This document shows positions 1 through 64,000 of a DNA stretch of 64,000 bases, in pieces. A program made the position numbers and the translations under genes. The DNA is taken from positions 124,001 to 188,000 of the forward strand of contig NZ_CP121665.1 in the NCBI RefSeq assembly GCF_029714285.1, in the 5' to 3' direction. The DNA is from Rhizobium sp. CB3090 (GTDB lineage: Bacteria; Pseudomonadota; Alphaproteobacteria; Rhizobiales; Rhizobiaceae). Numbering within the stretch: position 1 is the first letter of the stretch; every line of letters starts with the position of its first letter. The notes beneath the pieces are model-generated. The model was not told the origin of the DNA. It saw nothing but the letters and a program-made list of their open reading frames with translations, and made no database searches.

Positions 1-2
1 TC

Positions 3-488
3 GTGCGCCTCTTCCATTGGACCGTTGTGTCGGCCTGCGTGCTCAATCTCTTCATCCTCGAAGAAGGACGATATTGGCATCGCATGACCGGCTACACCGT
101 GGCGGTCGCCTTGACCATCCGCGTGCTGTGGGGGTTTGTCGGAACCAAGCATGCGCGCTTTTCCGACTTTTTCCCAACGCCGGCCAAAGTTATGGGTCAT
201 ATATTCGATATCGTCGATGGTCGCAAAAGCCGGTCCATCGGCCACAATCCGCTCGCATCCGTTATGATGCTGTTATTGATGGCTCTACTGGCTGCGACCT
301 GCCTGACGGGATGGATGACGACGCTCGATGCCTTTTGGGGCGATAAGTGGTTGGAGGAATTGCATGGCGTCATCGCAAATAGCATCATGGTGCTTGCTTT
401 CATCCACGCAGCCGCTGCACTGATCGAAAGCTGGAGACATCGGGAAAATCTCGTTTGGTCTATGGTGACGGGACGAAAAAGGGCATGA
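3..488 (+). CDS. Cytochrome b561-family membrane protein, 5' end cut by window edge
   Basis: Diheme cytochrome b561 / hydrogenase b-type subunit family, an inner-membrane electron carrier that usually passes electrons between quinols and a partner redox protein. The visible part opens with the family signature RLFHWT (first heme-ligand His) and has about four hydrophobic segments (around residues 5-20, 30-47, 85-108 and 125-142). Further histidines sit at WHR in the first third and at LHG and IHAAA near the end, fitting the heme-ligand pattern. The frame is open from the first base, so a short N-terminal piece probably lies outside the window. The stop codon overlaps the start of the response regulator (ATGA), suggesting translation coupling with the two-component system that follows. 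Confidence 0.85.
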   Translation: MRLFHWTVVSACVLNLFILEEGRYWHRMTGYTVAVALTIRVLWGFVGTKHARFSDFFPTPAKVMGHIFDIVDGRKSRSIGHNPLASVMMLLLMALLAATCLTGWMTTLDAFWGDKWLEELHGVIANSIMVLAFIHAAAALIESWRHRENLVWSMVTGRKRA

Positions 489-1162
489 GGATTCTACTGG
501 TTGAAGACAGCCCACGCCTGCGGGAGTTGGTCTCGGAGACGATCCGCGAGGCAGACTGGCGGATCGATGCCTTCTGCACTGCGGAGGAAGGGCGCCTTGC
601 ACTGGAATCGGCTGGCTATGACCTCCTCCTTCTCGATCTTGGCCTTCCGGACGCGGATGGCCTCGCCTTCTTGAAATCGATCCGCTCAGACAAACATCAG
701 ATCCCGGTGCTAATTCTTACGGCACGCGACGCCATCGATGAACGCATCGCCGGCTTGGACGCAGGAGCCGACGATTACCTCACAAAGCCGTTCAACAATG
801 GCGAACTCCTGGCCCGCATTCGGGCCCTGATGCGGCGGTCGCCCTCCGCGCTCATGCCGACGCTCGAATTCGCAAAATTGGAATTTGACCTGACGTCGAG
901 GCAGGTGCGTTATGATGGCGCCGACCTGGCCTTGATGCCTTCGGAAAAGTCCTTGCTGGAACTTCTCATGCGTGACGCCGGCAAGGTCGTCTCCAAGCGC
1001 CGCCTTGAGCACGCCGTCTCCGAGTTCGGCGAGGAGCGCAGTTCCAATGCCATCGAGCTTGCCATTTCGCGATTGCGCAAGAAGCTGGAAGGCCGATCGA
1101 CGAACGCTAAGATCGAGACGGTTCGCGGCGTTGGCTATATGCTGCGCGAGGCTTCACCGTGA
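485..1162 (+). CDS. OmpR/PhoP-family response regulator (first system)
   Basis: DNA-binding response regulator of 225 residues. The N-terminal receiver has the acidic pair E7/D8, phospho-acceptor D51 in LLLLDLGLP, the switch Thr in LTARD and the Lys of YLTKPF. The C-terminal half is a winged-helix DNA-binding domain ending in RGVGYML, as in OmpR, QseB and PhoP proteins. The start at the ATG overlapping the upstream stop is chosen because the receiver begins there at once (MRILLVED); a longer start at 455 would add a non-family tail. Its stop overlaps the GTG of the histidine kinase by four bases, so the pair should be co-translated. Its target genes are not evident from the sequence. Confidence 0.95.
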   Translation: MRILLVEDSPRLRELVSETIREADWRIDAFCTAEEGRLALESAGYDLLLLDLGLPDADGLAFLKSIRSDKHQIPVLILTARDAIDERIAGLDAGADDYLTKPFNNGELLARIRALMRRSPSALMPTLEFAKLEFDLTSRQVRYDGADLALMPSEKSLLELLMRDAGKVVSKRRLEHAVSEFGEERSSNAIELAISRLRKKLEGRSTNAKIETVRGVGYMLREASP

Positions 1163-2508
1163 GCACGCCAAGCCCGGCCCTTGCGACCATCCTCACCCGC
1201 AGGATCGTCTTCTTTGCGGTACTTGCTATGCTCGTTCAGCTCGCCGTCGTCTTTTCTGACTACTACTGGAATGTCGGAGAGCTTTCCCGGCTTTTTGTCG
1301 AGCAAGAGACTGACCGCCTCGCCTCCGGTATCGGCAATATTGGTGGGGAACCAGCCTATCAGCTCCCCGCAGGACTGAAGGATAGATATGGAAAGCCCGA
1401 TACGGGCTATGTCGCACGCATCCGCAATGCCGATGGGCGGGTAATCTTCGCATCGTGTGACAATGAATGCGAACGGCATTTTTTGCCCGCCGACATCAGG
1501 CCGCCCGACTTCTGGCTCAGGACCGTGACGCCCGGCAAGCCCTTGACGCTGGTCGGAGGGCGTGCGTTCGCCATCAATGGCAAAAACTATTTCGTCGACG
1601 TCGCATCGATGGGAGATCCAGAAAATGTCGTCTCCAACGTCTTCTGGAACGAGGTACGAGAACATATGATCGTGCCGATGAGCATACTTCTGGTCCTGGT
1701 TCTGGGCGCCACGCTTCTTTCAGTTCACTGGGCGTTGCGGCCTGTCCATGCGGCGGCCATTGCGGCGGATGCCATCGACCCGATGGATGCTCGATCTCAT
1801 CTCTCTGTAAAGGGCATGCCGCTCGAGATTGCGCATCTGGCCGAGGCGGTGAATAGGGCGTTTCAACGTGTCGGCGAGCTTATGAAATCGCAAAAGCTGC
1901 TGACGACGGGCATTGCACATGAAGTTCGCACGCCGCTCGCGGCAATCAAGCTCGAACTCAGCCGAATTGATCATCTTCGAGCGCGCAAAGCGGAAGCCGA
2001 TCTCGATGAGCTGGCGGCTTTCGTTGGCCAGTTGACCGCGCTTGCCCGTCTCGACAGTTTCGACCATGGCATGTTCGCGAATGTGGACCTCGCGCAGATC
2101 TGCACCGAAGTTGTCGAACAGCTTGCCCCATGGGTCTATCAGAACAACCACACTCTGGAACTGCAGGTTCAGACGGAAACAACCATCGTCCTTGGTGTAG
2201 AAACTCTCTTGAAAGATAGTATCCGCAATCTCATCGAGAACGCAGTGAAGCACACCCCGACTGGCACCGATATCATCGTACGTGTCATCGCCCGGGGGGT
2301 TCAGGTCGAAGATCTAAGTCTCGCAAACTGCTCCAAGGATCGCCAGCTTCCCGAACACGGCGATGGGCTGGGCATTGGTCTGAAGATCGTGCAACGGATC
2401 GCCGCCCTGCACGGGGCCACCTTCAAGCAGCAACAGAGTCGTACCGGTCGGCTTGCCGAGATCACGTTTTCCAAAACCGCGCCGTACCGCGCGCCAGAAA
2501 CATGGTAG
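1159..2508 (+). CDS. Sensor histidine kinase (first system)
   Basis: Inner-membrane histidine kinase of 449 residues with a GTG start overlapping the preceding stop. A transmembrane helix at about 15-35 and another at about 172-192 enclose a periplasmic sensor region of roughly 130 residues. The sensor contains a CDNEC pair of cysteines that could bind metal or form a disulfide (inference). HAMP-like linker, then a HisKA box with H254 in AHEVRTPLAAIK, N box in NLIENAVKH and G2 box GDGLGIGL. The usual G1 box DxGxG is not recognisable, because the stretch between the N and G2 boxes is short and divergent. This resembles compact QseC/TctE-type kinases. It most likely phosphorylates the response regulator encoded just upstream; the signal is unknown. 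Confidence 0.93.
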   Translation: MSTPSPALATILTRRIVFFAVLAMLVQLAVVFSDYYWNVGELSRLFVEQETDRLASGIGNIGGEPAYQLPAGLKDRYGKPDTGYVARIRNADGRVIFASCDNECERHFLPADIRPPDFWLRTVTPGKPLTLVGGRAFAINGKNYFVDVASMGDPENVVSNVFWNEVREHMIVPMSILLVLVLGATLLSVHWALRPVHAAAIAADAIDPMDARSHLSVKGMPLEIAHLAEAVNRAFQRVGELMKSQKLLTTGIAHEVRTPLAAIKLELSRIDHLRARKAEADLDELAAFVGQLTALARLDSFDHGMFANVDLAQICTEVVEQLAPWVYQNNHTLELQVQTETTIVLGVETLLKDSIRNLIENAVKHTPTGTDIIVRVIARGVQVEDLSLANCSKDRQLPEHGDGLGIGLKIVQRIAALHGATFKQQQSRTGRLAEITFSKTAPYRAPETW

Positions 2509-2518
2509 AGAGCAGATC

Positions 2519-3196
2519 ATGCGTGTTTTGCTCGTTGAGGACAACGCCAAGCTTGCTGCCGTGACGAGCGATGCCATGCGCGCGCATGGCTTTACCATCG
2601 ACAACGTCAATACGGCGCTCGATGCCGAGGAAGCTGCCGCCACGGTCGACTACGACGCCATAGTACTCGATCTGGGCCTTCCTGATCGCGATGGTCTGAC
2701 GCTGATCGAGCCCCTTAGGAGGATTTCCCCGTCAACGCCCTTGCTCATTCTGACGGCACGCGACGCGTCGAGCTCCATTATCGATGCTCTCGATCGGGGC
2801 GCGGACGACTATCTCTGCAAGCCTTTTGTGATGGGCGTTCTGGTCTCGCGGCTGCGTGCCGTCATGCGTCGCGGCCAACCACGATATGGCACGGTGCTCC
2901 AACTCGGCAATGTGGCGCTTGACCCGACCCAGCATGCCGCCTCGGTCGGAGGTGCCGAGCTGCAACTCAGTCGTCGAGAATTTGCAGCGCTCCATCTTTT
3001 CCTCCGGCGTCCCAACCACGTTTTGTCAAAAGCGGAGGTGGAAGAGGCTCTTTACGGATACGGAGACGAGGTAAGCTCCAATGCGATCGAAGTGCTGATC
3101 CACCGGCTACGAAAGAAGCTTCTGGGTGCGAGTTCGACGGCTGATATTCACAACATGCGCGGTATCGGCTACATGCTGACGGAAAAGCGTCCATGA
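2519..3196 (+). CDS. OmpR/PhoP-family response regulator (second system)
   Basis: Response regulator of 225 residues, exactly the length of the one at 485-1162 and clearly paralogous to it. Receiver with E7/D8, phospho-acceptor D51 in IVLDLGLP, LTARD, and a Lys in YLCKPF, followed by a winged-helix domain ending RGIGYML. The ATG at 2519 is preceded by a GAGAGCAG stretch acting as ribosome site; an in-frame start at 2453 would only add residues that lie inside the upstream kinase gene. It follows the first system by 10 bases and overlaps the second kinase gene by ATGA. Two complete OmpR-type systems in one apparent operon suggest duplication followed by divergence of the sensor. Confidence 0.94.
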   Translation: MRVLLVEDNAKLAAVTSDAMRAHGFTIDNVNTALDAEEAAATVDYDAIVLDLGLPDRDGLTLIEPLRRISPSTPLLILTARDASSSIIDALDRGADDYLCKPFVMGVLVSRLRAVMRRGQPRYGTVLQLGNVALDPTQHAASVGGAELQLSRREFAALHLFLRRPNHVLSKAEVEEALYGYGDEVSSNAIEVLIHRLRKKLLGASSTADIHNMRGIGYMLTEKRP

Positions 3197-4533
3197 AAAG
3201 GGCGCGATTTACACTGCTAAGGCGGCTTGTCTTGGCGATGTCGATCGTCGCAATGGTTGCCATTGCTGCCAGCGTGCTCTTCCTTTATATGCGCTTCAAG
3301 TCCTCGAATGACGAGTTCCGAGAAGAAACGCTTTCGACCTTTGCCAAGGACCTGCGCAAGGAGTTGTTGACCGATCCAGCTCTGACCGGGATCCATGCTA
3401 CAGCGCTTAAGATGCGCATCAAAGAATTGCGTGGTGAATATGCCGTCATCGGAGCGGACGGGAACATTCTTGATTCTTCAGGTCTGGAGCAGTCGCTCAT
3501 TCCGCTCCTTGGCCATAGGACAAAATATTTTCAGCTCCCGGCCTCCAATGGACGAAAAGCCCTTTTCGGCATGACGCTGCCGATCGGCGACAATTCAGCC
3601 GCCGGCTTCATACAGGTCGCCTTTCCGCGAGACCGTGTCATATTCGATTCCGTTCTCGAGGAGTTCGTCGCCGATATCGCCTGGATCTGGATACCCTTTG
3701 TCCTCGTGCTGCTGGCTACGAACGTCGCCGTACTTGCTGTTGCGCTGAGGCCACTCAGCACAGCAGCCCAGGAAGCAATGACGATCGGCCCGTCGAGCAT
3801 CGCGAAGCGATTGACCGAGGCCAAAATGCCCGAGGATGTATTGGCGCTGATCAGATCGGTCAACGGAGCACTGGACCGCCTGCAAGCGGGGTTTCTATCG
3901 CTGGAGCAATTCTCCGGTCAGCTCGCACACGAACTCCGAACGCCTCTGGCGATCGCCAAGGCTCGGCTCTCCCTGTCTCAAGACGATACCGCACGCGCGG
4001 TCGAAAGGGATTTCGACGACATTGAGCGCGTCATCACACAACTCGTCGATCGTGTGAGGATCAAAACCCTTCACTACGAGTCGGACGATGTGGTAGACCT
4101 CTGCGATGTGGCCGCTGATGTCGCGCGCTACCTGGCACCCATGATCATTGATGCAGGGCACAATATCGAGCTGCGGACTAAAAACACGCCGGTCTTCATC
4201 ACTGGCGCCGCCGATTACATCTTCCGGGCTCTGCGCAATCTCGTAGAGAACGCCATGCACCATAGTCCTGCGGAAGGTCTGATTACTATCGTGGTTTTCG
4301 AAACCGGGATCAGCGTGACCGACGAAGGACCCGGTTTTCCCGAATGGCGACTGGCCGACGTCGCTATTCAGGAAGGCAAAAGTGACCGAAAAGATGGCCT
4401 TGGGCTTGGCCTCTCCATAGTCGCGGAAACCATGGCCGCACATGGCGGAAGGTTGAAATTGGAAAATCTCCCCGGCGGCGGAGCTTCGGCAACAATGGAG
4501 TTCCATTCACGGCCTTCGGCGTTGCCCGGCTGA
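3193..4533 (+). CDS. Sensor histidine kinase (second system)
   Basis: Membrane kinase of 446 residues. TM helices at about 10-32 and 158-180 flank a periplasmic domain of some 120 residues that differs from that of the first kinase. HAMP linker, HisKA box with H246 in LAHELRTPLAIAKARL, N box NLVENAMHH, G1 box DEGPGFP and G2 box GLGLGLSIV are all present, so the ATPase domain looks complete. ATGA overlap with its response regulator. The last 18 codons have a decayed second copy at 5452-5505 (43 of 54 bases identical). A weak inverted repeat follows the stop (GGCTGA...TCAGCC near 4529-4551) but has no clear T-run. Confidence 0.93.
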   Translation: MKRARFTLLRRLVLAMSIVAMVAIAASVLFLYMRFKSSNDEFREETLSTFAKDLRKELLTDPALTGIHATALKMRIKELRGEYAVIGADGNILDSSGLEQSLIPLLGHRTKYFQLPASNGRKALFGMTLPIGDNSAAGFIQVAFPRDRVIFDSVLEEFVADIAWIWIPFVLVLLATNVAVLAVALRPLSTAAQEAMTIGPSSIAKRLTEAKMPEDVLALIRSVNGALDRLQAGFLSLEQFSGQLAHELRTPLAIAKARLSLSQDDTARAVERDFDDIERVITQLVDRVRIKTLHYESDDVVDLCDVAADVARYLAPMIIDAGHNIELRTKNTPVFITGAADYIFRALRNLVENAMHHSPAEGLITIVVFETGISVTDEGPGFPEWRLADVAIQEGKSDRKDGLGLGLSIVAETMAAHGGRLKLENLPGGGASATMEFHSRPSALPG

Positions 4534-4597
4534 ACCATTTTCGATCAGCCATACACTTGCCGAAAACCGTGACCACAAATGTCCCGAATGTATGTCT

Positions 4598-5098
4598 CTA
4601 GCCAATTGTCATTCGCCGAAGGACGTCTGTCTTCCAATAAAACTGGTGAGCCAGAGCACCAGCGACATGAGCAATGATTAAGGCCCATAGCAAGACCTTC
4701 AGGATACCCGCATGTACAGAGCCTATGGCCTCAATACCAAAGTAGTAGGCCGCAATGCCGGATAATGGCATGGCAAAGAGCAACACATACAGCGCGACAT
4801 GGGCTAATCGGGCCGCGATCCGAAATAGCGCGGGTTCGCCTGCAGTCTCCTCGGGCACTCCTTGCGTGTAACGAATGCCCAAACGTACCAGCGCAAGCAC
4901 CAGTATAATAATTCCAACATAGGCATGAACGTTTGCGGCCGAAACATCATCGGGCGATGGGCTCTCACCGCGTCGCACGATGCGATGCCACGCGTTCATA
5001 TCGTCGGGGAACAGAAGGTTGAAGAAAACCAGCAACGCTATGGTCCAATGAAGGACACGTTGTAACGGGCTATATTTCGAACGTATCGGCTGCGTCAT
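4598..5098 (-). CDS. Cytochrome b561-family protein
   Basis: Inner-membrane diheme cytochrome b561 of 166 residues. The N-terminus has the family start RVLHWTIALLVFF with the first heme-ligand His; other His residues lie in NAWHRIV, NVHAYVG, ARLAHVALY and AHVAGALAHQ. Four hydrophobic helices (about 15-32, 55-76, 94-113 and 130-150) fit the four-helix core. It converges on the second two-component system, whose operon starts with another b561 protein, so the two systems are bracketed by b-type cytochromes. This hints at sensing or handling of electron-transport state (inference). No FNR-type box was found at the usual distance upstream. Confidence 0.88.
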   Translation of the reverse strand: MTQPIRSKYSPLQRVLHWTIALLVFFNLLFPDDMNAWHRIVRRGESPSPDDVSAANVHAYVGIIILVLALVRLGIRYTQGVPEETAGEPALFRIAARLAHVALYVLLFAMPLSGIAAYYFGIEAIGSVHAGILKVLLWALIIAHVAGALAHQFYWKTDVLRRMTIG

Positions 5099-5361
5099 AG
5101 ATTGTCCTCAATGGCTTCACAACTCATTGGGTATAGGATGCTTGTTGGAACTGACAATCATGTGAATTACAGCAGCCGTGTTTCTACGCAAGCTAGGTGC
5201 CTTCCGAATACCTACCGCGTTGGGCCAAACAGTCAGGCCGTGGCCGTTCCCGGTAAAGGTTCGAATTCGCGGACATCCTTCTTTGTCACCCGGAGCAGAA
5301 CGCTCGCGTGACCGCGGGATGATATTAGTCGCGCATCGCAATTCGAGGCCCTACTCACACG
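5099..5361. other. Intergenic stretch without recognisable gene
   Basis: No open frame here has family resemblance or a convincing ribosome site. It should contain the promoter of the minus-strand cytochrome b561 gene; no clear operator was seen. Confidence 0.5.
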
Positions 5362-5451
5362 CTCTGGCGATCGATCAAATACGAGGAGATCCATCTCCAT
5401 GCCTATAAGACCGTGTCCGAGGCCCCGCGCTGGCATCGGCCGCTCTCTGAC
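5362..5451 (+). pseudogene. IS3-family transposase (OrfB) C-terminal fragment
   Basis: Reading from 5362 gives LWRSIKYEEIHLHAYKTVSE, the conserved region just after the catalytic Glu of IS3-group transposases. After one extra C in the GCCCC run near 5431 the frame continues as ARAGIGRSLT, matching the family's next block (ARxGIGRYL). Everything before and after is missing. It ends where the histidine-kinase tail copy begins, so the fragment marks an old insertion and deletion. Confidence 0.8.
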
Positions 5452-5505
5452 GGAGTTTCGGCAACAACGGAGTTCCGTCCGCTGCCTTCGATTTTGCCCG
5501 GTTAA
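5452..5505 (+). pseudogene. Decayed copy of the 3' end of the histidine kinase gene at 3193-4533
   Basis: These 54 bases align without gaps with 4480-4533, the last 18 codons of the upstream kinase: 43 of 54 bases are identical and both end in a stop (TAA against TGA). The shared core is TTCGGCAACAA followed one base later by GGAGTTCC. It is probably the leftover of a third paralogous two-component operon, the rest of which was lost at the IS3 insertion. Confidence 0.75.
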
Positions 5506-5590
5506 GATGTTTCACACGTTGCTTCTCTTGCAGCTCCTCCACTCCTTCAGCTTGGAAGTGCCGAAAACGGAAAAGAACGACGCTTTGAAC

Positions 5591-5604
5591 TTGATCTTCC
5601 TCAA
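5591..5604. promoter_or_regulatory. FNR/FixK-type box, one mismatch
   Basis: TTGAT-CTTC-CTCAA against the consensus TTGAY-N4-RTCAA; one mismatch. Its centre is 58 bases upstream of the ATG at 5656, the same spacing as the other boxes of the island. Confidence 0.65.
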
Positions 5605-5655
5605 AGCAGGACGCTGACGGCCAGCATAATATCGGTCATTACGCGGGGAGATGCG

Positions 5656-7251
5656 ATGACGGATCCTATCCTACATTTTCATGGCGCAGCGGGCGGCGTT
5701 ACCGGCTCTTGTTTCGTTCTGGAGCATAATGGCTTTCGAACCATGTTCGATTGCGGCATGTTCCAGGGCTCAAAAACGGAAAAAGAGCTGAACTACCGGC
5801 CATTCCCGTTTGAACCTTCGTCAATTCATTCAGTTATCCTGACCCATGCCCATATCGACCATTCGGGCCTTCTGCCGAAGCTTGTCAAAGCGGGTTTCGA
5901 TGGTCCGATCTATTGCACTGCCGCCACGGTCGACCTCTGCACAATTATGCTGCAAGACAGCGGACACATTCAGGAAATGGAGGTCGAACAGCTCAATCGA
6001 CGAAACCGTCATCGCTCACATGCTGCGATAGAACCAATTTACACGGTCGCCGATGCGCGCGCCGCCATGACGCAGTTCCGCGCCGTCTCTTACAAAGAAT
6101 GGCAAGAGGGACAGGGTGGGCTTCGGTTTCGCTTCTGGGATGCGGGTCACCTGCTGGGTTCATCTTCGGTCGAAGTCGAACTAACCGCTGACGACGGCCC
6201 GATCCGCATCCTCTTTTCCGGCGACGTTGGCCCTGAGCACAAATTGTTGGAATATCCCCCGGATGCGCCTCACAATCTCGATTACGTTATCTGCGAAAGC
6301 ACTTATGGCGACCGAGAACGTGATGAAGCTTCACAAGAAGGCCGACGGCAGCAACTTCGAGAGATCGTCAGTCGGGCCTATCATCCTAATGGCGCCCTCC
6401 TTATTCCGTCCTTCGCTGTCGAGCGTACGCAGGAGCTCCTCGCCGATCTCTATGCACTGATGGAGACAGGCAAGTTGCCGCGTACTCCGATCATCATCGA
6501 TTCTCCGCTGGCATCGCGGGCAACCGCTATCTTTAAGCGTCATGCTCCATCGCTTCCCAACGGTGAACTACTTCAGAAAGCGCTGAACTCACAAAATATA
6601 CGCTTCACGGAGAGCGCCGAGCAGTCGAAGGCAATCGATCTCATTCACGGGTTTTATATCGTCATCGCCGCGAGTGGCATGTGCGAGGCCGGCCGTATCC
6701 GGCATCGTTTGAAAAATTGGCTGTGGCGTGATGAGGGCACTGTCTTGCTTGTCGGGTTCCAGGCTGAAGGAACCTTGGGGCGCATACTTCAGGATGGTGC
6801 ACGCACGGTAAAGATACAGGGCGAGGAAATCGTCGTGCGGGCCGCGATCAAATCGCTGGAAGCCTATAGCGGCCACGCCGATGCAACCGAACTGGTGGAT
6901 TGGATTACGGGGCGGGAGCCGATCCGATCAGGATTGTTCCTCGTCCATGGCGAGCCGGCGGCGATCGATCAATTGAAGAGCCGACTATCTGGACGAGCAT
7001 CCGTGCCAACCATCTTTAGACCCGCGCTTGACAGTGGATATCGCCTTACGAAATCCGGTGCCGTCGAACTCGGCGCTGCCGCACCTCCGCCGCGTCTGAC
7101 GGCGGACGAGGTTGGGCATCGCGATTGGCATAATGATTATCAATCCGTCATTTTGGATCTTGAGGAGAAGCTACGCCAGGCTGCCGACCAAAAGAGACGC
7201 GCCGTCATTCTACGCAGAATCAAAAGAGCGCTTCAAGACGACGCCGTCTAA
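5656..7251 (+). CDS. Metallo-beta-lactamase/beta-CASP RNase-like protein
   Basis: Protein of 531 residues with the metallo-beta-lactamase fold followed by a beta-CASP domain, the architecture of RNA-processing nucleases of the CPSF73/Ysh1 type. The zinc motif THAHIDHSG lies near residue 60, further metal ligands in WDAGHLLGSS and FSGDVG. The beta-CASP part has FAVERTQELL, GMCEAGRIRHRL and the terminal YSGHADATEL with a ligand His. The last 100 residues are a looser extension. Related proteins recur in anaerobiosis/stress islands of proteobacteria, where a role in RNA turnover under low oxygen has been proposed (family-level inference). The ATG at 5656 follows GGGGAG; an FNR-type box sits 58 bases upstream. 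Start of the stress island. Confidence 0.9.
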   Translation: MTDPILHFHGAAGGVTGSCFVLEHNGFRTMFDCGMFQGSKTEKELNYRPFPFEPSSIHSVILTHAHIDHSGLLPKLVKAGFDGPIYCTAATVDLCTIMLQDSGHIQEMEVEQLNRRNRHRSHAAIEPIYTVADARAAMTQFRAVSYKEWQEGQGGLRFRFWDAGHLLGSSSVEVELTADDGPIRILFSGDVGPEHKLLEYPPDAPHNLDYVICESTYGDRERDEASQEGRRQQLREIVSRAYHPNGALLIPSFAVERTQELLADLYALMETGKLPRTPIIIDSPLASRATAIFKRHAPSLPNGELLQKALNSQNIRFTESAEQSKAIDLIHGFYIVIAASGMCEAGRIRHRLKNWLWRDEGTVLLVGFQAEGTLGRILQDGARTVKIQGEEIVVRAAIKSLEAYSGHADATELVDWITGREPIRSGLFLVHGEPAAIDQLKSRLSGRASVPTIFRPALDSGYRLTKSGAVELGAAAPPPRLTADEVGHRDWHNDYQSVILDLEEKLRQAADQKRRAVILRRIKRALQDDAV

Positions 7252-7417
7252 GGCAAGGCAGGGGGATGAACTATGTTGACAACAATCCGGGATTGCCGAA
7301 GAAGCGGAGAATGCTTTGCCATTCCGACGATCGGAGAAATCGAAGGAGCCGGTCCATGTCACCTGACGCTCGTTGCAAGAACCATGCTTCCCATATGAGA
7401 ATATCATGCCCAAGCCA

Positions 7418-8404
7418 CTACTCTGGCTTCAGCACGGCTGCGCCGCTCACTCGGCCCGCCCGCAAGTCGGCAACGGCCGCGTTGGCTTCGGCAAGGGGAT
7501 AAACGCTCGTATGCGTCTTGACCATCGCCTCGCGAGCAATCGGGAAGAATTCACGGGCGTCCTGACGCGTAAGGTTTGCGACGGATATGATGCTTCGCTC
7601 CTCCCACAGCAGGCGGTAGGGCATTGTTGGGATATCGCTCATGTGAATGCCGCCGCAGACCACGCGCCCGCCTTTTCGGATCGCCTTCAACGCAGCAGGA
7701 ACGAGCTCGCCGACGGGAGCGAAGATGATTGCCGCATCGAGGAGCACCGGAGGCGATTGATCGGAACCGCCTGCCCACTTCACGCCGAGACTAAGCGCGA
7801 ACTGCTTGGCAGTGTCATCTCCGGGTCGTGAAAACGCATAGACTTCTTTTCCTTGCCACCGGCAAACTTGGCAGATGATATGCGCGGCCGCGCCAAAGCC
7901 ATAGAGTCCAATGCGCTTCGCATCGCCAGCTTGCTTCAGCGAGCGCCAGCCAATGAGACCTGCGCACATCAACGGAGCCAGAGCGACGGGATCGGCCTCC
8001 TCATCGAGGTCGAAGGCGAAATCAGCATCCGCGACCGTATGGGTGGCAAAGCCGCCATCACGGGTGTAGCCCGTAAATAAGGGCTCGTCGCAGAGATTCT
8101 CCTGCCCCCTCAGGCAGAAAGAACACTCGCCGCAAGAATGGCCAAGCCAGGGCACGCCGACCCTTCGCCCTATCCTTGCTGGAGACACGTTTTTCCCAAC
8201 CCCTTCGACAATGCCGACGATTTCATGGCCGGGAATGAGCGGAAGTTTAGGGTTGGGCAGATCGCCGTCAAACACATGCAAATCCGTTCTACAGATAGCA
8301 CAAGCCTCGACACTCACCAAAAGCTCGTCCTTTCCGGGCACAGGATCCGGCCGTTCCATCATGCGCAACGGTGCGCCAACCTTTTCCATCACCATTGCCC
8401 GCAT
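7418..8404 (-). CDS. Zinc-dependent alcohol dehydrogenase family protein
   Basis: Medium-chain dehydrogenase of 328 residues. Catalytic zinc ligands are visible in CAICRTDLHV and GHEIVG. The structural-zinc cysteines are in the series GECSFCLRGQENLC, and the Rossmann motif is GLYGFGAAAH. The closest subgroup is the YjgB/AdhA-like alcohol dehydrogenases that reduce aldehydes with NAD(P)H. The start at 8404 is set by MRAMVMEK, the normal family N-terminus, with GGGAGACAG as ribosome site; a longer frame to 8509 adds a non-family leader. The gene overlaps the 3' end of the DUF2267 gene by 116 bases and is probably co-transcribed with it. In low-oxygen islands such an enzyme may serve fermentative redox balance (inference). 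Confidence 0.9.
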   Translation of the reverse strand: MRAMVMEKVGAPLRMMERPDPVPGKDELLVSVEACAICRTDLHVFDGDLPNPKLPLIPGHEIVGIVEGVGKNVSPARIGRRVGVPWLGHSCGECSFCLRGQENLCDEPLFTGYTRDGGFATHTVADADFAFDLDEEADPVALAPLMCAGLIGWRSLKQAGDAKRIGLYGFGAAAHIICQVCRWQGKEVYAFSRPGDDTAKQFALSLGVKWAGGSDQSPPVLLDAAIIFAPVGELVPAALKAIRKGGRVVCGGIHMSDIPTMPYRLLWEERSIISVANLTRQDAREFFPIAREAMVKTHTSVYPLAEANAAVADLRAGRVSGAAVLKPE

Positions 8405-8912
8405 GGACTGTCTCCCTGAAGCTAAGTTCCTGTTTAATGAGGGGTGTCGGATCCTTTCCAATTCCGTCGATGTCGGTACCGGTGAGCTTCTCGGAGCGAC
8501 GCTCACCAATAACCCATGACTCGGAAAGCATCATGTCGAGCTTGGCGAGCCCTTTCGGATTCAGCCGATGTTCGAGCAGTTTGAAAAACTCCTCCAACAC
8601 CTTTTTAGCATCAAATTCGACCTGTTTCAGGCGTTTGGAAACTTCAACGGTCAGATCAGCTCGAGCTTGAGCGCGCTTCGCATCGGTCGGATGCCAATTC
8701 TCGTAGAATAGGCCGCGGAGGAGCACCGGCAAATGATTGGCAAGATCAACGCCCTCCTGCAGCGAGAGGCAATCACGGACGGCATGCAAAACCGACCGCA
8801 GTACGTCGTAAGCCTGCCGCAGTTCGCAATGAAGCTGTTCCGCAAGCTCCGCCACCCAAACTTCCGCCTGTCGAGCAGCATCCGGGAACGTTTGAGACGG
8901 GATATACGTCAT
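8289..8912 (-). CDS. DUF2267 domain protein
   Basis: Soluble protein of 207 residues. The DUF2267 domain covers about residues 1-140, with the typical alternation of amphipathic helices including AYDVLRSVLHAVRDCLSLQE and LANHLPVLLRGLFYENWHP. Its biochemical function is unknown; the family is common in stress islands with Hsp20 and universal stress proteins. The start at 8912 (MTYIPSQTFPDAARQ) follows AGGGAG. The last 40 residues run 116 bases into the alcohol dehydrogenase gene in another frame and look unlike the family, so a frameshift close to 8405 that removed the natural stop is possible. Confidence 0.75.
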   Translation of the reverse strand: MTYIPSQTFPDAARQAEVWVAELAEQLHCELRQAYDVLRSVLHAVRDCLSLQEGVDLANHLPVLLRGLFYENWHPTDAKRAQARADLTVEVSKRLKQVEFDAKKVLEEFFKLLEHRLNPKGLAKLDMMLSESWVIGERRSEKLTGTDIDGIGKDPTPLIKQELSFRETVHAGNGDGKGWRTVAHDGTAGSCARKGRAFGECRGLCYL

Positions 8913-9026
8913 GCTGGCCACTCCCTTGTTGGGGCTATCGAGCCGCAACAGGCGTCCGATCACTGCTCTCGATCGATCTCCAAGCGATATGCAACCGCCG
9001 GAGATGCGACGCCTGCGCGCCTCCGG

Positions 9027-9410
9027 CTATTGGTGCATAAATGCCTGCATCTCCTCGATCGTGACTTTACCGTCCTTGTTGGCATCCACGAGATCGAAGA
9101 TGCGCTTGTGGATCGCCATCACTTCGTCGAAGGAAAGCGCGCCATCGCCATTGGTATCGGCGATCGCAAACATGATCTGCATCATGTGCCCTCGCATGGC
9201 CATCGGCATGCCTGACATCATGCCGGGCCTCATCATGTTCATCCCCATCATTCCGCGCGGCATCGTGCCATATCCACAAGGCGCGGTTCCCTCACTCTGC
9301 GCCATGCCGTCCGTCATATCGGGCGACGTCTGTCCGAACGCCAGATCTGCTCCCGAGAATGCGATCACAGCAGCAAGTATGGCTGCATGTCGTTGTTTTA
9401 CCGATAACAT
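9027..9410 (-). CDS. Secreted methionine-rich EF-hand protein
   Basis: Protein of 127 residues with an N-terminal signal peptide (about 1-26, ending AFGQ), so probably periplasmic. The middle (50-80) carries 14 methionines in GMMGM/MMRPGMM-like runs, a composition seen in proteins that bind copper or silver through thioether sulfur. Two canonical EF-hand loops follow: D85-E96 (DTNGDGALSFDE) and D109-E120 (DANKDGKVTIEE). It therefore combines a possible soft-metal site with calcium loops; the function is not known. The gene is isolated, on the minus strand, with an AGAAAGAAAT ribosome region. The nearest FNR-type box upstream (9645-9658) is 240 bases away, farther than for other genes. Confidence 0.85.
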   Translation of the reverse strand: MLSVKQRHAAILAAVIAFSGADLAFGQTSPDMTDGMAQSEGTAPCGYGTMPRGMMGMNMMRPGMMSGMPMAMRGHMMQIMFAIADTNGDGALSFDEVMAIHKRIFDLVDANKDGKVTIEEMQAFMHQ

Positions 9411-9644
9411 TTCTTTCTCCTTCTCGTTTCGCCCTCATGTATTTGAACCTCTTCGGAATGGGCTTTATGTGCTGTTCCGACGATGCACCTGCGACACCTC
9501 ACCGATGCCTTTCGAGGTAATTTTGGCCACTGCGTCGGCCGTCACACGGCGGGACGATGGCGGGGCAATGGCACGCCGCCGAGATCGCATGCGGCAAAGC
9601 CAACATCACTGACGCAACTATCCCTCAATCCATTCATTTTGACT

Positions 9645-9658
9645 TTGACCAAGATCAA
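9645..9658. promoter_or_regulatory. FNR/FixK-type box
   Basis: TTGAC-CAAG-ATCAA, full match to TTGAY-N4-RTCAA. It has no well-spaced recognised gene; it might serve a small RNA or a long-leader transcript. Confidence 0.7.
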
Positions 9659-9856
9659 AGCGTCACGACTGTAACCACCTCATCATGGGATCGGGGTGCG
9701 CCCACCCCGGCTACGACCATGGCCGCTTCAGAGAATGGATCTTTGGAGGCGCCACGCGTTCTCTGCTTCACAATTCCTGCGTAAATCTCTTTCTCTCGAA
9801 TTGAAAAAGCATCGCCTCCGATCCGATTGGCACGCAAGCCAGTATCGGTCCACGTT

Positions 9857-9870
9857 TTGATTGGGATCAA
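9857..9870. promoter_or_regulatory. FNR/FixK-type box upstream of groEL
   Basis: Perfect palindrome TTGAT-TGGG-ATCAA. Its centre is 55 bases before the groEL ATG, as expected for a class II activator site near -41 with a short leader. Confidence 0.85.
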
Positions 9871-9918
9871 TGCCCAACCGGGCGCCTGCGCGTAGGTTGC
9901 CGACATGGAGGTGACGTC

Positions 9919-11541
9919 ATGGCGCATAAACAAGTTTTGTTTCGCTCGGCCGCGCGAGAGAAAATCCTTAGAGGCACTACCCAACTCGCCGACGCGGTGC
10001 GTGTTACGCTTGGCCCGCGATCGAAGGCCGTCCTCATCGAGAAAAAATGGGGAACTCCGCTCGTCTGCAATGACGGCGTCACAATTGCGAAGGAGTTCGA
10101 CCTCAAGGATCCCGAAGAAAATCTCGGTGCGCGCATGCTCCGCCAGGCTGCTGAAAAAACCGGCGACATCGTCGGAGATGGAACCAGCACGGCAACGGTT
10201 TTGGCTCAGGCCATCTTCTCCGACGGGTTGCGCAATGTCGTGGCCGGCGCCAGTGCCATCGAAATCAAACGTGGCCTGGATCGAGCGCTCGCATGCGCCG
10301 TCGGCCTGCTCAAACAAAACAGCAGACCGGTCACCGACAAGCGCGAAAAAGTGCAAGTCGCAACGATCTCAGCACATAACGATGCGCAGATCGGCACCTT
10401 GATTGGCGATGCAATGGAAAGAATTGGTGATGACGGCGTCATCACGGTCGAGGAATCCAAGACAACGGAAACCGTGCTCGAAGTCGTCAAGGGCATGCAA
10501 TTCGATCGCGGTTTTCTGTCGCCCTATTTCGTGACCGATAGCGAACGCATGGAAATCGTCTTGGAGGAAGCCGCGATCCTTCTTGTCGACCGCAAGCTCA
10601 ACGCGCTCAACGATTGCGTTGCCCTGCTCGAATCCATTGCAAAAGCGAGCATGCCTTTGCTGGTCGTTGCCGAGGATGTCGAAGGAGAAGCTCTAGCGAC
10701 ACTGATCGTCAACCAGATCCGCGGCACATTTCGCAATTGCGCGGTCAAGGCACCCGGTTTCGGAGATCGGCGAAAGGCGATGCTGCAGGATATCGCGATC
10801 GTGACAGGTGGACAGGTTCTGTCGGAAGACCTCGGCATCAAGCTCGAGGCGGTAACGCTCGACCAGCTCGGTCATGCGGCCCGGGTGGTTATCACGAAGG
10901 ACACGACCACCATTGTCGGTGGTGCAGGTGACAAGAAAGCGATTGCGGCGCGCATCGATCAGCTTCGCCGCGAAATTGACGAGACCTCAAGCGATTACGA
11001 CAAGGAAAAATTGAGGGAGCGCCTGGCAAAGCTATCGGGCGGGATCGCGGTCATAAGAGTCGGTGCGGCCACCGAGGCGGAAATGAAAACCAAGAAAGAG
11101 GCCCTCGATGACGCCATCAATGCGACCAAAGCAGCGGTCGCCGAGGGCATATTGCCGGGAGGTGGTCTGGGTCTGCTGCGCTGTGCAGAGGCAATCGCCA
11201 CCGAAGAGGAGCGTTGCGAAGGCGACGAGCGGACGGGCGTACAGATATTAAAGCGTGCCCTGGAGGTACCGATCCGTCAGATAGCGGAAAACTCCTCGAC
11301 CGATGGAGGCGTCGTTGTGGCGAAAGTCTTGGAGGGCAATGGCACGTTTGGCTACGATGCGGAGAAGAAGGTCTATACCGACATGTTTGCCGCAGGCATT
11401 GTCGATCCCACGAAGGTCGTCCGGGTCGCGCTCGAAAATGCCGTCTCAGTAGCCAGTGTCTTGCTGCTTACAGAAGCGACGATGACGGAAATACCCGATG
11501 ATGCGAAGGAAAGCGCCGTTCATCCCGAAGCCGCTCTATAG
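9919..11541 (+). CDS. groEL: GroEL-type chaperonin, stand-alone copy
   Basis: Chaperonin of 540 residues covering the whole GroEL fold. Diagnostic stretches include VTLGPRSKAVLIEKKWG, NDGVTIAKEF, the ATP-binding GDGTSTATVLAQAI (most GroELs have DGTTTA), VKAPGFGDRRKAML and GGGLGLLRCAEAI near the end. It lacks the usual GGM-repeat tail; the C-terminus is instead charged and ends in PEAAL. No groES lies beside it, whereas housekeeping groEL normally follows groES, so this is a secondary, specialised chaperonin. A perfect FNR-type box 55 bases upstream suggests induction at low oxygen rather than by heat. Ribosome site GGAGGTG eight bases before ATG. In this family such copies usually still need a GroES partner from elsewhere (inference). 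Confidence 0.95.
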   Translation: MAHKQVLFRSAAREKILRGTTQLADAVRVTLGPRSKAVLIEKKWGTPLVCNDGVTIAKEFDLKDPEENLGARMLRQAAEKTGDIVGDGTSTATVLAQAIFSDGLRNVVAGASAIEIKRGLDRALACAVGLLKQNSRPVTDKREKVQVATISAHNDAQIGTLIGDAMERIGDDGVITVEESKTTETVLEVVKGMQFDRGFLSPYFVTDSERMEIVLEEAAILLVDRKLNALNDCVALLESIAKASMPLLVVAEDVEGEALATLIVNQIRGTFRNCAVKAPGFGDRRKAMLQDIAIVTGGQVLSEDLGIKLEAVTLDQLGHAARVVITKDTTTIVGGAGDKKAIAARIDQLRREIDETSSDYDKEKLRERLAKLSGGIAVIRVGAATEAEMKTKKEALDDAINATKAAVAEGILPGGGLGLLRCAEAIATEEERCEGDERTGVQILKRALEVPIRQIAENSSTDGGVVVAKVLEGNGTFGYDAEKKVYTDMFAAGIVDPTKVVRVALENAVSVASVLLLTEATMTEIPDDAKESAVHPEAAL

Positions 11542-11644
11542 GTCGAACAAAGCGAACACTGAATGGGCCGCCTCAGACGCCAAACAACAGGTTCTGAAAG
11601 ATAGGCACATTTCAGCCGATCAAATGCTTCGCTTCATTCATACA

Positions 11645-11658
11645 TTGACCAGCATCAA
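11645..11658. promoter_or_regulatory. FNR/FixK-type box upstream of CBS gene
   Basis: TTGAC-CAGC-ATCAA, full match; centre 69 bases before the ATG at 11721. Confidence 0.8.
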
Positions 11659-11720
11659 TGCTGCAGGGACCATATCGTGGAAATCTGTAGTCGTCGTTGT
11701 TGCTGAAGGAGGAAATAGCA

Positions 11721-12141
11721 ATGCATGTTTCCGAGGCGATGCACAAAGAGGTTCGGTCAGTTGCGCCGACGATGCCGGTCAAGGACCTCGCGAAAATCAT
11801 GAAGACTGAAGACATCGGAGCAATTCCCGTTGTCGAAGACGACCGGATGATCGGCATGATCACCGATCGGGATCTGGCTTTGCGCGCCCTCGCAGATGGG
11901 CACGACATATCAATGCTTACAGCGCGCGAAGTGATGTCGCCTGGCGCGACATTCTGTCATGCTACCGATCGGATTGAAGAGGCCGTGCACATGATGGAGA
12001 AACCATAAAATCCGACGGCTGCCCGTGATGAACGCCAAAAACCGAATGGTTGGCATGCTGAGCATCGGCGAAATTTCGCATTGCGGCAGTAAACCTCTGA
12101 CCGACCTTTTGATGAAATCCGTCAGCGAACATCACGCTTAA
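11721..12141 (+). pseudogene. CBS-domain protein split by a +1 frameshift
   Basis: A two-CBS-domain protein of about 140 residues of the Hrp1/YbbP-like stress type that binds adenosine nucleotides. The first 95 residues (MHVSEAMHKEV onward, with GAIPVVEDDRMIGMITDRD) are in frame until a TAA at 12006-12008. Removing the single T at 12006 restores the family sequence KIRRLPVMNAKNRMVGMLSI and continues to a stop at 12139-12141. Hence the second CBS motif is cut off by one inserted base: either a real inactivating mutation or a sequencing error. Ribosome site GAAGGAGG 8 bases before ATG. It lies between groEL and a small membrane protein and has its own FNR-type box. Confidence 0.85.
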
Positions 12142-12527
12142 GGCGCATCAATGTGTTTTTAGGTCGTTCAACCTGTGTCGTGTAAACCTAAACTTCGAAG
12201 CCTTTTACTGCCGCGCAATCCGGCGCGGCAACAGGCTTATCATCTCTCCGTAATGCAAGGCTCTTTTGATGGAACGTCGACAGCTCAAGCAGGCGAACAC
12301 AGTCGCCCCCGTTTGCGGGATCGGATGAGTTGGAGACATTAAAGCGTGTCGGGCGCCTTCCGCATCACGTAGCGGGCCGGACAGGGTGACTACGCGGCGC
12401 GGCGTGGTATGACCGACGCGTATGAAAAAGGTCTTTCACGAAAAACTGAAATCCAAGCGCTAGCCCTGACGACAGCAGTATGTCTCGATAAAATCAGAGG
12501 CTAGCCTTACGTCGGCTGTTGAGGTCA
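12142..12527. other. Gap without recognisable gene; one hairpin
   Basis: No family-like frame. A perfect 8-base stem TGCCGCGC/GCGCGGCA with a 6-base loop at 12209-12230 could form, but no T-run follows on either strand, so it is not a typical terminator. Confidence 0.45.
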
Positions 12528-12704
12528 CTATACCGATCGCTCTATCGAGCGCTGGAGTTCATAATTTTGATGATCCAACTCGCTTTTTGAGCGCAAGAAC
12601 AGCACACTGAATACTGCAGCAATCATCAGAACTACAACGATCAAAAGTAGATGATCAAGCACCAGCCAGCGCAACCAGCGAAGAGAATCCTGTGCCTGTC
12701 TCAT
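12528..12704 (-). CDS. Small membrane protein, 58 residues
   Basis: Start ATG at 12704 is preceded by a strong ribosome site GGAGGTGCC. The 58-residue product has an amphipathic N-terminus (MRQAQDSLRWLRWL), one transmembrane helix from about 19 to 37 (HLLLIVVVLMIAAVFSVLF), and a charged tail rich in E, Q and R (SELDHQNYELQRSIERSV) that may form a short coiled coil. It matches no family I recognise. Codon-by-codon it has no internal stop and typical local composition. It lies in a stress island where other tiny membrane proteins occur (28080-28190), and may modulate a larger membrane complex (inference). Confidence 0.65.
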   Translation of the reverse strand: MRQAQDSLRWLRWLVLDHLLLIVVVLMIAAVFSVLFLRSKSELDHQNYELQRSIERSV

Positions 12705-12909
12705 ATGGCACCTCCGATGTCAGGGCCCGCGCGCGAGGTTCTGAGGCGGGTCGTAGGGGGCACGTATTCCGGATCACAATCTACGGCGGCCTTCGTTTTC
12801 TGCCCATGAGGGCACGCCTGGCGGGCGCTCCTCGGTACCCTGAAATATCGGTGCGCCTCCGAGCAACGCCCGGCTAGCGGTCGGCACGTTGGCGTTGCGG
12901 GGGAGTTCT

Positions 12910-13572
12910 TCATGGGCTTAATCCCAAATCCTGGGCAAGCATTTGTGAGTGGAGATATCCGACCACATCGTCATCGGAGAGCTGAGGAAAATGGTTGTAA
13001 AAGTCGCCGACGCCCCGGAAGAAGTGCGTCGTCTCCAGGCAGATGATTTCATCTGCGTCGTTTTTGAGCGCGGATATTGCCGAGAAGTGCGCGACGGGAA
13101 CGGCAATGACGGTACGGCCAACGCCGTTCCCTTTGATCGCCGACAGGGCAGCTTCCATTGTCGAGCCGGTCGCCAAGCCATCGTCAACCAAAATAACAGT
13201 CTTGCCCCGTATGTCGCAGCGAGGCAGAACATCCTTAAATACAGCCTTTCTTCTGGCGATCTCCCGCAACTCTTCTTCAGCCGCAAACTGAAAGGCTTCT
13301 TCCGTGACGCGGACGCGTCGGATGACCGCCTCGTTCCTATAGATATGGGGATGGGTGCCATCCACAACCGCGCCCATAGCAACCTCCGGCGCGCAGGGAA
13401 GGCCGACTTTCCGCACAAAAACAATGTCCATGGGCGCGTGCAAAACTTTGGCAATTTCAAACGCCACCGGAACACCGCCTCTAGGCAGCCCGAGAACAAC
13501 GACATGGCGATTGCGATAGTGACGGAGCACTTTTGCGAGCTTCCGCCCCGCTTCCGTTCGATCTTCAAACAT
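12910..13572 (-). CDS. Phosphoribosyltransferase-domain protein
   Basis: Protein of 220 residues with a type I phosphoribosyltransferase fold. The PRPP loop is clear in VILVDDGLATGSTM, and VLGLPRGGVPVAFEIA and FVRKVGLPCAPEVAMGAV are typical of the DosR-regulon type Rv0571c/Rv2030c family. The substrate of these stress-linked members is not known. Start at 13572 (MFEDRTEAGRKLAKVL) with TAGGAG ribosome site is preferred; a longer frame to 13776 runs through the FNR boxes. A perfect FNR-type box is centred 62 bases upstream, and the gene is divergent from hsp20, so the two probably share a regulatory region. Confidence 0.9.
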   Translation of the reverse strand: MFEDRTEAGRKLAKVLRHYRNRHVVVLGLPRGGVPVAFEIAKVLHAPMDIVFVRKVGLPCAPEVAMGAVVDGTHPHIYRNEAVIRRVRVTEEAFQFAAEEELREIARRKAVFKDVLPRCDIRGKTVILVDDGLATGSTMEAALSAIKGNGVGRTVIAVPVAHFSAISALKNDADEIICLETTHFFRGVGDFYNHFPQLSDDDVVGYLHSQMLAQDLGLSP

Positions 13573-13627
13573 GCTCCGATCTCCTAAGGGCTGGATGCAA
13601 ATTTCTAACGGAAGGCAGTAGGGGTCA

Positions 13628-13641
13628 TTGATATGCATCAA
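13628..13641. promoter_or_regulatory. FNR/FixK-type box in phosphoribosyltransferase/hsp20 divergent region
   Basis: Perfect TTGAT-ATGC-ATCAA; centre 62 bases from the phosphoribosyltransferase start (minus strand). Confidence 0.85.
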
Positions 13642-13663
13642 AACTAATATACCGCATCGGTGT

Positions 13664-13677
13664 TTGACGGCGATCAA
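13664..13677. promoter_or_regulatory. Second FNR/FixK-type box in the divergent region
   Basis: TTGAC-GGCG-ATCAA, full match, 36 bases (centre to centre) from the first box. It is 130 bases before the hsp20 ATG, so it would act on a longer leader. Confidence 0.75.
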
Positions 13678-13800
13678 TGTCGGATGCCCGTCAATCGGCT
13701 TTGCTGTTCTCACTGCAGGCACATAACACGACTGCCAGCGGTTGAAGCGGTGAGGCCGGAGCCGGCGCCGCTCCATCTTTCAAACATGAGGAGAATGAAG

Positions 13801-14319
13801 ATGGCCGATACAGCAACGAAGCTACCCGTCAAGACGGAAGAAAAACAACCCAGGACCCCGGACATCGGTTGGTCGCCCTTCGAGAGTTTGCGTACGGAAA
13901 TCGATCGCCTATTCGATGATCTCACGCCCACGTTCTGGCACCGCCCATTCGGCCGCCTTTCGCTTGGCAAATCCTTCCCCTCAATCGCAGCACCCGCTGT
14001 CGATGTCGTGGAAAAGGAAAAGTCGTACGAAATCTCGGCCGAGTTGCCCGGCATCGAACCCAAGGACCTTGACGTACGCGTCGCCAATCACACGCTGACG
14101 ATCAAAGGCGAAAAGCAGGAAACCAAGGAAGAGAAGGAAAAGGAATATTACCTTTCCGAACGCCGGTATGGATCCTACCAGCGCAGTTTCCAGCTACCCC
14201 AAAGCGTCGACGCATCCAAGATCGAAGCCTCGTTCAACAATGGCGTTTTGATAGTAACTCTTCCCAAGACTGCGGAAGCACAGAAAAACGAGCGGAAAGT
14301 CATCATCAAGGCAACGTGA
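13801..14319 (+). CDS. Hsp20/alpha-crystallin family small heat-shock protein
   Basis: Protein of 172 residues. A variable N-terminal arm (with WSPFESLRTEIDRLFDD) leads to the alpha-crystallin domain, about residues 62-165: AVDVVEKEKSYEISAELPG, NHTLTIKGEK, RRYGSYQRSFQLP and the closing FNNGVLIVTLPKT. It ends KVIIKAT, a short tail with an IIK that may stand in for the IxI anchor. ATP-independent holdase that forms oligomers in the cytoplasm. ATG at 13801 with GAGGAG seven bases upstream is chosen; the frame is open further back but passes through the operator. Divergent from the phosphoribosyltransferase with two FNR-type boxes between them. A strong hairpin terminator follows. Confidence 0.95.
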   Translation: MADTATKLPVKTEEKQPRTPDIGWSPFESLRTEIDRLFDDLTPTFWHRPFGRLSLGKSFPSIAAPAVDVVEKEKSYEISAELPGIEPKDLDVRVANHTLTIKGEKQETKEEKEKEYYLSERRYGSYQRSFQLPQSVDASKIEASFNNGVLIVTLPKTAEAQKNERKVIIKAT

Positions 14320-14328
14320 TGCCCACAC

Positions 14329-14360
14329 AGGCAAAGCGCATCAGCGCTTTGCCTATTTTT
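14329..14360 (+). terminator. Rho-independent terminator after hsp20
   Basis: Perfect 11-base stem AGGCAAAGCGC / GCGCTTTGCCT with loop ATCA, followed by ATTTTT. It begins ten bases after the hsp20 stop. Confidence 0.85.
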
Positions 14361-14669
14361 CAAATGTCTCTGCGTTTTTGGGGACACTACAGCCGAGGCA
14401 AACGGCGTCTGCCGCATCGAACCGATTTGATTTATCACGAAGACAACCGTGACCATATGGAGCTGACCAACTGGACCGTTGGCCGAATGGCTTGTTTTGC
14501 GAATAGCGCTGCGATGATGCAGTCGTAGACATCAGAACGACATAGCTTTTCACGAATGGTAGGTCGCTCCATCTTTCTGTCTTCTCGCAATTCTGTACAC
14601 AAGATCGCATTGCACTCACTGTCAAACTGCTTTGGGGGTGACGTGGCGTTACCGCCACGTCAGCGATTT
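14361..14669. other. Gap between hsp20 terminator and BON gene
   Basis: No gene or regulatory signal recognised in about 300 bases; it is the convergent end of hsp20 and the BON-domain gene. Confidence 0.45.
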
Positions 14670-15317
14670 TCAACCGATAGACAAGTGATTTTCAACTGCG
14701 GTGACCCCCGCTATCGACCAAGCCGCCTGTTCGGCTGCACTACGCTCCGTCCAGGCATGCACACCGCCTTCCAATACGACTCGCCCATCAACGACATTGA
14801 CCCGGATGCGGCTGGCTTCAACTTCGGCGTAGCGTCGCAATGCGCCTTCAATCCGGCGCTTGATGTCGGAAGCCGCAGCAGCCGGGCGAATGGTCAGAAG
14901 GTTGGTGACTCCCACGACCCCGCCAAGCTTTTTTACAGCGTTTTCCGCCGCTATCCGTTGAAAATGCCACCGCACTTCACCTGAAAGCGTCACCCATCCA
15001 CGCTGAACTTCGACATCGATGACCCCTTCGGGGAGCGCCGTGTCCCACTCGAGAATATCGAGTGCGCGGGCCGCGATTTCATCGTCGGCATGCTTTTTCC
15101 GCTCGGCATATCGAACTTCGATTTCCTGGGCGATGGCGCGCACACCTCTGACGCGTCTGACTGCTGCATCCGCGGCGGATTTCTCGGCATAGCTATTCAC
15201 GTGTCCCGTTAGAGTGACGACACCATTTTCCACCGCGACGCCGATATTGGACGCATCGATACTGGGCTCGAACTCCAACTCGTCAAGCACATCCTGGCGT
15301 AAACTGAGATCATTCAT
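14670..15317 (-). CDS. Triple BON-domain protein
   Basis: Protein of 215 residues made of three BON domains in tandem (about 5-70, 76-145 and 150-215). Each has the pattern xVxNGxVTLxGxV followed by an alanine-rich helix and a VxxVxN strand: VENGVVTLTGHVNS, VQRGWVTLSGEVRW and VVDGRVVLEGGVHA. BON domains bind phospholipid or other hydrophobic surfaces, and proteins of this form (as OsmY) respond to stress. No signal peptide is seen, so it is presumably cytoplasmic, unlike OsmY. Start at 15317 has GGAGAG as ribosome site. Upstream are a perfect palindrome (15344-15362) and a degenerate FNR-type box (15395-15408). Confidence 0.9.
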   Translation of the reverse strand: MNDLSLRQDVLDELEFEPSIDASNIGVAVENGVVTLTGHVNSYAEKSAADAAVRRVRGVRAIAQEIEVRYAERKKHADDEIAARALDILEWDTALPEGVIDVEVQRGWVTLSGEVRWHFQRIAAENAVKKLGGVVGVTNLLTIRPAAAASDIKRRIEGALRRYAEVEASRIRVNVVDGRVVLEGGVHAWTERSAAEQAAWSIAGVTAVENHLSIG

Positions 15318-15343
15318 CGCATCTCTCCAAATTGGTTGGATTT

Positions 15344-15362
15344 GCTGAGGTTGAACCTCAGC
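15344..15362. promoter_or_regulatory. Perfect 9-base inverted repeat upstream of the BON gene
   Basis: GCTGAGGTT-G-AACCTCAGC. It lies 27-45 bases before the start codon. It could be an operator or a hairpin in the leader; no second copy was found in the window. Confidence 0.5.
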
Positions 15363-15394
15363 CTCAAATGATGATCTGTCTCGGCGTCGTGTCA

Positions 15395-15408
15395 TTGCGC
15401 TCTGTCAA
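15395..15408. promoter_or_regulatory. Degenerate FNR/FixK-type box
   Basis: Read on the minus strand TTGAC-AGAG-CGCAA: one perfect half and one half with two mismatches. Centre 84 bases before the BON start. The same CGCAA half occurs at 19903-19916. Confidence 0.35.
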
Positions 15409-15459
15409 TAACTTGGTATGACAAGAACCTCGGTGCGACAAATGTTGGCAAGTGCAGCA

Positions 15460-18201
15460 TTACGAAGTGGCGGAAGCTGCATCGATCGCCTCGGATGTGC
15501 GCAATACAGCTTTGTCTGTTGATCGACAGTAGCCCGACAACCGCAGCCTTACCTGCAAAAAGGTCGCGTCATGAGGCGATGTCATGATCTCGAAGCCAGC
15601 TTTCCGGCACAAGGCCAGCATTTTGTGATTGTGGGCAAGAACCAAACCTCGCACCTCTTGTAATCCTTCGGCGCCCGCAAACTCCAGAAGCTGCCGCAAG
15701 AGAGCGGTTCCCAAGCCAATATGTTGGCAATCGCTTCGGACCAACAGACCGAAATCGCCCCACTCTCTGCTGACATCAGTGGCGAGCCGTGCGACACCGA
15801 CGATCCCGCCGCCGCGATCGATCGCTATTAATGCCATCTCCCGTTCGTAATCGATATGGGTCATGCGAACGATCGCCGCCTGGGAGAGTTTTGCCTGTCC
15901 AAAGAACCGCATTCGCAAGTCGTCCCCCGCTGTCAACTCGAGCATGGCCGCATAGGCCTTGGCGTCCATGGGGCGGATTGGGCGGAAGACGAAGTCCTGA
16001 CCGCCCACACTGATTTGTCTCGTCCATTCGCTCGGGTATGGCCTGATGACAAGGCTGCGGTTTGGCACCGCATCATGCAGCCGAGAAGGATCAATCTCTA
16101 TGCGCGCATCGATCGCAATGGCGGTTTGATGTCCGACCGACAGCGGATTGATGTCGAACGCACGAACGAACGGGAAATCAACAGCCATTTGCGACAAAGC
16201 CAGGAGAACGCTTTTGACAATGTTCAGATTTGCGGGCCGGATGTGACGAAAGCCATGCAGCAGACGTTCTATTCGGGTTGCATTTATCAAATCGGTCGCC
16301 GAACCGTCGTCGAGCGGCGGCAAACCGACTGCGATATCATCCACCTGTTCGACGCCGATGCCCCCGGCGCCAAAGGCAATCGTTGGGCCGAAAACCTTGT
16401 CGACCGAGAGGCCGGCGAACAGCTCAAGACCATTGTCTATCTTGATCATCGGCTGGAGAACGAACCCCTCCACCTGATCAGCGAGCCCGGCGGCGGCCGC
16501 CGACGCCGCGATGGAGCGCGCGGCCCGACGGGCGCCGGCGCGCGTCGTGATGTCGAGCATTACGCCGCCGATATCGGATTTGTGCGTAATGGATCGTGAT
16601 AGAAGCTTGACAACGATGGACGGATACCGGTGCAGCAACTCCGCAGCAACCTGCTCGACGGCGGCAACGTTTTTAGCGACGACGCATTCGGCAACAGGTA
16701 TCTCGTAAAAGCCAAGGACGGCTTTCGCCTCGACTTCCGTCAGCATCGTTCGCGATTGCTTTGCCACTTCCTCGAAAACACGCATCGCCCCGTCGCGATC
16801 GAACCGGAGCGGCGTAGTGGTCGCGACGTGGGTCAATTGTTCCTGCCGTCGTCCCCATTGTCCAAGAACATGCAGTGCCGTGATCGCATCTTCGGGCAAG
16901 CCATAGTCCGGGATGCCGGCGTTGCACAGGATTTGCCGGCCTTCGCGACTTGCGCTGCCGCCGAGCAGACAGCTCAACAGACGTTTGTGCGGCCAGTCGG
17001 GTGCCTGCACCGTCGAGATGATCGCCGACGCGACCTCTGCCGGCGGCGCGGCCTGTACCGGGCAATACAAAGCCAGCACCACGTCAACCGCCGGATCGAG
17101 CGCGACCGCATGAATGGCCGCGGCGATCCGATCGGGCGATGCATCCCCTAGAACATCGACCGGATTGCTTTTCGACCAGCCATTGGGAAACAGGTCATCG
17201 AGGCTTGCCATCGTCCGATCCGCCAATGGCGCCAAGGCCTCACCGTGATCGAGGAGACCGTCGACGGCAAGAACCCCTGCTCCACCGCCATTCGTTACAA
17301 TTCCCACCCGGGCCGACGTAAGTGGCGGCACCTTGGCCGTGATCTCCGCGGCAGCGAATAATTCTGAGAGCGCAGTGACCCGAACAATGCCGGCGCGTTT
17401 CAGGATCGCATCGATAACGCGCGGCTCTCCTGTGAGCGCGCCGGTATGGGTTGCGGCCGCCTTTGCCGCTGCCTTATGCCGGCCGGGAACAATAGCTATC
17501 AACGGCTTCAGCCGGCCCGCCGCCCGGGCTGCGGAGACAAACTTCCTCGGGTTGACGATCGATTCGAGATAGATGATGATCGCAGACGTTTCGTGGTCTC
17601 CCGCCAGGAGATCGATCCCGTCGCCGATGTCGACATCGATCATGTCGCCGAGCGACAGTACCTGAGAAAAGCCGATGCCGCGTTCGCTTGCCCAATCGAG
17701 AAGCGAACTGACAATCGCACCGGATTGAGACAGCAGCCCAATCTTGCCAGGGCTTGCGCCCGTGAGCACGAAGCTGGCGTTCAATTTCGACCCCGGAAGG
17801 ATCAGGCCGACTACATTCGGTCCGAATATCCGCAGGCCGTAAGGCTTGCTGGCGGCGAGCGCCGCCTCCTTCAGACCGTTTTCTGTCGTCAATCCAGCAC
17901 TTGCGACGACGGCAATTTTCGTTCCCTTCTCCCCGAGTTCGCGCAGAATGGATGGTACGGTCGGGGCCGGTGTTGCGACCACAGCAATGTCTGGAGTGTC
18001 GGGTAGCTCAGACACGCGTACATAACATTTGCGTTGCAGAATCTGCTGGTGTTTTGGATTGACGGGCCAGACCTCCCCTATAAAGCCGCCATCAATCACG
18101 TTCTGCAGTATTTTCGTACCGATGGCACCGGCCCGGTTCGAGGCGCCAATGACGGCCACCGACCTGGGACGGAAAAGAGGCGCGAGATTCTTGATGGACA
18201 T
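15460..18201 (-). CDS. ACD-GNAT protein: ADP-forming acyl-CoA synthetase-like with C-terminal acetyltransferase (Pat type)
   Basis: Protein of 913 residues built like YfiQ/PatZ. CoA-binding Rossmann domain at about 5-130 (SVAVIGASNRAGAIGTKIL). A succinyl-CoA synthetase-like flavodoxin domain follows, with GLLSQSGAIVSSLLDWA and the TNGGGAGVL loop. An ATP-grasp domain covers about 480-700 (EIPVAECVVAKN, VVKLLSRSITHKSDIGGV). A GNAT acetyltransferase closes the protein at about 725-890 (RPIRPMDAKAYAAML, GLLVRSDCQHIGLGTALL with the acetyl-CoA loop). Such proteins acetylate lysines of acetyl-CoA synthetase and other enzymes, and their synthetase half usually acts as a sensor rather than a catalyst. 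Start 18201 (MSIKNLAPLFRPRSVAV) with GGAAGGGG. It lies 16 bases downstream of a universal stress protein gene, so they form an operon. Confidence 0.92.
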   Translation of the reverse strand: MSIKNLAPLFRPRSVAVIGASNRAGAIGTKILQNVIDGGFIGEVWPVNPKHQQILQRKCYVRVSELPDTPDIAVVATPAPTVPSILRELGEKGTKIAVVASAGLTTENGLKEAALAASKPYGLRIFGPNVVGLILPGSKLNASFVLTGASPGKIGLLSQSGAIVSSLLDWASERGIGFSQVLSLGDMIDVDIGDGIDLLAGDHETSAIIIYLESIVNPRKFVSAARAAGRLKPLIAIVPGRHKAAAKAAATHTGALTGEPRVIDAILKRAGIVRVTALSELFAAAEITAKVPPLTSARVGIVTNGGGAGVLAVDGLLDHGEALAPLADRTMASLDDLFPNGWSKSNPVDVLGDASPDRIAAAIHAVALDPAVDVVLALYCPVQAAPPAEVASAIISTVQAPDWPHKRLLSCLLGGSASREGRQILCNAGIPDYGLPEDAITALHVLGQWGRRQEQLTHVATTTPLRFDRDGAMRVFEEVAKQSRTMLTEVEAKAVLGFYEIPVAECVVAKNVAAVEQVAAELLHRYPSIVVKLLSRSITHKSDIGGVMLDITTRAGARRAARSIAASAAAAGLADQVEGFVLQPMIKIDNGLELFAGLSVDKVFGPTIAFGAGGIGVEQVDDIAVGLPPLDDGSATDLINATRIERLLHGFRHIRPANLNIVKSVLLALSQMAVDFPFVRAFDINPLSVGHQTAIAIDARIEIDPSRLHDAVPNRSLVIRPYPSEWTRQISVGGQDFVFRPIRPMDAKAYAAMLELTAGDDLRMRFFGQAKLSQAAIVRMTHIDYEREMALIAIDRGGGIVGVARLATDVSREWGDFGLLVRSDCQHIGLGTALLRQLLEFAGAEGLQEVRGLVLAHNHKMLALCRKAGFEIMTSPHDATFLQVRLRLSGYCRSTDKAVLRTSEAIDAASATS

Positions 18202-18217
18202 CCCAACGCCCCTTCCC

Positions 18218-18655
18218 TTATCGGTAGACCAGAACGGGTATGGTCGATCTTTCAAGCACCTTGCCGGTGACGCTTCCGAGCAGCAGTGAGCTCACGCCGC
18301 TTCGGCCATGGGATCCCATGGCTATCAAATCACATCCCAAATTCGCGGCGGTGTCCGCAATGGTGCGAGCGACATCTTCGCTCCCAAGCACTAAAGTATT
18401 GCAGGAAACGCCGTGGCCATCGGCCCTAACTTTCTGCTGTGCCAACATCGCATTACACTTCGAGGTGGACGTCTTCTCATATTTTTCGCGCTGATTGAGA
18501 TAGTCGATGCTGTCAACCGCCAACATATGAAATGGCTCCGTAACCGCCAGCAGCGTGATGTCGGCTCTCATATCCGCTGCAAGGGCAATCGCCTGCTCGG
18601 CGGCTTGCGATGCAAGCTTGGAGCCGTCCGTGGGAATGAGGATGTGCTTGAACAT
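18218..18655 (-). CDS. Universal stress protein, single domain
   Basis: UspA-family protein of 145 residues. Starts MFKHILIPTDGS with the ATP-binding Asp, and carries the nucleotide motif G-2x-G-9x-G-S/T in GSHGRSGVSSLLLGSVT near residues 117-133, then VLERSTIPVLVYR. It should therefore bind ATP. Ribosome site GGAGGCC before ATG. First gene of an apparent two-gene operon with the Pat-like ACD-GNAT protein. The pairing recalls mycobacteria, where a protein acetyltransferase modifies a Usp (established for M. smegmatis Pat); by analogy this Usp may be a substrate (inference). No FNR-type box was found at the usual distance. Confidence 0.93.
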   Translation of the reverse strand: MFKHILIPTDGSKLASQAAEQAIALAADMRADITLLAVTEPFHMLAVDSIDYLNQREKYEKTSTSKCNAMLAQQKVRADGHGVSCNTLVLGSEDVARTIADTAANLGCDLIAMGSHGRSGVSSLLLGSVTGKVLERSTIPVLVYR

Positions 18656-18852
18656 GGGTGGCCTCCTCGGCCGGGGTTAGATCACATGATGCTCTTGAAC
18701 ATCGAGAAACATCACCTGCTGTCATGGTCTGGCTGAGCGATGACCGGTCGGACACAGTGGTCTTGACGCGTCCGCTTTGATCGCCGGCTCCCGTAGCCTC
18801 GTCGCAGATATTCCATCAACCTGACAGTGAGCGTCACCAGGAAAGCTATGCC

Positions 18853-19689
18853 TCAGTGGCTCCAGAAAATGGGGAGCTTGGCCGTTTCAAGCATAGCCTG
18901 CGTCACACCGCCGAAGATGATCTCCCGCAGACGGGAATGGCTGTATGCGCCCATAACGATAAGCTCGGCAGCCACATCGACAGCATGCTGTTTCAACGTC
19001 TCATCGACGGTTCTTCCGCCGCTGGACAGGACATCCACGGCAACCGGAACGCCATGCCGCGCAAGGTAGGTGGCGATATCCGCGCCAGGCTCCTCACCAC
19101 TGTTGGACTCGGTCGCAATGGGATCGATCAAAGTCACATGAACCTCGCTCGCCGTCTGCAGCATCGGCAAGGCCTGCTGAACAGCCCGAGCAGCTTCCAT
19201 TTGGGAATCCCAGGCAATGAGTGCTGACCGTGGCGTCAGATTTGCAACTCGATCTCTCGGATTGAAGAGCACGGGTGTGGGCGATTGAAACAGGGCACCG
19301 TCCAGGATGCGTTTGCACAAATCCTGATCTTGCGCCGCTTGGCGACCGACAAGCGTCAGGTCAGCATATAGGGCACGCTTGGCGATATCTTCGTCAGCCC
19401 ATGCAAATTCGGTGTAGAGATCCTGGGCATCATAGGAAAGGCCCGATGTCTTAAGCATGTCTTTGACGATCTCCACTTGATCGGCAAGCTTGGCAAGGTC
19501 GCCTTGACGTTCTTCCAGCCAAGCCGCGGAGATGATTTCGGCATAGCCGCCAACCGGCGGAGGCGCCGCCATTGCGACAATCGTCACAGCAAGGTGAGCG
19601 TCCGCGGATTGGCCCAGGGCGATGGCGTTCTTCAGATCCTCCTGAAAGTGATTGACGCCGACGGGAACGAGAATTGTCTTATAGCTCAT
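18853..19689 (-). CDS. Universal stress protein, two tandem domains
   Basis: Protein of 278 residues with two Usp folds (about 1-145 and 150-278). The first begins MSYKTILVPVGVNHFQED and has lost the GxxG nucleotide loop. The second keeps VMGAYSHSRLREIIFGGVTQ, close to the G-2x-G-9x-G pattern with one Gly replaced. It ends in LPIFWSH. Tandem Usps of this length are typical of rhizobial stress islands. The start at 19689 is chosen because the domain begins there and GGAGATACGATC precedes; the frame is open 12 codons further. A full FNR-type box is centred 69 bases upstream. The gene is separated from the next usp by 200 bases, so it is a separate unit. Confidence 0.93.
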   Translation of the reverse strand: MSYKTILVPVGVNHFQEDLKNAIALGQSADAHLAVTIVAMAAPPPVGGYAEIISAAWLEERQGDLAKLADQVEIVKDMLKTSGLSYDAQDLYTEFAWADEDIAKRALYADLTLVGRQAAQDQDLCKRILDGALFQSPTPVLFNPRDRVANLTPRSALIAWDSQMEAARAVQQALPMLQTASEVHVTLIDPIATESNSGEEPGADIATYLARHGVPVAVDVLSSGGRTVDETLKQHAVDVAAELIVMGAYSHSRLREIIFGGVTQAMLETAKLPIFWSH

Positions 19690-19751
19690 GATCGTATCTC
19701 CATGCTTGAAAGTGAGCATAGGCACGATAACGTTTTCAGCATGAACTCACT

Positions 19752-19765
19752 TTGATCCGAGTCAA
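19752..19765. promoter_or_regulatory. FNR/FixK-type box upstream of tandem usp gene
   Basis: TTGAT-CCGA-GTCAA, full match to TTGAY-N4-RTCAA; centre 69 bases before the start at 19689 (minus strand). Confidence 0.8.
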
Positions 19766-19902
19766 CCGCGCAGCAATGATCGCTGTCGTTATAGAGGCAA
19801 TGCCCTCTCGTGCTGGGGTGAACCTCTGATCGCAAAAAACCAGCGTCCCGGCGCCTGTTTCCCCAAGGTCGAATCGTAATCTTCTGTGCCTAGTCGCTTC
19901 CT

Positions 19903-19916
19903 TTGATCAAACGCAA
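19903..19916. promoter_or_regulatory. Degenerate FNR/FixK-type box
   Basis: TTGAT-CAAA-CGCAA: one perfect half, one with two mismatches. Centre 74 bases before the ATG of the small secreted protein at 19984, a spacing typical of this island. Confidence 0.4.
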
Positions 19917-19983
19917 TACCGGGAATCCAGTTCGGTTAAATATATGGACAACCGAACGTATGCGTCGTCAGAAAGGAAGACAT

Positions 19984-20175
19984 ATGTTTCTTCGAGCTTT
20001 AGCGGTAGCGCTGGCAATAACTTCGGGATCGATGGCCCTAGTTTATGCCAGCCACAAATCGAGTACCAATACAGCGCCGGCCGCGCGGGACGATGCCTCG
20101 CAGACGCGAGACAAGAAGCCGAAGCTCGGCTATCCCGATCCTTTCATACCGCCAACGAAGGGCAATGGTTTTTGA
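19984..20175 (+). CDS. Small secreted protein, 63 residues
   Basis: Start ATG at 19984 with AAGGAAG ribosome site. Residues 1-23 form a signal peptide (MFLRALAVALAITSGSMALV, with YAS as likely cleavage site). The mature part of about 40 residues is hydrophilic and ends in a proline-rich KLGYPDPFIPPTKGNGF. It has no cysteine or recognised domain. A periplasmic or exported small protein of unknown role. A degenerate FNR-type box lies 74 bases upstream. The frame is open 27 codons further back, but that part has no ribosome site. Confidence 0.6.
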   Translation: MFLRALAVALAITSGSMALVYASHKSSTNTAPAARDDASQTRDKKPKLGYPDPFIPPTKGNGF

Positions 20176-20273
20176 CACGCCGCCCGATGTCTCCAGTAGG
20201 ACTTTCCCTCCTCATGTGACGGCTAGGTGTGCATGAGGACGGTAGAATTGCGGTTGCCGGGCCTGCAGCGATG

Positions 20274-21386
20274 TCACCCCTGTTGTACGGCTCGGGTCTC
20301 GCGGCGAATGAGCCATAGGCCCGGCAACATCGGCAGCCAGAAGGTAAAGCCGCGAAAGATAAGTGTCGCAGCGAGCGCTGCCTCCGCTTGCACCCCGAAT
20401 AAATGCAACACGCCGACGCATGTACCCTCGAAGGAACCAAGGCCAAGCGGAAGGGGCGCAAGGGTCGCCACGACCGACGCAAGAATAAAACTCACGAAGG
20501 CTTTCGTCGGCGCGATATCCGTACCTATGGACCACAATGTGAGCCAAAGCGTCACCGCGTCGAGCAAGAAGATGCTCGCCTGCAAGGCAATCGTCTGCGC
20601 GAGAATGACGCTGTCGCCGACAATGTCACGTCTGACCGATCTCAGCACATCCGCAAGTCTTTTTGCTGGGCGCCAATCGAGAATAGATTGCGGGATAAAG
20701 CGACCTCGCGAGCGCGTAATAAGGAGCAAAACACCTGCGATGAGGATAATGACGCCGGCAAAGGCAATCGACATTGAAAGCCAAGCATCGCTCAGGTCGC
20801 CACTATGCCATAGCAGGATGAAAGCGACGATGGCCATCAGGAGATAGGCCGCGTAGTAGGAAAGCGCCGCGATCAAAAGCGCCGTCACCGCGACTGCAGA
20901 AGGAATGGACCGATGAAGCAGACCACGGACCACCATGATGCTGCCGCTTAATCCACCCGTCGGTATGGCCTGATTGGCGAAAAGCTCCACGACGGCAAGA
21001 CCGAGCAGATCGAGAACACGTCTGTGAAATCCAGCTTTGGCCATAACCGTCGCCCAGATGGCGGCGGCACATGCATAGGTCGCCGCTTGCGAGACGAGCG
21101 CGATTGCGAGCCATAACGGATCGGCCGCCTCCAGCGTCGCGATGAAAATTGTGATGTCGCCATAGTGGAGAATGAAGCGGATCAGGCCGCCCAGGACGAT
21201 GAGACCCACCCCCCAGCCCAGGATGAGGCTGATAGTGCTTGTCTCTCCGGACAGAGATTCGACATGGTATGGAGGCTGTTGAGCGGACCTCGCGGAATCT
21301 GCTCGATCATCCATCATCTGCCTCCACTTTGCGATGACCGCCGTACTCGGCATTGCCGTCAGATGTTTCCGCGCATGGTTTTCCAT
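20274..21386 (-). CDS. Lysylphosphatidylglycerol synthase TM-region / flippase-like membrane protein
   Basis: Polytopic membrane protein of 370 residues with about eight to nine helices (first at 53-75). It matches the UPF0104 / LPG-synthase transmembrane family: LFANQAIPTGGLSGSIMVVRGL and the closing LPLGLGSFEGTCVGVLHLFGV are the diagnostic blocks. It has no cytoplasmic aminoacyl-transferase domain, so it is a stand-alone integral protein, possibly a lipid flippase. The first 45 residues are hydrophilic. A full FNR-type box is centred 76 bases before the ATG at 21386; no strong ribosome site is seen there and an in-frame ATG at 21353 is an alternative. Its role in an oxygen-stress regulon may be envelope lipid remodelling (inference). 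Confidence 0.85.
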   Translation of the reverse strand: MENHARKHLTAMPSTAVIAKWRQMMDDRADSARSAQQPPYHVESLSGETSTISLILGWGVGLIVLGGLIRFILHYGDITIFIATLEAADPLWLAIALVSQAATYACAAAIWATVMAKAGFHRRVLDLLGLAVVELFANQAIPTGGLSGSIMVVRGLLHRSIPSAVAVTALLIAALSYYAAYLLMAIVAFILLWHSGDLSDAWLSMSIAFAGVIILIAGVLLLITRSRGRFIPQSILDWRPAKRLADVLRSVRRDIVGDSVILAQTIALQASIFLLDAVTLWLTLWSIGTDIAPTKAFVSFILASVVATLAPLPLGLGSFEGTCVGVLHLFGVQAEAALAATLIFRGFTFWLPMLPGLWLIRRETRAVQQG

Positions 21387-21455
21387 GCTGAAGCGGCGCC
21401 TTCATGGCCGCTACAGCAGGAATGCGGCCATACTCGCAAGATGGCACTTCCCGCA

Positions 21456-21469
21456 TTGACGCGTATCAA
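21456..21469. promoter_or_regulatory. FNR/FixK-type box upstream of flippase-like gene
   Basis: TTGAC-GCGT-ATCAA, full match; centre 76 bases before the start at 21386 (minus strand). Confidence 0.8.
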
Positions 21470-21655
21470 TGACCGGCAGGCGACGTCTTCCAGGAAGACA
21501 TCACTGTCAGCATATCATGGAAAATGGTGCGGTGAACTTCTCGTCGCAACGATAGCTTGTCGACGCATTGGTACCGACAGCGGCGCCGTCTCGCCCGACA
21601 AAGTCTGCTATCTCATTCTAAAGGCGCGCCAGTTCGACGTGAAAGGACAGCTTTT

Positions 21656-21669
21656 TTGAGGCTGATCAA
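21656..21669. promoter_or_regulatory. FNR/FixK-type box, one mismatch, upstream of DegP-like gene
   Basis: TTGAG-GCTG-ATCAA; the first half has one mismatch. Centre 71 bases before ATG 21734. Confidence 0.6.
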
Positions 21670-21733
21670 TGCGCGCATCGATCTTCCGATCCATCGTGAC
21701 GACCTTTGAAGGAGGATGACGGAGGTGGGTCAG

Positions 21734-23149
21734 ATGGTGGCGCATATATTCCGAGGGACAAACGGCCGGGATCATGTCCTACAAAACGGCCTTAAAGTCA
21801 TGGTTTCCGCCGTCCTCGTATTGTTCCTGTGCCTCTGTCAGGCTGGCGCGGCCTCCTTGGAGCAACCGTCCTTGGCGCCGATGCTTGAGCGGGTTCTGCC
21901 GAGTATCGTCAGTATCGCGGTTCGAGCACAAACAGAGTCCGACGATGAAAGCTCGTTCGTGACGCCGCGCGCCGAAAAATCCGATGCCTCCCCAAAGGAC
22001 GCCGCGCCCTTGATGCACATATCCCAGACGACCGGCGCCGGCGTAATCGTCGACGCAGGAAACGGTTATATACTGACAAGCAACCATGTCATCGACAACG
22101 CCATCGATATCAAGGTCACGGTTGCCGGCGGCGGCACCCATGACGCTGCGGTCATCGGTGCCGACGCGGATACCGACCTTGCCGTCATCCAGATCAAGGC
22201 CACTGGTTTGGTGACAGCGCAATTGGGCGACTCACGAAAACTGCGCGTCGGAGACTATGTCGCCGCCATCGGCAATCCATTCGGCCTCGGGCAGACGGTG
22301 ACCTTTGGAATCGTCAGCGCTCTCGGCCGAACGGGGCTTGGGCTCGAAAATTATGAAAACTTCATTCAAACCGACGCCTCCATCAATCCCGGCAACTCCG
22401 GCGGTGCCTTGGTCAATCTCGATGGAGAGGTGGTCGGCATCAACAGCGCCATTCTGGGACCGTCGGGCGCAAATATCGGCATCGGCTTCGCGGTCCCGGT
22501 CGGCATGGCCAAGACCGTCATGGAGCAGCTCATTGCGCATGGTGAAATTCGTCGTGGACAGCTTGGGGTTCTTGTGCAGGACAATGACGCCGACCTTGCG
22601 AAGGCACTAGCGATCAATGCCTCGACGGGGGCGCTGGTCGGCGAAGTTGTTCCTGGATCTGCAGGCGCCAAGGCCGGGATGTTGATTGGCGATGTTATTG
22701 TGGCCGTCAACGATATGCCGATCCGCACTGCCGGCGAGCTGCGAATGACAATCTCGTCCTTTCCGCCGGGCGTGGCGGTCAAGCTGTCGGTGATCCGCCC
22801 CAGCGGAAAAGTTGACATGACGGCAACGCTGACCTCCAGCGTGCCCGTCGCGGATGCGTCCCGCCCGGCCGCGATCGAAGGAGAAGGATTACTGGCGCTT
22901 GTCACGCTTGAGACGCTTAGGCCCGACTCGGATGCCTTCGGAAAAGTGGAAGGCGCCTTTGTGGCATCCACGATCGAAGATAGCAGGGCTGCGGCTGCCG
23001 GCCTGACGCCCGGCGACGTCATCGTCAGTATCAATCAAAAGCCGACACCCACGCCACAAATGGTCATCGACCTCGCACGAAAGGAAAAAGATCTGCTTCT
23101 GCTGGGAATCTTCAGGGATGGCCACAAACGCTTCTTAGTGGTGAGGTAA
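21734..23149 (+). CDS. DegP/HtrA-type periplasmic serine protease
   Basis: Protein of 471 residues. A hydrophobic segment at about 22-40 (VMVSAVLVLFLCLC...AGAA) is a signal peptide with an N-terminal extension. The trypsin-like domain has the triad H118 (SNHVID), D148 (DTDLAV) and S222 (NPGNSGGAL). Two PDZ domains follow (about 275-365 and 380-470); the first has LGVLVQDND and PGSAGAKAGMLIGDVI, the second SRAAAAGLTPGDVIVSIN. Protease and chaperone for misfolded envelope proteins. ATG 21734 is preferred because GGAGGT lies eight bases before it; ATG 21716 has a Shine-Dalgarno directly abutting it. A one-mismatch FNR-type box lies upstream. The long acidic loop between residues 66 and 95 is variable in the family. 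Confidence 0.93.
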   Translation: MVAHIFRGTNGRDHVLQNGLKVMVSAVLVLFLCLCQAGAASLEQPSLAPMLERVLPSIVSIAVRAQTESDDESSFVTPRAEKSDASPKDAAPLMHISQTTGAGVIVDAGNGYILTSNHVIDNAIDIKVTVAGGGTHDAAVIGADADTDLAVIQIKATGLVTAQLGDSRKLRVGDYVAAIGNPFGLGQTVTFGIVSALGRTGLGLENYENFIQTDASINPGNSGGALVNLDGEVVGINSAILGPSGANIGIGFAVPVGMAKTVMEQLIAHGEIRRGQLGVLVQDNDADLAKALAINASTGALVGEVVPGSAGAKAGMLIGDVIVAVNDMPIRTAGELRMTISSFPPGVAVKLSVIRPSGKVDMTATLTSSVPVADASRPAAIEGEGLLALVTLETLRPDSDAFGKVEGAFVASTIEDSRAAAAGLTPGDVIVSINQKPTPTPQMVIDLARKEKDLLLLGIFRDGHKRFLVVR

Positions 23150-23297
23150 GTTGGACAAAGGTTTTCCGCGTGAGACCTCATCACTGGATCGAGGAGTTCA
23201 AGACGTTGGTTTACGTTGGCATTGGATGTCACCATCCGCTCTCCGCCAACGCCCGCACGGGCATTCTCCATCATTCCGGTGCCATCATAGCCCGGGA

Positions 23298-23311
23298 TTG
23301 ATCTCAATCAA
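23298..23311. promoter_or_regulatory. FNR/FixK-type box upstream of small ORF and site-2 protease
   Basis: Perfect TTGAT-CTCA-ATCAA. Centre is 56 bases before ATG 23361, and 263 before the protease gene. Confidence 0.8.
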
Positions 23312-23360
23312 GGCGACCGCAGCCGCTTCGGTTGATCTTGGTGATCGACAAAAGGAGGCA

Positions 23361-23546
23361 ATGGGATGGTGGGAATTGCTCCGCCGGATGCCGTTCGCCA
23401 GGCGGTTTTTCTGCAAGTGCCGATCCGCACGCCGCCAGACAAAATGTCGGCAACCTGCCCGTGCGCAACACCGTTATCTGTTCGTGACGGGTGCCGACAG
23501 CTCCGCTTTCAGCACAACGGTATCGCTCAATATGACCGCACGTTAA
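23361..23546 (+). CDS. Putative small basic protein, 61 residues
   Basis: A frame of 61 codons starting MGWWELLRRMPFARRFF, rich in Arg and with two cysteines (FCKCRS) in the first third. It starts two bases after a strong AAAGGAGG, which is too close; a second ATG five bases on (23366) is better spaced but opens a frame with no protein-like character that runs into the protease gene. It sits at the exact distance below a perfect FNR-type box where a gene start is expected. It may be a real small protein or a leader peptide of the protease transcript. No family recognised. Confidence 0.35.
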   Translation: MGWWELLRRMPFARRFFCKCRSARRQTKCRQPARAQHRYLFVTGADSSAFSTTVSLNMTAR

Positions 23547-23567
23547 ACTCAGACAAGGGGTTCAGGC

Positions 23568-24695
23568 ATGAGATGGTCGCTCAAGATCGGCATAATCGCT
23601 GGAACGGCGATCCGAGTGCATATGACTTTTGTCGTCCTGCTCGTCTGGATATGGCTGGCCCACTATCAAATCAGTGGAGCGCGAGCGGCTTGGGAAGGAC
23701 TGGCCTTTGTCGTTGCGGTATTTGGCTGCGTATTGCTGCACGAGTTTGGTCATATCGCCGTTGCGCGTCGCTTCGGCATCAAGACGCCCCAGATAATGTT
23801 GCTGCCGATCGGAGGCGTGGCGACCCTCGAGCGACTTCCCAAGGAACCACGGCAAGAGATGTTGATCGCCATCGCCGGCCCGCTGGTGAACCTTGCCATA
23901 ACCGCACTGATCGTTGCGGCGCTCGGAGGAACAGGAAGTCTGGACCAGGCTTTCGAGCCTCAGGATCCCCGCATCGGCTTTCTCGTTAGACTGGCCGGCG
24001 TCAACATCTTTCTTATGTTGTTTAATCTGATCCCGGCGTTTCCGATGGATGGCGGCCGAGTTCTGCGTGCCGTTCTGTGCTTCTGGCTACCCTGGGTTCG
24101 GGCCACACAGATTGCCGCAGCGATCGGACAGGGCATCGCCTTCGCGCTCGGTCTCTTCGGCTTGCTTTACAATCCCTGGCTCATCGTAATTGCGATCTTT
24201 GTCTATCTTGCCGCGACCAGCGAGGAACGGGAAGCGCAGATCGAGGATGTCGCTGCTCATGTCCGCGTGTCCGACGTGATGATTACCGAATTCGAGACCC
24301 TTTCACGCTCTGCCTCCATCGAAGAGGCTGTCGACAGGATGCTTGCGACGACACAAGGCGATTTTCCTGTCGTGGGATCTGATGGGCGCCTGATGGGCCT
24401 GCTGACCCGCAACAGCATCATCACGGCGCTGAAGGAGCAAGGGCCTGGGACGCCCGTCACTCAGGCCATGCGGAGCAACATACCGGAAATCGATTATCGC
24501 TCTCCGTTGAAGGAAGGCTTGCGGCGCATGCGGGAGGAAGATGCCCCAGTGGTAGCGGTGGTCGATGACGCCGGTTCGCTGTCCGGCCTCATCAACTACG
24601 AGACAATTGGTGAGATCTTGATGGTGCGATCGGCGGCATCCGATGATTTCAAGTTTGGTCATCTGCGCCACGGCGGATTGAAGTATCGCTTCTAG
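23568..24695 (+). CDS. Site-2 protease (M50) family membrane metalloprotease with CBS pair
   Basis: Protein of 375 residues. About six membrane helices in residues 1-215 carry the zinc motif HEFGH (H58, E59, H62) and the distal zinc ligand D161 in NLIPAFPMDGGR, so the active site is complete. A CBS pair at about 250-365 follows (VSDVMITEFETLS, QGDFPVVGSDGRLMGLLTR, DAPVVAVVDDAGSLSGLI), which may sense adenosine nucleotides. This is the Rip3/Rv2625c-type arrangement; Rv2625c belongs to the mycobacterial DosR regulon. Proteases of this family cut membrane-bound regulators within the bilayer. Start ATG 23568 after AAGGGGTTCAGGC. It is probably driven by the FNR-type box at 23298. Confidence 0.93.
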   Translation: MRWSLKIGIIAGTAIRVHMTFVVLLVWIWLAHYQISGARAAWEGLAFVVAVFGCVLLHEFGHIAVARRFGIKTPQIMLLPIGGVATLERLPKEPRQEMLIAIAGPLVNLAITALIVAALGGTGSLDQAFEPQDPRIGFLVRLAGVNIFLMLFNLIPAFPMDGGRVLRAVLCFWLPWVRATQIAAAIGQGIAFALGLFGLLYNPWLIVIAIFVYLAATSEEREAQIEDVAAHVRVSDVMITEFETLSRSASIEEAVDRMLATTQGDFPVVGSDGRLMGLLTRNSIITALKEQGPGTPVTQAMRSNIPEIDYRSPLKEGLRRMREEDAPVVAVVDDAGSLSGLINYETIGEILMVRSAASDDFKFGHLRHGGLKYRF

Positions 24696-24767
24696 GTCCC
24701 TCCGCCGCTTAGCGAATGCAAAAATGGCTGCCGGCCGCAGATCGCACATCTATGGTATATCCGGATA

Positions 24768-25170
24768 TCAATAAGCGGGTGTTTGCGGGAACATCAACTC
24801 GAGGGCCTCCCGCATGACCGGTGGAACGCCCTTGACGCGACGTCCGAAGGCTCGATCGATATCGATCCAGCCGCGCCTATATTTAGGCGTTTGCGTCGGC
24901 GCAGCTTTCGAGCGACTTTTTCTGTCGCTTGCCGTTTGCCTCTTCCTTTTCCAGTTGCTCCTCGGCAGCCTCGAGGAGTTCCATGGCATAGCAGGTGGCC
25001 GCATCGATATCACTCATGCTGAGCTTTGCGCCTTTGCATCTGTCTTGATCGCGCGCCTGATCTTTGCAAGAACGCGCCGTCTTTCCCCTTTGTGCGCCTG
25101 GTAGAGAGCCGGCAACGCTGTCAAAGCGATCGTCTCAAGCACTTCAGCCAGAATACCCCATAAAGCTCCT
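24768..25170 (-). pseudogene. Probable decayed small genes
   Basis: On the minus strand a frame without a standard start near 25165 reads LAEVLETIALTALPALYQAH and ends KAQSSA with a TGA that overlaps (ATGA) the next ATG at 25017. This piece resembles residues 28-65 of the hypothetical protein at 25489-25800 (ALTxLxxL...ER...IRxAI). The downstream 44-codon frame (25017-24883) is listed separately, and another frame beyond its stop reads RRGWIDIDRAFGRRVKGVPP to 24768. The pattern suggests two or three short stress genes broken by frameshifts. Low certainty. Confidence 0.35.
24883..25017 (-). CDS. Putative 44-residue acidic/helical protein
   Basis: ATG at 25017 overlaps the stop of the frame upstream. 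The product starts MSDIDAATCYAMELLEAAEE and continues with a run rich in E, K and Q that should be one long helix. There is no strong ribosome site, but ATGA overlap could give coupling. No family recognised. It may be the intact N-terminal half of a longer protein whose rest follows in another frame. Confidence 0.35.
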   Translation of the reverse strand: MSDIDAATCYAMELLEAAEEQLEKEEANGKRQKKSLESCADANA

Positions 25171-25411
25171 TACCGGTCATCATACCATATAACCCTTGCA
25201 AATAACGGAAGGTGCCCCTCACCACGGAGCCCCTTCCTGTTATCGGTAAGGATTCCAAACAGCCCCTTTCCGCCTGTCACCGACCGGCTGAATTGCTGCC
25301 GAGCAAAGTTCGCCGGGTGCTTTCAGGGATGTGGAATCTAATGGATGATGAAAGTTTTGCTTGAAGCAGCCTTTTATTGCGCCCTGGTGATGGGGGAAAT
25401 TTCCTCTGCTT
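25171..25411. other. Gap upstream of the hypothetical gene
   Basis: No gene supported. A 43-codon frame starting near 25344 overlaps the FNR-type box and was not called. Confidence 0.4.
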
Positions 25412-25425
25412 TTGATTCCGATCAA
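25412..25425. promoter_or_regulatory. FNR/FixK-type box
   Basis: Perfect TTGAT-TCCG-ATCAA; centre 70 bases before the ATG at 25489. Confidence 0.85.
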
Positions 25426-25488
25426 AGCCGTCGCAGGAAGTACGGCGCATTGTTCGACGTGAACCAAAATTCATGAAGGATTGAGACG

Positions 25489-25800
25489 ATGCTGAGAGCC
25501 AAACGCGATACCCTCGGCGGCGCGCCCTCCAAGGCCATTCCCTCGTTGGGTGAGATAGAAGGTCGCATAATGATCCTTGAGCTACTCGCGCAAACCGCTC
25601 TCACCCGCCTTATTCGGCTTCATAGCTCCGAAGAAAAATCTGAGCTCATCAGAGCGATCAGGCACGCGATCGATCGAAAATGCCACGATGCTAAGCTTTG
25701 TGGAAGCGACAGAGAGTCCGCAGAGCAATATGCGGAGGAATTGCTGGCATGTGCGCAGGAGCAGGCAATCGATATCAGTGCAACCCGTGAAAGCGCCTGA
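25489..25800 (+). CDS. Hypothetical stress-island protein, 103 residues
   Basis: Soluble protein of 103 residues, no signal peptide, mostly helical. The middle has MILELLAQTALTRLIRLHSS and IRAIRHAIDRKCHDAK, the C-terminus an acidic helix (ESAEQYAEELLACAQEQAI). Two to three cysteines. I do not recognise a family. A perfect FNR-type box 70 bases upstream and its place between protease and CBS-BON gene mark it as part of the same regulon. The ribosome site is weak (GATTGAGACG). A similar piece appears decayed on the other strand near 25.1 kb. Confidence 0.7.
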   Translation: MLRAKRDTLGGAPSKAIPSLGEIEGRIMILELLAQTALTRLIRLHSSEEKSELIRAIRHAIDRKCHDAKLCGSDRESAEQYAEELLACAQEQAIDISATRESA

Positions 25801-25897
25801 CGCGGGACATGGTAGTCAGAAACCATCGTCAAAGAAAGCTCTGCTTGCCTCTCACTAAACAAGCGGCGCTACCAGTGGCTGAATTAGGGGATCATCT

Positions 25898-26569
25898 ATG
25901 TTGGCAAAAGACATCATGACTAGGAACGTCATCTCGGCCACACCGGCAATGAGTGTTCGAAATGCCGCGCTACTTATGCTCGCAAACGGCGTTAGCGGCC
26001 TTCCAGTGCTTGACGACAATGGAGCCGTTTGCGGCATGTTGACAGAGGGGGACCTGATCCGCCGCATTGGCGTAAACTGGGCTGCAAAGGACGCTCGAGA
26101 GCGTGACGATAAGCAGGGATTGAACACCTACATCCGAACCTATGGTTGGTCGGTCGAGGAAGCAATGACTAGAAATGTCGTAAGCATCGCCCCTGAGACG
26201 GACCTCGGGCTCGTCGGCAAATTGATGCTTGAGCACAACGTCAAGCGAATTCCGGTCATCGACCATGGGCACCTTGTCGGTATCGTCAGTCGATGCGATC
26301 TGCTCGGCCTGGTCATCGATGCACCTCCGGAAAAAATCGCAATGGGTGATGACGCCATAAGACTGGCCGTCGCAACTCGACTAGCAACGGAGCTTGGCCT
26401 CAGCAGCGACAAGGTCACCGTTATTGTCAAAGATGGTCAGGTCTATGTGGAAGGAACAATAGAAACGAGCGTTCAACGGAAGGCGATCAGGTCACTGATA
26501 GAAAATATCGGCGGTATTGGCGCATTTGTTGATCAGACGAGGCTTCCTGTTCACACAACGTCAAATTGA
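25898..26569 (+). CDS. CBS-CBS-BON protein
   Basis: Protein of 223 residues with two CBS motifs (about 5-60 and 90-145) and a C-terminal BON domain (155-215). Visible: MLAKDIMTRNVISATPAMSV, GVSGLPVLDDNGAVCGMLTEGDLIRR, KRIPVIDHGHLVGIVSRCDLL and KVTVIVKDGQVYVEGTIE. This architecture is common in rhizobial and actinobacterial stress islands; the CBS pair probably binds AMP/ATP-type nucleotides. Ribosome site AGGGGATC. It is followed within 20 bases by the Nramp-like transporter gene, so the two are likely co-transcribed and the protein might gate or modulate the transporter, as CBS domains do for other carriers (inference). Confidence 0.93.
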   Translation: MLAKDIMTRNVISATPAMSVRNAALLMLANGVSGLPVLDDNGAVCGMLTEGDLIRRIGVNWAAKDARERDDKQGLNTYIRTYGWSVEEAMTRNVVSIAPETDLGLVGKLMLEHNVKRIPVIDHGHLVGIVSRCDLLGLVIDAPPEKIAMGDDAIRLAVATRLATELGLSSDKVTVIVKDGQVYVEGTIETSVQRKAIRSLIENIGGIGAFVDQTRLPVHTTSN

Positions 26570-26589
26570 TCCTCGGGCATAGCCATTCG

Positions 26590-27903
26590 ATGACTCAAGA
26601 CCTACTCACTGTCAAAGACAACTCTTTCCGTTCACGATTGTCGGATCGCCTCGCTCTTTTGCGGGAACACCCACTCGCCCGTGTTGGACCGGGCCTCATT
26701 ACGGGCGTCGCTGACGACGACCCAGGCGGCATCGCTACTTATTCACAGGCCGGCGCCCAATTTGGTCTGAATATGCTCTGGACAATGCCCATATCGTTTC
26801 CAATGATGGCGGTGGTCCAATCGACCTGTGCTCGCATCGGCCGCGTCACGGGACAGGGATTGGCGGCAAACATAAAGAGGACATTTCCCCCCGTGGTCTT
26901 GTTGGGGGTCGTGTTTTCGCTTCTTGTCGCCAACATGCTGAACATCGCCGCCGACGTTGCCGCGATGGGCGAAGTTGCGGAGCTTGTTACAGGACTCGAT
27001 CGACATTTGATGACAACGTTGTTCGTCTTTGGAACGCTCGCGATGCAGGTGTTTATTCCGTATCACCGCTATGTAGGTTTCCTAAAGTGGCTAACCGTTT
27101 CCCTACTGGCTTATGCGGCGGTCCTCTTCACGGTTCGGGTCGACTGGAGCCAGGTTGTGCTGCGGACGATCTGGCCGACAGTCACGATAACATCGAGCTA
27201 CTCTGCCGTCGTCGTCGGGGTCTTCGGCACCACCATCAGCCCCTATCTGTTCTTCTGGCAGGCTTCGGAAGAAGTTGAGGACATGAATTCACAAAATAGT
27301 GGAACGGCACTGGTTAATAATCCCGCGGGGGATGTCCAGGAGCTCCGTCGAATTCGCTGGGATACTTGGAGCGGCATGCTTTACTCCAATGCAACGGCTT
27401 TCTTCATCATATTGGCCACTGCGGCGACACTGAATGTCGCGGGTATCACCCATATCGACACTGCCGCGCAAGCAGCGAGCGCGTTGCGCCCGCTTGCCGG
27501 ATCGTTAGCCGCACTCGTTTTCGCGCTTGGAATCTTGGGAGTCGGTTTGATTGGCGTGCCCGTTCTCGCCGGCTCGGCCGGTTACGCGTTTGCCGAAGCC
27601 ATGGGATGGAGGTTCGGGTTGGAACGGGCACCAAGGGACGCGGGAGGCTTCTACGCGGTAATCGCCATAAGCGTACTTCTGGCATTGGGTATTCAATATT
27701 CACCGATCACGCCGATGAATGCCCTATTCTGGAGTGCTGTGGTGAACGGCCTTCTCGCCGTTCCTTTAATCATTGTAATTCTAATGCTGGCGTCCAATCC
27801 GAAAGTTATGGGCCGCTATACCATCGGGGACGCTTCGAAATGTATCGGGTGGGCGACCGTTGCGGTGATGACAATCGCGGCCATTACAATGTTCCTCCCT
27901 TGA
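26590..27903 (+). CDS. Nramp-family-like divalent metal transporter
   Basis: Membrane protein of 437 residues with about eleven helices. The first helix has the family's DPG turn in GVADDDPGGIATYS (canonical Nramps: DPGN). In helix six, where Nramps have the metal-binding MPH, this protein has TTISPYLFFWQASEEVE. So the substrate site differs and could select another ion, such as magnesium, as in Nramp-related transporters with altered sites (family knowledge; assignment inferred). ATG at 26590 is preferred; a TTG at 26566 would overlap the preceding stop. Second gene after the CBS-BON protein. Confidence 0.85.
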   Translation: MTQDLLTVKDNSFRSRLSDRLALLREHPLARVGPGLITGVADDDPGGIATYSQAGAQFGLNMLWTMPISFPMMAVVQSTCARIGRVTGQGLAANIKRTFPPVVLLGVVFSLLVANMLNIAADVAAMGEVAELVTGLDRHLMTTLFVFGTLAMQVFIPYHRYVGFLKWLTVSLLAYAAVLFTVRVDWSQVVLRTIWPTVTITSSYSAVVVGVFGTTISPYLFFWQASEEVEDMNSQNSGTALVNNPAGDVQELRRIRWDTWSGMLYSNATAFFIILATAATLNVAGITHIDTAAQAASALRPLAGSLAALVFALGILGVGLIGVPVLAGSAGYAFAEAMGWRFGLERAPRDAGGFYAVIAISVLLALGIQYSPITPMNALFWSAVVNGLLAVPLIIVILMLASNPKVMGRYTIGDASKCIGWATVAVMTIAAITMFLP

Positions 27904-28079
27904 CGAAAGTTGGCGCGCACTTGGCGGGATGCGCGCATCCTCGTGGCACGTGGCGCCATAAATGCTGCGCAGAACTTGGTCGCTCTTGTGCACTGGCATG
28001 CTGACCGCCCGAAAGATTTGGGGGTGCAGCGCAGGACTGCAATCATTGACGGGATATGCGATTGGGGCGCCATCAACTT
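27904..28079. other. Gap after transporter gene
   Basis: Contains an inverted repeat GCGCGCA...TGCGCGC (27913-27936) just after the stop, which may be a weak terminator; no T-run. Nothing else recognised. Confidence 0.4.
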
Positions 28080-28190
28080 TCAGAAATTCAGGACAAGTCG
28101 AATTGGCGTCGCCAGACCCCAGAGAAAGACGATCAACGTTGCTCCCAAAACTGCAACGGACCTCCAGATCGATTGATAAAGGATGTGCAT
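28080..28190 (-). CDS. Putative tiny membrane protein, 36 residues
   Basis: Frame of 36 codons from ATG 28190, starting MHILYQSIWRSVAVLGATLI and ending in an Arg and Asn-Phe. One transmembrane helix at about 10-30. The ribosome site is weak (GGATCG). Support comes from context: a one-mismatch FNR-type box is centred 63 bases upstream, the same spacing as for the other genes of the island. No family recognised. The IS3 element begins directly behind that box. Confidence 0.5.
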   Translation of the reverse strand: MHILYQSIWRSVAVLGATLIVFLWGLATPIRLVLNF

Positions 28191-28246
28191 GGCAGACGAT
28201 CCAAGTATTTGAGTGTCTTCCTCACTTTGTGTGGAGATCGGCCAAT

Positions 28247-28260
28247 TTGATTGGCATCAT
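28247..28260. promoter_or_regulatory. FNR/FixK-type box cut at the IS border
   Basis: TTGAT-TGGC-ATCAT: only the very last base differs from the consensus, and that base is the last one before the IS3 end. The insertion may have replaced the original A. Confidence 0.6.
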
Positions 28261-28970
28261 CCGTGAACCGCCCCCAAACGTTGGACCAGCGAAGGCTGGA
28301 GTTTTCCGGCTTCGGGAGTCGTGCTGGTTGCGCTTCCCGAATTTATCAGCGATATCGGCACCTTGTTGCCGATCGCGCCATGAGGCCGTTCTTCGTTATA
28401 GTATCTACGCCAATCCTCCATCTTTTCGCGGGCATCCGCAAGGGTCAGAAACCAGTGCTGGTTCAGGCATTCGGCACGGAAGCGGCCGTTAAACGCTTCT
28501 ATAAAGGCGTTGTCAGTCGGTTTTCCAGGGCGTGAGAAGTCCAACGTGACGCCCTTGGCATAGGCCCAGAGATCAAGATCGCGAGACACGAACTCGGTCC
28601 CCTGATCGACACGGATCGTCTTGGGATAGCCAACTTTCCGACATACTCGTTCCAAGGTTTGCACGACATCTTCACCTCGATAGCTGTGACGCGGATCGAG
28701 CACCGGCACATAGCGTGAGAAGGTATCCACCACCGTGAGCACCCGCAGTTTCTTGCCGGTCGCGAGTTGGTCGTGAACGAAGTCCATAGCCCAGACATCG
28801 TTCGGACCGACTGCCATTTGCCGATCCTCACAGATCTCACGGATACGACGTTCCAGACCGGCCTGATCGGCACGACGAGAGGTGTAGTGGTAGGTTGACC
28901 GATCGAAGTTCAGCGCCCCACAGGCACGCCGGATCGAGATCGCCCAATCCCGGCACATGCCCTTCACCAT
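28257..28970 (-). pseudogene. IS3 transposase OrfB, internally deleted
   Basis: Frame of 237 codons with DDE residues in place: DVWAMDFVHDQLATG (first Asp), IRVDQGTEFVSRDLD (second Asp) and DNAFIEAFNGRFRAECLN (Glu). However, RRIREICE runs straight into DRQMAVGPNDV; in full members about 45-50 residues (the RYGYRRV block and the linker) stand between them. The deletion keeps the frame. The frame continues upstream of its first ATG (KALRPARKRE), as expected for programmed frameshifting from OrfA. Probably inactive. Confidence 0.85.
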
Positions 28971-29333
28971 CTCCCGCTTGCGAGCAGGCCTTAGAGCTTT
29001 CGGCGAATGACGTCCTGCAGCATCTCACGGTCGAGCGTCAGGTCCGCGACAATCTTCTTCAGCCGCGAATTCTCATCCTCGAGCTGCTTCAGCTTCTTCA
29101 TCTCCGGCGGCAACATGCCGGCGTATTTTTTCTTCCAGTTGAAATAGGTCGCCTGGCTGATCCCCGCCTTCCGGCAGATCTCTGCGACCGGAACACCCTC
29201 ATCACCCTGCTTCAGAATGAACGCCTTCTGTGCGTCCGAAAATTGCGATGCCTTCATCGTCTTCCGTTCCTTTCCCAGCCAGGAAAATCCACCGGAAAAC
29301 TCTAGCTAAAACTGGTCCAGTTTGAAGGGTTCA
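28261..29333 (-). mobile_element. IS3-family insertion sequence with internal deletion
   Basis: Element of about 1.07 kb, transcribed on the minus strand. Ends TGAACC (28264) and GGTTCA (29333) are inverted, and the match continues inward with gaps: TGGACCAG and GAGTTTTCCGG near both ends. It encodes OrfA (28991-29257) and OrfB in another frame, as in IS3-type frameshifted transposases, probably the IS407 group. OrfB lacks an internal block of about 45-50 residues, so the element is likely dead. No direct repeat flanks it. The right border is followed by two tandem copies of TTCAGGTCAG (29330-29349). Confidence 0.85.
28991..29257 (-). CDS. IS3 transposase OrfA (helix-turn-helix protein)
   Basis: Protein of 88 residues, intact. 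Begins MKASQFSDAQKAFILKQGDE and has the HTH segment VPVAEICRKAGISQATYFNW, then a leucine-zipper-like helix KLKQLEDENSRLKKIVADL. It binds the IS ends as the first part of an OrfAB transposase. Ribosome site GGAAAGGAACGG upstream. Confidence 0.9.
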   Translation of the reverse strand: MKASQFSDAQKAFILKQGDEGVPVAEICRKAGISQATYFNWKKKYAGMLPPEMKKLKQLEDENSRLKKIVADLTLDREMLQDVIRRKL

Positions 29334-29343
29334 GGTCAGTTCA

Positions 29344-29616
29344 GGTCAGGGCTATTTTCATCAGGATTGGAAATTGGTCTACGACAGCTACCTCGACGCT
29401 ATTGAGGACTTCGTAAAGCATGCGTCATCTCAGGAACTTCAAGCGGTCTTTGATGTAGTCGACCCATATCTTGCAAGTGATAATTGTGACTATTTCGATA
29501 TCAGCCTGTTCGGAGGCGATTACCGTCTCGAAGACGACGGAATCTCCAATTCTGACTTCCTGAATGCGATTAAGCGATCTATTGAGCAGAAAAAGGCATC
29601 GCTTTCCAATATCTGA
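29344..29616 (+). pseudogene. CdiI_2-like immunity protein, 5' end lost at the IS border
   Basis: From the IS border the frame reads GQGYFHQDWKLVYDSYLDAI and goes on to a stop at 29616. YFHQDW followed by an acidic helix, a middle QELQAVFDVVDPYLASD and a late GGDYRLEDDGISNSDFL are the hallmarks of the contact-dependent-inhibition immunity family (CdiI_2). The usual start lies just before YFHQDW and is gone; a TTG at 29374 might restart it. It implies that a CDI or polymorphic-toxin locus once extended to the left. The next frame starts four bases after its stop. Confidence 0.7.
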
Positions 29617-29620
29617 AGCG

Positions 29621-30123
29621 ATGAAACAGGACGTTGTTGCGTTCGATCTCGCCGCGGAATTTCCAAGCGGCTTGCGCGAGCTCACAGATCGTTCCAGTTA
29701 CCTTCGTAAGCGCACACAGAGCTCAACGACCTCGCCGTCGCAGCAAGCTCGCTCCTGGCAGGGGAGTGGCGATTACCCCGGCTTTGATAACTACGCGGAT
29801 GTTATGCTTTCTGGTGGAAGTTATGTGGTGGGAGCCGCACCGGGCCAATCACCCTACTATACTAGCCTGCAGGGATACTTGGGCACCGGCGGCACTGAGA
29901 AGGGGTATTATGGCGCACTTCAAATAGCGCCCAATACCAATCCAGCCTATCCACCTTATCGAAGTGGCGTTGCGGTATATCAAGTGATCGGGAATACGTC
30001 GGCTGCATTCAGTTCTGCAACAACCGCGAACCCTGATTGGGCAACGGCGGAGATCCGCAATTCTTTATACCAAGCTACAAGGATTCCCTGGTGCCGCTGT
30101 TTTCCATTCCATTCAAGGATTAA
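29621..30123 (+). pseudogene. Orphan polymorphic-toxin C-terminal module with frameshift
   Basis: ATG 29621, four bases after the immunity fragment. After a low-complexity S/T/Q linker comes GDYPGFDNYADVMLSGGSYV, then a Gly/Tyr-rich part with YYGALQIAPNTNPAYPPYRS and VAVYQVIG. At 30040-30041 one G appears lost: adding it turns the frame into WGNGGDPQFFIPSYKDSLVP ending in PFKD at 30123, three bases before the next start. The layout (toxin end, 3-base gap, small acidic/neutral protein) is that of orphan toxin/immunity cassettes. The fold is not recognised; YQV...WGxGG...FF is faintly like TNT-type NAD glycohydrolases, which is speculation. Confidence 0.5.
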
Positions 30124-30126
30124 ACA

Positions 30127-30552
30127 ATGGTTTGCAACATTGACAGGAACGACGGTTCCATTCTCTTGGGAGAGCGTCGTGTGCTCGCTCGGAACGAACA
30201 GCTTTCTCAGGTTCTCGGGATGGGGCTTACGGTATGGAATGATTTGGAGGTCAATACCGGCTGGCGACATATTTCGATTAAGGATATTTTCATGCTTGGA
30301 AGGCCGGCCGCCGCAAGATTAAGCTTTTTCAGAGAAGAGTTGAAAAAAGTTTCCTTCATGCTGCTCGATCGAAACCGTGCTGAACCCGATCAAGTGCGTC
30401 GCCACTATGACGAGATCTTGATGGCTGAGTTTGGCAATCCGCAGGAAAGACACCCCCACGGGATGACTGCCTACATTCTGCCATGGGGCCGCATCGAAAC
30501 AGCATATGATCTGCACAACAATCAGTGGAGTATACTGCTAATTTGGATCTGA
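30127..30552 (+). CDS. Putative immunity protein, 141 residues
   Basis: Intact frame starting three bases after the reconstructed toxin stop, with ATTAAAC before the ATG. Begins MVCNIDRNDGSILLGERRVL, contains WRHISIKDIFMLGRPAAARL and ends in NQWSILLIWI. No signal peptide or membrane helix, so cytoplasmic. No family recognised; the immunity role is inferred only from its place directly after a toxin-like tail and beside a CdiI-like gene. AT-richer than the surrounding stress island, consistent with transfer. Confidence 0.55.
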   Translation: MVCNIDRNDGSILLGERRVLARNEQLSQVLGMGLTVWNDLEVNTGWRHISIKDIFMLGRPAAARLSFFREELKKVSFMLLDRNRAEPDQVRRHYDEILMAEFGNPQERHPHGMTAYILPWGRIETAYDLHNNQWSILLIWI

Positions 30553-30624
30553 CATTCCGTCGATCTAGCCCCAAATAATGGACTCGAGTTCCTGATTTGC
30601 CGATCAGGCCTACAGGATCTCAAA

Positions 30625-30819
30625 TTGACAGCGAACCAGGACTTATCTGTTCAGGGTCAAGTGGTGAGAATCAAACTCGCACTGAACCGATGGCAGTGTA
30701 GACACCGGAAATGCGAGCGACGAACTTTCACCGACAGGTTGCCCGAGATTGCTTCACCCTACATGCGACGAACTGAGCGGATGGCTGAGATTGTGGGCTT
30801 GGTTGGCCACAGGATGGCG
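30625..30819 (+). pseudogene. ISL3-family transposase N-terminal fragment
   Basis: The frame contains DLSVQGQVVRIKLALNRWQC and RHRKCERRTFTDRLPEIASP, then RRTERMAEIVGLVGHRMAG. That is the zinc-binding N-terminal part of ISL3-type transposases (C..C pairs with an ERRTF block). The start of the finger and the entire catalytic part are missing. It breaks off where the IS6-like end begins (30820); the rest of the frame is unrelated. Confidence 0.8.
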
Positions 30820-30833
30820 GGCTCTGTTGCAAA
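30820..30833. repeat. IS6-family-like terminal repeat
   Basis: GGCTCTGTTGCAAA equals the outer end of IS6100-type elements. It sits exactly where the ISL3 transposase sequence stops, but no IS6 transposase follows, so only the end remains. The IS6 transposase stub at 58715-58974 may be from the same type of element. Confidence 0.6.
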
Positions 30834-30997
30834 AAATCGGCTGATCGATGGCCACCTTGATCGGAGTCGAACCTCAGGCGCTGTAGTTTGGCGTCTATTG
30901 CAGTTGATGGGAATCGAACCTAAGGCCAATTTGTTATCGAAACCGTCGAAGTTTCAAGAATGCTCGAGTCTGGAGACTGAAGCGAAATTCTCACGCG
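30834..30997. other. Short unassigned stretch between IS remnants and ATPase gene
   Basis: Contains two GGA(G/A)TCGAACCT-like pieces (30877 and 30910 region) reminiscent of tRNA T-arms, but no tRNA can be folded. Confidence 0.35.
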
Positions 30998-32221
30998 CTA
31001 GCGCCACAATGCCGATATTGGGACAGCGGACAAACGTTCCCCGAAAGGGATCACCCTGTCATGGTCGTACAAGACGATACCCGAAACAAACTTTTCTCCG
31101 GATGCTTCGGCCAAAATTCGCAACCCCGAAAAATCGGAATTCGAGACGGTTGCTGCCGCTTTTATCTCAATACCGACGATCCGCCCTCTTCTATCTTCGA
31201 TGACGATATCGACTTCGTTCTGCTGCTTGTCCCGAAAGTGCGAAAACTCGAAGCGGGTTTGCCCACCGCTGGCGAGTTTGAGGATCTCCCCAAAAACAAA
31301 AGTCTCCAGTAACGCCCCGAACTGGCCCCTGTCGTCGCGGAGGCGCTCAAGAGAGAGATCGCGAAGGGATGCGAGAAGACCAGAATCGAGGAAATGTATT
31401 TTCGGCGTCTTGGTCAGGCGTTTCAGTTTGTTGGAAAACCAAGGTTGCACGGTTCGAGCGAGGAACAGGCTCTCGAAGATTCCGACGTATTTTTGCGTTG
31501 TGATGTGGTTCATCCCGATGGCAGCCCCGATCCCGGAATAGTTCACGAGCTGGCCCGAATGCTCTGCCAGAATGCGTAGCAGTCGCGGCATTTGAGCAAT
31601 CTGCTCGATTTGCGCGATATCGCGAACGTCGCGTTGAACGATCGCCTGGATGTAATCCGCATACCAGTCCTGTCTGCGGCTCAAGGTTTTGCGGCCCAAT
31701 GCCTCGGGATATCCACCGGCCAGAACCGCAGCCATCAGGTCGCCTCCGACGATTGGTTCTCCGGCCTTTGCTTCGTTTTGAAAGGCGTCCTGCAGGAAGC
31801 TGCTGCCGGCCCTTCTGATCTCGCTTTGCGCAAGCGGCAGCAATCGAACGACCTCCATGCGCCCTGCGAGCGAGTCTGCCACGCGTGGCAGCGTCATAAG
31901 ATTGGCTGAACCGGTCAGGAGGAAACGCCCTGGGCGCTGGTCGGTGTCCACACTCTCCTTGATCGCCAACAACAGCTCGGGAGCGCGCTGAATTTCATCG
32001 ATAATGGCGCGGTCCATACCCCTTACAAAGCCAACTGGATCCTGTCGCGCTGCCTCCAGGGTCGTCCCATTGTCCAGCGTGTAATACTCCATCCCCTCGT
32101 TGGCCATCTTCTTGGCCAACGTCGTTTTGCCTGATTGTCGGGGACCTACGATCAGAACGACTCGCGTGTCTGACATGGCGTCGGCAACGCGTTGCTCAAC
32201 GAGCCTTGGATACAGCGCCAT
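30998..32221 (-). CDS. AAA ATPase with DUF4143 domain
   Basis: Protein of 407 residues. Walker A in VVLIVGPRQSGKTTL near residue 25, Walker B in RAIIDEIQRAPELL, sensor region RFLLTGSANLMTLPRV, and a C-terminal DUF4143 nuclease-like part (about 210-380) with FGALLETFVFGEILK, QNEVDIVIEDRRGR and IEIKAAATVSNSDF. The D...E.K spacing is PD-(D/E)XK-like. Such proteins are scattered, horizontally acquired accessory genes, often near toxin-antitoxin or mobile DNA; their substrate is not known. Start at 32221 gives MALYPRLVEQRVADAM; a longer frame to 32299 passes through IS21-like repeats. Ribosome site weak (GGAATGAAG). Confidence 0.9.
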   Translation of the reverse strand: MALYPRLVEQRVADAMSDTRVVLIVGPRQSGKTTLAKKMANEGMEYYTLDNGTTLEAARQDPVGFVRGMDRAIIDEIQRAPELLLAIKESVDTDQRPGRFLLTGSANLMTLPRVADSLAGRMEVVRLLPLAQSEIRRAGSSFLQDAFQNEAKAGEPIVGGDLMAAVLAGGYPEALGRKTLSRRQDWYADYIQAIVQRDVRDIAQIEQIAQMPRLLRILAEHSGQLVNYSGIGAAIGMNHITTQKYVGIFESLFLARTVQPWFSNKLKRLTKTPKIHFLDSGLLASLRDLSLERLRDDRGQFGALLETFVFGEILKLASGGQTRFEFSHFRDKQQNEVDIVIEDRRGRIVGIEIKAAATVSNSDFSGLRILAEASGEKFVSGIVLYDHDRVIPFGERLSAVPISALWR

Positions 32222-32237
32222 AGCTTCATTCCATTGG

Positions 32238-32316
32238 TGACCGTTTGAAACTACGGCGATGACCGATTGAAAGTCAAGTCTTGACCAATTGAAATTCAAG
32301 TGGCGGCCAGTTGAAA
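32238..32316. repeat. Four imperfect direct repeats resembling an IS21-family end
   Basis: Four copies of a 12-13-base unit: TGACCGTTTGAAA (32238), TGACCGATTGAAA (32260), TGACCAATTGAAA (32282) and GGCCAGTTGAAA (32305), spaced 22 or 23 bases apart. Multiple repeats of this GACC-N-TTGAAA kind are typical of IS21-type ends, where the transposase binds. No istA/istB gene remains. They lie directly upstream of the ATPase gene. Confidence 0.6.
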
Positions 32317-32739
32317 CAACAAACCAAAGGTCGGTGGCTTGCTAGATAGCGATATGAGGTAGGCGAGAGGCCATCGCATCCCCAAGCCCACCAGCTTTTA
32401 ACAACGGAAGTAATGCAGCTCTTGAAGGGGTACGAACCGAGGACTATCCAATTTCTAAGAGCTTTACAGGCTAAATATCCACGAGAATGTCTTGCCATAC
32501 ACCATAACTAGCTAGAATGAGCTCGACTGCACGCAAACGTCGGTCATCGAGGTGAGCATGCTCGCGGATGTCCTTCGACGCGCTGGTGTTTTGCCACTGG
32601 TTCGGGCCGCCCAAAAAGCCATGCGCGTTAGGTGGTGCCAACGTCCGAGACGATGCAAGTGGTCTTCACGCAGCCCGAGGCGACGGGGACCGGCCTCAGG
32701 ATGGCCTGATTGCGTCAGGCTCGTTAACCTCGTACTCGA
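32317..32739. other. Gap of about 420 bases without gene
   Basis: No family-like frame on either strand. It is the boundary between the mobile-element region and the signalling operon. Confidence 0.45.
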
Positions 32740-33990
32740 TCATCCGATCTGTATACAAATCCCTTTGGCGCCGTTGAGCAGCCGCCTCAAATGATAGCTG
32801 GCGAGCGGATCGTCTGCGTGTGCGCCAACCAGAGCGGCGAGGGCTGGTATGGCAGCGGCTTCATCCTGCTCAAGCTTCATAAAGGCCGTTGCATACTGCG
32901 CCGTAATCGGCGCATCAAACTCTTTGATCGATAAAGGCTGGTAGGCGCGCAATGACTGGCTCCGTCCGCGCAGCACAAGATCGCCAATCGGTCGTCCTCG
33001 GAATTCCTCTGCCGCACTCGCAACACTTTCGCTGACGCAAATCCGCGTGCCCAGCGTCTTGTTTGCAGCCTCCAACCTCGCAGCCGTATTGACCGTGTCG
33101 CCGTAGGCGGTGAAATCGAAGAAGCGATCGCCGCCGAAATTCCCGACCAGCGCCGGGCCTGCGTGAACGCCGATGCGTGTGACCCCGAAATCAACGCCTT
33201 TCCGCTTCCAGCGTTCGCGAAACGCCTCCGCCCATTGATCCAGCGCCTGAGCGCAGGCGATGGCGCGGGTCGCATAGTCGACCTGATCGCCAGGCGCATT
33301 GAACAGCACCTGAATGGCATCGCCAATCACTTTAGCCACCGTTCCTTCGTGCGCGAAGACGACATCCGTGAGACCGCCGACATATTCATTGAGCAATTCA
33401 GCAAGCACTTCGGGAACGGCTGTTTCGACGAGTGCGGTAAAGCTCGTGATGTCCGTGAAGATTACGGCGATGTCGAGCCAGCGGACCTGCATGTCATCAT
33501 CATTCCCACCTGTAGAGAGGCGCTTGGCAAGTTCAGGCGAAAAATAACGCGACAACGACGCATGGGCGCGCTCCGCTTCCGCTTGGCGACGGCGTGCCTC
33601 GCGCAGGAACTCGACGTGACGGATGGTCTTCAGGATCGTCGCTTCCAGATCGGCGAAATCGATTGGTTTGGTCAGAAAGTCGAACGCACCGCGATTCATT
33701 GCGGTTCGTATATTACTCATATCGCCATAGGCCGAGACGATGATGGCCGACTTCCTGTCCTCTCGCTCCTGCAGTTTCGCCAGCAGTGAGAGGCCATCCA
33801 TGCGCGGCATGTTGATGTCCATGAGCACGAGATCGACATGGGGATGCTGCTCGATCGCCTGAAGCGCATCGATACTGTCATGCGCGAACACGAAACTGAT
33901 GCGTCCGTCTCTGATTTGTCTTCGGAATTTCCGCAGAATAAGCGTCTCCAGGTCTGGCTCGTCGTCGACGACGAGAATGGTTACAGTCAT
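32740..33990 (-). CDS. Receiver-class III adenylate/guanylate cyclase fusion
   Basis: Protein of 416 residues. Receiver domain 1-125 with D58 in LVLMDINMPRMDG and Lys in FDFLTKPIDF, a coiled-coil linker (about 128-165), and a class III nucleotidyl cyclase domain 180-355. The metal Asp is in VIFTDITSFTALVE; further motifs are VIGDAIQVLFNAPG and AYGDTVNTAARLEAANK. It makes cAMP (or cGMP) under control of phosphorylation. The C-terminal 60 residues are helical. Start 33990 (MTVTILVVDDEPD) is chosen because GGAG lies eight bases upstream and its ATGA overlaps the stop of the receiver remnant. Last gene of an operon with MscS channel and histidine kinase, which is the likely phosphate donor. Confidence 0.92.
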   Translation of the reverse strand: MTVTILVVDDEPDLETLILRKFRRQIRDGRISFVFAHDSIDALQAIEQHPHVDLVLMDINMPRMDGLSLLAKLQEREDRKSAIIVSAYGDMSNIRTAMNRGAFDFLTKPIDFADLEATILKTIRHVEFLREARRRQAEAERAHASLSRYFSPELAKRLSTGGNDDDMQVRWLDIAVIFTDITSFTALVETAVPEVLAELLNEYVGGLTDVVFAHEGTVAKVIGDAIQVLFNAPGDQVDYATRAIACAQALDQWAEAFRERWKRKGVDFGVTRIGVHAGPALVGNFGGDRFFDFTAYGDTVNTAARLEAANKTLGTRICVSESVASAAEEFRGRPIGDLVLRGRSQSLRAYQPLSIKEFDAPITAQYATAFMKLEQDEAAAIPALAALVGAHADDPLASYHLRRLLNGAKGICIQIG

Positions 33991-34119
33991 GCCGCCGCTC
34001 CAGATCTCGTCTGGATGAAACGGTGTACTCGGCTGAAGTCGATCGGTTTCGTCACCAGTCCATCGGCGCCCCCGATCCAGCACACCGCTCATTCCAGACA
34101 TGTTGACGTCAGTAGTCAT
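33987..34119 (-). pseudogene. Remnant of a single-domain response regulator
   Basis: Between kinase and cyclase a short frame starts MTTDVNMSGMSG (the phospho-acceptor loop of a receiver, normally near residue 55). In another frame it continues GADGLVTKPIDFSRVHRFIQ, the receiver's end, closing with a TGA that overlaps the cyclase ATG. The first half of the domain and the beta4-alpha4 part are missing and the two pieces are out of frame. So a separate receiver gene once lay here and has been reduced by at least two deletions. Translation could still couple into the cyclase. Confidence 0.75.
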
Positions 34120-34122
34120 AAC

Positions 34123-35601
34123 TCAGCTCTCCTCGTGTCCGAAAAAAATACTCCTGCGAGGCAAGCGGATTGTGAACTCGGTAAACGCGCCAGGCTCGGT
34201 CTCGACATCGATGCTGCCGCCGTGTTGCTTCACGATGATGTCGTAGCTCATGGAAAGTCCGAGGCCGGTGCCTTCGCCAGGCGGCTTTGTGGTGAAGAAT
34301 GGATTTAACATCTTCTCCCTGATCTCTGCCGGAATGCCAATGCCGTTGTCGCGAATGCGGATTTCGACATGGTCACCGCGGTTGTGCGTGCTGGCGCAGA
34401 GCTCGGCCTCAAAGCCAGCGGTGTTTTCGCCGCTTCGCTCGGCAAGGGCATAGAAGCCATTGGACATCAGATTCAGCAACACGCGCGAAATCTCCTGGGG
34501 GAATACGTCAGCGGAGCCGGCATCGCGATCGAACTCACGCCTAAGAGTGACGTTGAACTGCAGCTTCTCGGAGCGCGCTCCATGAAAAGCGAGGTTGAGA
34601 CTGTCTTCGACCAGTGCATTCACGTCCGTCAGCCGGTGTTCGCCGCCGCCTCCCCGCGAATGCAAGAGCATGTTCTTGACGATGGAATCGGCTCGCTTGC
34701 CGTGCTGAACGATCTTTTGCAGATTGTCCTTCAACAAGCCGCCCAATTCCTCGAGTTCATCGCGAACGTTGTCGGAAAGCGCGAGCGGCGCGATCGTATT
34801 GCTCAGCTCATCCATCAGTTCCGCCGAGAGGGCGGCGAAATTATTGACAAAGTTGAGAGGGTTCTTGATCTCGTGCGCGATGCCGGCAGTGAGCTGCCCG
34901 AGCGAGGCTAGTTTCTCGGTCTGCACAAGACGGTCCTGTGCGGCGCTGAGATCATCGAGAGACTTGGATAGCTGCCTCGTCCGCTCCTGCACCTCTTCGA
35001 ATAGCCGCGCGTTCTCGATCGCGATCGCGGCCTGATCGGCAAACGTGTTGAGAAGATTGATCTGGCTGTCGCTGAATGTCCCCGGCTCGGCACGCGAAAT
35101 ACCGATGGTGCCGATCGCGATGCCGTCGCAAAGCATCGGCACCACGATAATGCTTCGGTATCCTCTAATGCGCGCCATGTCCTTGACGGCTTGGGGGATG
35201 CCGGGTTCGGTTTCGATATCAGAGCGGAATGCCATAGCCGAGCTGAGTGCAACTCGGCTGTGAATCCCCGAAGAAGTCAAGGGAGTCGGAAATGAAGACC
35301 TGATCTCCGCATGGCTGGCGGGACTTCCCGCGGTGCAGGCTGCCAGATGGAGCATGCCATCCATGACGCGCGTCACAAGCGCCGTTTGACCGCCGAGCAA
35401 CCGTCGCGAACTCTCGGAAATGACATCGAAAACCGGTTGCACGTCGGTTCGCGACATGGAGATGACGTTGAGAATCTGCGCGGTGACGGCCTGGCGTTCC
35501 AACGCAACTTCAAGCTCCGATCGCAGATCGGTGTTCTCGACCGCCGCCGAGCCTAGTTGCTGTTCAAGTTCGTCAATCCTGCGCCTAAGCTCGACGTCCA
35601 T
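34123..35601 (-). CDS. GAF-domain sensor histidine kinase, soluble
   Basis: Protein of 492 residues with no membrane helix. N-terminal coiled coil 1-45, GAF domain 50-215 ([39 protein letters not shown]), second coiled coil 215-240, HisKA box with H243 in [16 protein letters not shown], and a complete ATPase domain with N box [11 protein letters not shown]1 DNGIGIP, F box [19 protein letters not shown]. Likely donor for the receiver-cyclase encoded downstream (and for the lost receiver). Upstream is the MscS gene, two bases away. The ligand of the GAF domain is unknown. Confidence 0.93.
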
Positions 35602-35603
35602 GG

Positions 35604-36629
35604 CTAAACCTCGCTAGACGAGAGCGGTCTGATGATGGCTGCGGGTTCACCCCTCGCAATGGCTGTCACCCAGGACAGGCTCTCCGGCGGCATCGCCAAT
35701 GAGAGGCCGTTGGTCTTACAGTGCCGGTAGACGCGATCAATGACCTCATTTTTGGCCAGCATCCTGCTCGCCGGGCTTGCCACGCAAAACTGCAGCTCGA
35801 CCTCGATGGCCATTGCATCGATCGCTTTGAGCGCGACGGACGGCGGCGGAATTTTAACGATTCGCTCGCAGCTCCGCAGAACGGCCAGCATGAGGTCCTC
35901 AACGACTGACGGCGGCTGAGTGGCGGCGACGTGCACAGCAAGCGCGATCCAGTGCGTTTCGTCGGGACGGCTGAGATTGGTCATTCCTTGTTTTGCAAGG
36001 ACACTGTTGGGTAAGACGACGACATTGTGCCCGCCGGTCAGCAAATTGGTCGACCGCCAGTTGGTTTCGGCTATGCGCCCTTCCGTCCCGTCGCCAAGCT
36101 GGATCCAGTCGCCGATGACGTAAGCACGACCGAGCGTGAGCGCGATCCCGGAAAAGACATCAGCCAGCGTGTTCTGCAGCGCCAAGCCTATGATGATGGC
36201 GACCACGCCAGAGGTAGCAACCAACGGGCTGATCGGCGCTCCGAAGACGAAGCCGATGACTGCCAGAGCCACACCGAGATAGACGACGCCGACGATCAGA
36301 TCCTGCAGCAGATGCGCTTCCCGCGGCTTGTGGTTGAGAGTGATATAGATCTGCACGAAGCCGATCAGCGTCCAAGCGAGATGGAGCCACCAGAGAACCC
36401 TCGCGGATTTGGCCAGCAGAATGCCGGCCTCCCGAAGCTCGGCATCGTCGAGACGATAGGGCGACACTCCACCCAGGCCGAGCACGAGGCTCATTCCGGC
36501 GAAAAACAGGATCTGCACGATCAGGCGCCCGGTCGGACGGCTGCGCCCCTGAATATGCCAAATGACAATGCCGGCCAGCCCGAGCAAATTGATCAGGACG
36601 AATGGAAGGGAATGATGTTCGCCAAGCAT
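35604..36629 (-). CDS. MscS-family mechanosensitive channel
   Basis: Protein of 341 residues. Hydrophobic helices at about 10-30, 38-58, 80-102, 118-140 and the pore-lining TM3 at 142-175, with ISPLVATSGVVAIIIGLALQ and NTLADVFSGIALTL. The beta domain follows with YVIGDWIQLGDGTEGRIAE and STNLLTGGHNVVVLPNS. No cyclic-nucleotide-binding domain is present in this copy, though rhizobial relatives often carry one; here a cyclase is encoded in the same operon. First gene of the operon, two bases from the kinase start. Suggests a coupling of membrane tension or osmotic state to cAMP (inference). Confidence 0.9.
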   Translation of the reverse strand: MLGEHHSLPFVLINLLGLAGIVIWHIQGRSRPTGRLIVQILFFAGMSLVLGLGGVSPYRLDDAELREAGILLAKSARVLWWLHLAWTLIGFVQIYITLNHKPREAHLLQDLIVGVVYLGVALAVIGFVFGAPISPLVATSGVVAIIIGLALQNTLADVFSGIALTLGRAYVIGDWIQLGDGTEGRIAETNWRSTNLLTGGHNVVVLPNSVLAKQGMTNLSRPDETHWIALAVHVAATQPPSVVEDLMLAVLRSCERIVKIPPPSVALKAIDAMAIEVELQFCVASPASRMLAKNEVIDRVYRHCKTNGLSLAMPPESLSWVTAIARGEPAAIIRPLSSSEV

Positions 36630-36698
36630 AACGGGCTCACCGACGATGATTTCCTGGGGTGGCGCGGGCGGATGCCGAAGGCATCCGCCTCAACGCAG

Positions 36699-37115
36699 CT
36701 ACTTCTTGATCGGGAAGGTCATTTCTTTCTGGCTGCTATCGACGACGAAGACCGCCAGCAGCTTGGCCGGTTTGGTCTTGCTGGCATTCTCACTGACGCC
36801 ATGGCGATCGCCCGGCATCTCGGAGAAGTTCTCGCCAGCTTTGAAAACCTTGACGGGGCCGTCATTGACCTGGCTTCGGATCGCCCCTTCCAGAACCGTC
36901 GCATAGATGAAGGCCGAGTTCGGATGGGTGTGGGCCGAAGAAAAGCCTCCTGGGCCGTATTCCACGAGGACGCCCTTGATGCTCTTGCCCGGAACGTTCG
37001 GCAGTTCATGCTCGTAGACGAGCGTGACCTTGGCATCCTTCTCGCCTGCAGCGGATGCAACGGCGGTGGTGGACAGCAGAGCGGCCAGGGCGAGGCCGAG
37101 AATTGACTTGATCAT
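36699..37115 (-). CDS. Secreted cupin-domain protein
   Basis: Protein of 138 residues with a signal peptide (MIKSILGLALAALLSTTAVA, cleavage after ASA around 22-24), so periplasmic. The cupin barrel covers about 45-130 and has metal ligands in GFSSAHTHPNSAFIYATVLEG (HxH...E) and a later PGDRHGVSENAS with the second-motif His. Members of this group are often annotated as cupin with unknown substrate. Start at 37115 with AAGGAATTC as ribosome site. Followed upstream (37175-37927) by an NAD(P)-binding protein gene on the same strand, 59 bases away, likely one operon. Confidence 0.88.
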   Translation of the reverse strand: MIKSILGLALAALLSTTAVASAAGEKDAKVTLVYEHELPNVPGKSIKGVLVEYGPGGFSSAHTHPNSAFIYATVLEGAIRSQVNDGPVKVFKAGENFSEMPGDRHGVSENASKTKPAKLLAVFVVDSSQKEMTFPIKK

Positions 37116-37174
37116 CTCGAATTCCTTTCTTGAGAGCTGAAGGTGCGGCGCCCGCGGCGCTACATCTTGTTCAT

Positions 37175-37927
37175 TCATTTGCGGGCGGAAGTGGCGAACC
37201 ACTGCTCGAAGGCGATATGACCGAGGCGTGGATTGCCATCGGAAACGAGCGAGCCATCCTCCAGCCTGGCGCCAAAATAGCGCGCATCGGGATCCCCTTC
37301 GACATTGCGCGCATCACCCATAGCCTTCAGATAGCGGGCGACGAGCTCGTTCATCCGGACGCGTTCCGGACCGGAGATTTCGATCACACCGTTCATGGTG
37401 GCCGCCGTCGCGGCGGCGGCCATGGCGTCGGCGACGTCATCCGAAGCGATCGGCTGCACGTAGGCCGTCGGCAGCCGCACAACGTTCCCGATGGTGGCGG
37501 ATTGGGCGATACCGCCTAAGAATTCCATGAACTGCGTCGAATGGACGATCGTATAGGGGATGCCCGATTCCCTGATGATCTTTTCCTGGGCGACCTTGGC
37601 ACGCATGTAGCCGCTTTGGGGCAGACGATCGACGCCGATGATGGAAAGGGCGATATGATGCTTCACCCCGGCCTTCTTTTCCGCTGCCGCCAGATTGCGG
37701 CCTGAGGTCTCGAAGAATTCGAGCACGGCTTTGTCCTCGAAGGAGGGCGAGTTTGCGAGGTCCATGACGACGGAGGCGCCGGCAAGTGCTTCGGTCAGCC
37801 CTTCGCCGGTGATCGTATTGACACCCGTATTGGGGGAGGCGGCGATAACCTCGTGGCCCTGCTTGCGAAGGCGGTCGGCTGTCTTCGAACCGATGAGGCC
37901 GGTTCCGCCTATGATAACGATTTTCAT
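37175..37927 (-). CDS. NmrA/SDR-family NAD(P)-binding protein
   Basis: Atypical SDR of 250 residues. Dinucleotide motif GGTGLIGSKTADRL at the very N-terminus (MKIVIIGGTGLIG). VKHHIALSIIGVD and SGYMRAKVAQEKIIRESGIP carry the Y...K-like pair; IPYTIVHSTQFMEF is the usual substrate-loop block. Closest groups are NmrA-like or LysX/YtfG-type quinone-reductase-like proteins. Start at 37927 with the dinucleotide motif directly following; no transmembrane segment. It probably reduces a quinone or other small carbonyl (inference from neighbours). Confidence 0.88.
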   Translation of the reverse strand: MKIVIIGGTGLIGSKTADRLRKQGHEVIAASPNTGVNTITGEGLTEALAGASVVMDLANSPSFEDKAVLEFFETSGRNLAAAEKKAGVKHHIALSIIGVDRLPQSGYMRAKVAQEKIIRESGIPYTIVHSTQFMEFLGGIAQSATIGNVVRLPTAYVQPIASDDVADAMAAAATAATMNGVIEISGPERVRMNELVARYLKAMGDARNVEGDPDARYFGARLEDGSLVSDGNPRLGHIAFEQWFATSARK

Positions 37928-38089
37928 GAGCTTCTCCATGTACGGCCGCTTTGCGCACCGCATTGTTCATTCGTTTCTGAATGATTGGCCGAGGATTGGG
38001 CAGGTCCTGCCGGTTCCGCAGATACACTCAGCTGAGCCGGGATGTGGCCTAAAAGGCCGCGCACCGGCTCAGCTCTATTGCACTATGGG

Positions 38090-39058
38090 TCAGTAGTCCC
38101 AGAAGACCGGAACCCAACGGAAATGATCGCCGTCGGCTGCCACATGACCGACGGAGGGGAACGGCATGTGAGTGGCCACCAGAAGCTCACCGGTCTCCGC
38201 CAGCTCCCGCAAAAGACGGAGGCGGACGCGGGCAGCTTCTTCCGGATCGTGTTCGAAGCCGTTGAACCAGTCGGGGTGATCGAAGCCGACCGCGAACACC
38301 GCATCGCCTGCAAACATCAGCCGGTCCTTGCCGGAGGCCACGCGGACCACACTATGGCCAGGTGTGTGACCGCCGGTTCGAGAGACAACCACGCCGGGCG
38401 CCACCTCGTGCTCATCATCGAACAATCTGAGGTGGCTGTCGTACTCTTTCCTGAATTGCTTCGCAGCAGCCCGAAGCGCATCCGGGAAGCCGGGCGGCAT
38501 GGATACATGAGAGAAATCGGGCGCCTCCCAAAATTTGACCTCTGCCGCCGCAACATGGATCCTGAGATCTGGACGCAGCCGCGCCTTCACCCCGTCAACG
38601 AGCAGCCCGCCAACGTGGTCCATATGCATATGGGTCAGCACCACGTCGGTAACGGATCCAAGGTCGATGCCGGCGGCTTCCAGTCGCTTGATCAATTGCC
38701 CGGCCCGCGGCAGGTTCAATTCCGGGTCCAACCCCAGACCGGCGTCGATGAGAATCGTCTGCTTACCGCTGCGCACCACAACGACGTTCAGCGCCCAGTC
38801 GAAAGCGTCTTGCGGCAGGAACATGTCTTTCAGCCAGGCCGCATGATCGGCAGGGTCGGCATTGTATCCCAGCATCTTGGTCGGCAGCGGCAACACGCCG
38901 TCGCTGATCACGAGCACCTCGATATCACCGATCTGCACCGCGTAGCGTGACGGGACCAGTTCGTCGGCGCCCTTTCTCCCGACGCGTGAGTTGTTTTCCA
39001 AGCTCATGTTAGTCTCCTGTTGAGCAATCGTGTGAGGTTTTGTTTCTGTCTGCGACAT
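38090..39058 (-). CDS. Metallo-beta-lactamase-fold hydrolase (paralogue A)
   Basis: Protein of 322 residues. The zinc motif is VVLTHMHMDHVGG, with further ligands in RTGGHTPGHS and MFAGDAVF, and the C-terminal His in VATHMPFPSVGHVA. It belongs to the lactonase/AHL-lactonase-like MBL group. The first 35 residues are polar without a signal peptide. Start at 39058 (MSQTETKPHT) with AGGAGCGCAT; an ATG 18 codons on (MSLENNSR) is also possible with GGAGAC. A close paralogue lies at 41112-42041; they share PSRYAVQ(I/V)GDI, the THMH(M/F)DHVGGLL block and the C-terminus ending in FRWVPxxWDY. Possibly a lactonase acting on quorum signals or other esters. Confidence 0.92.
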   Translation of the reverse strand: MSQTETKPHTIAQQETNMSLENNSRVGRKGADELVPSRYAVQIGDIEVLVISDGVLPLPTKMLGYNADPADHAAWLKDMFLPQDAFDWALNVVVVRSGKQTILIDAGLGLDPELNLPRAGQLIKRLEAAGIDLGSVTDVVLTHMHMDHVGGLLVDGVKARLRPDLRIHVAAAEVKFWEAPDFSHVSMPPGFPDALRAAAKQFRKEYDSHLRLFDDEHEVAPGVVVSRTGGHTPGHSVVRVASGKDRLMFAGDAVFAVGFDHPDWFNGFEHDPEEAARVRLRLLRELAETGELLVATHMPFPSVGHVAADGDHFRWVPVFWDY

Positions 39059-39318
39059 GATGCGCTCCTGTTTTGCGTGATCGAAATGGTCACAAGCCAC
39101 GGCGCGGATTTTATGTTGAGGGGCATTTGGCGGTCGATCCGGCCAAGGGAGAGGAAAGGCTATACCCGAGGATAGGGCCGCCCATGCTCTCGGCGTGTCG
39201 CGGCGCAGAAGACTTGCAGTGAAGAGGCTGGCATGAATTCTCGCCGGCCGGACGATGTCCTGCCCCTCCCGTCCTGCCGATAATGCATCTCGGTGCTGAG
39301 GGCTGTGGATTGGATAAT

Positions 39319-39342
39319 GCCGGGCGGATGCACCCGCCCGGC
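39319..39342. repeat. GC-rich hairpin between MBL and AhpD-like genes
   Basis: Stem GCCGGGCGG / CCGCCCGGC with a 6-base loop, 22 bases after the stop of the AhpD-like gene on the minus strand. No T-run follows, so termination is uncertain. Confidence 0.45.
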
Positions 39343-39363
39343 CTACTCGCATCTGGTCCGGAA

Positions 39364-39819
39364 TTAGGCGGCCCGCTTGTGATCCGCCGGATGCTGCAGC
39401 CGGAAGCCGATCGCCAGCCGGTTCCAGGCATTGATCATGGCGATGCCGATAGACAATGCCAGAAGTTCATCTTCCGAAAAGACGCCATGTACCGCTTCAT
39501 AATCGGCGTCAGGCGCACGGCTCTCGGCGATATTGGTCAGCGACTCCGCCCATGCGAGCGCCGCACGCTCGCGGTCCGTGTAAAGCTGCGATTCATGCCA
39601 GGCATTCAGCAAGAGCATGCGCTCTTCCGTCTCGCCCAGGTTGAGCGCATCATGACGATGCAGATGCAAGCAATGAGCGCAGCCGTTGATCTGCGACACG
39701 CGCACCTTGACGAGCTCCATCAGTTTGGGATCGAAGCTCTTGGCAATCCAGGCCTCGACGGCGACGAGGCCATCGATGCTGTCATTCTTCCTGGCCAATA
39801 TGTTCAAACGCTTGGTCAT
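39364..39819 (-). CDS. AhpD-like carboxymuconolactone decarboxylase family protein (alkylhydroperoxidase)
   Basis: Protein of 151 residues, all helical. The catalytic CxxC is at C47-C50 in INGCAHCLHLHRHDA, followed by the His of the relay. The block YTDRERAALAWAESLTNIAE and DELLALSIGIAMINAWNRL are family-typical. Such proteins are peroxidases with a reactive cysteine pair, often supporting oxidative-stress defence. Start ATG at 39819 with GGAGAACAGG. It lies between the MBL gene and an alpha/beta hydrolase gene on the other strand. Confidence 0.92.
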   Translation of the reverse strand: MTKRLNILARKNDSIDGLVAVEAWIAKSFDPKLMELVKVRVSQINGCAHCLHLHRHDALNLGETEERMLLLNAWHESQLYTDRERAALAWAESLTNIAESRAPDADYEAVHGVFSEDELLALSIGIAMINAWNRLAIGFRLQHPADHKRAA

Positions 39820-40093
39820 CCTGTTCTCCGTTGATTGATTGCGATCGGAAAGCTGGGCACATCGCCCGGATCACCAACTATTCCTGACGTCGTGGATCAA
39901 CCATCTGGCCGGAAGGTGCGCCCGGCTGGTCTCTGAGGTCACAATGCCTTGCCGATCGATCGGATTGCTCGGCATTTGCGCCATCTCATCCTATACTTCA
40001 GCAGTGGATGGGCGCATCTCACGTAGAATGGCTTGCCACCACAAACCCACGCATTCTCCCGGCATAGGCAACCGCTATGTTAGGAGAAAGCAG

Positions 40094-40879
40094 ATGCTCA
40101 AAATCATAAAGATCTTGGCGCTTGGCGTCGCGATCGCCACGCTGACTGTCACCGGCGCACAATCCCAAGATCACGATCTCAAACCGACAATCGTTCTCGT
40201 TCATGGCGCCTTTGCTGAATCGTCGAGCTGGGATGCTGTGATCACCCGTCTGACGAAGGATGGCTATGTGGCGATCGCGGCGGCCAACCCGCTTCGCGGC
40301 GTCGCATCGGATGCCGCATCCGTCGCATCCGTCGTCCGTGCGATCCACGGACCGGTGATCCTGGTGGGCCATTCCTATGGCGGACCGGTCATCACCGAAG
40401 CTGCGAACGGCAGTCCGAACGTGAAAGCCCTTGTTTATGTCGCAGGTTTCATGCCGGACACCGGCGAATCCAGCGCCACCCTATCGGGAAAATTCCCGGG
40501 TAGCACGCTTGCCGACACGCTTGCGCCGGTGACGCTGCCAGACGGCAAACAAGACCTCTACATTCAACGGTCCAAGTTTCAACTCCAGTTCGCTGCGGAC
40601 GTTCCAGACGACAAGGCCGCGCTGATGGCTTCGACGCAGCGGCCCGTCGCCCAGGCTGCGCTCGCCGAACCCTCCGGGGTCGCGTCGTGGAAGCTGCTGC
40701 CGTCCTACATGATCTACGGATCTTCCGATCGCAGCATTCCGCCGGCGGTTATGCAATTCATGGCCTCGCGGGCACACGCCGTGAAGACCGTTGTGATCGA
40801 CGGGGCCTCGCACGCAGTCCCGGTGTCACATCCCAGCGAAGTCGCCGCTCTCATCGAAGAGGCGGCATCCGCCCAGTGA
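40094..40879 (+). CDS. Secreted alpha/beta hydrolase (paralogue A)
   Basis: Protein of 261 residues with a signal peptide (about 1-25, ILALGVAIATLTVTGAQSQ). Oxyanion loop LVHGAFAESSSWD, nucleophile elbow VGHSYGGPVI (Ser), and the His at IDGASHAVPVSHP. The family is the secreted RutD/EstA-like esterase group annotated as alpha/beta hydrolase. AGGAG seven bases before ATG 40094. A close paralogue lies at 59072-59848 (shared LVHGAFA(E/D)SSSW, ANPLRGV, GHSYGG, AGKFPGSTL). No substrate is apparent; the neighbours suggest ester or lactone turnover. Confidence 0.92.
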   Translation: MLKIIKILALGVAIATLTVTGAQSQDHDLKPTIVLVHGAFAESSSWDAVITRLTKDGYVAIAAANPLRGVASDAASVASVVRAIHGPVILVGHSYGGPVITEAANGSPNVKALVYVAGFMPDTGESSATLSGKFPGSTLADTLAPVTLPDGKQDLYIQRSKFQLQFAADVPDDKAALMASTQRPVAQAALAEPSGVASWKLLPSYMIYGSSDRSIPPAVMQFMASRAHAVKTVVIDGASHAVPVSHPSEVAALIEEAASAQ

Positions 40880-41111
40880 CTGGCCGCATTGTCGGTCTTG
40901 AGGCTCCTCCTCAAATGAAATTGCGGGCACGGTTCCTGGCGCCGCTCTGCCGGCATCCGGGCGAAACGCACCACCGACAATCCGAACAAGGTGGCCCCAT
41001 CTAAAGCAAGCCCGATCCGTCCCATTTCATACCATTGTTGCGAAAACCGGCGCATCAAACAATGCGCCGGCCATCCATCTCCAAATACTGTTCGACCCTA
41101 CCGAGTAACGG
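40880..41111. other. Convergent gap, nothing recognised
   Basis: About 230 bases between two converging genes with no supported feature. Confidence 0.4.
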
Positions 41112-42041
41112 TCAGTAGTCCCACCAGGCCGGCACCCAGCGGAAGAGGTCCCCGGCTGCAGCGACGCGACCCACGGATGGGAAGGGCATGTGCGTCGAGA
41201 TCAGCCAGGAGCCCGTATCTGCAAGTTCGCGCATGAGACGGAGTCGAACGCGCGTGGCTTCTTCCGGATCATGTTCGAAACCGTTGTGCCATTCCGGATG
41301 ATCGAACGATACCGGGAAGATCGCATCGCCGCCGAACATCAGGCGATCCTTGCCGGACTTCACCCGAACGACGCTATGTCCAGGTGTGTGACCGCCAGTA
41401 CGGGTTACGGAAACGCCGGGAGCCACTTCAGCCTCGTCCTTGAAGGTGCGGATGTGGCTGCCGTAGACATTCATGAAGTCGAGCGATGCCTTGCGGGCGA
41501 GTGCCGCGAGCGTCGGTGGCATGGCAGTGCGGGAGAAATCGGGCGACTTCCAGAATTCGGTTTCGGCGGCGCAGACGTGCACGCAGAGATCGGGACGCAA
41601 CTTCTCCTTCACACCTTCGGCAAGAAGGCCACCGACGTGGTCGAAATGCATGTGGGTCAATACGACATCCGTAACAGATCCGAGATCGATACCCGCGGCT
41701 TCCAGCCGATGCACGAATTGCCCTGCGCGCGGAAAGTCCGGATATTCCTCGCCGAGGCCGCTGTCGATAAGCATCGTCTGCTTTCCTGTGCGGACGACCA
41801 CGGCATTGAGTGCCCAGTCGAAGGCCTCCTTCGAAAGAAATTGACTATCCAACCAAGCCCCGCGGACGGAAGGGTCAGCATTGGTTGCCATCGATTCAGC
41901 CGGCGGCGTCAGGACACCGTCGCTGATCACCATGACGTCGATATCACCGACCTGTACTGCGTAGCGCGACGGAACCCGTTCGTCAGGTCCGGGCTTGGCT
42001 TGCTGATCCACCGGTCGTGATGTTGCCTCTACGTTCGACAT
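41112..42041 (-). CDS. Metallo-beta-lactamase-fold hydrolase (paralogue B)
   Basis: Protein of 309 residues, paralogous to the one at 38090-39058. Zinc motif VVLTHMHFDHVGG, RTGGHTPGHS, MFGGDAIF and the final STHMPFPSVGRVAA. Start at 42041 (MSNVEATSRPVDQQ); the frame is open much further upstream but that part lacks family sequence. The two copies differ by a Met/Phe in the zinc motif and in the loop after the second strand. Their tandem presence, separated by an AhpD-like and a hydrolase gene, points to a local duplication. Confidence 0.92.
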   Translation of the reverse strand: MSNVEATSRPVDQQAKPGPDERVPSRYAVQVGDIDVMVISDGVLTPPAESMATNADPSVRGAWLDSQFLSKEAFDWALNAVVVRTGKQTMLIDSGLGEEYPDFPRAGQFVHRLEAAGIDLGSVTDVVLTHMHFDHVGGLLAEGVKEKLRPDLCVHVCAAETEFWKSPDFSRTAMPPTLAALARKASLDFMNVYGSHIRTFKDEAEVAPGVSVTRTGGHTPGHSVVRVKSGKDRLMFGGDAIFPVSFDHPEWHNGFEHDPEEATRVRLRLMRELADTGSWLISTHMPFPSVGRVAAAGDLFRWVPAWWDY

Positions 42042-42449
42042 AATACGCTCCAGTTGTAAGTTTGACGCGTGGCAATCAAGAGCCACATGGCTGAACCTAA
42101 GGGCGCGAGTGTTGCCGGTCGAGTTATGCGCGGGTACGGGTGGTGCAATCCAAAGGATTGCACCCCATGACGTTTCGGACATGAGGGCGGTCGAATCGCT
42201 TCCTGCACCGTACGGACAATCTCCGAGATAACGCCCTCTACTATTCCGGCGACGATACCTTGATCCCACCGGCATATGGCGGTCGTTGAATCGCCGTCGC
42301 TCGCCATCAAGGCCGACAAACCGGCTAGCTAGTCGTTCGATGCGATCACCTAAACTTTCGCACAGTCCGCAGATGCTTTCGGCCAATAGTTTTCCGGGCC
42401 GCCGGTCGCCATCCTCGTTCGCATTTCAATCATCGGGAAAGATAAAAAT
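42042..42449. other. Divergent promoter region, about 400 bases
   Basis: Between divergent MBL and haloperoxidase genes. Holds the promoters of both; no recognisable operator or small gene. Confidence 0.45.
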
Positions 42450-43430
42450 ATGCAGGACATATCAAACGCCTCGGCTATCGGCATCTCGCGCCGCGCCGCG
42501 CTGCTAAGCGGCCTCACCGCCGGTATCGCAGTGGGCTTGCCCGCGGTTGCCGCCGCAAAGACTGCGAAGCAGCCTCTCCCCGCCACCATCAACACCGGAA
42601 AGCACGCAATGAGCACGATCACCGCCAAGGACGGCACCGAAATCTACTATAAGGACTGGGGGACCGGCCCGGTCGTCACCTTCTCGCACGGCTGGCCTCT
42701 GAATTCCGATGCCTGGGACGGCCAGATGCTGTTCCTCGCCCAGCAGGGCTTCCGCGTTGTGGCACACGATCGCCGCGGCCATGGACGCTCCAGCCAGCCG
42801 ACGTCGGGCAATGACATGAACGGATACGCCGACGATCTGGCTGCCGTTATCGAGGCGCTGGACCTCAGGGACGCAACGCTGATCGGCCACTCCACCGGCG
42901 GCGGCGAGGTCGCCCGCTATATCGGCCGGCATGGCACGAAGCGTGTCGCCAAGGCCGTCCTCATCGGCGCCGTGCCGCCGGTCATGGTCAAATCGGCGGC
43001 CAATCCGGAAGGCCTGCCGATCGAGGTGTTCGACGCGATCCGCGCCGGTCTCGTCAGGGATCGTTCACAGTTCTACCGAGACTTTGCCCTGCCATTCTAC
43101 GGCGTCAATCGATCGGGCTCGAGCGTCTCCCAAGGCACTCTCGACCAGTTCTGGCGCTTGAGCATGCAGGCCGGCCTGCTCAACGCCTATGAATGCGTCA
43201 AGGCATTCTCCGAAACCGACTTCACGGAAGACCTGCGGAAGTTCGACGTGCCGACGCTCGTCCTGCATGGCGAAGACGACCAGATCGTTCCGATCAAGGA
43301 TTCCGCCGTCAAATCCGCGCGGCTGATCAAGGGTGCCAAGGAGATCTACTATCCCGGCGCGCCGCATGGCATCACCGCCACCCATCAGGACCGGGTCAAC
43401 GCCGACCTGCTCGCCTTCCTCAAGGCTTGA
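42450..43430 (+). CDS. Tat-exported alpha/beta hydrolase (non-heme haloperoxidase type)
   Basis: Protein of 326 residues. N-terminal twin-arginine signal ([11 protein letters not shown]14-R15, then a hydrophobic stretch to about 38), and a hydrolase domain starting at [18 protein letters not shown] near residue 53. Oxyanion loop [12 protein letters not shown], nucleophile elbow [14 protein letters not shown], acid in [10 protein letters not shown], His in [11 protein letters not shown]. This is the cofactor-free chloroperoxidase / esterase family; the internal MSTI suggests that the leader was added to a normally cytoplasmic enzyme. Peroxidase activity depends on organic acid and may be incidental; esterase activity is more likely (family knowledge). 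Start ATG 42450 with GGAAAG 11 bases before it. Confidence 0.93.
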
Positions 43431-43549
43431 GCTGGCCACGGCTCGTGGAGCAAGCCGCCCGGCTCCGCAAGCCGTCCTGAACTGGCGCGGCCTTGCCGCG
43501 CCAGTTCGTCGATCCCATTCCATCATCACCTTTTCGGAGGTCAGCCAAC

Positions 43550-44408
43550 ATGCCGAAGACTTGGCTCATAACCGGCAGTGCCGGCGGGATCGGCCGAAGC
43601 ACGGCCGAACTCGTGCTCGCACGCGGCGACAACCTCATCGCAACGGCCCGCAACATCGACCGCCTTCTCGACCTTGCGCGCCGCTACGAGGAGCATGCTG
43701 AACTCATCGCACTCGATGTGACGGACTTGACGGCATCGCACGGTGCAGTCAAAACCGCGGTGGAACGGTTCGGATGCCTCGACGTGCTGGTGAACAACGC
43801 CGGCTATGCGCATCTCAGCCCTTTCGAACAGGTCTCTGAAGATGATTTCAGAGCGGAGATCGACACCAATTTCTACGGCGTGGTCAATCTGACGCGCGCG
43901 GCACTCCCCGTGATGCGCCAGCAAAAATCGGGACATATCATCAACATCTCGTCCAGCTCGGCGCGCTTCGGCAGTCCCGGTTCCACCGCCTATAGCGCGG
44001 CGAAATGGGCGGTGAGCGGCTTTACCGCTTCGCTCGCCAAGGAAGTCAAGCCGTTCGGCGTCAAGGCCGTCGCCATTGAGCCGGGCAGCATCCGCACAAA
44101 CTGGACACGGGTCGCCCGCAGCCATGTCCCGCCGCTGCTGCCGGAATACGAACCGACCATCGGCGCGATCATGAGGATGACGGAGGGCTATGCCGGCACC
44201 GAGCCCGGCGATCCCGACAAGGTGGCCGCTGTCATCTTCAATCTTTCACGCCTCGACGATTTGCCGGAACAGCTCGTCCTCGGAAGCGACGCGTTGGCGA
44301 ATTGCCCAGAACGATGCGGTCCGATCGACGGCCGCACTCCAGTGGAACGAGTTCAGCCGGTCGACAGACTTCCACGAGGATGCCATGCCCTTGCGGCTTT
44401 TGGACTGA
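43550..44408 (+). pseudogene. SDR-family oxidoreductase with C-terminal frameshift (copy A)
   Basis: Classical SDR. Start ATG 43550 after TCGGAGG. Motifs: TGSAGGIGR (NADP loop), NNAGYAHLSPFEQ, active-site S in NISSSSARFGS and YSAAK. In frame until VLGSDALA near residue 252; there the frame is shifted (2 bases missing or 1 added, about 44301-44305). The next frame carries the natural end RIAQNDAVRSTAALQWNEFS and RSTDFHEDAMPLRLLD to a stop at 44408, while the shifted frame runs on to 45157 across the next gene's start. The catalytic core is intact. Paralogue of the SDR at 59932-60773, which also has a frameshift. Confidence 0.85.
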
Positions 44409-44573
44409 GACAGGAACCAAGCGACGGCATTCCCGTGAATACATGGATTTCCATAAGTTGCGGCCGCGCGGTGGCGCGAATAGTGTACGACTCTGGATCG
44501 CTGATGCTGCTATCGAGACTAGCCGCTCGATATGCCGGCGCCGCCAAGCTGATATTCCCTGCAGGAGCCGCCG

Positions 44574-47500
44574 ATGACGCGTGTCTGGTCGTACCGCCCC
44601 CAACTCCTGCACCTAGGTCTGTTTTTTGCAGCCTACGTCCTGGGTTGCGGCTTCGCACAGGCACTTGCAATCGTACCTGGAACTGGCATTTCCATATGGC
44701 CACCGAGCGGGCTTTTCATTGCAACGCTTATGCTCGCACCCAAGCAGAGCTGGCCGTGGTGGGTGTTGGTCGGCGGCCTCGGAGAGCTATTCGGCAATGT
44801 CCTGTGGTTCCACAGCCCGCTGCCCGCCGCCATTCTGATTTATGCCGGCAACGCGCTCGAAGCCATGGTCGGCGCATGGCTCGTAAACAAGGCTTTGGGT
44901 CGGCCGGTTCGGCTGGAAACCCTACGGGAAGTCCTTGTATTCATCGCGTTAGGCGCCGGAGTTGCCCCGCTGGTGAGCGCGACGGTCGGAAGTGCGACGC
45001 TGGCGTGGTTCGGCATATTTTCGCAAACCTTCCTAGGCGCGTGGCCTCTCTGGTGGATCGGGGATGCCACTGGGGTCCTGATCGTCGGGCCCCTCGCGTT
45101 GGTCGTGATCCAGAACTGGAGCAGCAAGGCCAAGCTATCTGTTGCGCGGTGGCTTGAAGCATGCGTCGTGGGACTTATTCTTCTCGGCGTCGCGGCCCTT
45201 TCGCTCGGCGGCTATCTGCCCTTCGCCTATATCGTCATGCCGCCACTGCTTTGGGCCGCGGTGCGTTTCGAATTCAAGGGGGCTGCCGTTACTCTCGCCC
45301 TCCTCGCACTCATAACCGCGATCTTCACGATATCCGGCGCCAGCCAGTTCGCCGGAAATCCCGAGAGCCAGCGCCATAACCAGATCATGCTGCAACTCTT
45401 CTTGGCGATCTCGGCATTTTCGGCTCTGATCATTGCCGCCATATCGCGGCAGCACCAGCTCGCCTTGCTGACATTGCGTCAGAGTGTGGAGGCCTTGCGC
45501 GACCGGGAGCGAGAGCTCTCGCAGATCGTGAACATGGTCCCAGTCCACATCAGACGGCTGACGCCCGAAGGCGAGCCGACCTTCTTCAACAAGCGCCTTG
45601 TGGATTTTTTTGGGCTTGATCTGCAACAGTTGAAGACGCCAGGCACAAGCCAGTTAGCGGCAAACATCGAGACTTTGGTCCACCCAGATGATGCGCCCGG
45701 TCTACTGCAGGCGGTGCGCCATGCTGTCGCAACAGGCGAGCCATACTCGATGAAGTATCGCATGCGCCGCTCGGATGGCGTCTATCGCTGGGTCGATGGC
45801 CGGGGGGAACCATTGCGAGACGAAGGCGGGAAGATCGTACAATGGTTTGCGATCTCGATCGACATCGATGACGAGGTACGGGCGCAGGAAGCGCTGCGAC
45901 AGAGCGAACAAAAGCTCCAGCAGCTCATCGACGCGGTGCCTGCTCTAATTTGGGCGACAACGTCGGATGGAATGCCATCCTACATCAACAAACGGTTCAG
46001 AGATGTAACGGGGGCCAGTCTGGCGGATATTACGGCACCTGACGGGTCGCCATCGCTCAGTGTCATTCATCCGGAGGATGCCGACGCGGCCCGGCAGGCC
46101 ATCCAGCATTCGTTCCGCACAGGCGATCCTTACATCCAAAGATATCGTCAGCGCCGAACCGACGGCACTTATCGCTGGACCGAGACGCGCGCAGAGCCGT
46201 TGCGGGACGATACCGGCACCATCCTGCAGTGGTACGGCGCCAGTGTCGATATCCACGATCTCGTGATCGCACAAGAGGCTTTGCAACAAAGCGAGCGCCG
46301 CTATCGCGACCTGTTTCACTATATGCCCATCGGGCTCGCCCAGGTGGATGCCGGAAAGCTGGTTCCGTTGTTCAAGGAGCTGCGGGCCGAGGCTATCACG
46401 GATCTCAAAGCCTATATCGACAAGCATCCCGAATTTCTGGCGCGCGCGCTCGAGGCTCTCGAAATCGAAGAAGCCAACCGTCACCTGACGGAAATGTTGG
46501 GAGCTAATGACCAGGAGGAGGTGCGGGGTCCTATCACTCGCTATTGGCAGCCAGGCCTCGCCACCATCCGCCGCGCCATAGAGTCGCGTTATCGCGGCGA
46601 GGAGGTCTTTCAAGAGGAAACCAAGGTGGCGCGAATGGACGGCAGCGTCATGCACGTCGTTTTCGCAACTGCCCGCCCCGGCGCCGTCGCCGACAAGAGC
46701 CTGGTCGGCTTCATTGACATCACCGAACGCAAGAAGGCCGAGGAGGCGTTGCGCAATCGGGAGCGGGAGCTCTCGCAGCTTGTGGACGCCCTGCCGGTCC
46801 ACATCTGGAGCTGGACGCCTGCTGGCGAGCTGGCCTACGTCAACAAACGATCTTTGGAGGACCTCGGCCTTTCCAAGGCGAACTTCGAAGATACCGTTCG
46901 GGTGGCGCAAAAGCTGGTTCATCCCGAAGATGCCCCCCATGTGCTGCGAGCATCAGCCAATTCTCTTAAAACTGGCGAGGCCTTCATGATGCGGTATCGC
47001 CGGCGTTGGAAAGATGGCAACTACCGCTGGATAGAGGCACGCGCGCAGCCTCTGCGCGATCAAGATGGAGCGATCGTTCACTGGTATCAGGTGTCCATCG
47101 ACATCGACGATCAGGTGCAGGCGGAAGAAGCGCTGAAGAGCAGCAAACGGCAATTGGAGCAGATGATCGACACCCTGCCGATCAACATCCTGAGCTTCGC
47201 TCCATCGCGCAGGATGACCTATGCGAGCAGACGATATCTGGACAATGTCGGTCCACCGACACCCGACATCGAGGACTTCGATTCGCTGGCGAGAGATTTG
47301 GCTCACCCTGAAGACTTTCCGATCATGTTTCAGAGAGCAAAGAATGGCTTCGCGACCGGCCAGCCTTTCATAAACCGGTTCCGCAGGCGCACCAAGGATG
47401 GAGCCTATCGGTGGATCGAAGCCCGCGCGCAGCCTCTGCTCGATGCCGATGGTGCGATCGTGCAATGGTACATAATCTCGATCGATATCGAAGATGAGAT

Positions 47501-48635
47501 GCTTGCGCAGGAGGCGTTGCGAGAAAGAGAACGCTTTCTTTGGCAATTGGTGGAAACGTTGCCGGCAATGATCGATTGCGCCGCGCCGAACGGCGAGCCA
47601 GTCTATCGCAGCCAGCAACTCCGGGAGTTCCTTGGCTACGAACTGGAAGACTTGGACGGCACGAAGAAATCACGGCTGAACGGCACGCTCGATGCAGGGG
47701 TGCACCCAGAGGATCTTGCTGGGGTCAAGGAACAGTACGCCCGTTGCCTGTCGACCGGCGAGCCCTACGCGCGCAGGCACCGCTTGCGCCGGTTCGATGG
47801 CGAATATCGCTGGGTCGAGACGCGAGCCGCGCCGATGCGCGACAATGAAGGCGCAATCGTACAATGGAATGTGATCTGCCTGGATGTCGATGGCGAGGTC
47901 CGGATGCAGGAGGAGTTGCGCATGGCGCATGAAAGGCTGGCGCGCGCCAGCCAGGCTGCGAGCCTTGCCGAGCTTTCCGCGTCTATCGCACACGAGGTGA
48001 ATCAGCCTCTGGCGGCAATCGTCGCCAATTCGCATGCATGCTACCGCTGGCTATCGGCTGATCCCGTCAATGTCGAGCGTGCTAAGATCACCACTGAGCG
48101 CGTCATCCGCGATGCCAATTCGGCGGCGGAAGTCGTCAGCCGCGTCCGGGCGCTGTTCAAGCAATCCGTGGAGAATAGGATCAGCCTGTCGCTCTCCGGT
48201 GTTATCACGGAAGCGTGCAACCTGGTGGCGGGCGAGGCTTTGCGCCGTCGCATCCGGATCGACATCGACGTGGAAGACAAGCTTCCGCCCATGGCGGTCG
48301 ACCGCGTCCAGATCCAGCAGGTCCTGATCAATCTCATCCGCAATGGCATGGAGGCAATGGACGCCGTTGCGGGGGAAAAAACCATCGGCGTGCGCGCCCA
48401 TCGCGCGGGCAGCGAGGTGCAGACCGAAATAGGTGACCGGGGAGACGGCATCGAGTTCCCGGATCAGATCTTCGAACCTTTCTTCACGACGAAAGAGAAC
48501 GGAATGGGCATGGGTCTCGCTATCTGCCGTTCGATCGTCGAGGCGCATGGCGGGCGTTTATGGGCCGAGAAAAATGAACCGCGTGGCGCGCGGTTCATTT
48601 TCACCTTACCAACCGTGGGGAAAGCGGCGCCATGA
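44574..48635 (+). CDS. MASE1/multi-PAS hybrid-size sensor histidine kinase
   Basis: Very large kinase of 1353 residues. MASE1 membrane sensor at about 10-300 with eight helices (FAAYVLGCGFAQALAIVPGT, WPPSGLFIATLML). Then at least six PAS domains of about 125 residues each (starts near 310, 446, 575, 735, 855, 985). Each is followed by a PAC motif of the type YRW-ETRAEPLRD-G-I-QWYG; the third is degenerate, with a helical insertion (KELRAEAITDLKAYIDKHPE). HisKA box with H1140 in SIAHEVNQPLAAIVAN, N box NLIRNGMEAM, G boxes DRGDGIE and GMGMGLAICRSIVEAHGG. FixL/StyS-like. Ribosome site GGAG six bases before ATG 44574. The following FixJ-type regulator overlaps by ATGA, so they form an operon. Confidence 0.95.
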   Translation: MTRVWSYRPQLLHLGLFFAAYVLGCGFAQALAIVPGTGISIWPPSGLFIATLMLAPKQSWPWWVLVGGLGELFGNVLWFHSPLPAAILIYAGNALEAMVGAWLVNKALGRPVRLETLREVLVFIALGAGVAPLVSATVGSATLAWFGIFSQTFLGAWPLWWIGDATGVLIVGPLALVVIQNWSSKAKLSVARWLEACVVGLILLGVAALSLGGYLPFAYIVMPPLLWAAVRFEFKGAAVTLALLALITAIFTISGASQFAGNPESQRHNQIMLQLFLAISAFSALIIAAISRQHQLALLTLRQSVEALRDRERELSQIVNMVPVHIRRLTPEGEPTFFNKRLVDFFGLDLQQLKTPGTSQLAANIETLVHPDDAPGLLQAVRHAVATGEPYSMKYRMRRSDGVYRWVDGRGEPLRDEGGKIVQWFAISIDIDDEVRAQEALRQSEQKLQQLIDAVPALIWATTSDGMPSYINKRFRDVTGASLADITAPDGSPSLSVIHPEDADAARQAIQHSFRTGDPYIQRYRQRRTDGTYRWTETRAEPLRDDTGTILQWYGASVDIHDLVIAQEALQQSERRYRDLFHYMPIGLAQVDAGKLVPLFKELRAEAITDLKAYIDKHPEFLARALEALEIEEANRHLTEMLGANDQEEVRGPITRYWQPGLATIRRAIESRYRGEEVFQEETKVARMDGSVMHVVFATARPGAVADKSLVGFIDITERKKAEEALRNRERELSQLVDALPVHIWSWTPAGELAYVNKRSLEDLGLSKANFEDTVRVAQKLVHPEDAPHVLRASANSLKTGEAFMMRYRRRWKDGNYRWIEARAQPLRDQDGAIVHWYQVSIDIDDQVQAEEALKSSKRQLEQMIDTLPINILSFAPSRRMTYASRRYLDNVGPPTPDIEDFDSLARDLAHPEDFPIMFQRAKNGFATGQPFINRFRRRTKDGAYRWIEARAQPLLDADGAIVQWYIISIDIEDEMLAQEALRERERFLWQLVETLPAMIDCAAPNGEPVYRSQQLREFLGYELEDLDGTKKSRLNGTLDAGVHPEDLAGVKEQYARCLSTGEPYARRHRLRRFDGEYRWVETRAAPMRDNEGAIVQWNVICLDVDGEVRMQEELRMAHERLARASQAASLAELSASIAHEVNQPLAAIVANSHACYRWLSADPVNVERAKITTERVIRDANSAAEVVSRVRALFKQSVENRISLSLSGVITEACNLVAGEALRRRIRIDIDVEDKLPPMAVDRVQIQQVLINLIRNGMEAMDAVAGEKTIGVRAHRAGSEVQTEIGDRGDGIEFPDQIFEPFFTTKENGMGMGLAICRSIVEAHGGRLWAEKNEPRGARFIFTLPTVGKAAP

Positions 48636-49273
48636 CACCGGATGACTATGTTGTTTTCATCGTCGACGATGACGAGCGCATCAGGGAGGCGCTCGGCGAG
48701 CTCCTGGAGACTCACGGCATGCGCGCCATCGCCTTCGGTTCGGCGGGGGACTATGTCGACGCCGACAAGCCGGATCTGCCAGCCTGCCTGATACTCGACG
48801 TCGAACTGCCCGATATCAACGGCCTCGAACTGCAGCGGCAAATCGCCGAGGGCGATCATCCGCCGATCGTCTTCATCACCGGCCATGGCGACATCCCTTC
48901 CTCTGTGCGGGCGATCAAGCACGGCGCGGTGGATTTTCTCACCAAACCGTTCAGCGACGCGGACCTCATGGCCGCGGTTCACACCGCAATTTTCGAGGAT
49001 AGGCGAAAGCGATCGGAACGGGCTGAACTAAGCCTTCTGAAGCAGCGTTATCTCGAATTGACGCCACGCGAACGCGATGTGCTGCCGCTCGTGGTCAGCG
49101 GCCTGCTCAACAAGCAGGCGGCATCGCAACTCGGAATCAGCGAAGTGACACTGCAAATCCATCGGAGGAATGTAATGCAGAAAATGGCGGCGGCATCGCT
49201 CGCCGACCTCGTGCGCATAGCGGAGCGATTGGGAATACCGATCACCCATTCGCGTCGTGCGGGAGGAAATTGA
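48632..49273 (+). CDS. FixJ-type response regulator (receiver + LuxR HTH), first
   Basis: Protein of 213 residues. Receiver with D11-D13 acid cluster (IVDDDER), D56 in LILDVELPDINGLEL, Thr in FITGHGDIPSSVRA and Lys in FLTKPFSDA. LuxR-type HTH in the last 65 residues: TPRERDVLPLVVSGLLNKQA, ASQLGISEVTLQIHRRNVMQ. This is the FixJ/NarL family; the GHGDIP block is specific for FixJ-like proteins. It overlaps the stop of the kinase by ATGA and is the obvious partner. The target genes are unknown. Confidence 0.95.
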   Translation: MTPDDYVVFIVDDDERIREALGELLETHGMRAIAFGSAGDYVDADKPDLPACLILDVELPDINGLELQRQIAEGDHPPIVFITGHGDIPSSVRAIKHGAVDFLTKPFSDADLMAAVHTAIFEDRRKRSERAELSLLKQRYLELTPRERDVLPLVVSGLLNKQAASQLGISEVTLQIHRRNVMQKMAAASLADLVRIAERLGIPITHSRRAGGN

Positions 49274-49275
49274 GG

Positions 49276-49653
49276 ATGGAGAAGACAAGACCAATCGTCG
49301 CGGTAGTCGATGACGATGCGAGGCTGCTCGAATCGCTGGAGGAACTGCTGGAGTCCGCCGGCTATGAAGCTTGCTGTTTCCGGTCGGCTGAGCATCTGCT
49401 CGCCCGCGGCCTGTCGAACCTGGATTTGTTGATCACTGATATTGGCATGTCGGGCACGAACGGCTTTGAGCTTCGTGACACTGTCAACAAGGCGCGTCCG
49501 GAACTGCCGGTATTCCTCGTCACAGGCCGCCACGAGATCGCCGATCAGGGCCGTGCCAAAGGCATTGACGGCTTTTTTCGAAAACCATTCGATGCGCCTG
49601 CCCTACTCATCGCGATAGGGGAAGCTTTACAGAAATCGAGACATGGAGGGTGA
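49276..49653 (+). CDS. Single-domain response regulator
   Basis: Receiver only, 125 residues. Acidic cluster in VVDDDAR, phospho-acceptor D55 in LLITDIGMSGTNGFEL, VFLVTGRHEIADQGRA, Lys in GFFRKPFDA. Lacks an output domain. It could act as a phosphate sink or feed the phosphorelay between the large kinase and the regulators on either side (inference). ATG 49276 with GAGGAAATTGAGG; a TTG six bases earlier overlaps the preceding stop. Three response regulators in a row after one kinase are unusual. Confidence 0.93.
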   Translation: MEKTRPIVAVVDDDARLLESLEELLESAGYEACCFRSAEHLLARGLSNLDLLITDIGMSGTNGFELRDTVNKARPELPVFLVTGRHEIADQGRAKGIDGFFRKPFDAPALLIAIGEALQKSRHGG

Positions 49654-49654
49654 C

Positions 49655-50350
49655 ATGAGAATTGACCAGCCGCTCCGAAGAACGGCACCGTTGTCGCGGC
49701 AGCACAAGAATGAAGCAATCGAACCGATCGTGATCATCGTTGATGACGATGCGGCTGTTCGCGAGGCCTTGTCGGAACTGATCCTCTCGGCGGGCCTGCA
49801 GCCAGTGAGCTTCGCCTCGACCCACGAAGTGCTTGATGCCGACGTACTGGACAGCCCCGGCTGTCTGATCCTTGACGTGCGCATGCCGGGGGCGAGCGGC
49901 CTTCACCTGCAGCACCATCTGCTGGAAAGCGGTAATGCGAAGCCGATCATCTTCTTAACCGGTCACGGCGACATTCCGATGACCGTTCAGGCGATGAAAG
50001 CAGGCGCTGTCGATTTCCTCACCAAGCCGGTACGCGACCAGACGCTGCTCGATGCCGTGATCGCCGGCATTGCGCTCGACGCGGCGCGACGGGCCAATGC
50101 TTTGGTCGTCAAGCGGAATATCGAGCGCCTGGTGACACTGACGCAGCGCGAACGCGAAATCCTGCGCGAGGTAGCACGCGGACGCCTTAACAAGCAGATC
50201 GCTTTCGACCTAGGGATAAGTGCAGTCACGGTCAAGTTGCACCGCGCAAATGCCATGCGCAAGATGGGAGCCGGCTCCATCGGCGAGCTGATCAGGGCCT
50301 GGGAGACGCTGCCCGCCGCAATGCGGGAGGCCGGTGGCGCCACGTTCTAA
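49655..50350 (+). CDS. FixJ-type response regulator (receiver + LuxR HTH), second
   Basis: Protein of 231 residues, paralogous to that at 48632-49273 and with a 24-residue N-terminal extension. Receiver: IVIIVDDDAAVREAL, D74 in LILDVRMPGASGLHLQ, FLTGHGDIPMTVQAM, Lys in FLTKPVRDQ. LuxR HTH: TQREREILREVARGRLNKQI, AFDLGISAVTVKLHRANAMR. Start ATG 49655 with GGAGGG is preferred over ATG 49643. It completes the cassette of one kinase and three regulators. Confidence 0.94.
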   Translation: MRIDQPLRRTAPLSRQHKNEAIEPIVIIVDDDAAVREALSELILSAGLQPVSFASTHEVLDADVLDSPGCLILDVRMPGASGLHLQHHLLESGNAKPIIFLTGHGDIPMTVQAMKAGAVDFLTKPVRDQTLLDAVIAGIALDAARRANALVVKRNIERLVTLTQREREILREVARGRLNKQIAFDLGISAVTVKLHRANAMRKMGAGSIGELIRAWETLPAAMREAGGATF

Positions 50351-50383
50351 TAGAGTCAATACGGCCCGAGGAGTGCGTTGTGC

Positions 50384-50928
50384 TCACATCAACTCAACGG
50401 CCCTCGCCTCACGTGCGATGAAGTCGCAGAACAGCTTGACGCGCGATGGCACGGTGCGGCCGAAGGCATGCAAAGCATTGAATGGCAGGCGCGGAAGCGC
50501 GATCTCCGATGCAAGAGTTACAAGCGTGCCGGTTTGCAACTCCTTCGCCACCAAGCTCCGCAGCAGATATGCGGCACCCAGTCCTGCAAGTGCCGCCTGG
50601 ATGAGCGCAGCGCCTGAATCGCAATCGACACGGCCGGCGGGAACAAAGCTGCTGCCGTCCGCCAGGCGCACAGGCTGGATCATGCCGCCGAGCACGTAGC
50701 GGGCAAAGGGTACAGTTGCCAGATGTTCGGCGGACAGCGGATTGCCTACGGTCTCAAGAAAAGCCGGAGATGCGACGATTGCCAGCGACAGATCGGCCAG
50801 GTGACGGACCATAAGATCGCCCTGCGTCGCGTCGTATCCAGGGCGCGTGCCGCGGCGCTGAAGGAGCCGGCCTGTACCGTTCGCACGAAGGCCATCAATC
50901 CAGACGTCTCGCTCAGTAGATTCGGCAT
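50384..50928 (-). pseudogene. LysR-family regulator, internally deleted and frameshifted
   Basis: Two parts in different frames. From ATG 50928: MPNLLSETSGLMAFVRTVQA and GSFSAAARALDTT, the start of a LysR HTH domain. After about 32 codons this frame loses family character. The other frame takes over at about 50826 with GDLMVRHLADLSLAIVASPA and continues with the effector-binding domain to its end at 50384 (VPFARYVLGGMIQP, DCDSGAALIQAALAGLGAAY). Some 120 residues in the middle, with the recognition helix, linker and half of the sensor, are missing. Not functional as a regulator. It is divergent from the SDR gene at 51023, which it may once have controlled. Confidence 0.85.
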
Positions 50929-51022
50929 TCGCGACTCCGCGGCACAAATCATGTGCCCGTTCATGATCTAACGGCTGAGGGTGCTCAGGTCTATCTCAAC
51001 CGTAGCTGAAAGGAGATAACCA

Positions 51023-51772
51023 ATGCAGCACCTCAAAGACAAGGTCGCCGTTATTACTGGCGGCAATAGCGGTATCGGCAGGGCAACCGCCAAGCTTTTC
51101 GCCGAAGAAGGCGCGAGGGTCATAATCACCGGCCGGCGGCAGGATGTCGTCGACGAAGCAGTGCGCGATATCGGTGATCATGCCATTGGCATCGTGGGCG
51201 ATGTCGCCGACCTCGAACATCACCGAGAGGTTGTCGACATGGTAGAGAACCATTTTGGTGGCCTCGATATCTATATGGCCAATGCTGGCGTCATCAATCT
51301 CACTGCGTCCCACAATGTGACACCGGAAGACTATGATCGCCATTTCGCCATCAATACGCGCGGTGTGTTCTTCGGCGTGCAGACGATCGCACCGCTGATC
51401 CGCGATGGCGGCAGCATCATTGTCACGAGTTCACTCGCCGCGACAAAAGTGTTGCCGGACCACGCCGTCTATGCGGGATCGAAAGCCGCCGTCGCCGCCT
51501 TCGCGAAGAACTGGGCGATCGAGCTTAAGTCTCGCCGCATCCGCGTCAACATCCTCAGTCCAGGGCCGGTTGAAACCGAAATCCTCGGCAAGCTCGGCGT
51601 ATCAGATGCTGAGCGCCCGGCATTCGAGGATCACATGGCATCGCTCATCCCGGCGGGGCGGCTGGGGCAGCCGGAAGAGCTGGCGCGCGCCGCGCTCTTC
51701 CTCGCCTCAGATGCGGGGAGCTTCGTCAACGGGATCGAACTTCATGCCGACGGCGGCATGACCCTGGCTTGA
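51023..51772 (+). CDS. SDR-family oxidoreductase (glucose dehydrogenase-like)
   Basis: Classical SDR of 249 residues, complete. GGNSGIGRATAKLFAEEGAR (NAD(P) loop), DVADLEHHR, ANAGVINLTASHNV, active-site S in VTSSLAATKVLPDHAVYAGS (S...YxxxK with YAGSK), C-terminus LFLASDAGSFVNGIELHADG. Ribosome site AAAGGAG before ATG. It is divergent from the damaged LysR gene. The family is broad; substrate unknown. Confidence 0.93.
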   Translation: MQHLKDKVAVITGGNSGIGRATAKLFAEEGARVIITGRRQDVVDEAVRDIGDHAIGIVGDVADLEHHREVVDMVENHFGGLDIYMANAGVINLTASHNVTPEDYDRHFAINTRGVFFGVQTIAPLIRDGGSIIVTSSLAATKVLPDHAVYAGSKAAVAAFAKNWAIELKSRRIRVNILSPGPVETEILGKLGVSDAERPAFEDHMASLIPAGRLGQPEELARAALFLASDAGSFVNGIELHADGGMTLA

Positions 51773-52349
51773 AAGGACCGGAAAATGCAGAATACAGGCT
51801 CCCGGTCAGCCGATCGGGAGTCGGGGCCGACCGGAAGTGAACGGGGCGGCGTGACGCAGCAGCAGGTCGAACGGGCTCGACATGCCGCCGACGATTCGCC
51901 CGCCATCTTTTCATGACCACAACCCATCTAACGCTTTTTCTGCTCCACCTTCCTCACAAGCTACATGGCTATCAGCGTCAGTGGTCAAATCGCAGTCTGT
52001 CCGGATGTGCAACACCGCCGTCCGACGCAACTGTCTCGTTGCCCATTGCTCGGTCCAGCAAGCGGAGATTGCCGATTGGCCATTAACCTGTGCAATCGCA
52101 TTGCAGTTGAAGGGATACGAATCTGCGACCCATTATTTACTTCGTCAGCGAAATCAATTTGTCATCGCTCCGCAGCCTGACGGTTGTGAGGAAACCGGGT
52201 TTTCAGGTTACCCGATTAGATACACTTTGATCCAATCCACTGCGCAAAACCCGCTCCTTCACCGCGAATTATGGCCGTCACAGCCATGGAGTGCGTCTGG
52301 TTATCGTGCAATATGTTGGAACGCCTGAACCGTAGATTTCCGAGGTCCC
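51773..52349. other. Gap of about 580 bases
   Basis: No recognisable gene; a frame of 148 codons at 51882-52328 has no family resemblance and no ribosome site. Must contain the promoter of the AraC regulator gene. Confidence 0.45.
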
Positions 52350-53318
52350 ATGTCTGAACTCGATTGGCTGAGCCAGCTACTGCAAATCATCACGGTTACC
52401 GGCCAGCTCGAGGTACGCTGTGCCTACGGCGCTCCGTGGCGCATTAGCTGGAACCGGGCTGCGGCGAACGAAATTCCCTATCACGTCATCGTCAGGGGCC
52501 GGGCGATCTTTGAGGATCCGGAGGCAAGGACCCGGCGAGAATTGACGAGCGGCGATATCGTGCTGCTGCCACATGGTGCGGCCCATGTATTGCACGACGG
52601 CAGCGGGCAGACGCCAGTCCCTACTCAGCAACGGCAGAGTGCTGCCGGCTGGACGCTGAGCGAGAACGACAGCAACGACGAGCAACTCGACCTGTTGTGT
52701 GGCCGGTTCTTCATCGCCCCACCTCATGATCGGCTGATCCGCAACTACCTGCCCCTCGATCTGGTTGCACGGACCATGGATGGCCCCGGAGAAGAGGGGG
52801 TCGTGTCCGCAACTGGCCAACTCTCCAGTCTGGTGGGACTGATGCGCATGGAAGCGGCCGGCGACCGACCGGGAGGACGCGCCGTTCTCAATGCACTATC
52901 TTCGGCTCTTTTTACGCTGGTGTTGCGCGCAGCCAGCGAGTCCGCACAGGCTCCCGAGGGTTTGTTGGCGTTGGCCGGCCACCCGCGATTGGCGCCGGCA
53001 ATCAGCGCCATGCTCGCTGATCCGGCCAAGCCTTGGAAACTGCCTGATTTGGCGGGCCTGTGTGGCATGTCCCGGGCCACGTTCATGCGACACTTCCAGG
53101 ACAGGCTCGGTTGCTCGGCGCTAGACCTGTTGACTGATCTGCGCATTAGTCTGGCTGCGAACGAGCTCAAGAAGCCGGCGATCAGTACCGAGGCAATCGC
53201 CGAAACGGTCGGCTATCAATCCGTTTCGGCATTCCGGCGTGTGTTCGCCGAGAAGATGGGGATGACGCCAGGGGAGTGGCGCAGGCTGGCGCAGACCGGC
53301 GCGAAAAGAGCGATCTAG
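52350..53318 (+). CDS. AraC-family transcriptional regulator with cupin-type sensor
   Basis: Protein of 322 residues. N-terminal cupin_6-type ligand domain about 1-190 (LSQLLQIITVTGQLEVRCAY, DIVLLPHGAAHVLHD, LLCGRFFIAPPHDRLIRNYL). C-terminal AraC DNA-binding part 215-315 with two HTH: LAGLCGMSRATFMRHFQDRL and IAETVGYQSVSAFRRVFAEK. This is the family that usually regulates adjacent oxidoreductase genes. Start ATG 52350 after CGAGGTCCC. Located just upstream of the nitroreductase, AhpD-like and FMN-reductase genes on the same strand, which it probably activates (inference). Confidence 0.92.
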   Translation: MSELDWLSQLLQIITVTGQLEVRCAYGAPWRISWNRAAANEIPYHVIVRGRAIFEDPEARTRRELTSGDIVLLPHGAAHVLHDGSGQTPVPTQQRQSAAGWTLSENDSNDEQLDLLCGRFFIAPPHDRLIRNYLPLDLVARTMDGPGEEGVVSATGQLSSLVGLMRMEAAGDRPGGRAVLNALSSALFTLVLRAASESAQAPEGLLALAGHPRLAPAISAMLADPAKPWKLPDLAGLCGMSRATFMRHFQDRLGCSALDLLTDLRISLAANELKKPAISTEAIAETVGYQSVSAFRRVFAEKMGMTPGEWRRLAQTGAKRAI

Positions 53319-53431
53319 CGCTCACCTAAGATTTGATCCTTTCGAGCATTATATTGAGGCAATTCAGTCTCGATAATATCGCCGACGTTCGTAAAATCGG
53401 CTCCGTAATCACTTGATGAGGGAGCCACCCA

Positions 53432-54085
53432 ATGAACTACATCAGCAACACAGCCTGCGAAACTGCGCCGACGAATGCGGTCATCGAAATCATCCTCAGC
53501 CGCAGCGCCGCCAAATATTACGACACCACCGCCACACTGAGCCACGATCAGATCCGGGATCTGGTGCGCATCGGCACGTCGGCGCCGACGTCATTCCACC
53601 TGCAGAACTGGCGGTTTATCGCGGTGCGCACGCCTGAAGCCAAGGCCCGGCTCCATCCGATCGCCTGGAAGCAGCCCGCGATCATCGACGCCGCGGTGAC
53701 TTTTATCATCGTGGGCCAATTGGCCGATGCCAGCACCGTTCCCGAGCGTCTAGCGCCGGTCGTGGAAGCCGGCATCATGCCCGCCCACCTGGTGCCGGAA
53801 TGGGAAGCACCCGCTCGCAGCCTCTATGACAATCAGCCGCAACGGCAGCGTGACGAGGCGGTGCGTTCTGCGACCTTTGGTACCGCCGCAATCATCTATG
53901 CGGCGCGCTCGCTTGGCCTCGGGTCGACGCCGATGATCGGCTTCGACGCGGAAGCCGTGCATCGCGAGTTCGGCCTCGCCGAAGATGAAATCCCGGTGAT
54001 GCTCTTGACCGTCGGACCCGAGCGGTCTGGCAACTGGCCGCAGAAGCCACGCCTGCCCGTGGCCGACGTCCTGTCCTTCGCATAA
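53432..54085 (+). CDS. Nitroreductase-family flavoenzyme
   Basis: Protein of 217 residues. FMN-binding blocks are visible: SRSAAKYYDTTATLS (Arg-Ser near the N-terminus), GTSAPTSFHLQNWRFIAVRT, and late AARSLGLGSTPMIGFDAEAV. It reduces nitro compounds or quinones with NAD(P)H. Start ATG 53432 after GAGGGAGCC. The AraC gene lies 113 bases upstream and an AhpD-like gene 33 bases downstream, so this begins a detoxification operon. Confidence 0.92.
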   Translation: MNYISNTACETAPTNAVIEIILSRSAAKYYDTTATLSHDQIRDLVRIGTSAPTSFHLQNWRFIAVRTPEAKARLHPIAWKQPAIIDAAVTFIIVGQLADASTVPERLAPVVEAGIMPAHLVPEWEAPARSLYDNQPQRQRDEAVRSATFGTAAIIYAARSLGLGSTPMIGFDAEAVHREFGLAEDEIPVMLLTVGPERSGNWPQKPRLPVADVLSFA

Positions 54086-54118
54086 CCCACAACTCAATCA
54101 ACATTTATGGAGACTACC

Positions 54119-54664
54119 ATGACCAGAACGACCGTTCTGACGCCGGAAAAGGTGCCGGCTGCATCCAAAGAGACCTTCGATGCTTTCACGAGAAACATCG
54201 GCTTCACCCCAAACATGATGGCGGCCTTTGCGCAAAGCCCGATCGCCTTCAACGCATGGGCTGCCCTGCTCGGCTCACTCAGCAAGGCGCTTGACGTGAG
54301 GACACGAGACAGCATCGGCCTTGCTGTCTCCGAAGTGAATGGCTGCAACTATTGTCTCACGGTTCACAGCTTCACCGCCGAACATATGGCAAAGCAGTCA
54401 GCCGATGAGATCATTCTCGCTCGCAAGGGCCACGCGAATGACCCGAAGCGGGATGCGGCAGTGCAGTTCGCGCGCAAGGTGATCGAGACCCGAGGGCAAG
54501 TCGGCGATGCTGATCTGCAGACTGTTCGCGATGCCGGGTTCACCGAAGCGAACATCATCGAGATCGTCGCACTGGTGGCCATGTACACGCTGACGAACCT
54601 GTTCAACAACGTCTTCGATCCCGACAAAGACTTTCCCGCCGTTGCCCCGGCCGGCGCGATCTGA
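54119..54664 (+). CDS. AhpD-like peroxidase / carboxymuconolactone decarboxylase family protein
   Basis: Protein of 181 residues. The catalytic cysteine pair is C76-C79 in VNGCNYCLTVHSFTA, preceded by Glu in AVSEVNG, and the His is in LTVHS. NMMAAFAQSPIAFNAWAALL and IIEIVALVAMYTLTNLFNNV are family-typical. The second member of the operon. ATG 54119 with GGAG six bases upstream is preferred to ATG 54107. A related but separate type lies at 39364-39819. Confidence 0.93.
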   Translation: MTRTTVLTPEKVPAASKETFDAFTRNIGFTPNMMAAFAQSPIAFNAWAALLGSLSKALDVRTRDSIGLAVSEVNGCNYCLTVHSFTAEHMAKQSADEIILARKGHANDPKRDAAVQFARKVIETRGQVGDADLQTVRDAGFTEANIIEIVALVAMYTLTNLFNNVFDPDKDFPAVAPAGAI

Positions 54665-54707
54665 GTTCTGCTTTCTCGCAACCTCATGAAGCTGTTGGAT
54701 CAATCCC

Positions 54708-55478
54708 ATGAACATTCTCCACATCGATAGCAGTCCGCGCCAACAATCAGATAGCCGTCAGCTTTCGGCGGCGATCGTTAAAAGGCTTCTTGAGGTTGCG
54801 CCTGGCGCGGACATCATCCGGCGTGATTTAGGCGCCGATCCCCTACCTCAAACCGTAGCCCTTTATGCCGCCGCACTGGCGTCGCCGGCTACTTTGGCCG
54901 CCCCGCCGGCAGGGTCGCTGGATCTTTCCAAACAGCTTATTCGGGAGGTCGAAGCGGCAGATGCGGTCGTCATCGGAACGCCGATGCACAATCTGACCAT
55001 TCCCTCGGTCCTCAAGGCCTGGATTGACCAGATCCTGCGTGTCGGCCGTACAATGAAATCAACGCCGACCGGAAAAGTCGGAATGCTTCGCGACCGTTCG
55101 GTCTTTGTCGGCGTGGTATCCGGTGGATTCTTCACCGGCGAGCGCGCCAACCAACCGGATTTTCTGACGCCCTATCTGTCCGTCGCGCTCAGCTCCATCG
55201 GGCTGAAGAGCCAGCAGTTTCTGCCACTTCAAGGAACTGCCTTCCTTGGCTGGGAGCATGCGGCAGAGGCGAGAGACAAGACGCTTGCGGCTCTGGACCT
55301 CACCGCCGTTGAGGAGCGCCTGACCGAAATCCAGCATCAACCCGTAATGATCGCGAACGTCGGCTGGATGCATGCCGACCTCCCCTCGCTCAGCGAGCGT
55401 CGCCACGCGCACACTGAGGACACAAGGCTTCGAACGTCCGCACATCAACCATCCGGCGCAGCCGGACCATCAACATGA
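54708..55478 (+). CDS. FMN-dependent NADH-azoreductase-like flavodoxin-fold protein
   Basis: Protein of 256 residues. MNILHIDSSPRQQSDSRQLS holds the phosphate loop for FMN; VIGTPMHNLTIPSVLKAWID (second FMN block with PMxN) and GVVSGGFFTGERANQP are diagnostic for AzoR. It reduces azo bonds and quinones. The C-terminal 50 residues beyond the flavodoxin fold (with HADLPSLSERRHAHTEDTRL) are extra compared with about 200 residues of E. coli AzoR. Start ATG 54708. Third gene of the operon; its stop overlaps the next start by ATGA. Confidence 0.92.
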   Translation: MNILHIDSSPRQQSDSRQLSAAIVKRLLEVAPGADIIRRDLGADPLPQTVALYAAALASPATLAAPPAGSLDLSKQLIREVEAADAVVIGTPMHNLTIPSVLKAWIDQILRVGRTMKSTPTGKVGMLRDRSVFVGVVSGGFFTGERANQPDFLTPYLSVALSSIGLKSQQFLPLQGTAFLGWEHAAEARDKTLAALDLTAVEERLTEIQHQPVMIANVGWMHADLPSLSERRHAHTEDTRLRTSAHQPSGAAGPST

Positions 55479-55951
55479 GGCTTCAGATGATTTTATCTAC
55501 GTCTACGCTTCCCAAGGTCGGTGACAGGATCACCGGCAATTCGACACCACCCGATGACGGCGCCCTCTGCGAATGGTTGGGCTCGGATGCATATGGTCAA
55601 TGGATCGAACTTCGGACCTGGATCGACACGTCCTACCCCGGAGTGTTCGCACCGGACTGGCTTTACGGCGGAAAGAATCGCGGTTGGTCCCTGCGCTTCA
55701 AGAAGACCAAGGCGCTTACCACGTTGGTGCCGGAATACCGGCGGTTCTCTGCCATCGTCGTGATGGGCAGAGCCGAACGTGAGAAGTTCGAGGAACGGCG
55801 TTATTTTTGGCGGCCGCAATTGGTCAGAGCCTACGATGACGCAAAGACCTATACCGACGGGAAATGGCTGACACTTCCAGTTTCGTCCAAAGATGAGCTG
55901 CATGACGTGACAGAGCTTTTGGCGATGAAGCGTCCGCCACTCCCACACTGA
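55475..55951 (+). CDS. DUF3788 family protein
   Basis: Protein of 158 residues overlapping the preceding gene by ATGA. It begins MRLQMILSTSTLPKVGDRIT and contains WLGSDAYGQWIELRTWIDTS, GGKNRGWSLRFKKTKALTTL and VPEYRRFSAIVVMGRAEREK, the pattern of DUF3788 proteins, which may bind small molecules in a SRPBCC/YdhG-like way; the function is unknown. An in-frame ATG four codons on (55487) is also possible. Fourth gene of the operon. Confidence 0.8.
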   Translation: MRLQMILSTSTLPKVGDRITGNSTPPDDGALCEWLGSDAYGQWIELRTWIDTSYPGVFAPDWLYGGKNRGWSLRFKKTKALTTLVPEYRRFSAIVVMGRAEREKFEERRYFWRPQLVRAYDDAKTYTDGKWLTLPVSSKDELHDVTELLAMKRPPLPH

Positions 55952-56097
55952 CGATCCCGTCATCTGCAATAGTTCCGTTCAGGAGCTGACACCGAGCGAA
56001 CCGCAAAGGACATCTACCCACAGCCACCTAAGGGAGATCCAAGTGGTCTTCCACGCTGTATCACCACAATCATCAAAACATCTAAGGAGACAAATCG

Positions 56098-57015
56098 ATG
56101 AAAGCGATCATAGCAACCGACGAAGCCGCCGGCACGGCCGGCATGTCATTGGCGGAGCGGCCACAGCCGCAGGCGGCGATAAATGACGTCATCGTTGAAG
56201 TACACGCGTCGGGCTTTGTACCAACCGAACTGAGCTGGCCCTCCACCTGGACCGATCGCGTCGGCCAAAGACGAACGCCATCAATTCCAGGTCATGAGTT
56301 CGCCGGCGTGGTAACGGGTCTCGGCTATGGTACGACCGGCCTGTCGGTGGGACAGCGCGTGTTCGGCCTGACGGATTGGTACCGCGACGGTACCCTGGCG
56401 GAATATGTGGTCGTGGAGGCCCGCAACCTCGCGCCGCTACCGGGCGACGTGGAGTTCACGGTGGGTGCCAGCCTGCCGATCTCTGGCCTGACCGCCTGGC
56501 AGGGACTGTTCCAACATGGCCGTCTTCAGGCCGGCGAGAGCGTCCTTGTACATGGCGCCGCCGGTGCAGTCGGTTCGATCGCGACGCAGCTGGCTCGCGA
56601 ATTCGGAGCCTATGTCATCGCTACCGGGCGTGCCGCCGACCGGCAGAAGTCGCTCGAGTTTGGCGCAAACGAGTTCGTCGATCTGACAAATGACACGCTT
56701 GAGGAGATTGGGAGCGTCGATCTCGTGCTTGACATGATCGGCGGCGAGATCCAGAGGCGCTCCGCAGGTCTGGTACGACCCGGAGGTACGCTCGTTTCCG
56801 TCGTTGGACCGGTTGAAGCGCGTCCCGCCGACGGTCTGGCGATTGATTTCGTGGTCGAATCTGATCGTGTTCAACTCAGCGAAATCGTTCAGCGGGTGCG
56901 TGACGGACGCATTCGGACGAACATTGGCAACATCTCTATGCTCAATAATGCTGTCGCCGCATTCAACTCGACGGAGCGCCGGACAGGCAAGACGATCATC
57001 CGCACTCGCGCATGA
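56098..57015 (+). CDS. Quinone oxidoreductase-like (zeta-crystallin type) NADP-dependent MDR
   Basis: Medium-chain reductase of 305 residues without zinc ligands. PGHEFAGVVTGLGYGTTGLS, LPISGLTAWQGLFQHGRLQA, the nucleotide loop VHGAAGAVGSIATQLAREFG (AxxGxxG) and the end IGNISMLNNAVAAFNSTE are typical of quinone oxidoreductases. Start ATG 56098 after AAGGAGAC. Independent unit, 146 bases after the DUF3788 gene. Confidence 0.92.
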   Translation: MKAIIATDEAAGTAGMSLAERPQPQAAINDVIVEVHASGFVPTELSWPSTWTDRVGQRRTPSIPGHEFAGVVTGLGYGTTGLSVGQRVFGLTDWYRDGTLAEYVVVEARNLAPLPGDVEFTVGASLPISGLTAWQGLFQHGRLQAGESVLVHGAAGAVGSIATQLAREFGAYVIATGRAADRQKSLEFGANEFVDLTNDTLEEIGSVDLVLDMIGGEIQRRSAGLVRPGGTLVSVVGPVEARPADGLAIDFVVESDRVQLSEIVQRVRDGRIRTNIGNISMLNNAVAAFNSTERRTGKTIIRTRA

Positions 57016-57182
57016 GAGACTTCGGGCGTGAGATTCAGCCGATGGTTAGCTGGTCGGCCCACAGTCGACTAATGACGGCCGGAGTTGCTCCGGCCGTGGG
57101 GTGCCCCATGACCTTCTCCTATTTTGTAAGATCGGCGAGTAGCTGCCATTCGGCGACCGCCTCATTGCCGACGTTAGGACTA

Positions 57183-57881
57183 CTAAACCAGCCATGAAAA
57201 GGCACGCCGCAAAAAGGCGTCGCCACCCGTCCGGACAACCTCACCATGCGCCACGACGACGTGCTCGGGATGTTTTCCGATCAACTCACGAATCTTTGGG
57301 CGCGCGGTTGCGCGATGGCGGAAACTGATTCGATAGTCAATCGGCGGATACCCCCATCCTTCGATCATTTTCGAAAATTTTGCGATTGGCCGCATCCACC
57401 AGGGCCAATGGTGTTTCAAGAACGTCTCGCTGAAGGTCTGTGAGAGGTCGGCGATTATGGCAGTGCGCGATGCGCGGTGAAAGAAAATCAGTTCGTCCAT
57501 GAATGGCGAATTGGTGAAATAGAACTGGTCGATCTGTCCTTTCCATTCGGCTGGCGGCTCGTCAGTCAGATCTCCGGAAAAATGGAGTTCCTTGCATTTG
57601 GCGATTGTCGCCGCCGTCGCCCATAAACTCGCTCCCGGAAACGCGGCCTGCCACTCGCCTAGAAACAGGTAGTGCAGCTTGTTGGGGCTCACTATATGCC
57701 GAACGGGCCCCAGCGCCCGAATCTCAGCCTCGATCGCAGCCGTCCTTTCGACCGGCGACCACAACCACAGCCCTTCATCGGCAAGACGCACGACGGCCAT
57801 GCGTGTCGGATAATCGAATCCTTTGAACGAGACGATTCCGCCATCGGCAATCCATAAATTCGATCCCAGCGGCTCCAGCAT
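57183..57881 (-). CDS. DUF4336 domain protein
   Basis: Protein of 232 residues. MLEPLGSNLWIADGGIVSFK, LWLWSPVERTAAIEAEIRAL, VRHIVSPNKLHYLFLGEWQA and the terminal HVVVAHGEVVRTGGDAFLRR are DUF4336 features. The fold is metallo-beta-lactamase-like, but the HxHxDH motif is replaced by NKLHY, so the classic zinc site is not conserved. Function unknown. Isolated gene; the stop lies close to the MDR gene on the other strand. Confidence 0.85.
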   Translation of the reverse strand: MLEPLGSNLWIADGGIVSFKGFDYPTRMAVVRLADEGLWLWSPVERTAAIEAEIRALGPVRHIVSPNKLHYLFLGEWQAAFPGASLWATAATIAKCKELHFSGDLTDEPPAEWKGQIDQFYFTNSPFMDELIFFHRASRTAIIADLSQTFSETFLKHHWPWWMRPIAKFSKMIEGWGYPPIDYRISFRHRATARPKIRELIGKHPEHVVVAHGEVVRTGGDAFLRRAFSWLV

Positions 57882-58227
57882 GGTCGCTAAGTCTAGTCCG
57901 CCAGATGAACACTTTCCACCCGATAAGACGGTCGCCGCGCGATGACTGGCTACAAGTTACCGGCATGCGGAATAGACCAAAGGCGGCTGCCTGCATCAAT
58001 TTGATTGCACGCCCCCATTAGCTCAAATGCTGGGATCGGTCTGCCTGGTAGTGAAGCCAACATCTACCTGAACGTCTGGCTTGAGGGCGCGTTCCTGCCA
58101 GTTAGCAGCTGGTGTGCCGCGCTATGCAGGAGATACGCGACAGGCCGAGGCTTCAAAAGTCGCGTGCAACATACGCCCGACAAAGAGCGTTTTTCACAAA
58201 GTTCCGTCACATAATCAAGAAGAGACC
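57882..58227. other. Gap of about 350 bases
   Basis: No gene recognised; holds the promoters of the DUF4336 and VOC genes. Confidence 0.4.
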
Positions 58228-58659
58228 ATGCGACCGCGCTTCGGGATAATTGCGCTGGCTGTCGACGACTTGCAGGCTTCGCTCGAGTTCTACCGAGACG
58301 GGCTCGGCCTGAAATCCGAAGGTATCATCGGCGACCAATGGGAACACGGCGCAATTGCCTTGTTCAAACTTGAAGGCGGCATGGCACTGTGCCTGTTCCC
58401 TCGCTCCGATCTCGCTTTGGACGCCAAGGTAGCTCAGGGGTCGCCAAGCGCGACGGAATTTAGCATAGGCCACAACGTTGACAGCGAGGCGGAGGTCGAT
58501 CGCATCATCGACCTTGCCAAGAAGGCGGGCGCGCGCATCACCGTTCAACCGGAAAAGAAATTCTGGGGCGGCTATTCGGGATATTTTCAGGACCCCGACG
58601 GACATCTTTGGGAAGTGCTGTTCAATCCGAATTTCCTGCCGGATGACATCGTGACGTGA
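58228..58659 (+). CDS. VOC-family (glyoxalase/bleomycin-resistance fold) protein
   Basis: Protein of 143 residues with two babbab modules. FGIIALAVDDLQASLEFYRD and GLGLKSEGI open it; EHGAIALFKLEGGMALCLFP and GGYSGYFQDPDGHLWEVLFN (the metal-ligand Glu in WEV) close it. Metal-dependent lyase, dioxygenase or binding protein; substrate unknown. Start ATG 58228 with AAGAGACC; longer upstream frame ignored. Confidence 0.9.
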   Translation: MRPRFGIIALAVDDLQASLEFYRDGLGLKSEGIIGDQWEHGAIALFKLEGGMALCLFPRSDLALDAKVAQGSPSATEFSIGHNVDSEAEVDRIIDLAKKAGARITVQPEKKFWGGYSGYFQDPDGHLWEVLFNPNFLPDDIVT

Positions 58660-58714
58660 GGGAGCGGCATCGTCAAATTAACGAAGCGTGGATGACGATG
58701 GGAGATGACGGGCC

Positions 58715-58974
58715 ATGACAGACCGTGATCCGCTTTATCACCGCCATCGCTTTCCTCCCGAGATCATCCCTTCGCCTACGCTGTGTGGCTCTATTTCCGC
58801 GTTCCCCTCAGCCTTCGGATGGTCGAGGATATGCTGGCGGCGCGGGGGATCATTGTCTCGCACCTGACTGTCCGGCTTTGGGCGGAGAAATTCGGACGTG
58901 CCTTCGCCAACAAGATCCGCCGGCGCTCATCCGGTCGGCTCGGCGACAGGTGGGTAAAAATCGCTCGGGCATGA
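58715..58974 (+). pseudogene. IS6-family transposase, frameshifted and truncated
   Basis: ATG 58715 gives TDRDPLYHRHRFPPEII, the N-terminus of IS6-type transposases. A frameshift near 58769 follows; the next frame reads YAVWLYFRVPLSLRMVEDML and AARGIIVSHLTVRLWAEKFG, then AFANKIRRRSSGRLGDRWVK. It stops at 58974, where the first catalytic Asp (in WHxDE) would follow. So only the DNA-binding third remains and none of the DDE residues. It lies between the VOC gene and a secreted hydrolase gene. Confidence 0.85.
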
Positions 58975-59071
58975 ACCACAGTGGTGCGAGCAGGCTATGA
59001 TTGCCTCGCGTCCGTTAAGTTTACGATGCCGTTCGATGACCTCCGGCCCACCGGTTCGGCTCATTTCGCTT

Positions 59072-59848
59072 TCATCGCGATGCCTTCGTAGCCGCCTTCT
59101 CGATGAGGCCGGCTACGGATTTCGGATTTGAAACCATCACCACATGAGAGGCACCCTTGACTACCACGGTATCCCGAGAGTGCGCCCGTGCAGCCATGAA
59201 GGCCGAGGCTTCCGGTGGGATGTTCTTATCTCCGTCTCCGTAGATGAACCAGCTTGGGATATTCTTCCCCGCCGCTTCCGTTTGGGGCTCGTTCAGCGCG
59301 GCTTCTTCAATGGGTCTTTGCGTCGCTGCCATGATCCTGGCTTCGGCTTCAGGGACATCGGCAGCGAACTGCTCATGGAACTTGTCCTGCTGGATGTAGA
59401 GATCCTTGCCTCCGCTTGACAGGGCGACTGGCGGCGCGAGAGTCGGACCAAGCGTGCTTCCGGGAAATTTTCCGGCGAGTTGCGCGGCGGTCTCGCCCGC
59501 ATCCGGCGCGAATGCCGCGACATAGACCAGCTCCTTAACGTTTGCATGGCCTTCGGCCGCTTGGCTGATGACGGAGCCGCCGTAGGAGTGCCCAACGAGG
59601 ACGACGGGCGATTTGATTGAGCCAAGGATGTCAGAGACGTCGCCGGCATCATTTTTAACGCCACGCAACGGATTGGCGACAGCCACGACGGGATAGCCAT
59701 CCTTCTCCAGGATTTTGACGACGCCGTTCCAGCTCGACGAATCCGCAAACGCGCCGTGAACCAGAACGATAGTGGGTTTGTCGGCCTGCGCATATGCATT
59801 GCCGAACGAAGCGCTGGCGATTGCCAAGGCTGCAAGCAGTGTTTTCAT
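59072..59848 (-). CDS. Secreted alpha/beta hydrolase (paralogue B)
   Basis: Protein of 258 residues with signal peptide (MKTLLAALAIASASFGNAYA). LVHGAFADSSSWNGVVKILE, nucleophile elbow VGHSYGGSVISQAAEG, acid region FIYGDGDKNIPPEAS, His in VKGASHVVMVSNPKS. Close paralogue of 40094-40879, with which it shares the ANPLRGV and AGKFPGSTL blocks. Ribosome site weak but GAAGGAC lies before the start. Probably an esterase acting in the periplasm. Confidence 0.92.
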   Translation of the reverse strand: MKTLLAALAIASASFGNAYAQADKPTIVLVHGAFADSSSWNGVVKILEKDGYPVVAVANPLRGVKNDAGDVSDILGSIKSPVVLVGHSYGGSVISQAAEGHANVKELVYVAAFAPDAGETAAQLAGKFPGSTLGPTLAPPVALSSGGKDLYIQQDKFHEQFAADVPEAEARIMAATQRPIEEAALNEPQTEAAGKNIPSWFIYGDGDKNIPPEASAFMAARAHSRDTVVVKGASHVVMVSNPKSVAGLIEKAATKASR

Positions 59849-59931
59849 CTGACATGTCCTTCATGGTTGATCGAAATCGGCGGCTATGGTGGCCGTTCCA
59901 GACGATGCGAACATCGGAGTCGCTCCAGTGA

Positions 59932-60773
59932 TTAGCCGCGCGCGCTGGATTCCTGCGGGAAATCCGTGGACAGGCTCAGCTCTCGCCAGCGGCGGAGCTC
60001 TTCCAGTTTCGTACGATCGGCCTGCTCGATCGCCTCTATGGCATCGCTCCCAAGCGGCAGGCGTAATGGTGGTCGATCCATCGCAGCAACCTTGAGGACA
60101 ACCTTCGCGGCCCGCGCCGGGTCGCCGGGTTGTCGGCCATTGAAGGCTCGCTGCATGCGAGCTGCGGCGCCCACGACCTGGTCGTATTCGGACCTTCCGG
60201 CTTTCAGCAAGGTTGAAGATCCCGCGAAATCGGTCCGGAAGCCCCCCGGCTCGATGACCGTGACCTTGACGCCGATCAAACCCATTTCCTGAGCAAGCAC
60301 CTCGGAAAAGCCTTCCACACCCCATTTCGCGGTTGAATACGCCGCGCGACCCGGAACGCCTATGCGTCCGCCGACCGACGAAAACTGGATGATGTGGCCG
60401 CGGCGCTGCTCGCGCATTATCGGAATGGCGGCCTTGGTCACGATGATCGTCCCGAAGAGGTTTGTCTCCAACTGCCTGCGGAATTCATCAAGATCCGTAT
60501 CCTCGACTGAATTGACATTGCCGTAACCGGCATTGTTGGCGAGGACGTCAAGCCCGCCAAAGCCGCCAGACGGACGGCCGCTTGAGCGGCGGACGGATCG
60601 GTGACATCGAGCGCAGTGACCCGGACGGCTTCACCATGGCGCTCCGTGAGATCGGCCAGTTGCGCGGGATCACGCGCTGTTGCGATGAGGCGGTGACCCG
60701 CGTCCAGTACCGCTTCGGATAAGGCGCGGCCGATGCCTCGCGAACTTCCAGTAATCAGCCATCGTTGTGACAT
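59932..60773 (-). pseudogene. SDR-family oxidoreductase with internal frameshift (copy B)
   Basis: Start ATG 60773 (AAAGGAAAAGG before it): MSQRWLITGSSRGIGRALSE, DVTDPSAAQAAVRLA. Near 60565 the frame shifts; the next frame carries GGLDVLANNAGYGNVNSVED and continues to METNLFGTIIVTKAAIPIMR, IIQFSSVGGRIGVPG (active-site Ser), YSTAK and the end LSLSTDFPQESSARG at 59932. A one- or two-base change in the run GGCGGCTTTGGCGGG would restore it. Paralogue of the SDR at 43550-44408. Confidence 0.85.
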
Positions 60774-60814
60774 GGCCTTTTCCTTTCTGGGCAGCAGCAC
60801 TGCCAATGCATGGG

Positions 60815-61327
60815 CTACGGCGCGAACCGTGTGAAGACGTAGTCGTGTCCCTGAACGCGCGCCGCGTGGCAGGCGAAGCAGCTCTGGTGCTGAGCCTCAT
60901 CGACCGGCTTGCTGTCGAAAAACCGGCCGAAGCCCCAGCCGCCGGTAGCTGCGTATTTCTTCGAATCCTTGACCATGACCTGGACGGTTGTCGCCGCGCC
61001 GGGAACAGATGCAGGTTCGAATTCGGGCGATTGAGCTCGCTTCCATGCTAGCTTGACGAGGACGGTGCCATCCGGAAACGGCAGCGTGCCAGCCCGATAT
61101 GCTTCGATTGCAACTGAATTCCCGACGACTGCACGAAGCTCGTTCAGCGGGTCCGCTTCCAGCGCTGGCGCAACCAGTTCCCACCCCCGGTAGCCGTCTG
61201 GGATCGTCACGCCGTAGATCGGCGACGCGTTCGTCGCGTCCGAACCCGCGCCGGCTCCAAGCGCGGTGCCCGCGGCTCCGACCAATGTCGCTACCAGCCC
61301 GGCCAGTGCAAGACTAGGGCGTCTCAT
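60815..61327 (-). CDS. Cytochrome P460-like protein with single c-heme site
   Basis: Protein of 170 residues with signal peptide (about 1-25, LALAGLVATLVGAAG). One heme c motif C150-F-A-C153-H154 (CFACH) near the C-terminus, and upstream YRGWELVAPALEADPLNELR and FGRFFDSKPVDEAQHQSCFA, typical of cytochrome P460 proteins. These oxidise hydroxylamine in nitrifiers; most homologues in other bacteria have unknown roles, and a detoxifying or electron-transfer role is possible. The cross-linking Lys of true P460 cannot be confirmed by eye. Start ATG 61327. Between a damaged SDR and a Tat-exported hydrolase. Confidence 0.85.
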   Translation of the reverse strand: MRRPSLALAGLVATLVGAAGTALGAGAGSDATNASPIYGVTIPDGYRGWELVAPALEADPLNELRAVVGNSVAIEAYRAGTLPFPDGTVLVKLAWKRAQSPEFEPASVPGAATTVQVMVKDSKKYAATGGWGFGRFFDSKPVDEAQHQSCFACHAARVQGHDYVFTRFAP

Positions 61328-61351
61328 CGCGATGTTCCTTCTGTCGAGTGG

Positions 61352-62413
61352 CTAAAAGCGGTCGACGTCGATGACTGCCTGGGCGAAGGCCTGAGGTGCC
61401 TCCTGCGGCAGGTTGTGACCGATGCCGCCCGCGATCAGCCGGTGCTCATACTTGCCGGAAAATTTCTTGGCGTAGACCGCGGGGTTCGGATGGGGTGCGC
61501 CATTCGCATCGCCCTCCATCGTAATCGTCGGCACGCTGATCGTCGGAAACGTGGCGAGCTTCTTTTCCAGGTCGTCGTATTCCGGTTCGCCATCGGCGAG
61601 GCCGAGCCGCCAGCGATAGTTGTGGATGACGATATCGACATGGTCCGGATTCGCGAAGGCTGCCGCGCTCAGTGCGAAAGTGGTGTCGTCGAACTTCCAT
61701 TGCGGAGAGGCGAGCTGCCAGATGAGCCTGGCGAAATCGCCGGTGTTTTTCGCATAACCGGCACGGCCACGTTCGGTAGCGAAGTAGTACTGGTACCACC
61801 ACTGGAGCTCGGCCTGCGGCGGCAGTGGAGCCTCGTTCGCCGCTTGACTACCAATCAGATAGCCACTGACCGATACCATCGCCCTGCAGCGATCGGGCCA
61901 GAGCGCAGCAACGATGTTGGCGGTCCGCGCGCCCCAATCGTAGCCGGCGACAACGGCCTTCTGGATTCCGAGGGCATTCATCAACGCGATGACGTCGGAA
62001 CCGAGCGCTGCCTGCTGGCCGTTCCGTGCAGTCGCGTCCGACAGGAAGCTTGTCGTCCCGTAGCCGCGCAGATAGGGCACAATCACCCGATACCCTGCTT
62101 TCGCAAGCAAAGGCGCGACGTCGACATAGCTATAGATATCATAAGGCCAACCGTGCAGAAGGATGACCGGCGGTCCGTCCGAAGGACCGTCCTCGGCATA
62201 TCCGACGTTGAGCAGACCCGCGTTGATCCGCTTCAGCGAAGCAAATGACGTCCGTCGCTTTGTTGCGCCGGAAGTGTCGGCTTGCGTACCGACATCTTGT
62301 GCACTCGCGATGCCAATAGCACCAAGCTGCGCCGTGGCTAGGGTGGCGGCAGTGATGCCGAACAGGCGCCGGCGGGAATGGTCGATTTCTTCCGGAATTC
62401 TGACTATGTTCAT
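61352..62413 (-). CDS. Tat-exported epoxide hydrolase / haloalkane dehalogenase-like alpha/beta hydrolase
   Basis: Protein of 353 residues. Twin-arginine signal in DHSRRRLFGITAATLATAQL near the N-terminus, with processing around residue 40. Hydrolase motifs: LLHGWPYDIYSYVDVAPLL (HGWP oxyanion loop), nucleophile Asp in VAGYDWGARTANIVA, catalytic His in GGIGHNLPQEAPQAF. An Asp nucleophile marks the epoxide hydrolase/dehalogenase branch rather than esterases. Start ATG 62413 is preferred; a longer frame to 62458 has no better support. Downstream (minus strand) lies the P460-like gene, 24 bases away, so an export-linked operon is likely. Confidence 0.9.
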   Translation of the reverse strand: MNIVRIPEEIDHSRRRLFGITAATLATAQLGAIGIASAQDVGTQADTSGATKRRTSFASLKRINAGLLNVGYAEDGPSDGPPVILLHGWPYDIYSYVDVAPLLAKAGYRVIVPYLRGYGTTSFLSDATARNGQQAALGSDVIALMNALGIQKAVVAGYDWGARTANIVAALWPDRCRAMVSVSGYLIGSQAANEAPLPPQAELQWWYQYYFATERGRAGYAKNTGDFARLIWQLASPQWKFDDTTFALSAAAFANPDHVDIVIHNYRWRLGLADGEPEYDDLEKKLATFPTISVPTITMEGDANGAPHPNPAVYAKKFSGKYEHRLIAGGIGHNLPQEAPQAFAQAVIDVDRF

Positions 62414-62473
62414 TGCTCTGGTGTCCTTCGGTGTGCCATTGGCCGGCGATCCGATCAACGATCAGCCGACGGG

Positions 62474-62890
62474 CTAAATGACATTGATTTCGACTTCGAT
62501 GTTGCCGCGTGTGGCCTTCGAATAGGGGCAGGCCTGATGCGCTGCATCCACGACAGCTCGGGCAATGTCGCGGTCGAGACCAGGGAGGCTCACATTGAGC
62601 CGCGCGCCGAGAAAGTAAGCGCCCTCGTCGGTGTTGAGTTCCACTTCCGCATCGATCGTCGCGCCAGCAGGCAGTGCAACGTTCATCTTGCGAGCAGCGA
62701 TCGCCATCGCGCCCTCGAAGCACGCCGACCAGCCGGCAGCAAAAAGCTGTTCCGGATTGGTACCGCCTCCCGTGCCGCCGGGTGCTGACAGCCGAATATC
62801 CAGCTTTCCGTCGGAGCTGCGGGAAGCGCCGTCCCGGCCGCCGGTGGTGCGGACTTTGGCGGTGTAGAGCCGTTTTGCCTGTATGGTCAT
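62474..62890 (-). CDS. ohr: Organic hydroperoxide resistance protein (Ohr)
   Basis: Protein of 138 residues of the Ohr/OsmC family. Peroxidatic C57 in AAGWSACFEGAM and resolving C121 in AAHQACPYSKATRGN, with the substrate block GGGTNPEQLFAAG and start YTAKVRTTGGRDGASRSSDG. Thiol peroxidase reducing organic hydroperoxides with lipoylated proteins as reductant. Normally controlled by OhrR; no such gene is visible here. Start ATG 62890. It lies between two epoxide-hydrolase-like genes. Confidence 0.95.
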   Translation of the reverse strand: MTIQAKRLYTAKVRTTGGRDGASRSSDGKLDIRLSAPGGTGGGTNPEQLFAAGWSACFEGAMAIAARKMNVALPAGATIDAEVELNTDEGAYFLGARLNVSLPGLDRDIARAVVDAAHQACPYSKATRGNIEVEINVI

Positions 62891-62923
62891 ATCGTCGTTC
62901 CTCGTTGTGAAAATGAGCGCCGA

Positions 62924-64000
62924 TCAGCGCAATGACCTGAAGGCCGCCCGAACTTCTCGGGTAAAGATTTCCGGCTGTTCCCACGCTGCGAAATGGCCAC
63001 CGTTCTCTGCTTTATTGAAGTAGACGAGGTTGTGGTAACAACGCTCGGCCCAGCTTTGAGGCGCGCAATAGATCTCCCCGGGGAATACCGTCACCGCCAC
63101 AGGAAGCTGAGGAATGTCTACGGCGTTGAAGTTGTTCGAATGGTCTTCCCAGTAGATTTGAGCCGCAGAGGTTCCGGTTGCGGTGAGCCAGTAGAGGGAG
63201 ATGTCATCGAGCATCTCGTCCTTCGTCAGGACCCGCTCGGGGTGCCCACCGCTGTAGGTCCACTGGGCGAACTTCTCGTAGATCCACGCGGCCAGGCCGA
63301 CCGGGGAATCGACCAATGAGTAGCCAATCGTCTGTGGCCGGGTGACCATCATGGCTGCATAGCCCGAGCTGTCTTTGTAGAAGGTATCCAGGGCGTCGAA
63401 CGCTGCCCGTTCGTCCTCCGTCAGATCGCGCGGGGCGGGTCCGCCCGCGGCGAGAATAGCCGCGATTTCCTTCGGCACGGTTCCAGGCATATTGACGTGT
63501 ATGCCAATCAGTCCGGGCACGTTCTGAAGCGCCATGCGATGAGAAATCACCGAGCCACAGTCCCCGCCTTGCGAGACGTAACGCTCATATCCGAGGCGCT
63601 TCATGAGGACCGCCCAGGCACGACCAACATGATCGGAGCTCCAACCGGTCATCGTCGGTTTCCCCGAAAAACCGAAGCCGGGAATGGAGGGTATGACTAG
63701 GTGAAACGCATCCTCTGCAGCACCCCCATGCGCAGTGGGATCGGTGAGCGGGCCGATGACTTTGAGGAACTCGAGGACTGAGCCGGGCCAGCCATGCGTC
63801 ATGATCATCGGCATGGCCTTCTCATGCGGAGAACGGACGTGGATGAAGTGAATGTCGAGGCCATCGATCTCGGTGGTGAACATCGGCAGCATGTTCAGTC
63901 TGGCCTCCACTTTCCGCCAGTCGTAGTCGCCCATCCAGTAGCCGACGAGATCCTGAAGTTCCGCCAGTTGCACGCCCTGAGATTGATCCTGAACATTCTC
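62924..64000 (-). CDS. Epoxide hydrolase (EHN type), 5' end outside window
   Basis: At least 358 residues; the frame is open to the window edge and the true start lies beyond. LVGYWMGDYDWRKVEARLNM is the family's N-terminal EHN domain, followed by FIHVRSPHEKAMPMIMTHGW with HGWPGS oxyanion loop. The nucleophile Asp is in YVSQGGDCGSVISHRMALQ. The lid contains TRPQTIGYSLVDSPVGLAAW and the catalytic His is in ENGGHFAAWEQPE. It hydrolyses epoxides to diols; juvenile-hormone-type epoxide hydrolase relatives in bacteria. An internal GTG at 63973 is a possible but unlikely start. Confidence 0.92.
   Translation of the reverse strand, partial: ENVQDQSQGVQLAELQDLVGYWMGDYDWRKVEARLNMLPMFTTEIDGLDIHFIHVRSPHEKAMPMIMTHGWPGSVLEFLKVIGPLTDPTAHGGAAEDAFHLVIPSIPGFGFSGKPTMTGWSSDHVGRAWAVLMKRLGYERYVSQGGDCGSVISHRMALQNVPGLIGIHVNMPGTVPKEIAAILAAGGPAPRDLTEDERAAFDALDTFYKDSSGYAAMMVTRPQTIGYSLVDSPVGLAAWIYEKFAQWTYSGGHPERVLTKDEMLDDISLYWLTATGTSAAQIYWEDHSNNFNAVDIPQLPVAVTVFPGEIYCAPQSWAERCYHNLVYFNKAENGGHFAAWEQPEIFTREVRAAFRSLR

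Follow-up and report, generated by a model that had tools for sequence, protein, structure and literature searches.

The window, by which we mean the whole 64,000-nucleotide stretch of DNA analysed here from the legume symbiont Rhizobium sp. CB3090, is part of C4, a 241-kb repABC-type plasmid in a 6.49-Mb rhizobial genome. Defining an exact box as a full match to TTGAYNNNNRTCAA (TTGAY-N4-RTCAA), we find ten in the window, at 9645, 9857, 11645, 13628, 13664, 19752, 21456, 23298, 25412 and 60266, the last lying beyond the cluster formed by the other nine. The nine clustered matches had been reported in the first-pass annotation together with three one-mismatch copies (5591, 21656 and 28247), and all twelve were recovered where it had placed them, on the forward strand.

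At the left end, the one-mismatch box at 5591..5604 lies 58.5 bases before the gene of a 531-aa MBL/beta-CASP RNase-like protein (5656..7251, +; PF10996, PF00753, PF07521), with a -10-like TAATAT 22 bases downstream of the box; the protein also matches NF045584 and TIGR03675, both under their cut-offs. Two exact boxes precede the gene of a 540-aa GroEL (9919..11541, +; NF009489 and TIGR02348, above cut-off), one 55.5 bases before its start (9857..9870) and a distal one at 267.5 bases (9645..9658). The exact box at 11645..11658 is 69.5 bases before the ATG at 11721 of a CBS-domain gene (11697..12008, +; 103 aa, or 95 aa from that ATG; PF00571). Two further exact boxes, at 13628..13641 and 13664..13677, lie respectively 62.5 bases before the start (13572) of a gene for a 220-aa phosphoribosyltransferase (12910..13572, -; PF00156) and 130.5 bases before hsp20, which encodes a 172-aa Hsp20/alpha-crystallin protein (13801..14319, +; PF00011). 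Next comes an exact box at 19752..19765, which is 69.5 bases before a row of four genes on the reverse strand, encoding a universal stress protein of 278 aa (Usp278; 18853..19689; PF00582), another of 145 aa (18218..18655; PF00582), a 913-aa ADP-forming acyl-CoA ligase fused to GNAT (15460..18201) and, downstream of the ligase/GNAT gene, a 215-aa BON-domain protein (14670..15317; PF04972).

Further to the right, an exact box at 21456..21469 stands 76.5 bases before the gene of a 370-aa flippase-like membrane protein (20274..21386, -; PF03706, TIGR00374), and a one-mismatch box at 21656..21669 stands 71.5 bases before degP, whose 471-aa DegP-like protease product combines trypsin and PDZ domains (21734..23149, +; PF13365, PF17820). 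The exact box at 23298..23311 is 263.5 bases before the gene of a 375-aa M50 peptidase with a CBS domain (23568..24695, +; PF02163, PF00571), and that at 25412..25425 is 70.5 bases before hyp103 (25489..25800, +), a gene for an unannotated helical protein of 103 aa that matches no Pfam family; beyond it lie genes for a 223-aa CBS-CBS-BON protein (25898..26569, +; PF00571, PF04972) and a 445-aa Nramp-type transporter (26566..27903, +; PF01566). A last, weak one-mismatch box (28247..28260) adjoins the end of an IS3-family element, 63.5 bases from the start (28190) of a 36-codon ORF with a membrane-like segment (28080..28190, -). Nine of these distances had been quoted before and agree with ours; the exact boxes at 9645, 13664 and 23298 fall off that spacing. 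As to targets, that of box 23298 is uncertain, and the 36-codon ORF assigned to box 28247 lacks a convincing homologue, a search of a plasmid collection giving just two unconvincing matches (E = 5). For hyp103, a search gave 43 proteins, the window's own cluster counted in, and the structure predicted from 27 sequences is helical (mean pLDDT 85.6); a Foldseek search of this model against the PDB yielded no hit with E <= 0.001, and the closest of the interesting folds, those of isochorismate-pyruvate lyase (TM up to 0.65), have an E of about 2-3 and are not significant.

The density of exact boxes in the window is far above expectation, at 10 against 0.26 in shuffled sequence (sd 0.52, maximum 2; none of 100 shuffles reaches 10). 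Genome-wide there are 54, of which 23 are on C4, a plasmid that makes up 3.7% of the genome; this corresponds to 95/Mb on C4 against 5/Mb elsewhere (4.96/Mb, 31 sites), an excess of about 19-fold. Of the 23 exact boxes on C4, 22 are intergenic, even though called genes cover 79% of the plasmid. Against the rate outside C4, nine exact boxes in 22.7 kb give a Poisson p of about 7e-15, for a region that was picked post hoc. It could be argued that the motif density reflects chance or base composition, since scaling the window's shuffle rate up to genome size predicts 26 sites, close to the 31 seen outside C4, many of which may therefore be chance, and 13 of the 31 fall inside called ORFs. For the cluster itself, chance is ruled out by the window counts, the C4 excess and the Poisson probability, and we give this reading virtually no credence in view also of the intergenic placement and the recurrence before homologous genes described below. 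Equal density elsewhere in the genome, which the first-pass annotation had set as a refuting observation, was not found. Taken together, one-mismatch boxes barely exceed chance: allowing up to one mismatch, the window holds 19 boxes against 5.97 expected, that is, nine besides the exact ones, and the boxes at 5591, 21656 and 28247 therefore need other support.

Recurrence of the boxes was examined before homologous genes. An exact box precedes all eight GroEL homologues, all 12 Hsp20 homologues (at 117-170 bases), all four hyp103 homologues and 14 of 19 Usp278 homologues, the other five being without one. Among eight beta-CASP homologues, three have an exact box and five do not (four of the eight when one mismatch is allowed), and one of four DegP homologues has an exact box, with one-mismatch copies in two more. 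Neither of the two M50-CBS homologues has an exact box, and both have one with at most one mismatch. No box was found before any of three phosphoribosyltransferase homologues, nor an exact one before either of two flippase-like homologues, and the CBS gene at 11697..12008 had no usable homologue for this comparison. As a control, 423 of 10,800 random 250-base pieces from the same loci contain an exact box. As to the spacing to a -10 element, TANNNT occurs 21-22 bases past the box in five of 21 promoters of this strain (16 are without it), against a mean count of 0.18 per offset, and in 15 of 61 homologous promoters, against a mean count of 0.44; the promoters are not independent of one another. 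A class II-like -10 spacing is enriched at that offset, but in a minority of promoters.

The 22 intergenic boxes are spread over C4:40.8-149.4 kb, so that the window makes up the right-hand portion of a region 109 kb long. The dense regulon that had been proposed for 23 kb holds as to density, but its unit is this larger region, which also contains fixN/O/P, fixG/I, cytochrome c maturation, pseudoazurin, hemN and nirK genes. To the left of the window, exact boxes are associated with fixN, fixG, a cycH-like gene, pseudoazurin and nnrU/nnrS, as well as with P-type ATPases, CBS-BON genes and an aminotransferase. Within this region, neither nirK nor the nor-like genes are themselves preceded by an exact box, and two of the exact boxes on C4, at 81656 and 104304, are more than 400 bases from any called start. 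NCBIfam at E 1e-10 returned no match for the norD-, norC- and fixH-like proteins of C4, and the norB-like one matched none of its NO-reductase models; the nor- and fixH-like names are therefore putative and based on Pfam domains (VWA, cytochrome c, COX1) and gene order.

As had been noted, no fixK or fnr gene is in the window; the fixK genes lie about 6 kb and 59 kb before its start. On C4, to the left of the window, there are two fixK genes (C4:64096-64827 and C4:117291-118028), two hfixL genes and one fxkR homologue, which encodes an OmpR-type regulator (C4:40935-41660). One hybrid kinase gene, hfixL, is complete (C4:62151-64106), and the second (C4:115560-117275, 571 aa) is truncated, with 47 of 111 receiver-domain positions matched. 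Identity to a Rhizobium brockwellii cluster is 88% for FxkR, 78% for hFixL and 68% for FixK. The FNR-type recognition helix has the form E..SR, and the helix ETVSR is present in both FixK-type proteins of C4 and in one protein of C3, a different plasmid that carries the nod and nif genes. Exact FxkR K-boxes occur just twice in the genome, once before each C4 fixK. None of six FixK-like matches is of the FnrN type, with an FNR helix and N-terminal cysteines; the sole one with such cysteines (C1:744858) is without the FNR-type helix. A separate scan scored 150 of 211 candidates and gave 23 matches, part of which were read.

The density of the boxes, their intergenic placement and recurrence, the minority -10 spacing and the two ETVSR proteins on the same plasmid support control of the FNR/FixK type. 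On C3, a FixL-like kinase is encoded some 1.2 kb away from the FixK-like ETVSR protein (C3:205369-205929), and a second ccoN is present as well, so that the C4 regulators need not act alone, and we reject the idea that C4 is the sole seat of micro-oxic control. C4 itself encodes four proteins with a Crp-type HTH, one of them adjoining the nirK/nnr genes. It is possible, though we would not expect it, that these are genuine CRP/FNR operators at which the C3 FixK-like protein, fed by its nearby kinase, or an NnrR-like protein acts as well or instead, a reading that overlaps with the one we prefer. Against it, the C4 fixK genes carry known K-boxes and are located among the boxes, and related plasmids have the same kinds of regulator genes beside similar stress genes.

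We consider it very probable that the boxes are FixK-type CRP/FNR operators and that the window forms the right-hand portion of a micro-oxic regulon carried on the plasmid, for which activation and dependence on oxygen are predicted. In the predicted phosphorelay, a drop in oxygen would cause hFixL to act on FxkR, which would bind the K-boxes before both C4 fixK genes; FixK would in turn bind the TTGAY-N4-RTCAA boxes, some 41 bases upstream of where transcription starts, and recruit RNA polymerase as a class II activator. The targets left of the window would serve high-affinity respiration, cytochrome c making and stress functions, and those in the window protein upkeep and survival (GroEL, Hsp20, DegP, Usp and CBS proteins, the beta-CASP nuclease and ligase/GNAT). 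An Hsp20 gene of R. leguminosarum is described as having an anaerobox and FnrN-dependent induction (PMC11784457), a predicted alphaproteobacterial FixK list includes Hsp20, phosphoketolase and CBS proteins, and the FNR and DNR lists include UspA (PMC2908626). The genes of the C4 region might instead form a general stress set that responds mainly to a signal other than low oxygen, with the boxes as a minor input; S. fredii pSF45436d carries a similar island, and water-soluble humic materials are reported to have raised 103 of the 203 genes on it (PMC8552645). We regard this as unlikely, since C4 has hFixL-type kinases, since its respiration genes, those of the cbb3 oxidase among them, share these boxes, and since Usp, CBS and Hsp20 proteins of Bradyrhizobium are described as induced by microoxia (PMC6515984).

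The C4 regulon looks real and coherent, and its type is already known in related rhizobia. For R. leguminosarum/johnstonii 3841, the hFixL-FxkR-FixK system has been described with the same K-box and box (anaerobox), a fixK-hfixL pair beside fixNOQP, and fxkR (PMC7888657). Plasmid pRL9 of that strain resembles C4 in having groL and usp genes, and the 41 kb of it that were read contain six exact boxes; strain 3841 has fnrN, a type not found among the six FixK-like matches of CB3090, where the second hfixL is also truncated. Similar islands occur on S. fredii CCBAU 45436 pSF45436d, R. lentis p1, Rhizobium sp. NLR16a p1 and Agrobacterium salinitolerans pDG3-1g, with usp, hsp20, groL, CBS and/or BON and P-type ATPase genes and 12-14 exact boxes per 41 kb, in a gene order that differs from that of C4. 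The S. fredii island shares with C4 the ligase/GNAT and MBL/beta-CASP genes and a fixK/hfixL/response-regulator set. A tblastn search of C4 at E 1e-10 did not detect acetate kinase, phosphoketolase, ppsA or glucokinase, which some of these related islands have. We did not keep the idea that acetate kinase and ligase/GNAT exclude each other: the stretches read from these loci are too short, and of two Rhizobium sullae records each has one of the pair.

The first-pass annotation had also compared this region to the mycobacterial DosR regulon and a Pseudomonas Anr island, a likeness that stands for content but not for control. The DosR regulon resembles C4 in its M50-CBS and CBS content, while its regulator family and operator differ from those of FixK. 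Burkholderia cenocepacia, a betaproteobacterium, offers a further parallel. Its lxa locus is described as containing six Usps whose increase is almost confined to low oxygen, together with alpha-crystallin, and the suspected regulator is a CRP/FNR protein (an Anr/FixK homologue), a likeness that rests on described content (PMC6127331, PMC9104464). The DosR regulon, too, has Usps and alpha-crystallin, and its resemblance to the lxa locus is already in print (PMC6127331).

The 913-aa ligase/GNAT protein keeps His252, in HTGALTG, which is missing from two solved protein acetyltransferases of the same build; in a review, such ligase domains of known bacterial acetyltransferases are described as inactive because they lack the catalytic histidine (PMC8556138). 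It would be tempting to see in the product of the usp-usp-ligase/GNAT-BON row a two-in-one enzyme, whose N-terminal ligase would have kept its catalytic ability and could form ATP from acetyl-CoA under oxygen shortage, and whose C-terminal GNAT domain could acetylate proteins, the neighbouring Usps being the first candidates. This prediction is tentative, and we hold it to be rather doubtful; if true, fermentative ATP gain would be coupled to stress-protein acetylation in one low-oxygen operon.

In this strain, the parts of a probable micro-oxic programme, namely kinase, relay, activator, respiration and stress survival, share a single accessory plasmid, separate from C3 with its nod and nif genes. 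The C4 boxes provide a clear, testable operator list, and among the candidate FixK targets that they point to are some that have been little studied, such as the beta-CASP nuclease, hyp103, with a box in four of four related loci, and a ligase/GNAT with a catalytic-type histidine.

Exact boxes (full matches to TTGAY-N4-RTCAA) occur at 95 per Mb on C4, the plasmid that carries the window at its positions 124001-188000, against 5.0 per Mb elsewhere, which bears out the genome-wide contrast in density that the first-pass annotation had proposed to look for; its nine exact and three one-mismatch boxes are likewise all present where it placed them, and its nine distances from box centre to start codon were recovered on recomputation. 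In the window, 10 exact boxes were observed where 0.26 were expected, and none of 100 shuffles reached 10. Sites with at most one mismatch numbered 19 against 5.97 expected, so that one-mismatch copies alone are little proof. The genome (6,487,703 bases) holds 54 exact boxes, distributed over its four contigs as 17 on C1 (3,911,316 bases), 10 on C2 (1,773,801), 4 on C3 (561,108) and 23 on C4 (241,478). By our own gene calls, 22 of the 23 C4 boxes are intergenic on a plasmid that is 79% called coding, and all 22 lie within C4:40,766-149,425. The 23rd, the tenth in the window at 60266, falls inside a called minus-strand ORF (59932-60471) and is probably a chance match. These calls (211 genes on C4, window included) come from a simple codon-based script with at least one wrong call, that of the phosphoribosyltransferase. 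The intergenic boxes at C4:81656 and C4:104304 have no called gene start within 400 bases; there may be small genes or RNAs at these places. Among the 31 exact boxes outside C4, 13 are in called ORFs and 18 are not; part of the 31 may thus function too. Across 41 genomes, the present one included, 24 others of the same genus carry 16 to 57 exact boxes each, making 54 the second highest count in the genus sample; one genome from another family of the order carries 56.

G occupies the second position past the box in 83% of 82 cases (21 own and 61 related), the same base as in the FnrN/FixK consensus TTGANCNNGATCAANG given in an excerpt of PMC4999443. A TANNNT motif stands 21-22 bases past the box in 5 of 21 own and 15 of 61 related promoters, where the mean count per offset is 0.18 and 0.44, respectively; the other 16 and 46 promoters have none at this offset. 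Where present, and assuming the usual -10 spacing, the motif would place the start about 40-42 bases past the box centre.

Four Crp-type HTH proteins are encoded on C4, and two of them (243 and 245 aa) contain ETVSR, which we take to be the FNR-type helix sequence; the N-terminal cysteine cluster that presumably marks the FnrN kind is absent from both. Each of the two C4 fixK genes is followed on its strand by a gene for an hFixL-type hybrid kinase, one complete (651 aa) and the other of 571 aa. The latter (C4:115560-117275), some 7-8 kb ahead of the window, has an ORF that stops inside the receiver domain, of which 47 of 111 positions were matched, and may therefore be broken or altered. An OmpR-type regulator (C4:40935-41660) is 88% identical to an R. 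brockwellii response regulator adjoining a fixK-like gene, and the K-box GTTACA-N4-GTTACA occurs without mismatch at just two sites genome-wide, one before each C4 fixK gene. Regulators and K-boxes show the same arrangement as hFixL-FxkR-FixK of R. leguminosarum 3841, as outlined in the part of PMC7888657 consulted.

Similarity to Rhizobium plasmid repABC regions covers up to 45% of C4's first 20 kb at about 84-86% identity. C3 encodes another FixK-like protein, which contains ETVSR, and a FixL-like kinase ~1.2 kb from it; it also has a second ccoN preceded by a one-mismatch box. The same contig carries nifH, above the cut-off, and three nodA, and the organism therefore looks, from gene content, like a legume symbiont. 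The three nodA, the second ccoN, the kinase and the FixK-like protein lie within C3:121837-214725.

Outside the window, 30 C4 proteins and one more were scanned against Pfam and ten against NCBIfam (six also Pfam-scanned, four new). Left of the window, C4 encodes a Crp-type regulator, copper nitrite reductase (nirK; TIGR02376), nnrU and nnrS with an exact box between the two, nor-like genes, hemN (TIGR00538; one-mismatch boxes only), pseudoazurin (TIGR02375; exact box at 79.5 bases), fixK and hfixL, ccoN/O/P (fixNOP; 95.5), fixG (61.5), a copper P-type ATPase (fixI), cycH-, ccmF- and ccmH-like genes (60.5), an aminotransferase, CBS-BON proteins and further P-type ATPases. Exact boxes for nirK and the nor-like genes themselves were not found, nor did a family match confirm fixQ, fixH or fixS on C4.

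The window itself encodes a beta-CASP protein, GroEL, a CBS protein, a phosphoribosyltransferase, Hsp20, two Usps, a ligase/GNAT protein, a BON protein, a flippase-like protein, DegP, an M50-CBS protein, the 103-aa hyp103, a CBS-BON protein and Nramp. Hyp103 (25489-25800) is helical and unannotated; a search gave 43 proteins, its own cluster included, and those with an organism name are from Rhizobium, Agrobacterium or Rhizobiaceae. An EF-hand protein (9027-9410, minus strand) lies 241.5 bases from the distal exact box at 9645. An IS3-family element (transposase ORFs 28257-29257) adjoins the one-mismatch box at 28247, and in 28247-29257 likeness to other IS copies starts near 28263. Elsewhere are two neighbouring OmpR-type response regulator/histidine kinase pairs (485-4533), an AAA_14/DUF4143 ATPase (30998-32221) and a 1353-aa histidine kinase with MASE1 and multiple PAS domains (44574-48635).

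We compared 250 bases upstream of homologues of 17 window proteins in 27 related loci (14 genome-contig loci, 13 plasmid records). An exact box was found before GroEL in 8/8, Hsp20 in 12/12, hyp103 in 4/4 and Usp278 (the 278-aa Usp) in 14/19, then before CBS-BON in 2/3, beta-CASP in 3/8, Usp145 in 2/7, DegP in 1/4, BON215 in 3/13 and ligase/GNAT in 2/11, counts that are not independent, since some of the loci are closely related (L074 with L075; L050 with L071), and in which a best match may not be the true orthologue. The background is 423 of 10,800 random 250-base pieces from the same loci. M50-CBS had none in two, and a box in both with one mismatch allowed. No exact box preceded homologues of the phosphoribosyltransferase (0/3), flippase (0/2), Nramp (0/2), DUF2267 (0/1) or the 152-aa hyp152 (0/2), and CBS103 had no usable homologue among the 27 loci. 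Seven of the 14 genome-contig loci (L056, L058-L063) lack exact boxes; none is from a Rhizobiaceae-named record, and they were included via the ligase/GNAT protein. The order Usp278, Usp145, ligase/GNAT is conserved in L051-L054 and L057, with an exact box 70-74 bases before Usp278, so the two inner genes would not be expected to have a box in these loci. The four-base spacers differ among most relatives, and the long Hsp20 distance (130.5 in the window) recurs as 117-170 in all 12 homologues.

Comparable sets of genes appear in the annotations of S. fredii pSF45436d, R. lentis p1, Rhizobium sp. NLR16a p1, A. salinitolerans pDG3-1g, R. brockwellii pRltCC275eF and R. johnstonii pRL9. In the portions of the literature consulted, a predicted alphaproteobacterial FixK list includes Hsp20, phosphoketolase, a CBS protein and zinc alcohol dehydrogenase, and UspA is in FNR and DNR lists (PMC2908626); microoxia raises several Usp, CBS and Hsp20 proteins in Bradyrhizobium (PMC6515984); in R. 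leguminosarum, an anaerobox accompanies an Hsp20 whose induction is FnrN-dependent (PMC11784457); and likeness to DosR, Anr and FixK systems is already in print for the Burkholderia lxa locus (PMC6127331). Given these precedents, the C4 region appears to be a further example of an already described type of regulon. A literature search made without the species name, and hence a weak negative, found no published description of plasmid C4 or its island.

Most of the 913-aa ligase/GNAT protein (15460-18201, minus strand) aligns with the solved protein acetyltransferases 9it0 and 9isq, and ADP-forming acyl-CoA ligases match it over the ligase part. The SHTG histidine of 8wzu, 2csu and 4xyl, which we assume to be the phosphorylated catalytic histidine, falls opposite its His252 (motif HTGALTG); at this position 9it0 and 9isq show other residues and a gap. 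His252 is kept in 11 of 18 aligned proteins (the window protein, nine from Rhizobium-, Sinorhizobium- or Rhizobiales-named records and one Rubrivivax MAG) and absent in seven (six Duganella, one Aureimonas). According to the section consulted of a review (PMC8556138), the lack of a catalytic histidine leaves the ligase domains of these acetyltransferases inactive, and a universal stress protein is the target of a mycobacterial acetyltransferase. Together with the kept His252, this makes it conceivable, if rather doubtful, that the protein is a bifunctional, energy-conserving ligase and acetyltransferase under a FixK box, a combination that no paper named in its title among the matches listed (best 10 of 14). 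The histidine of the ligase/GNAT protein is the single new lead from the region.
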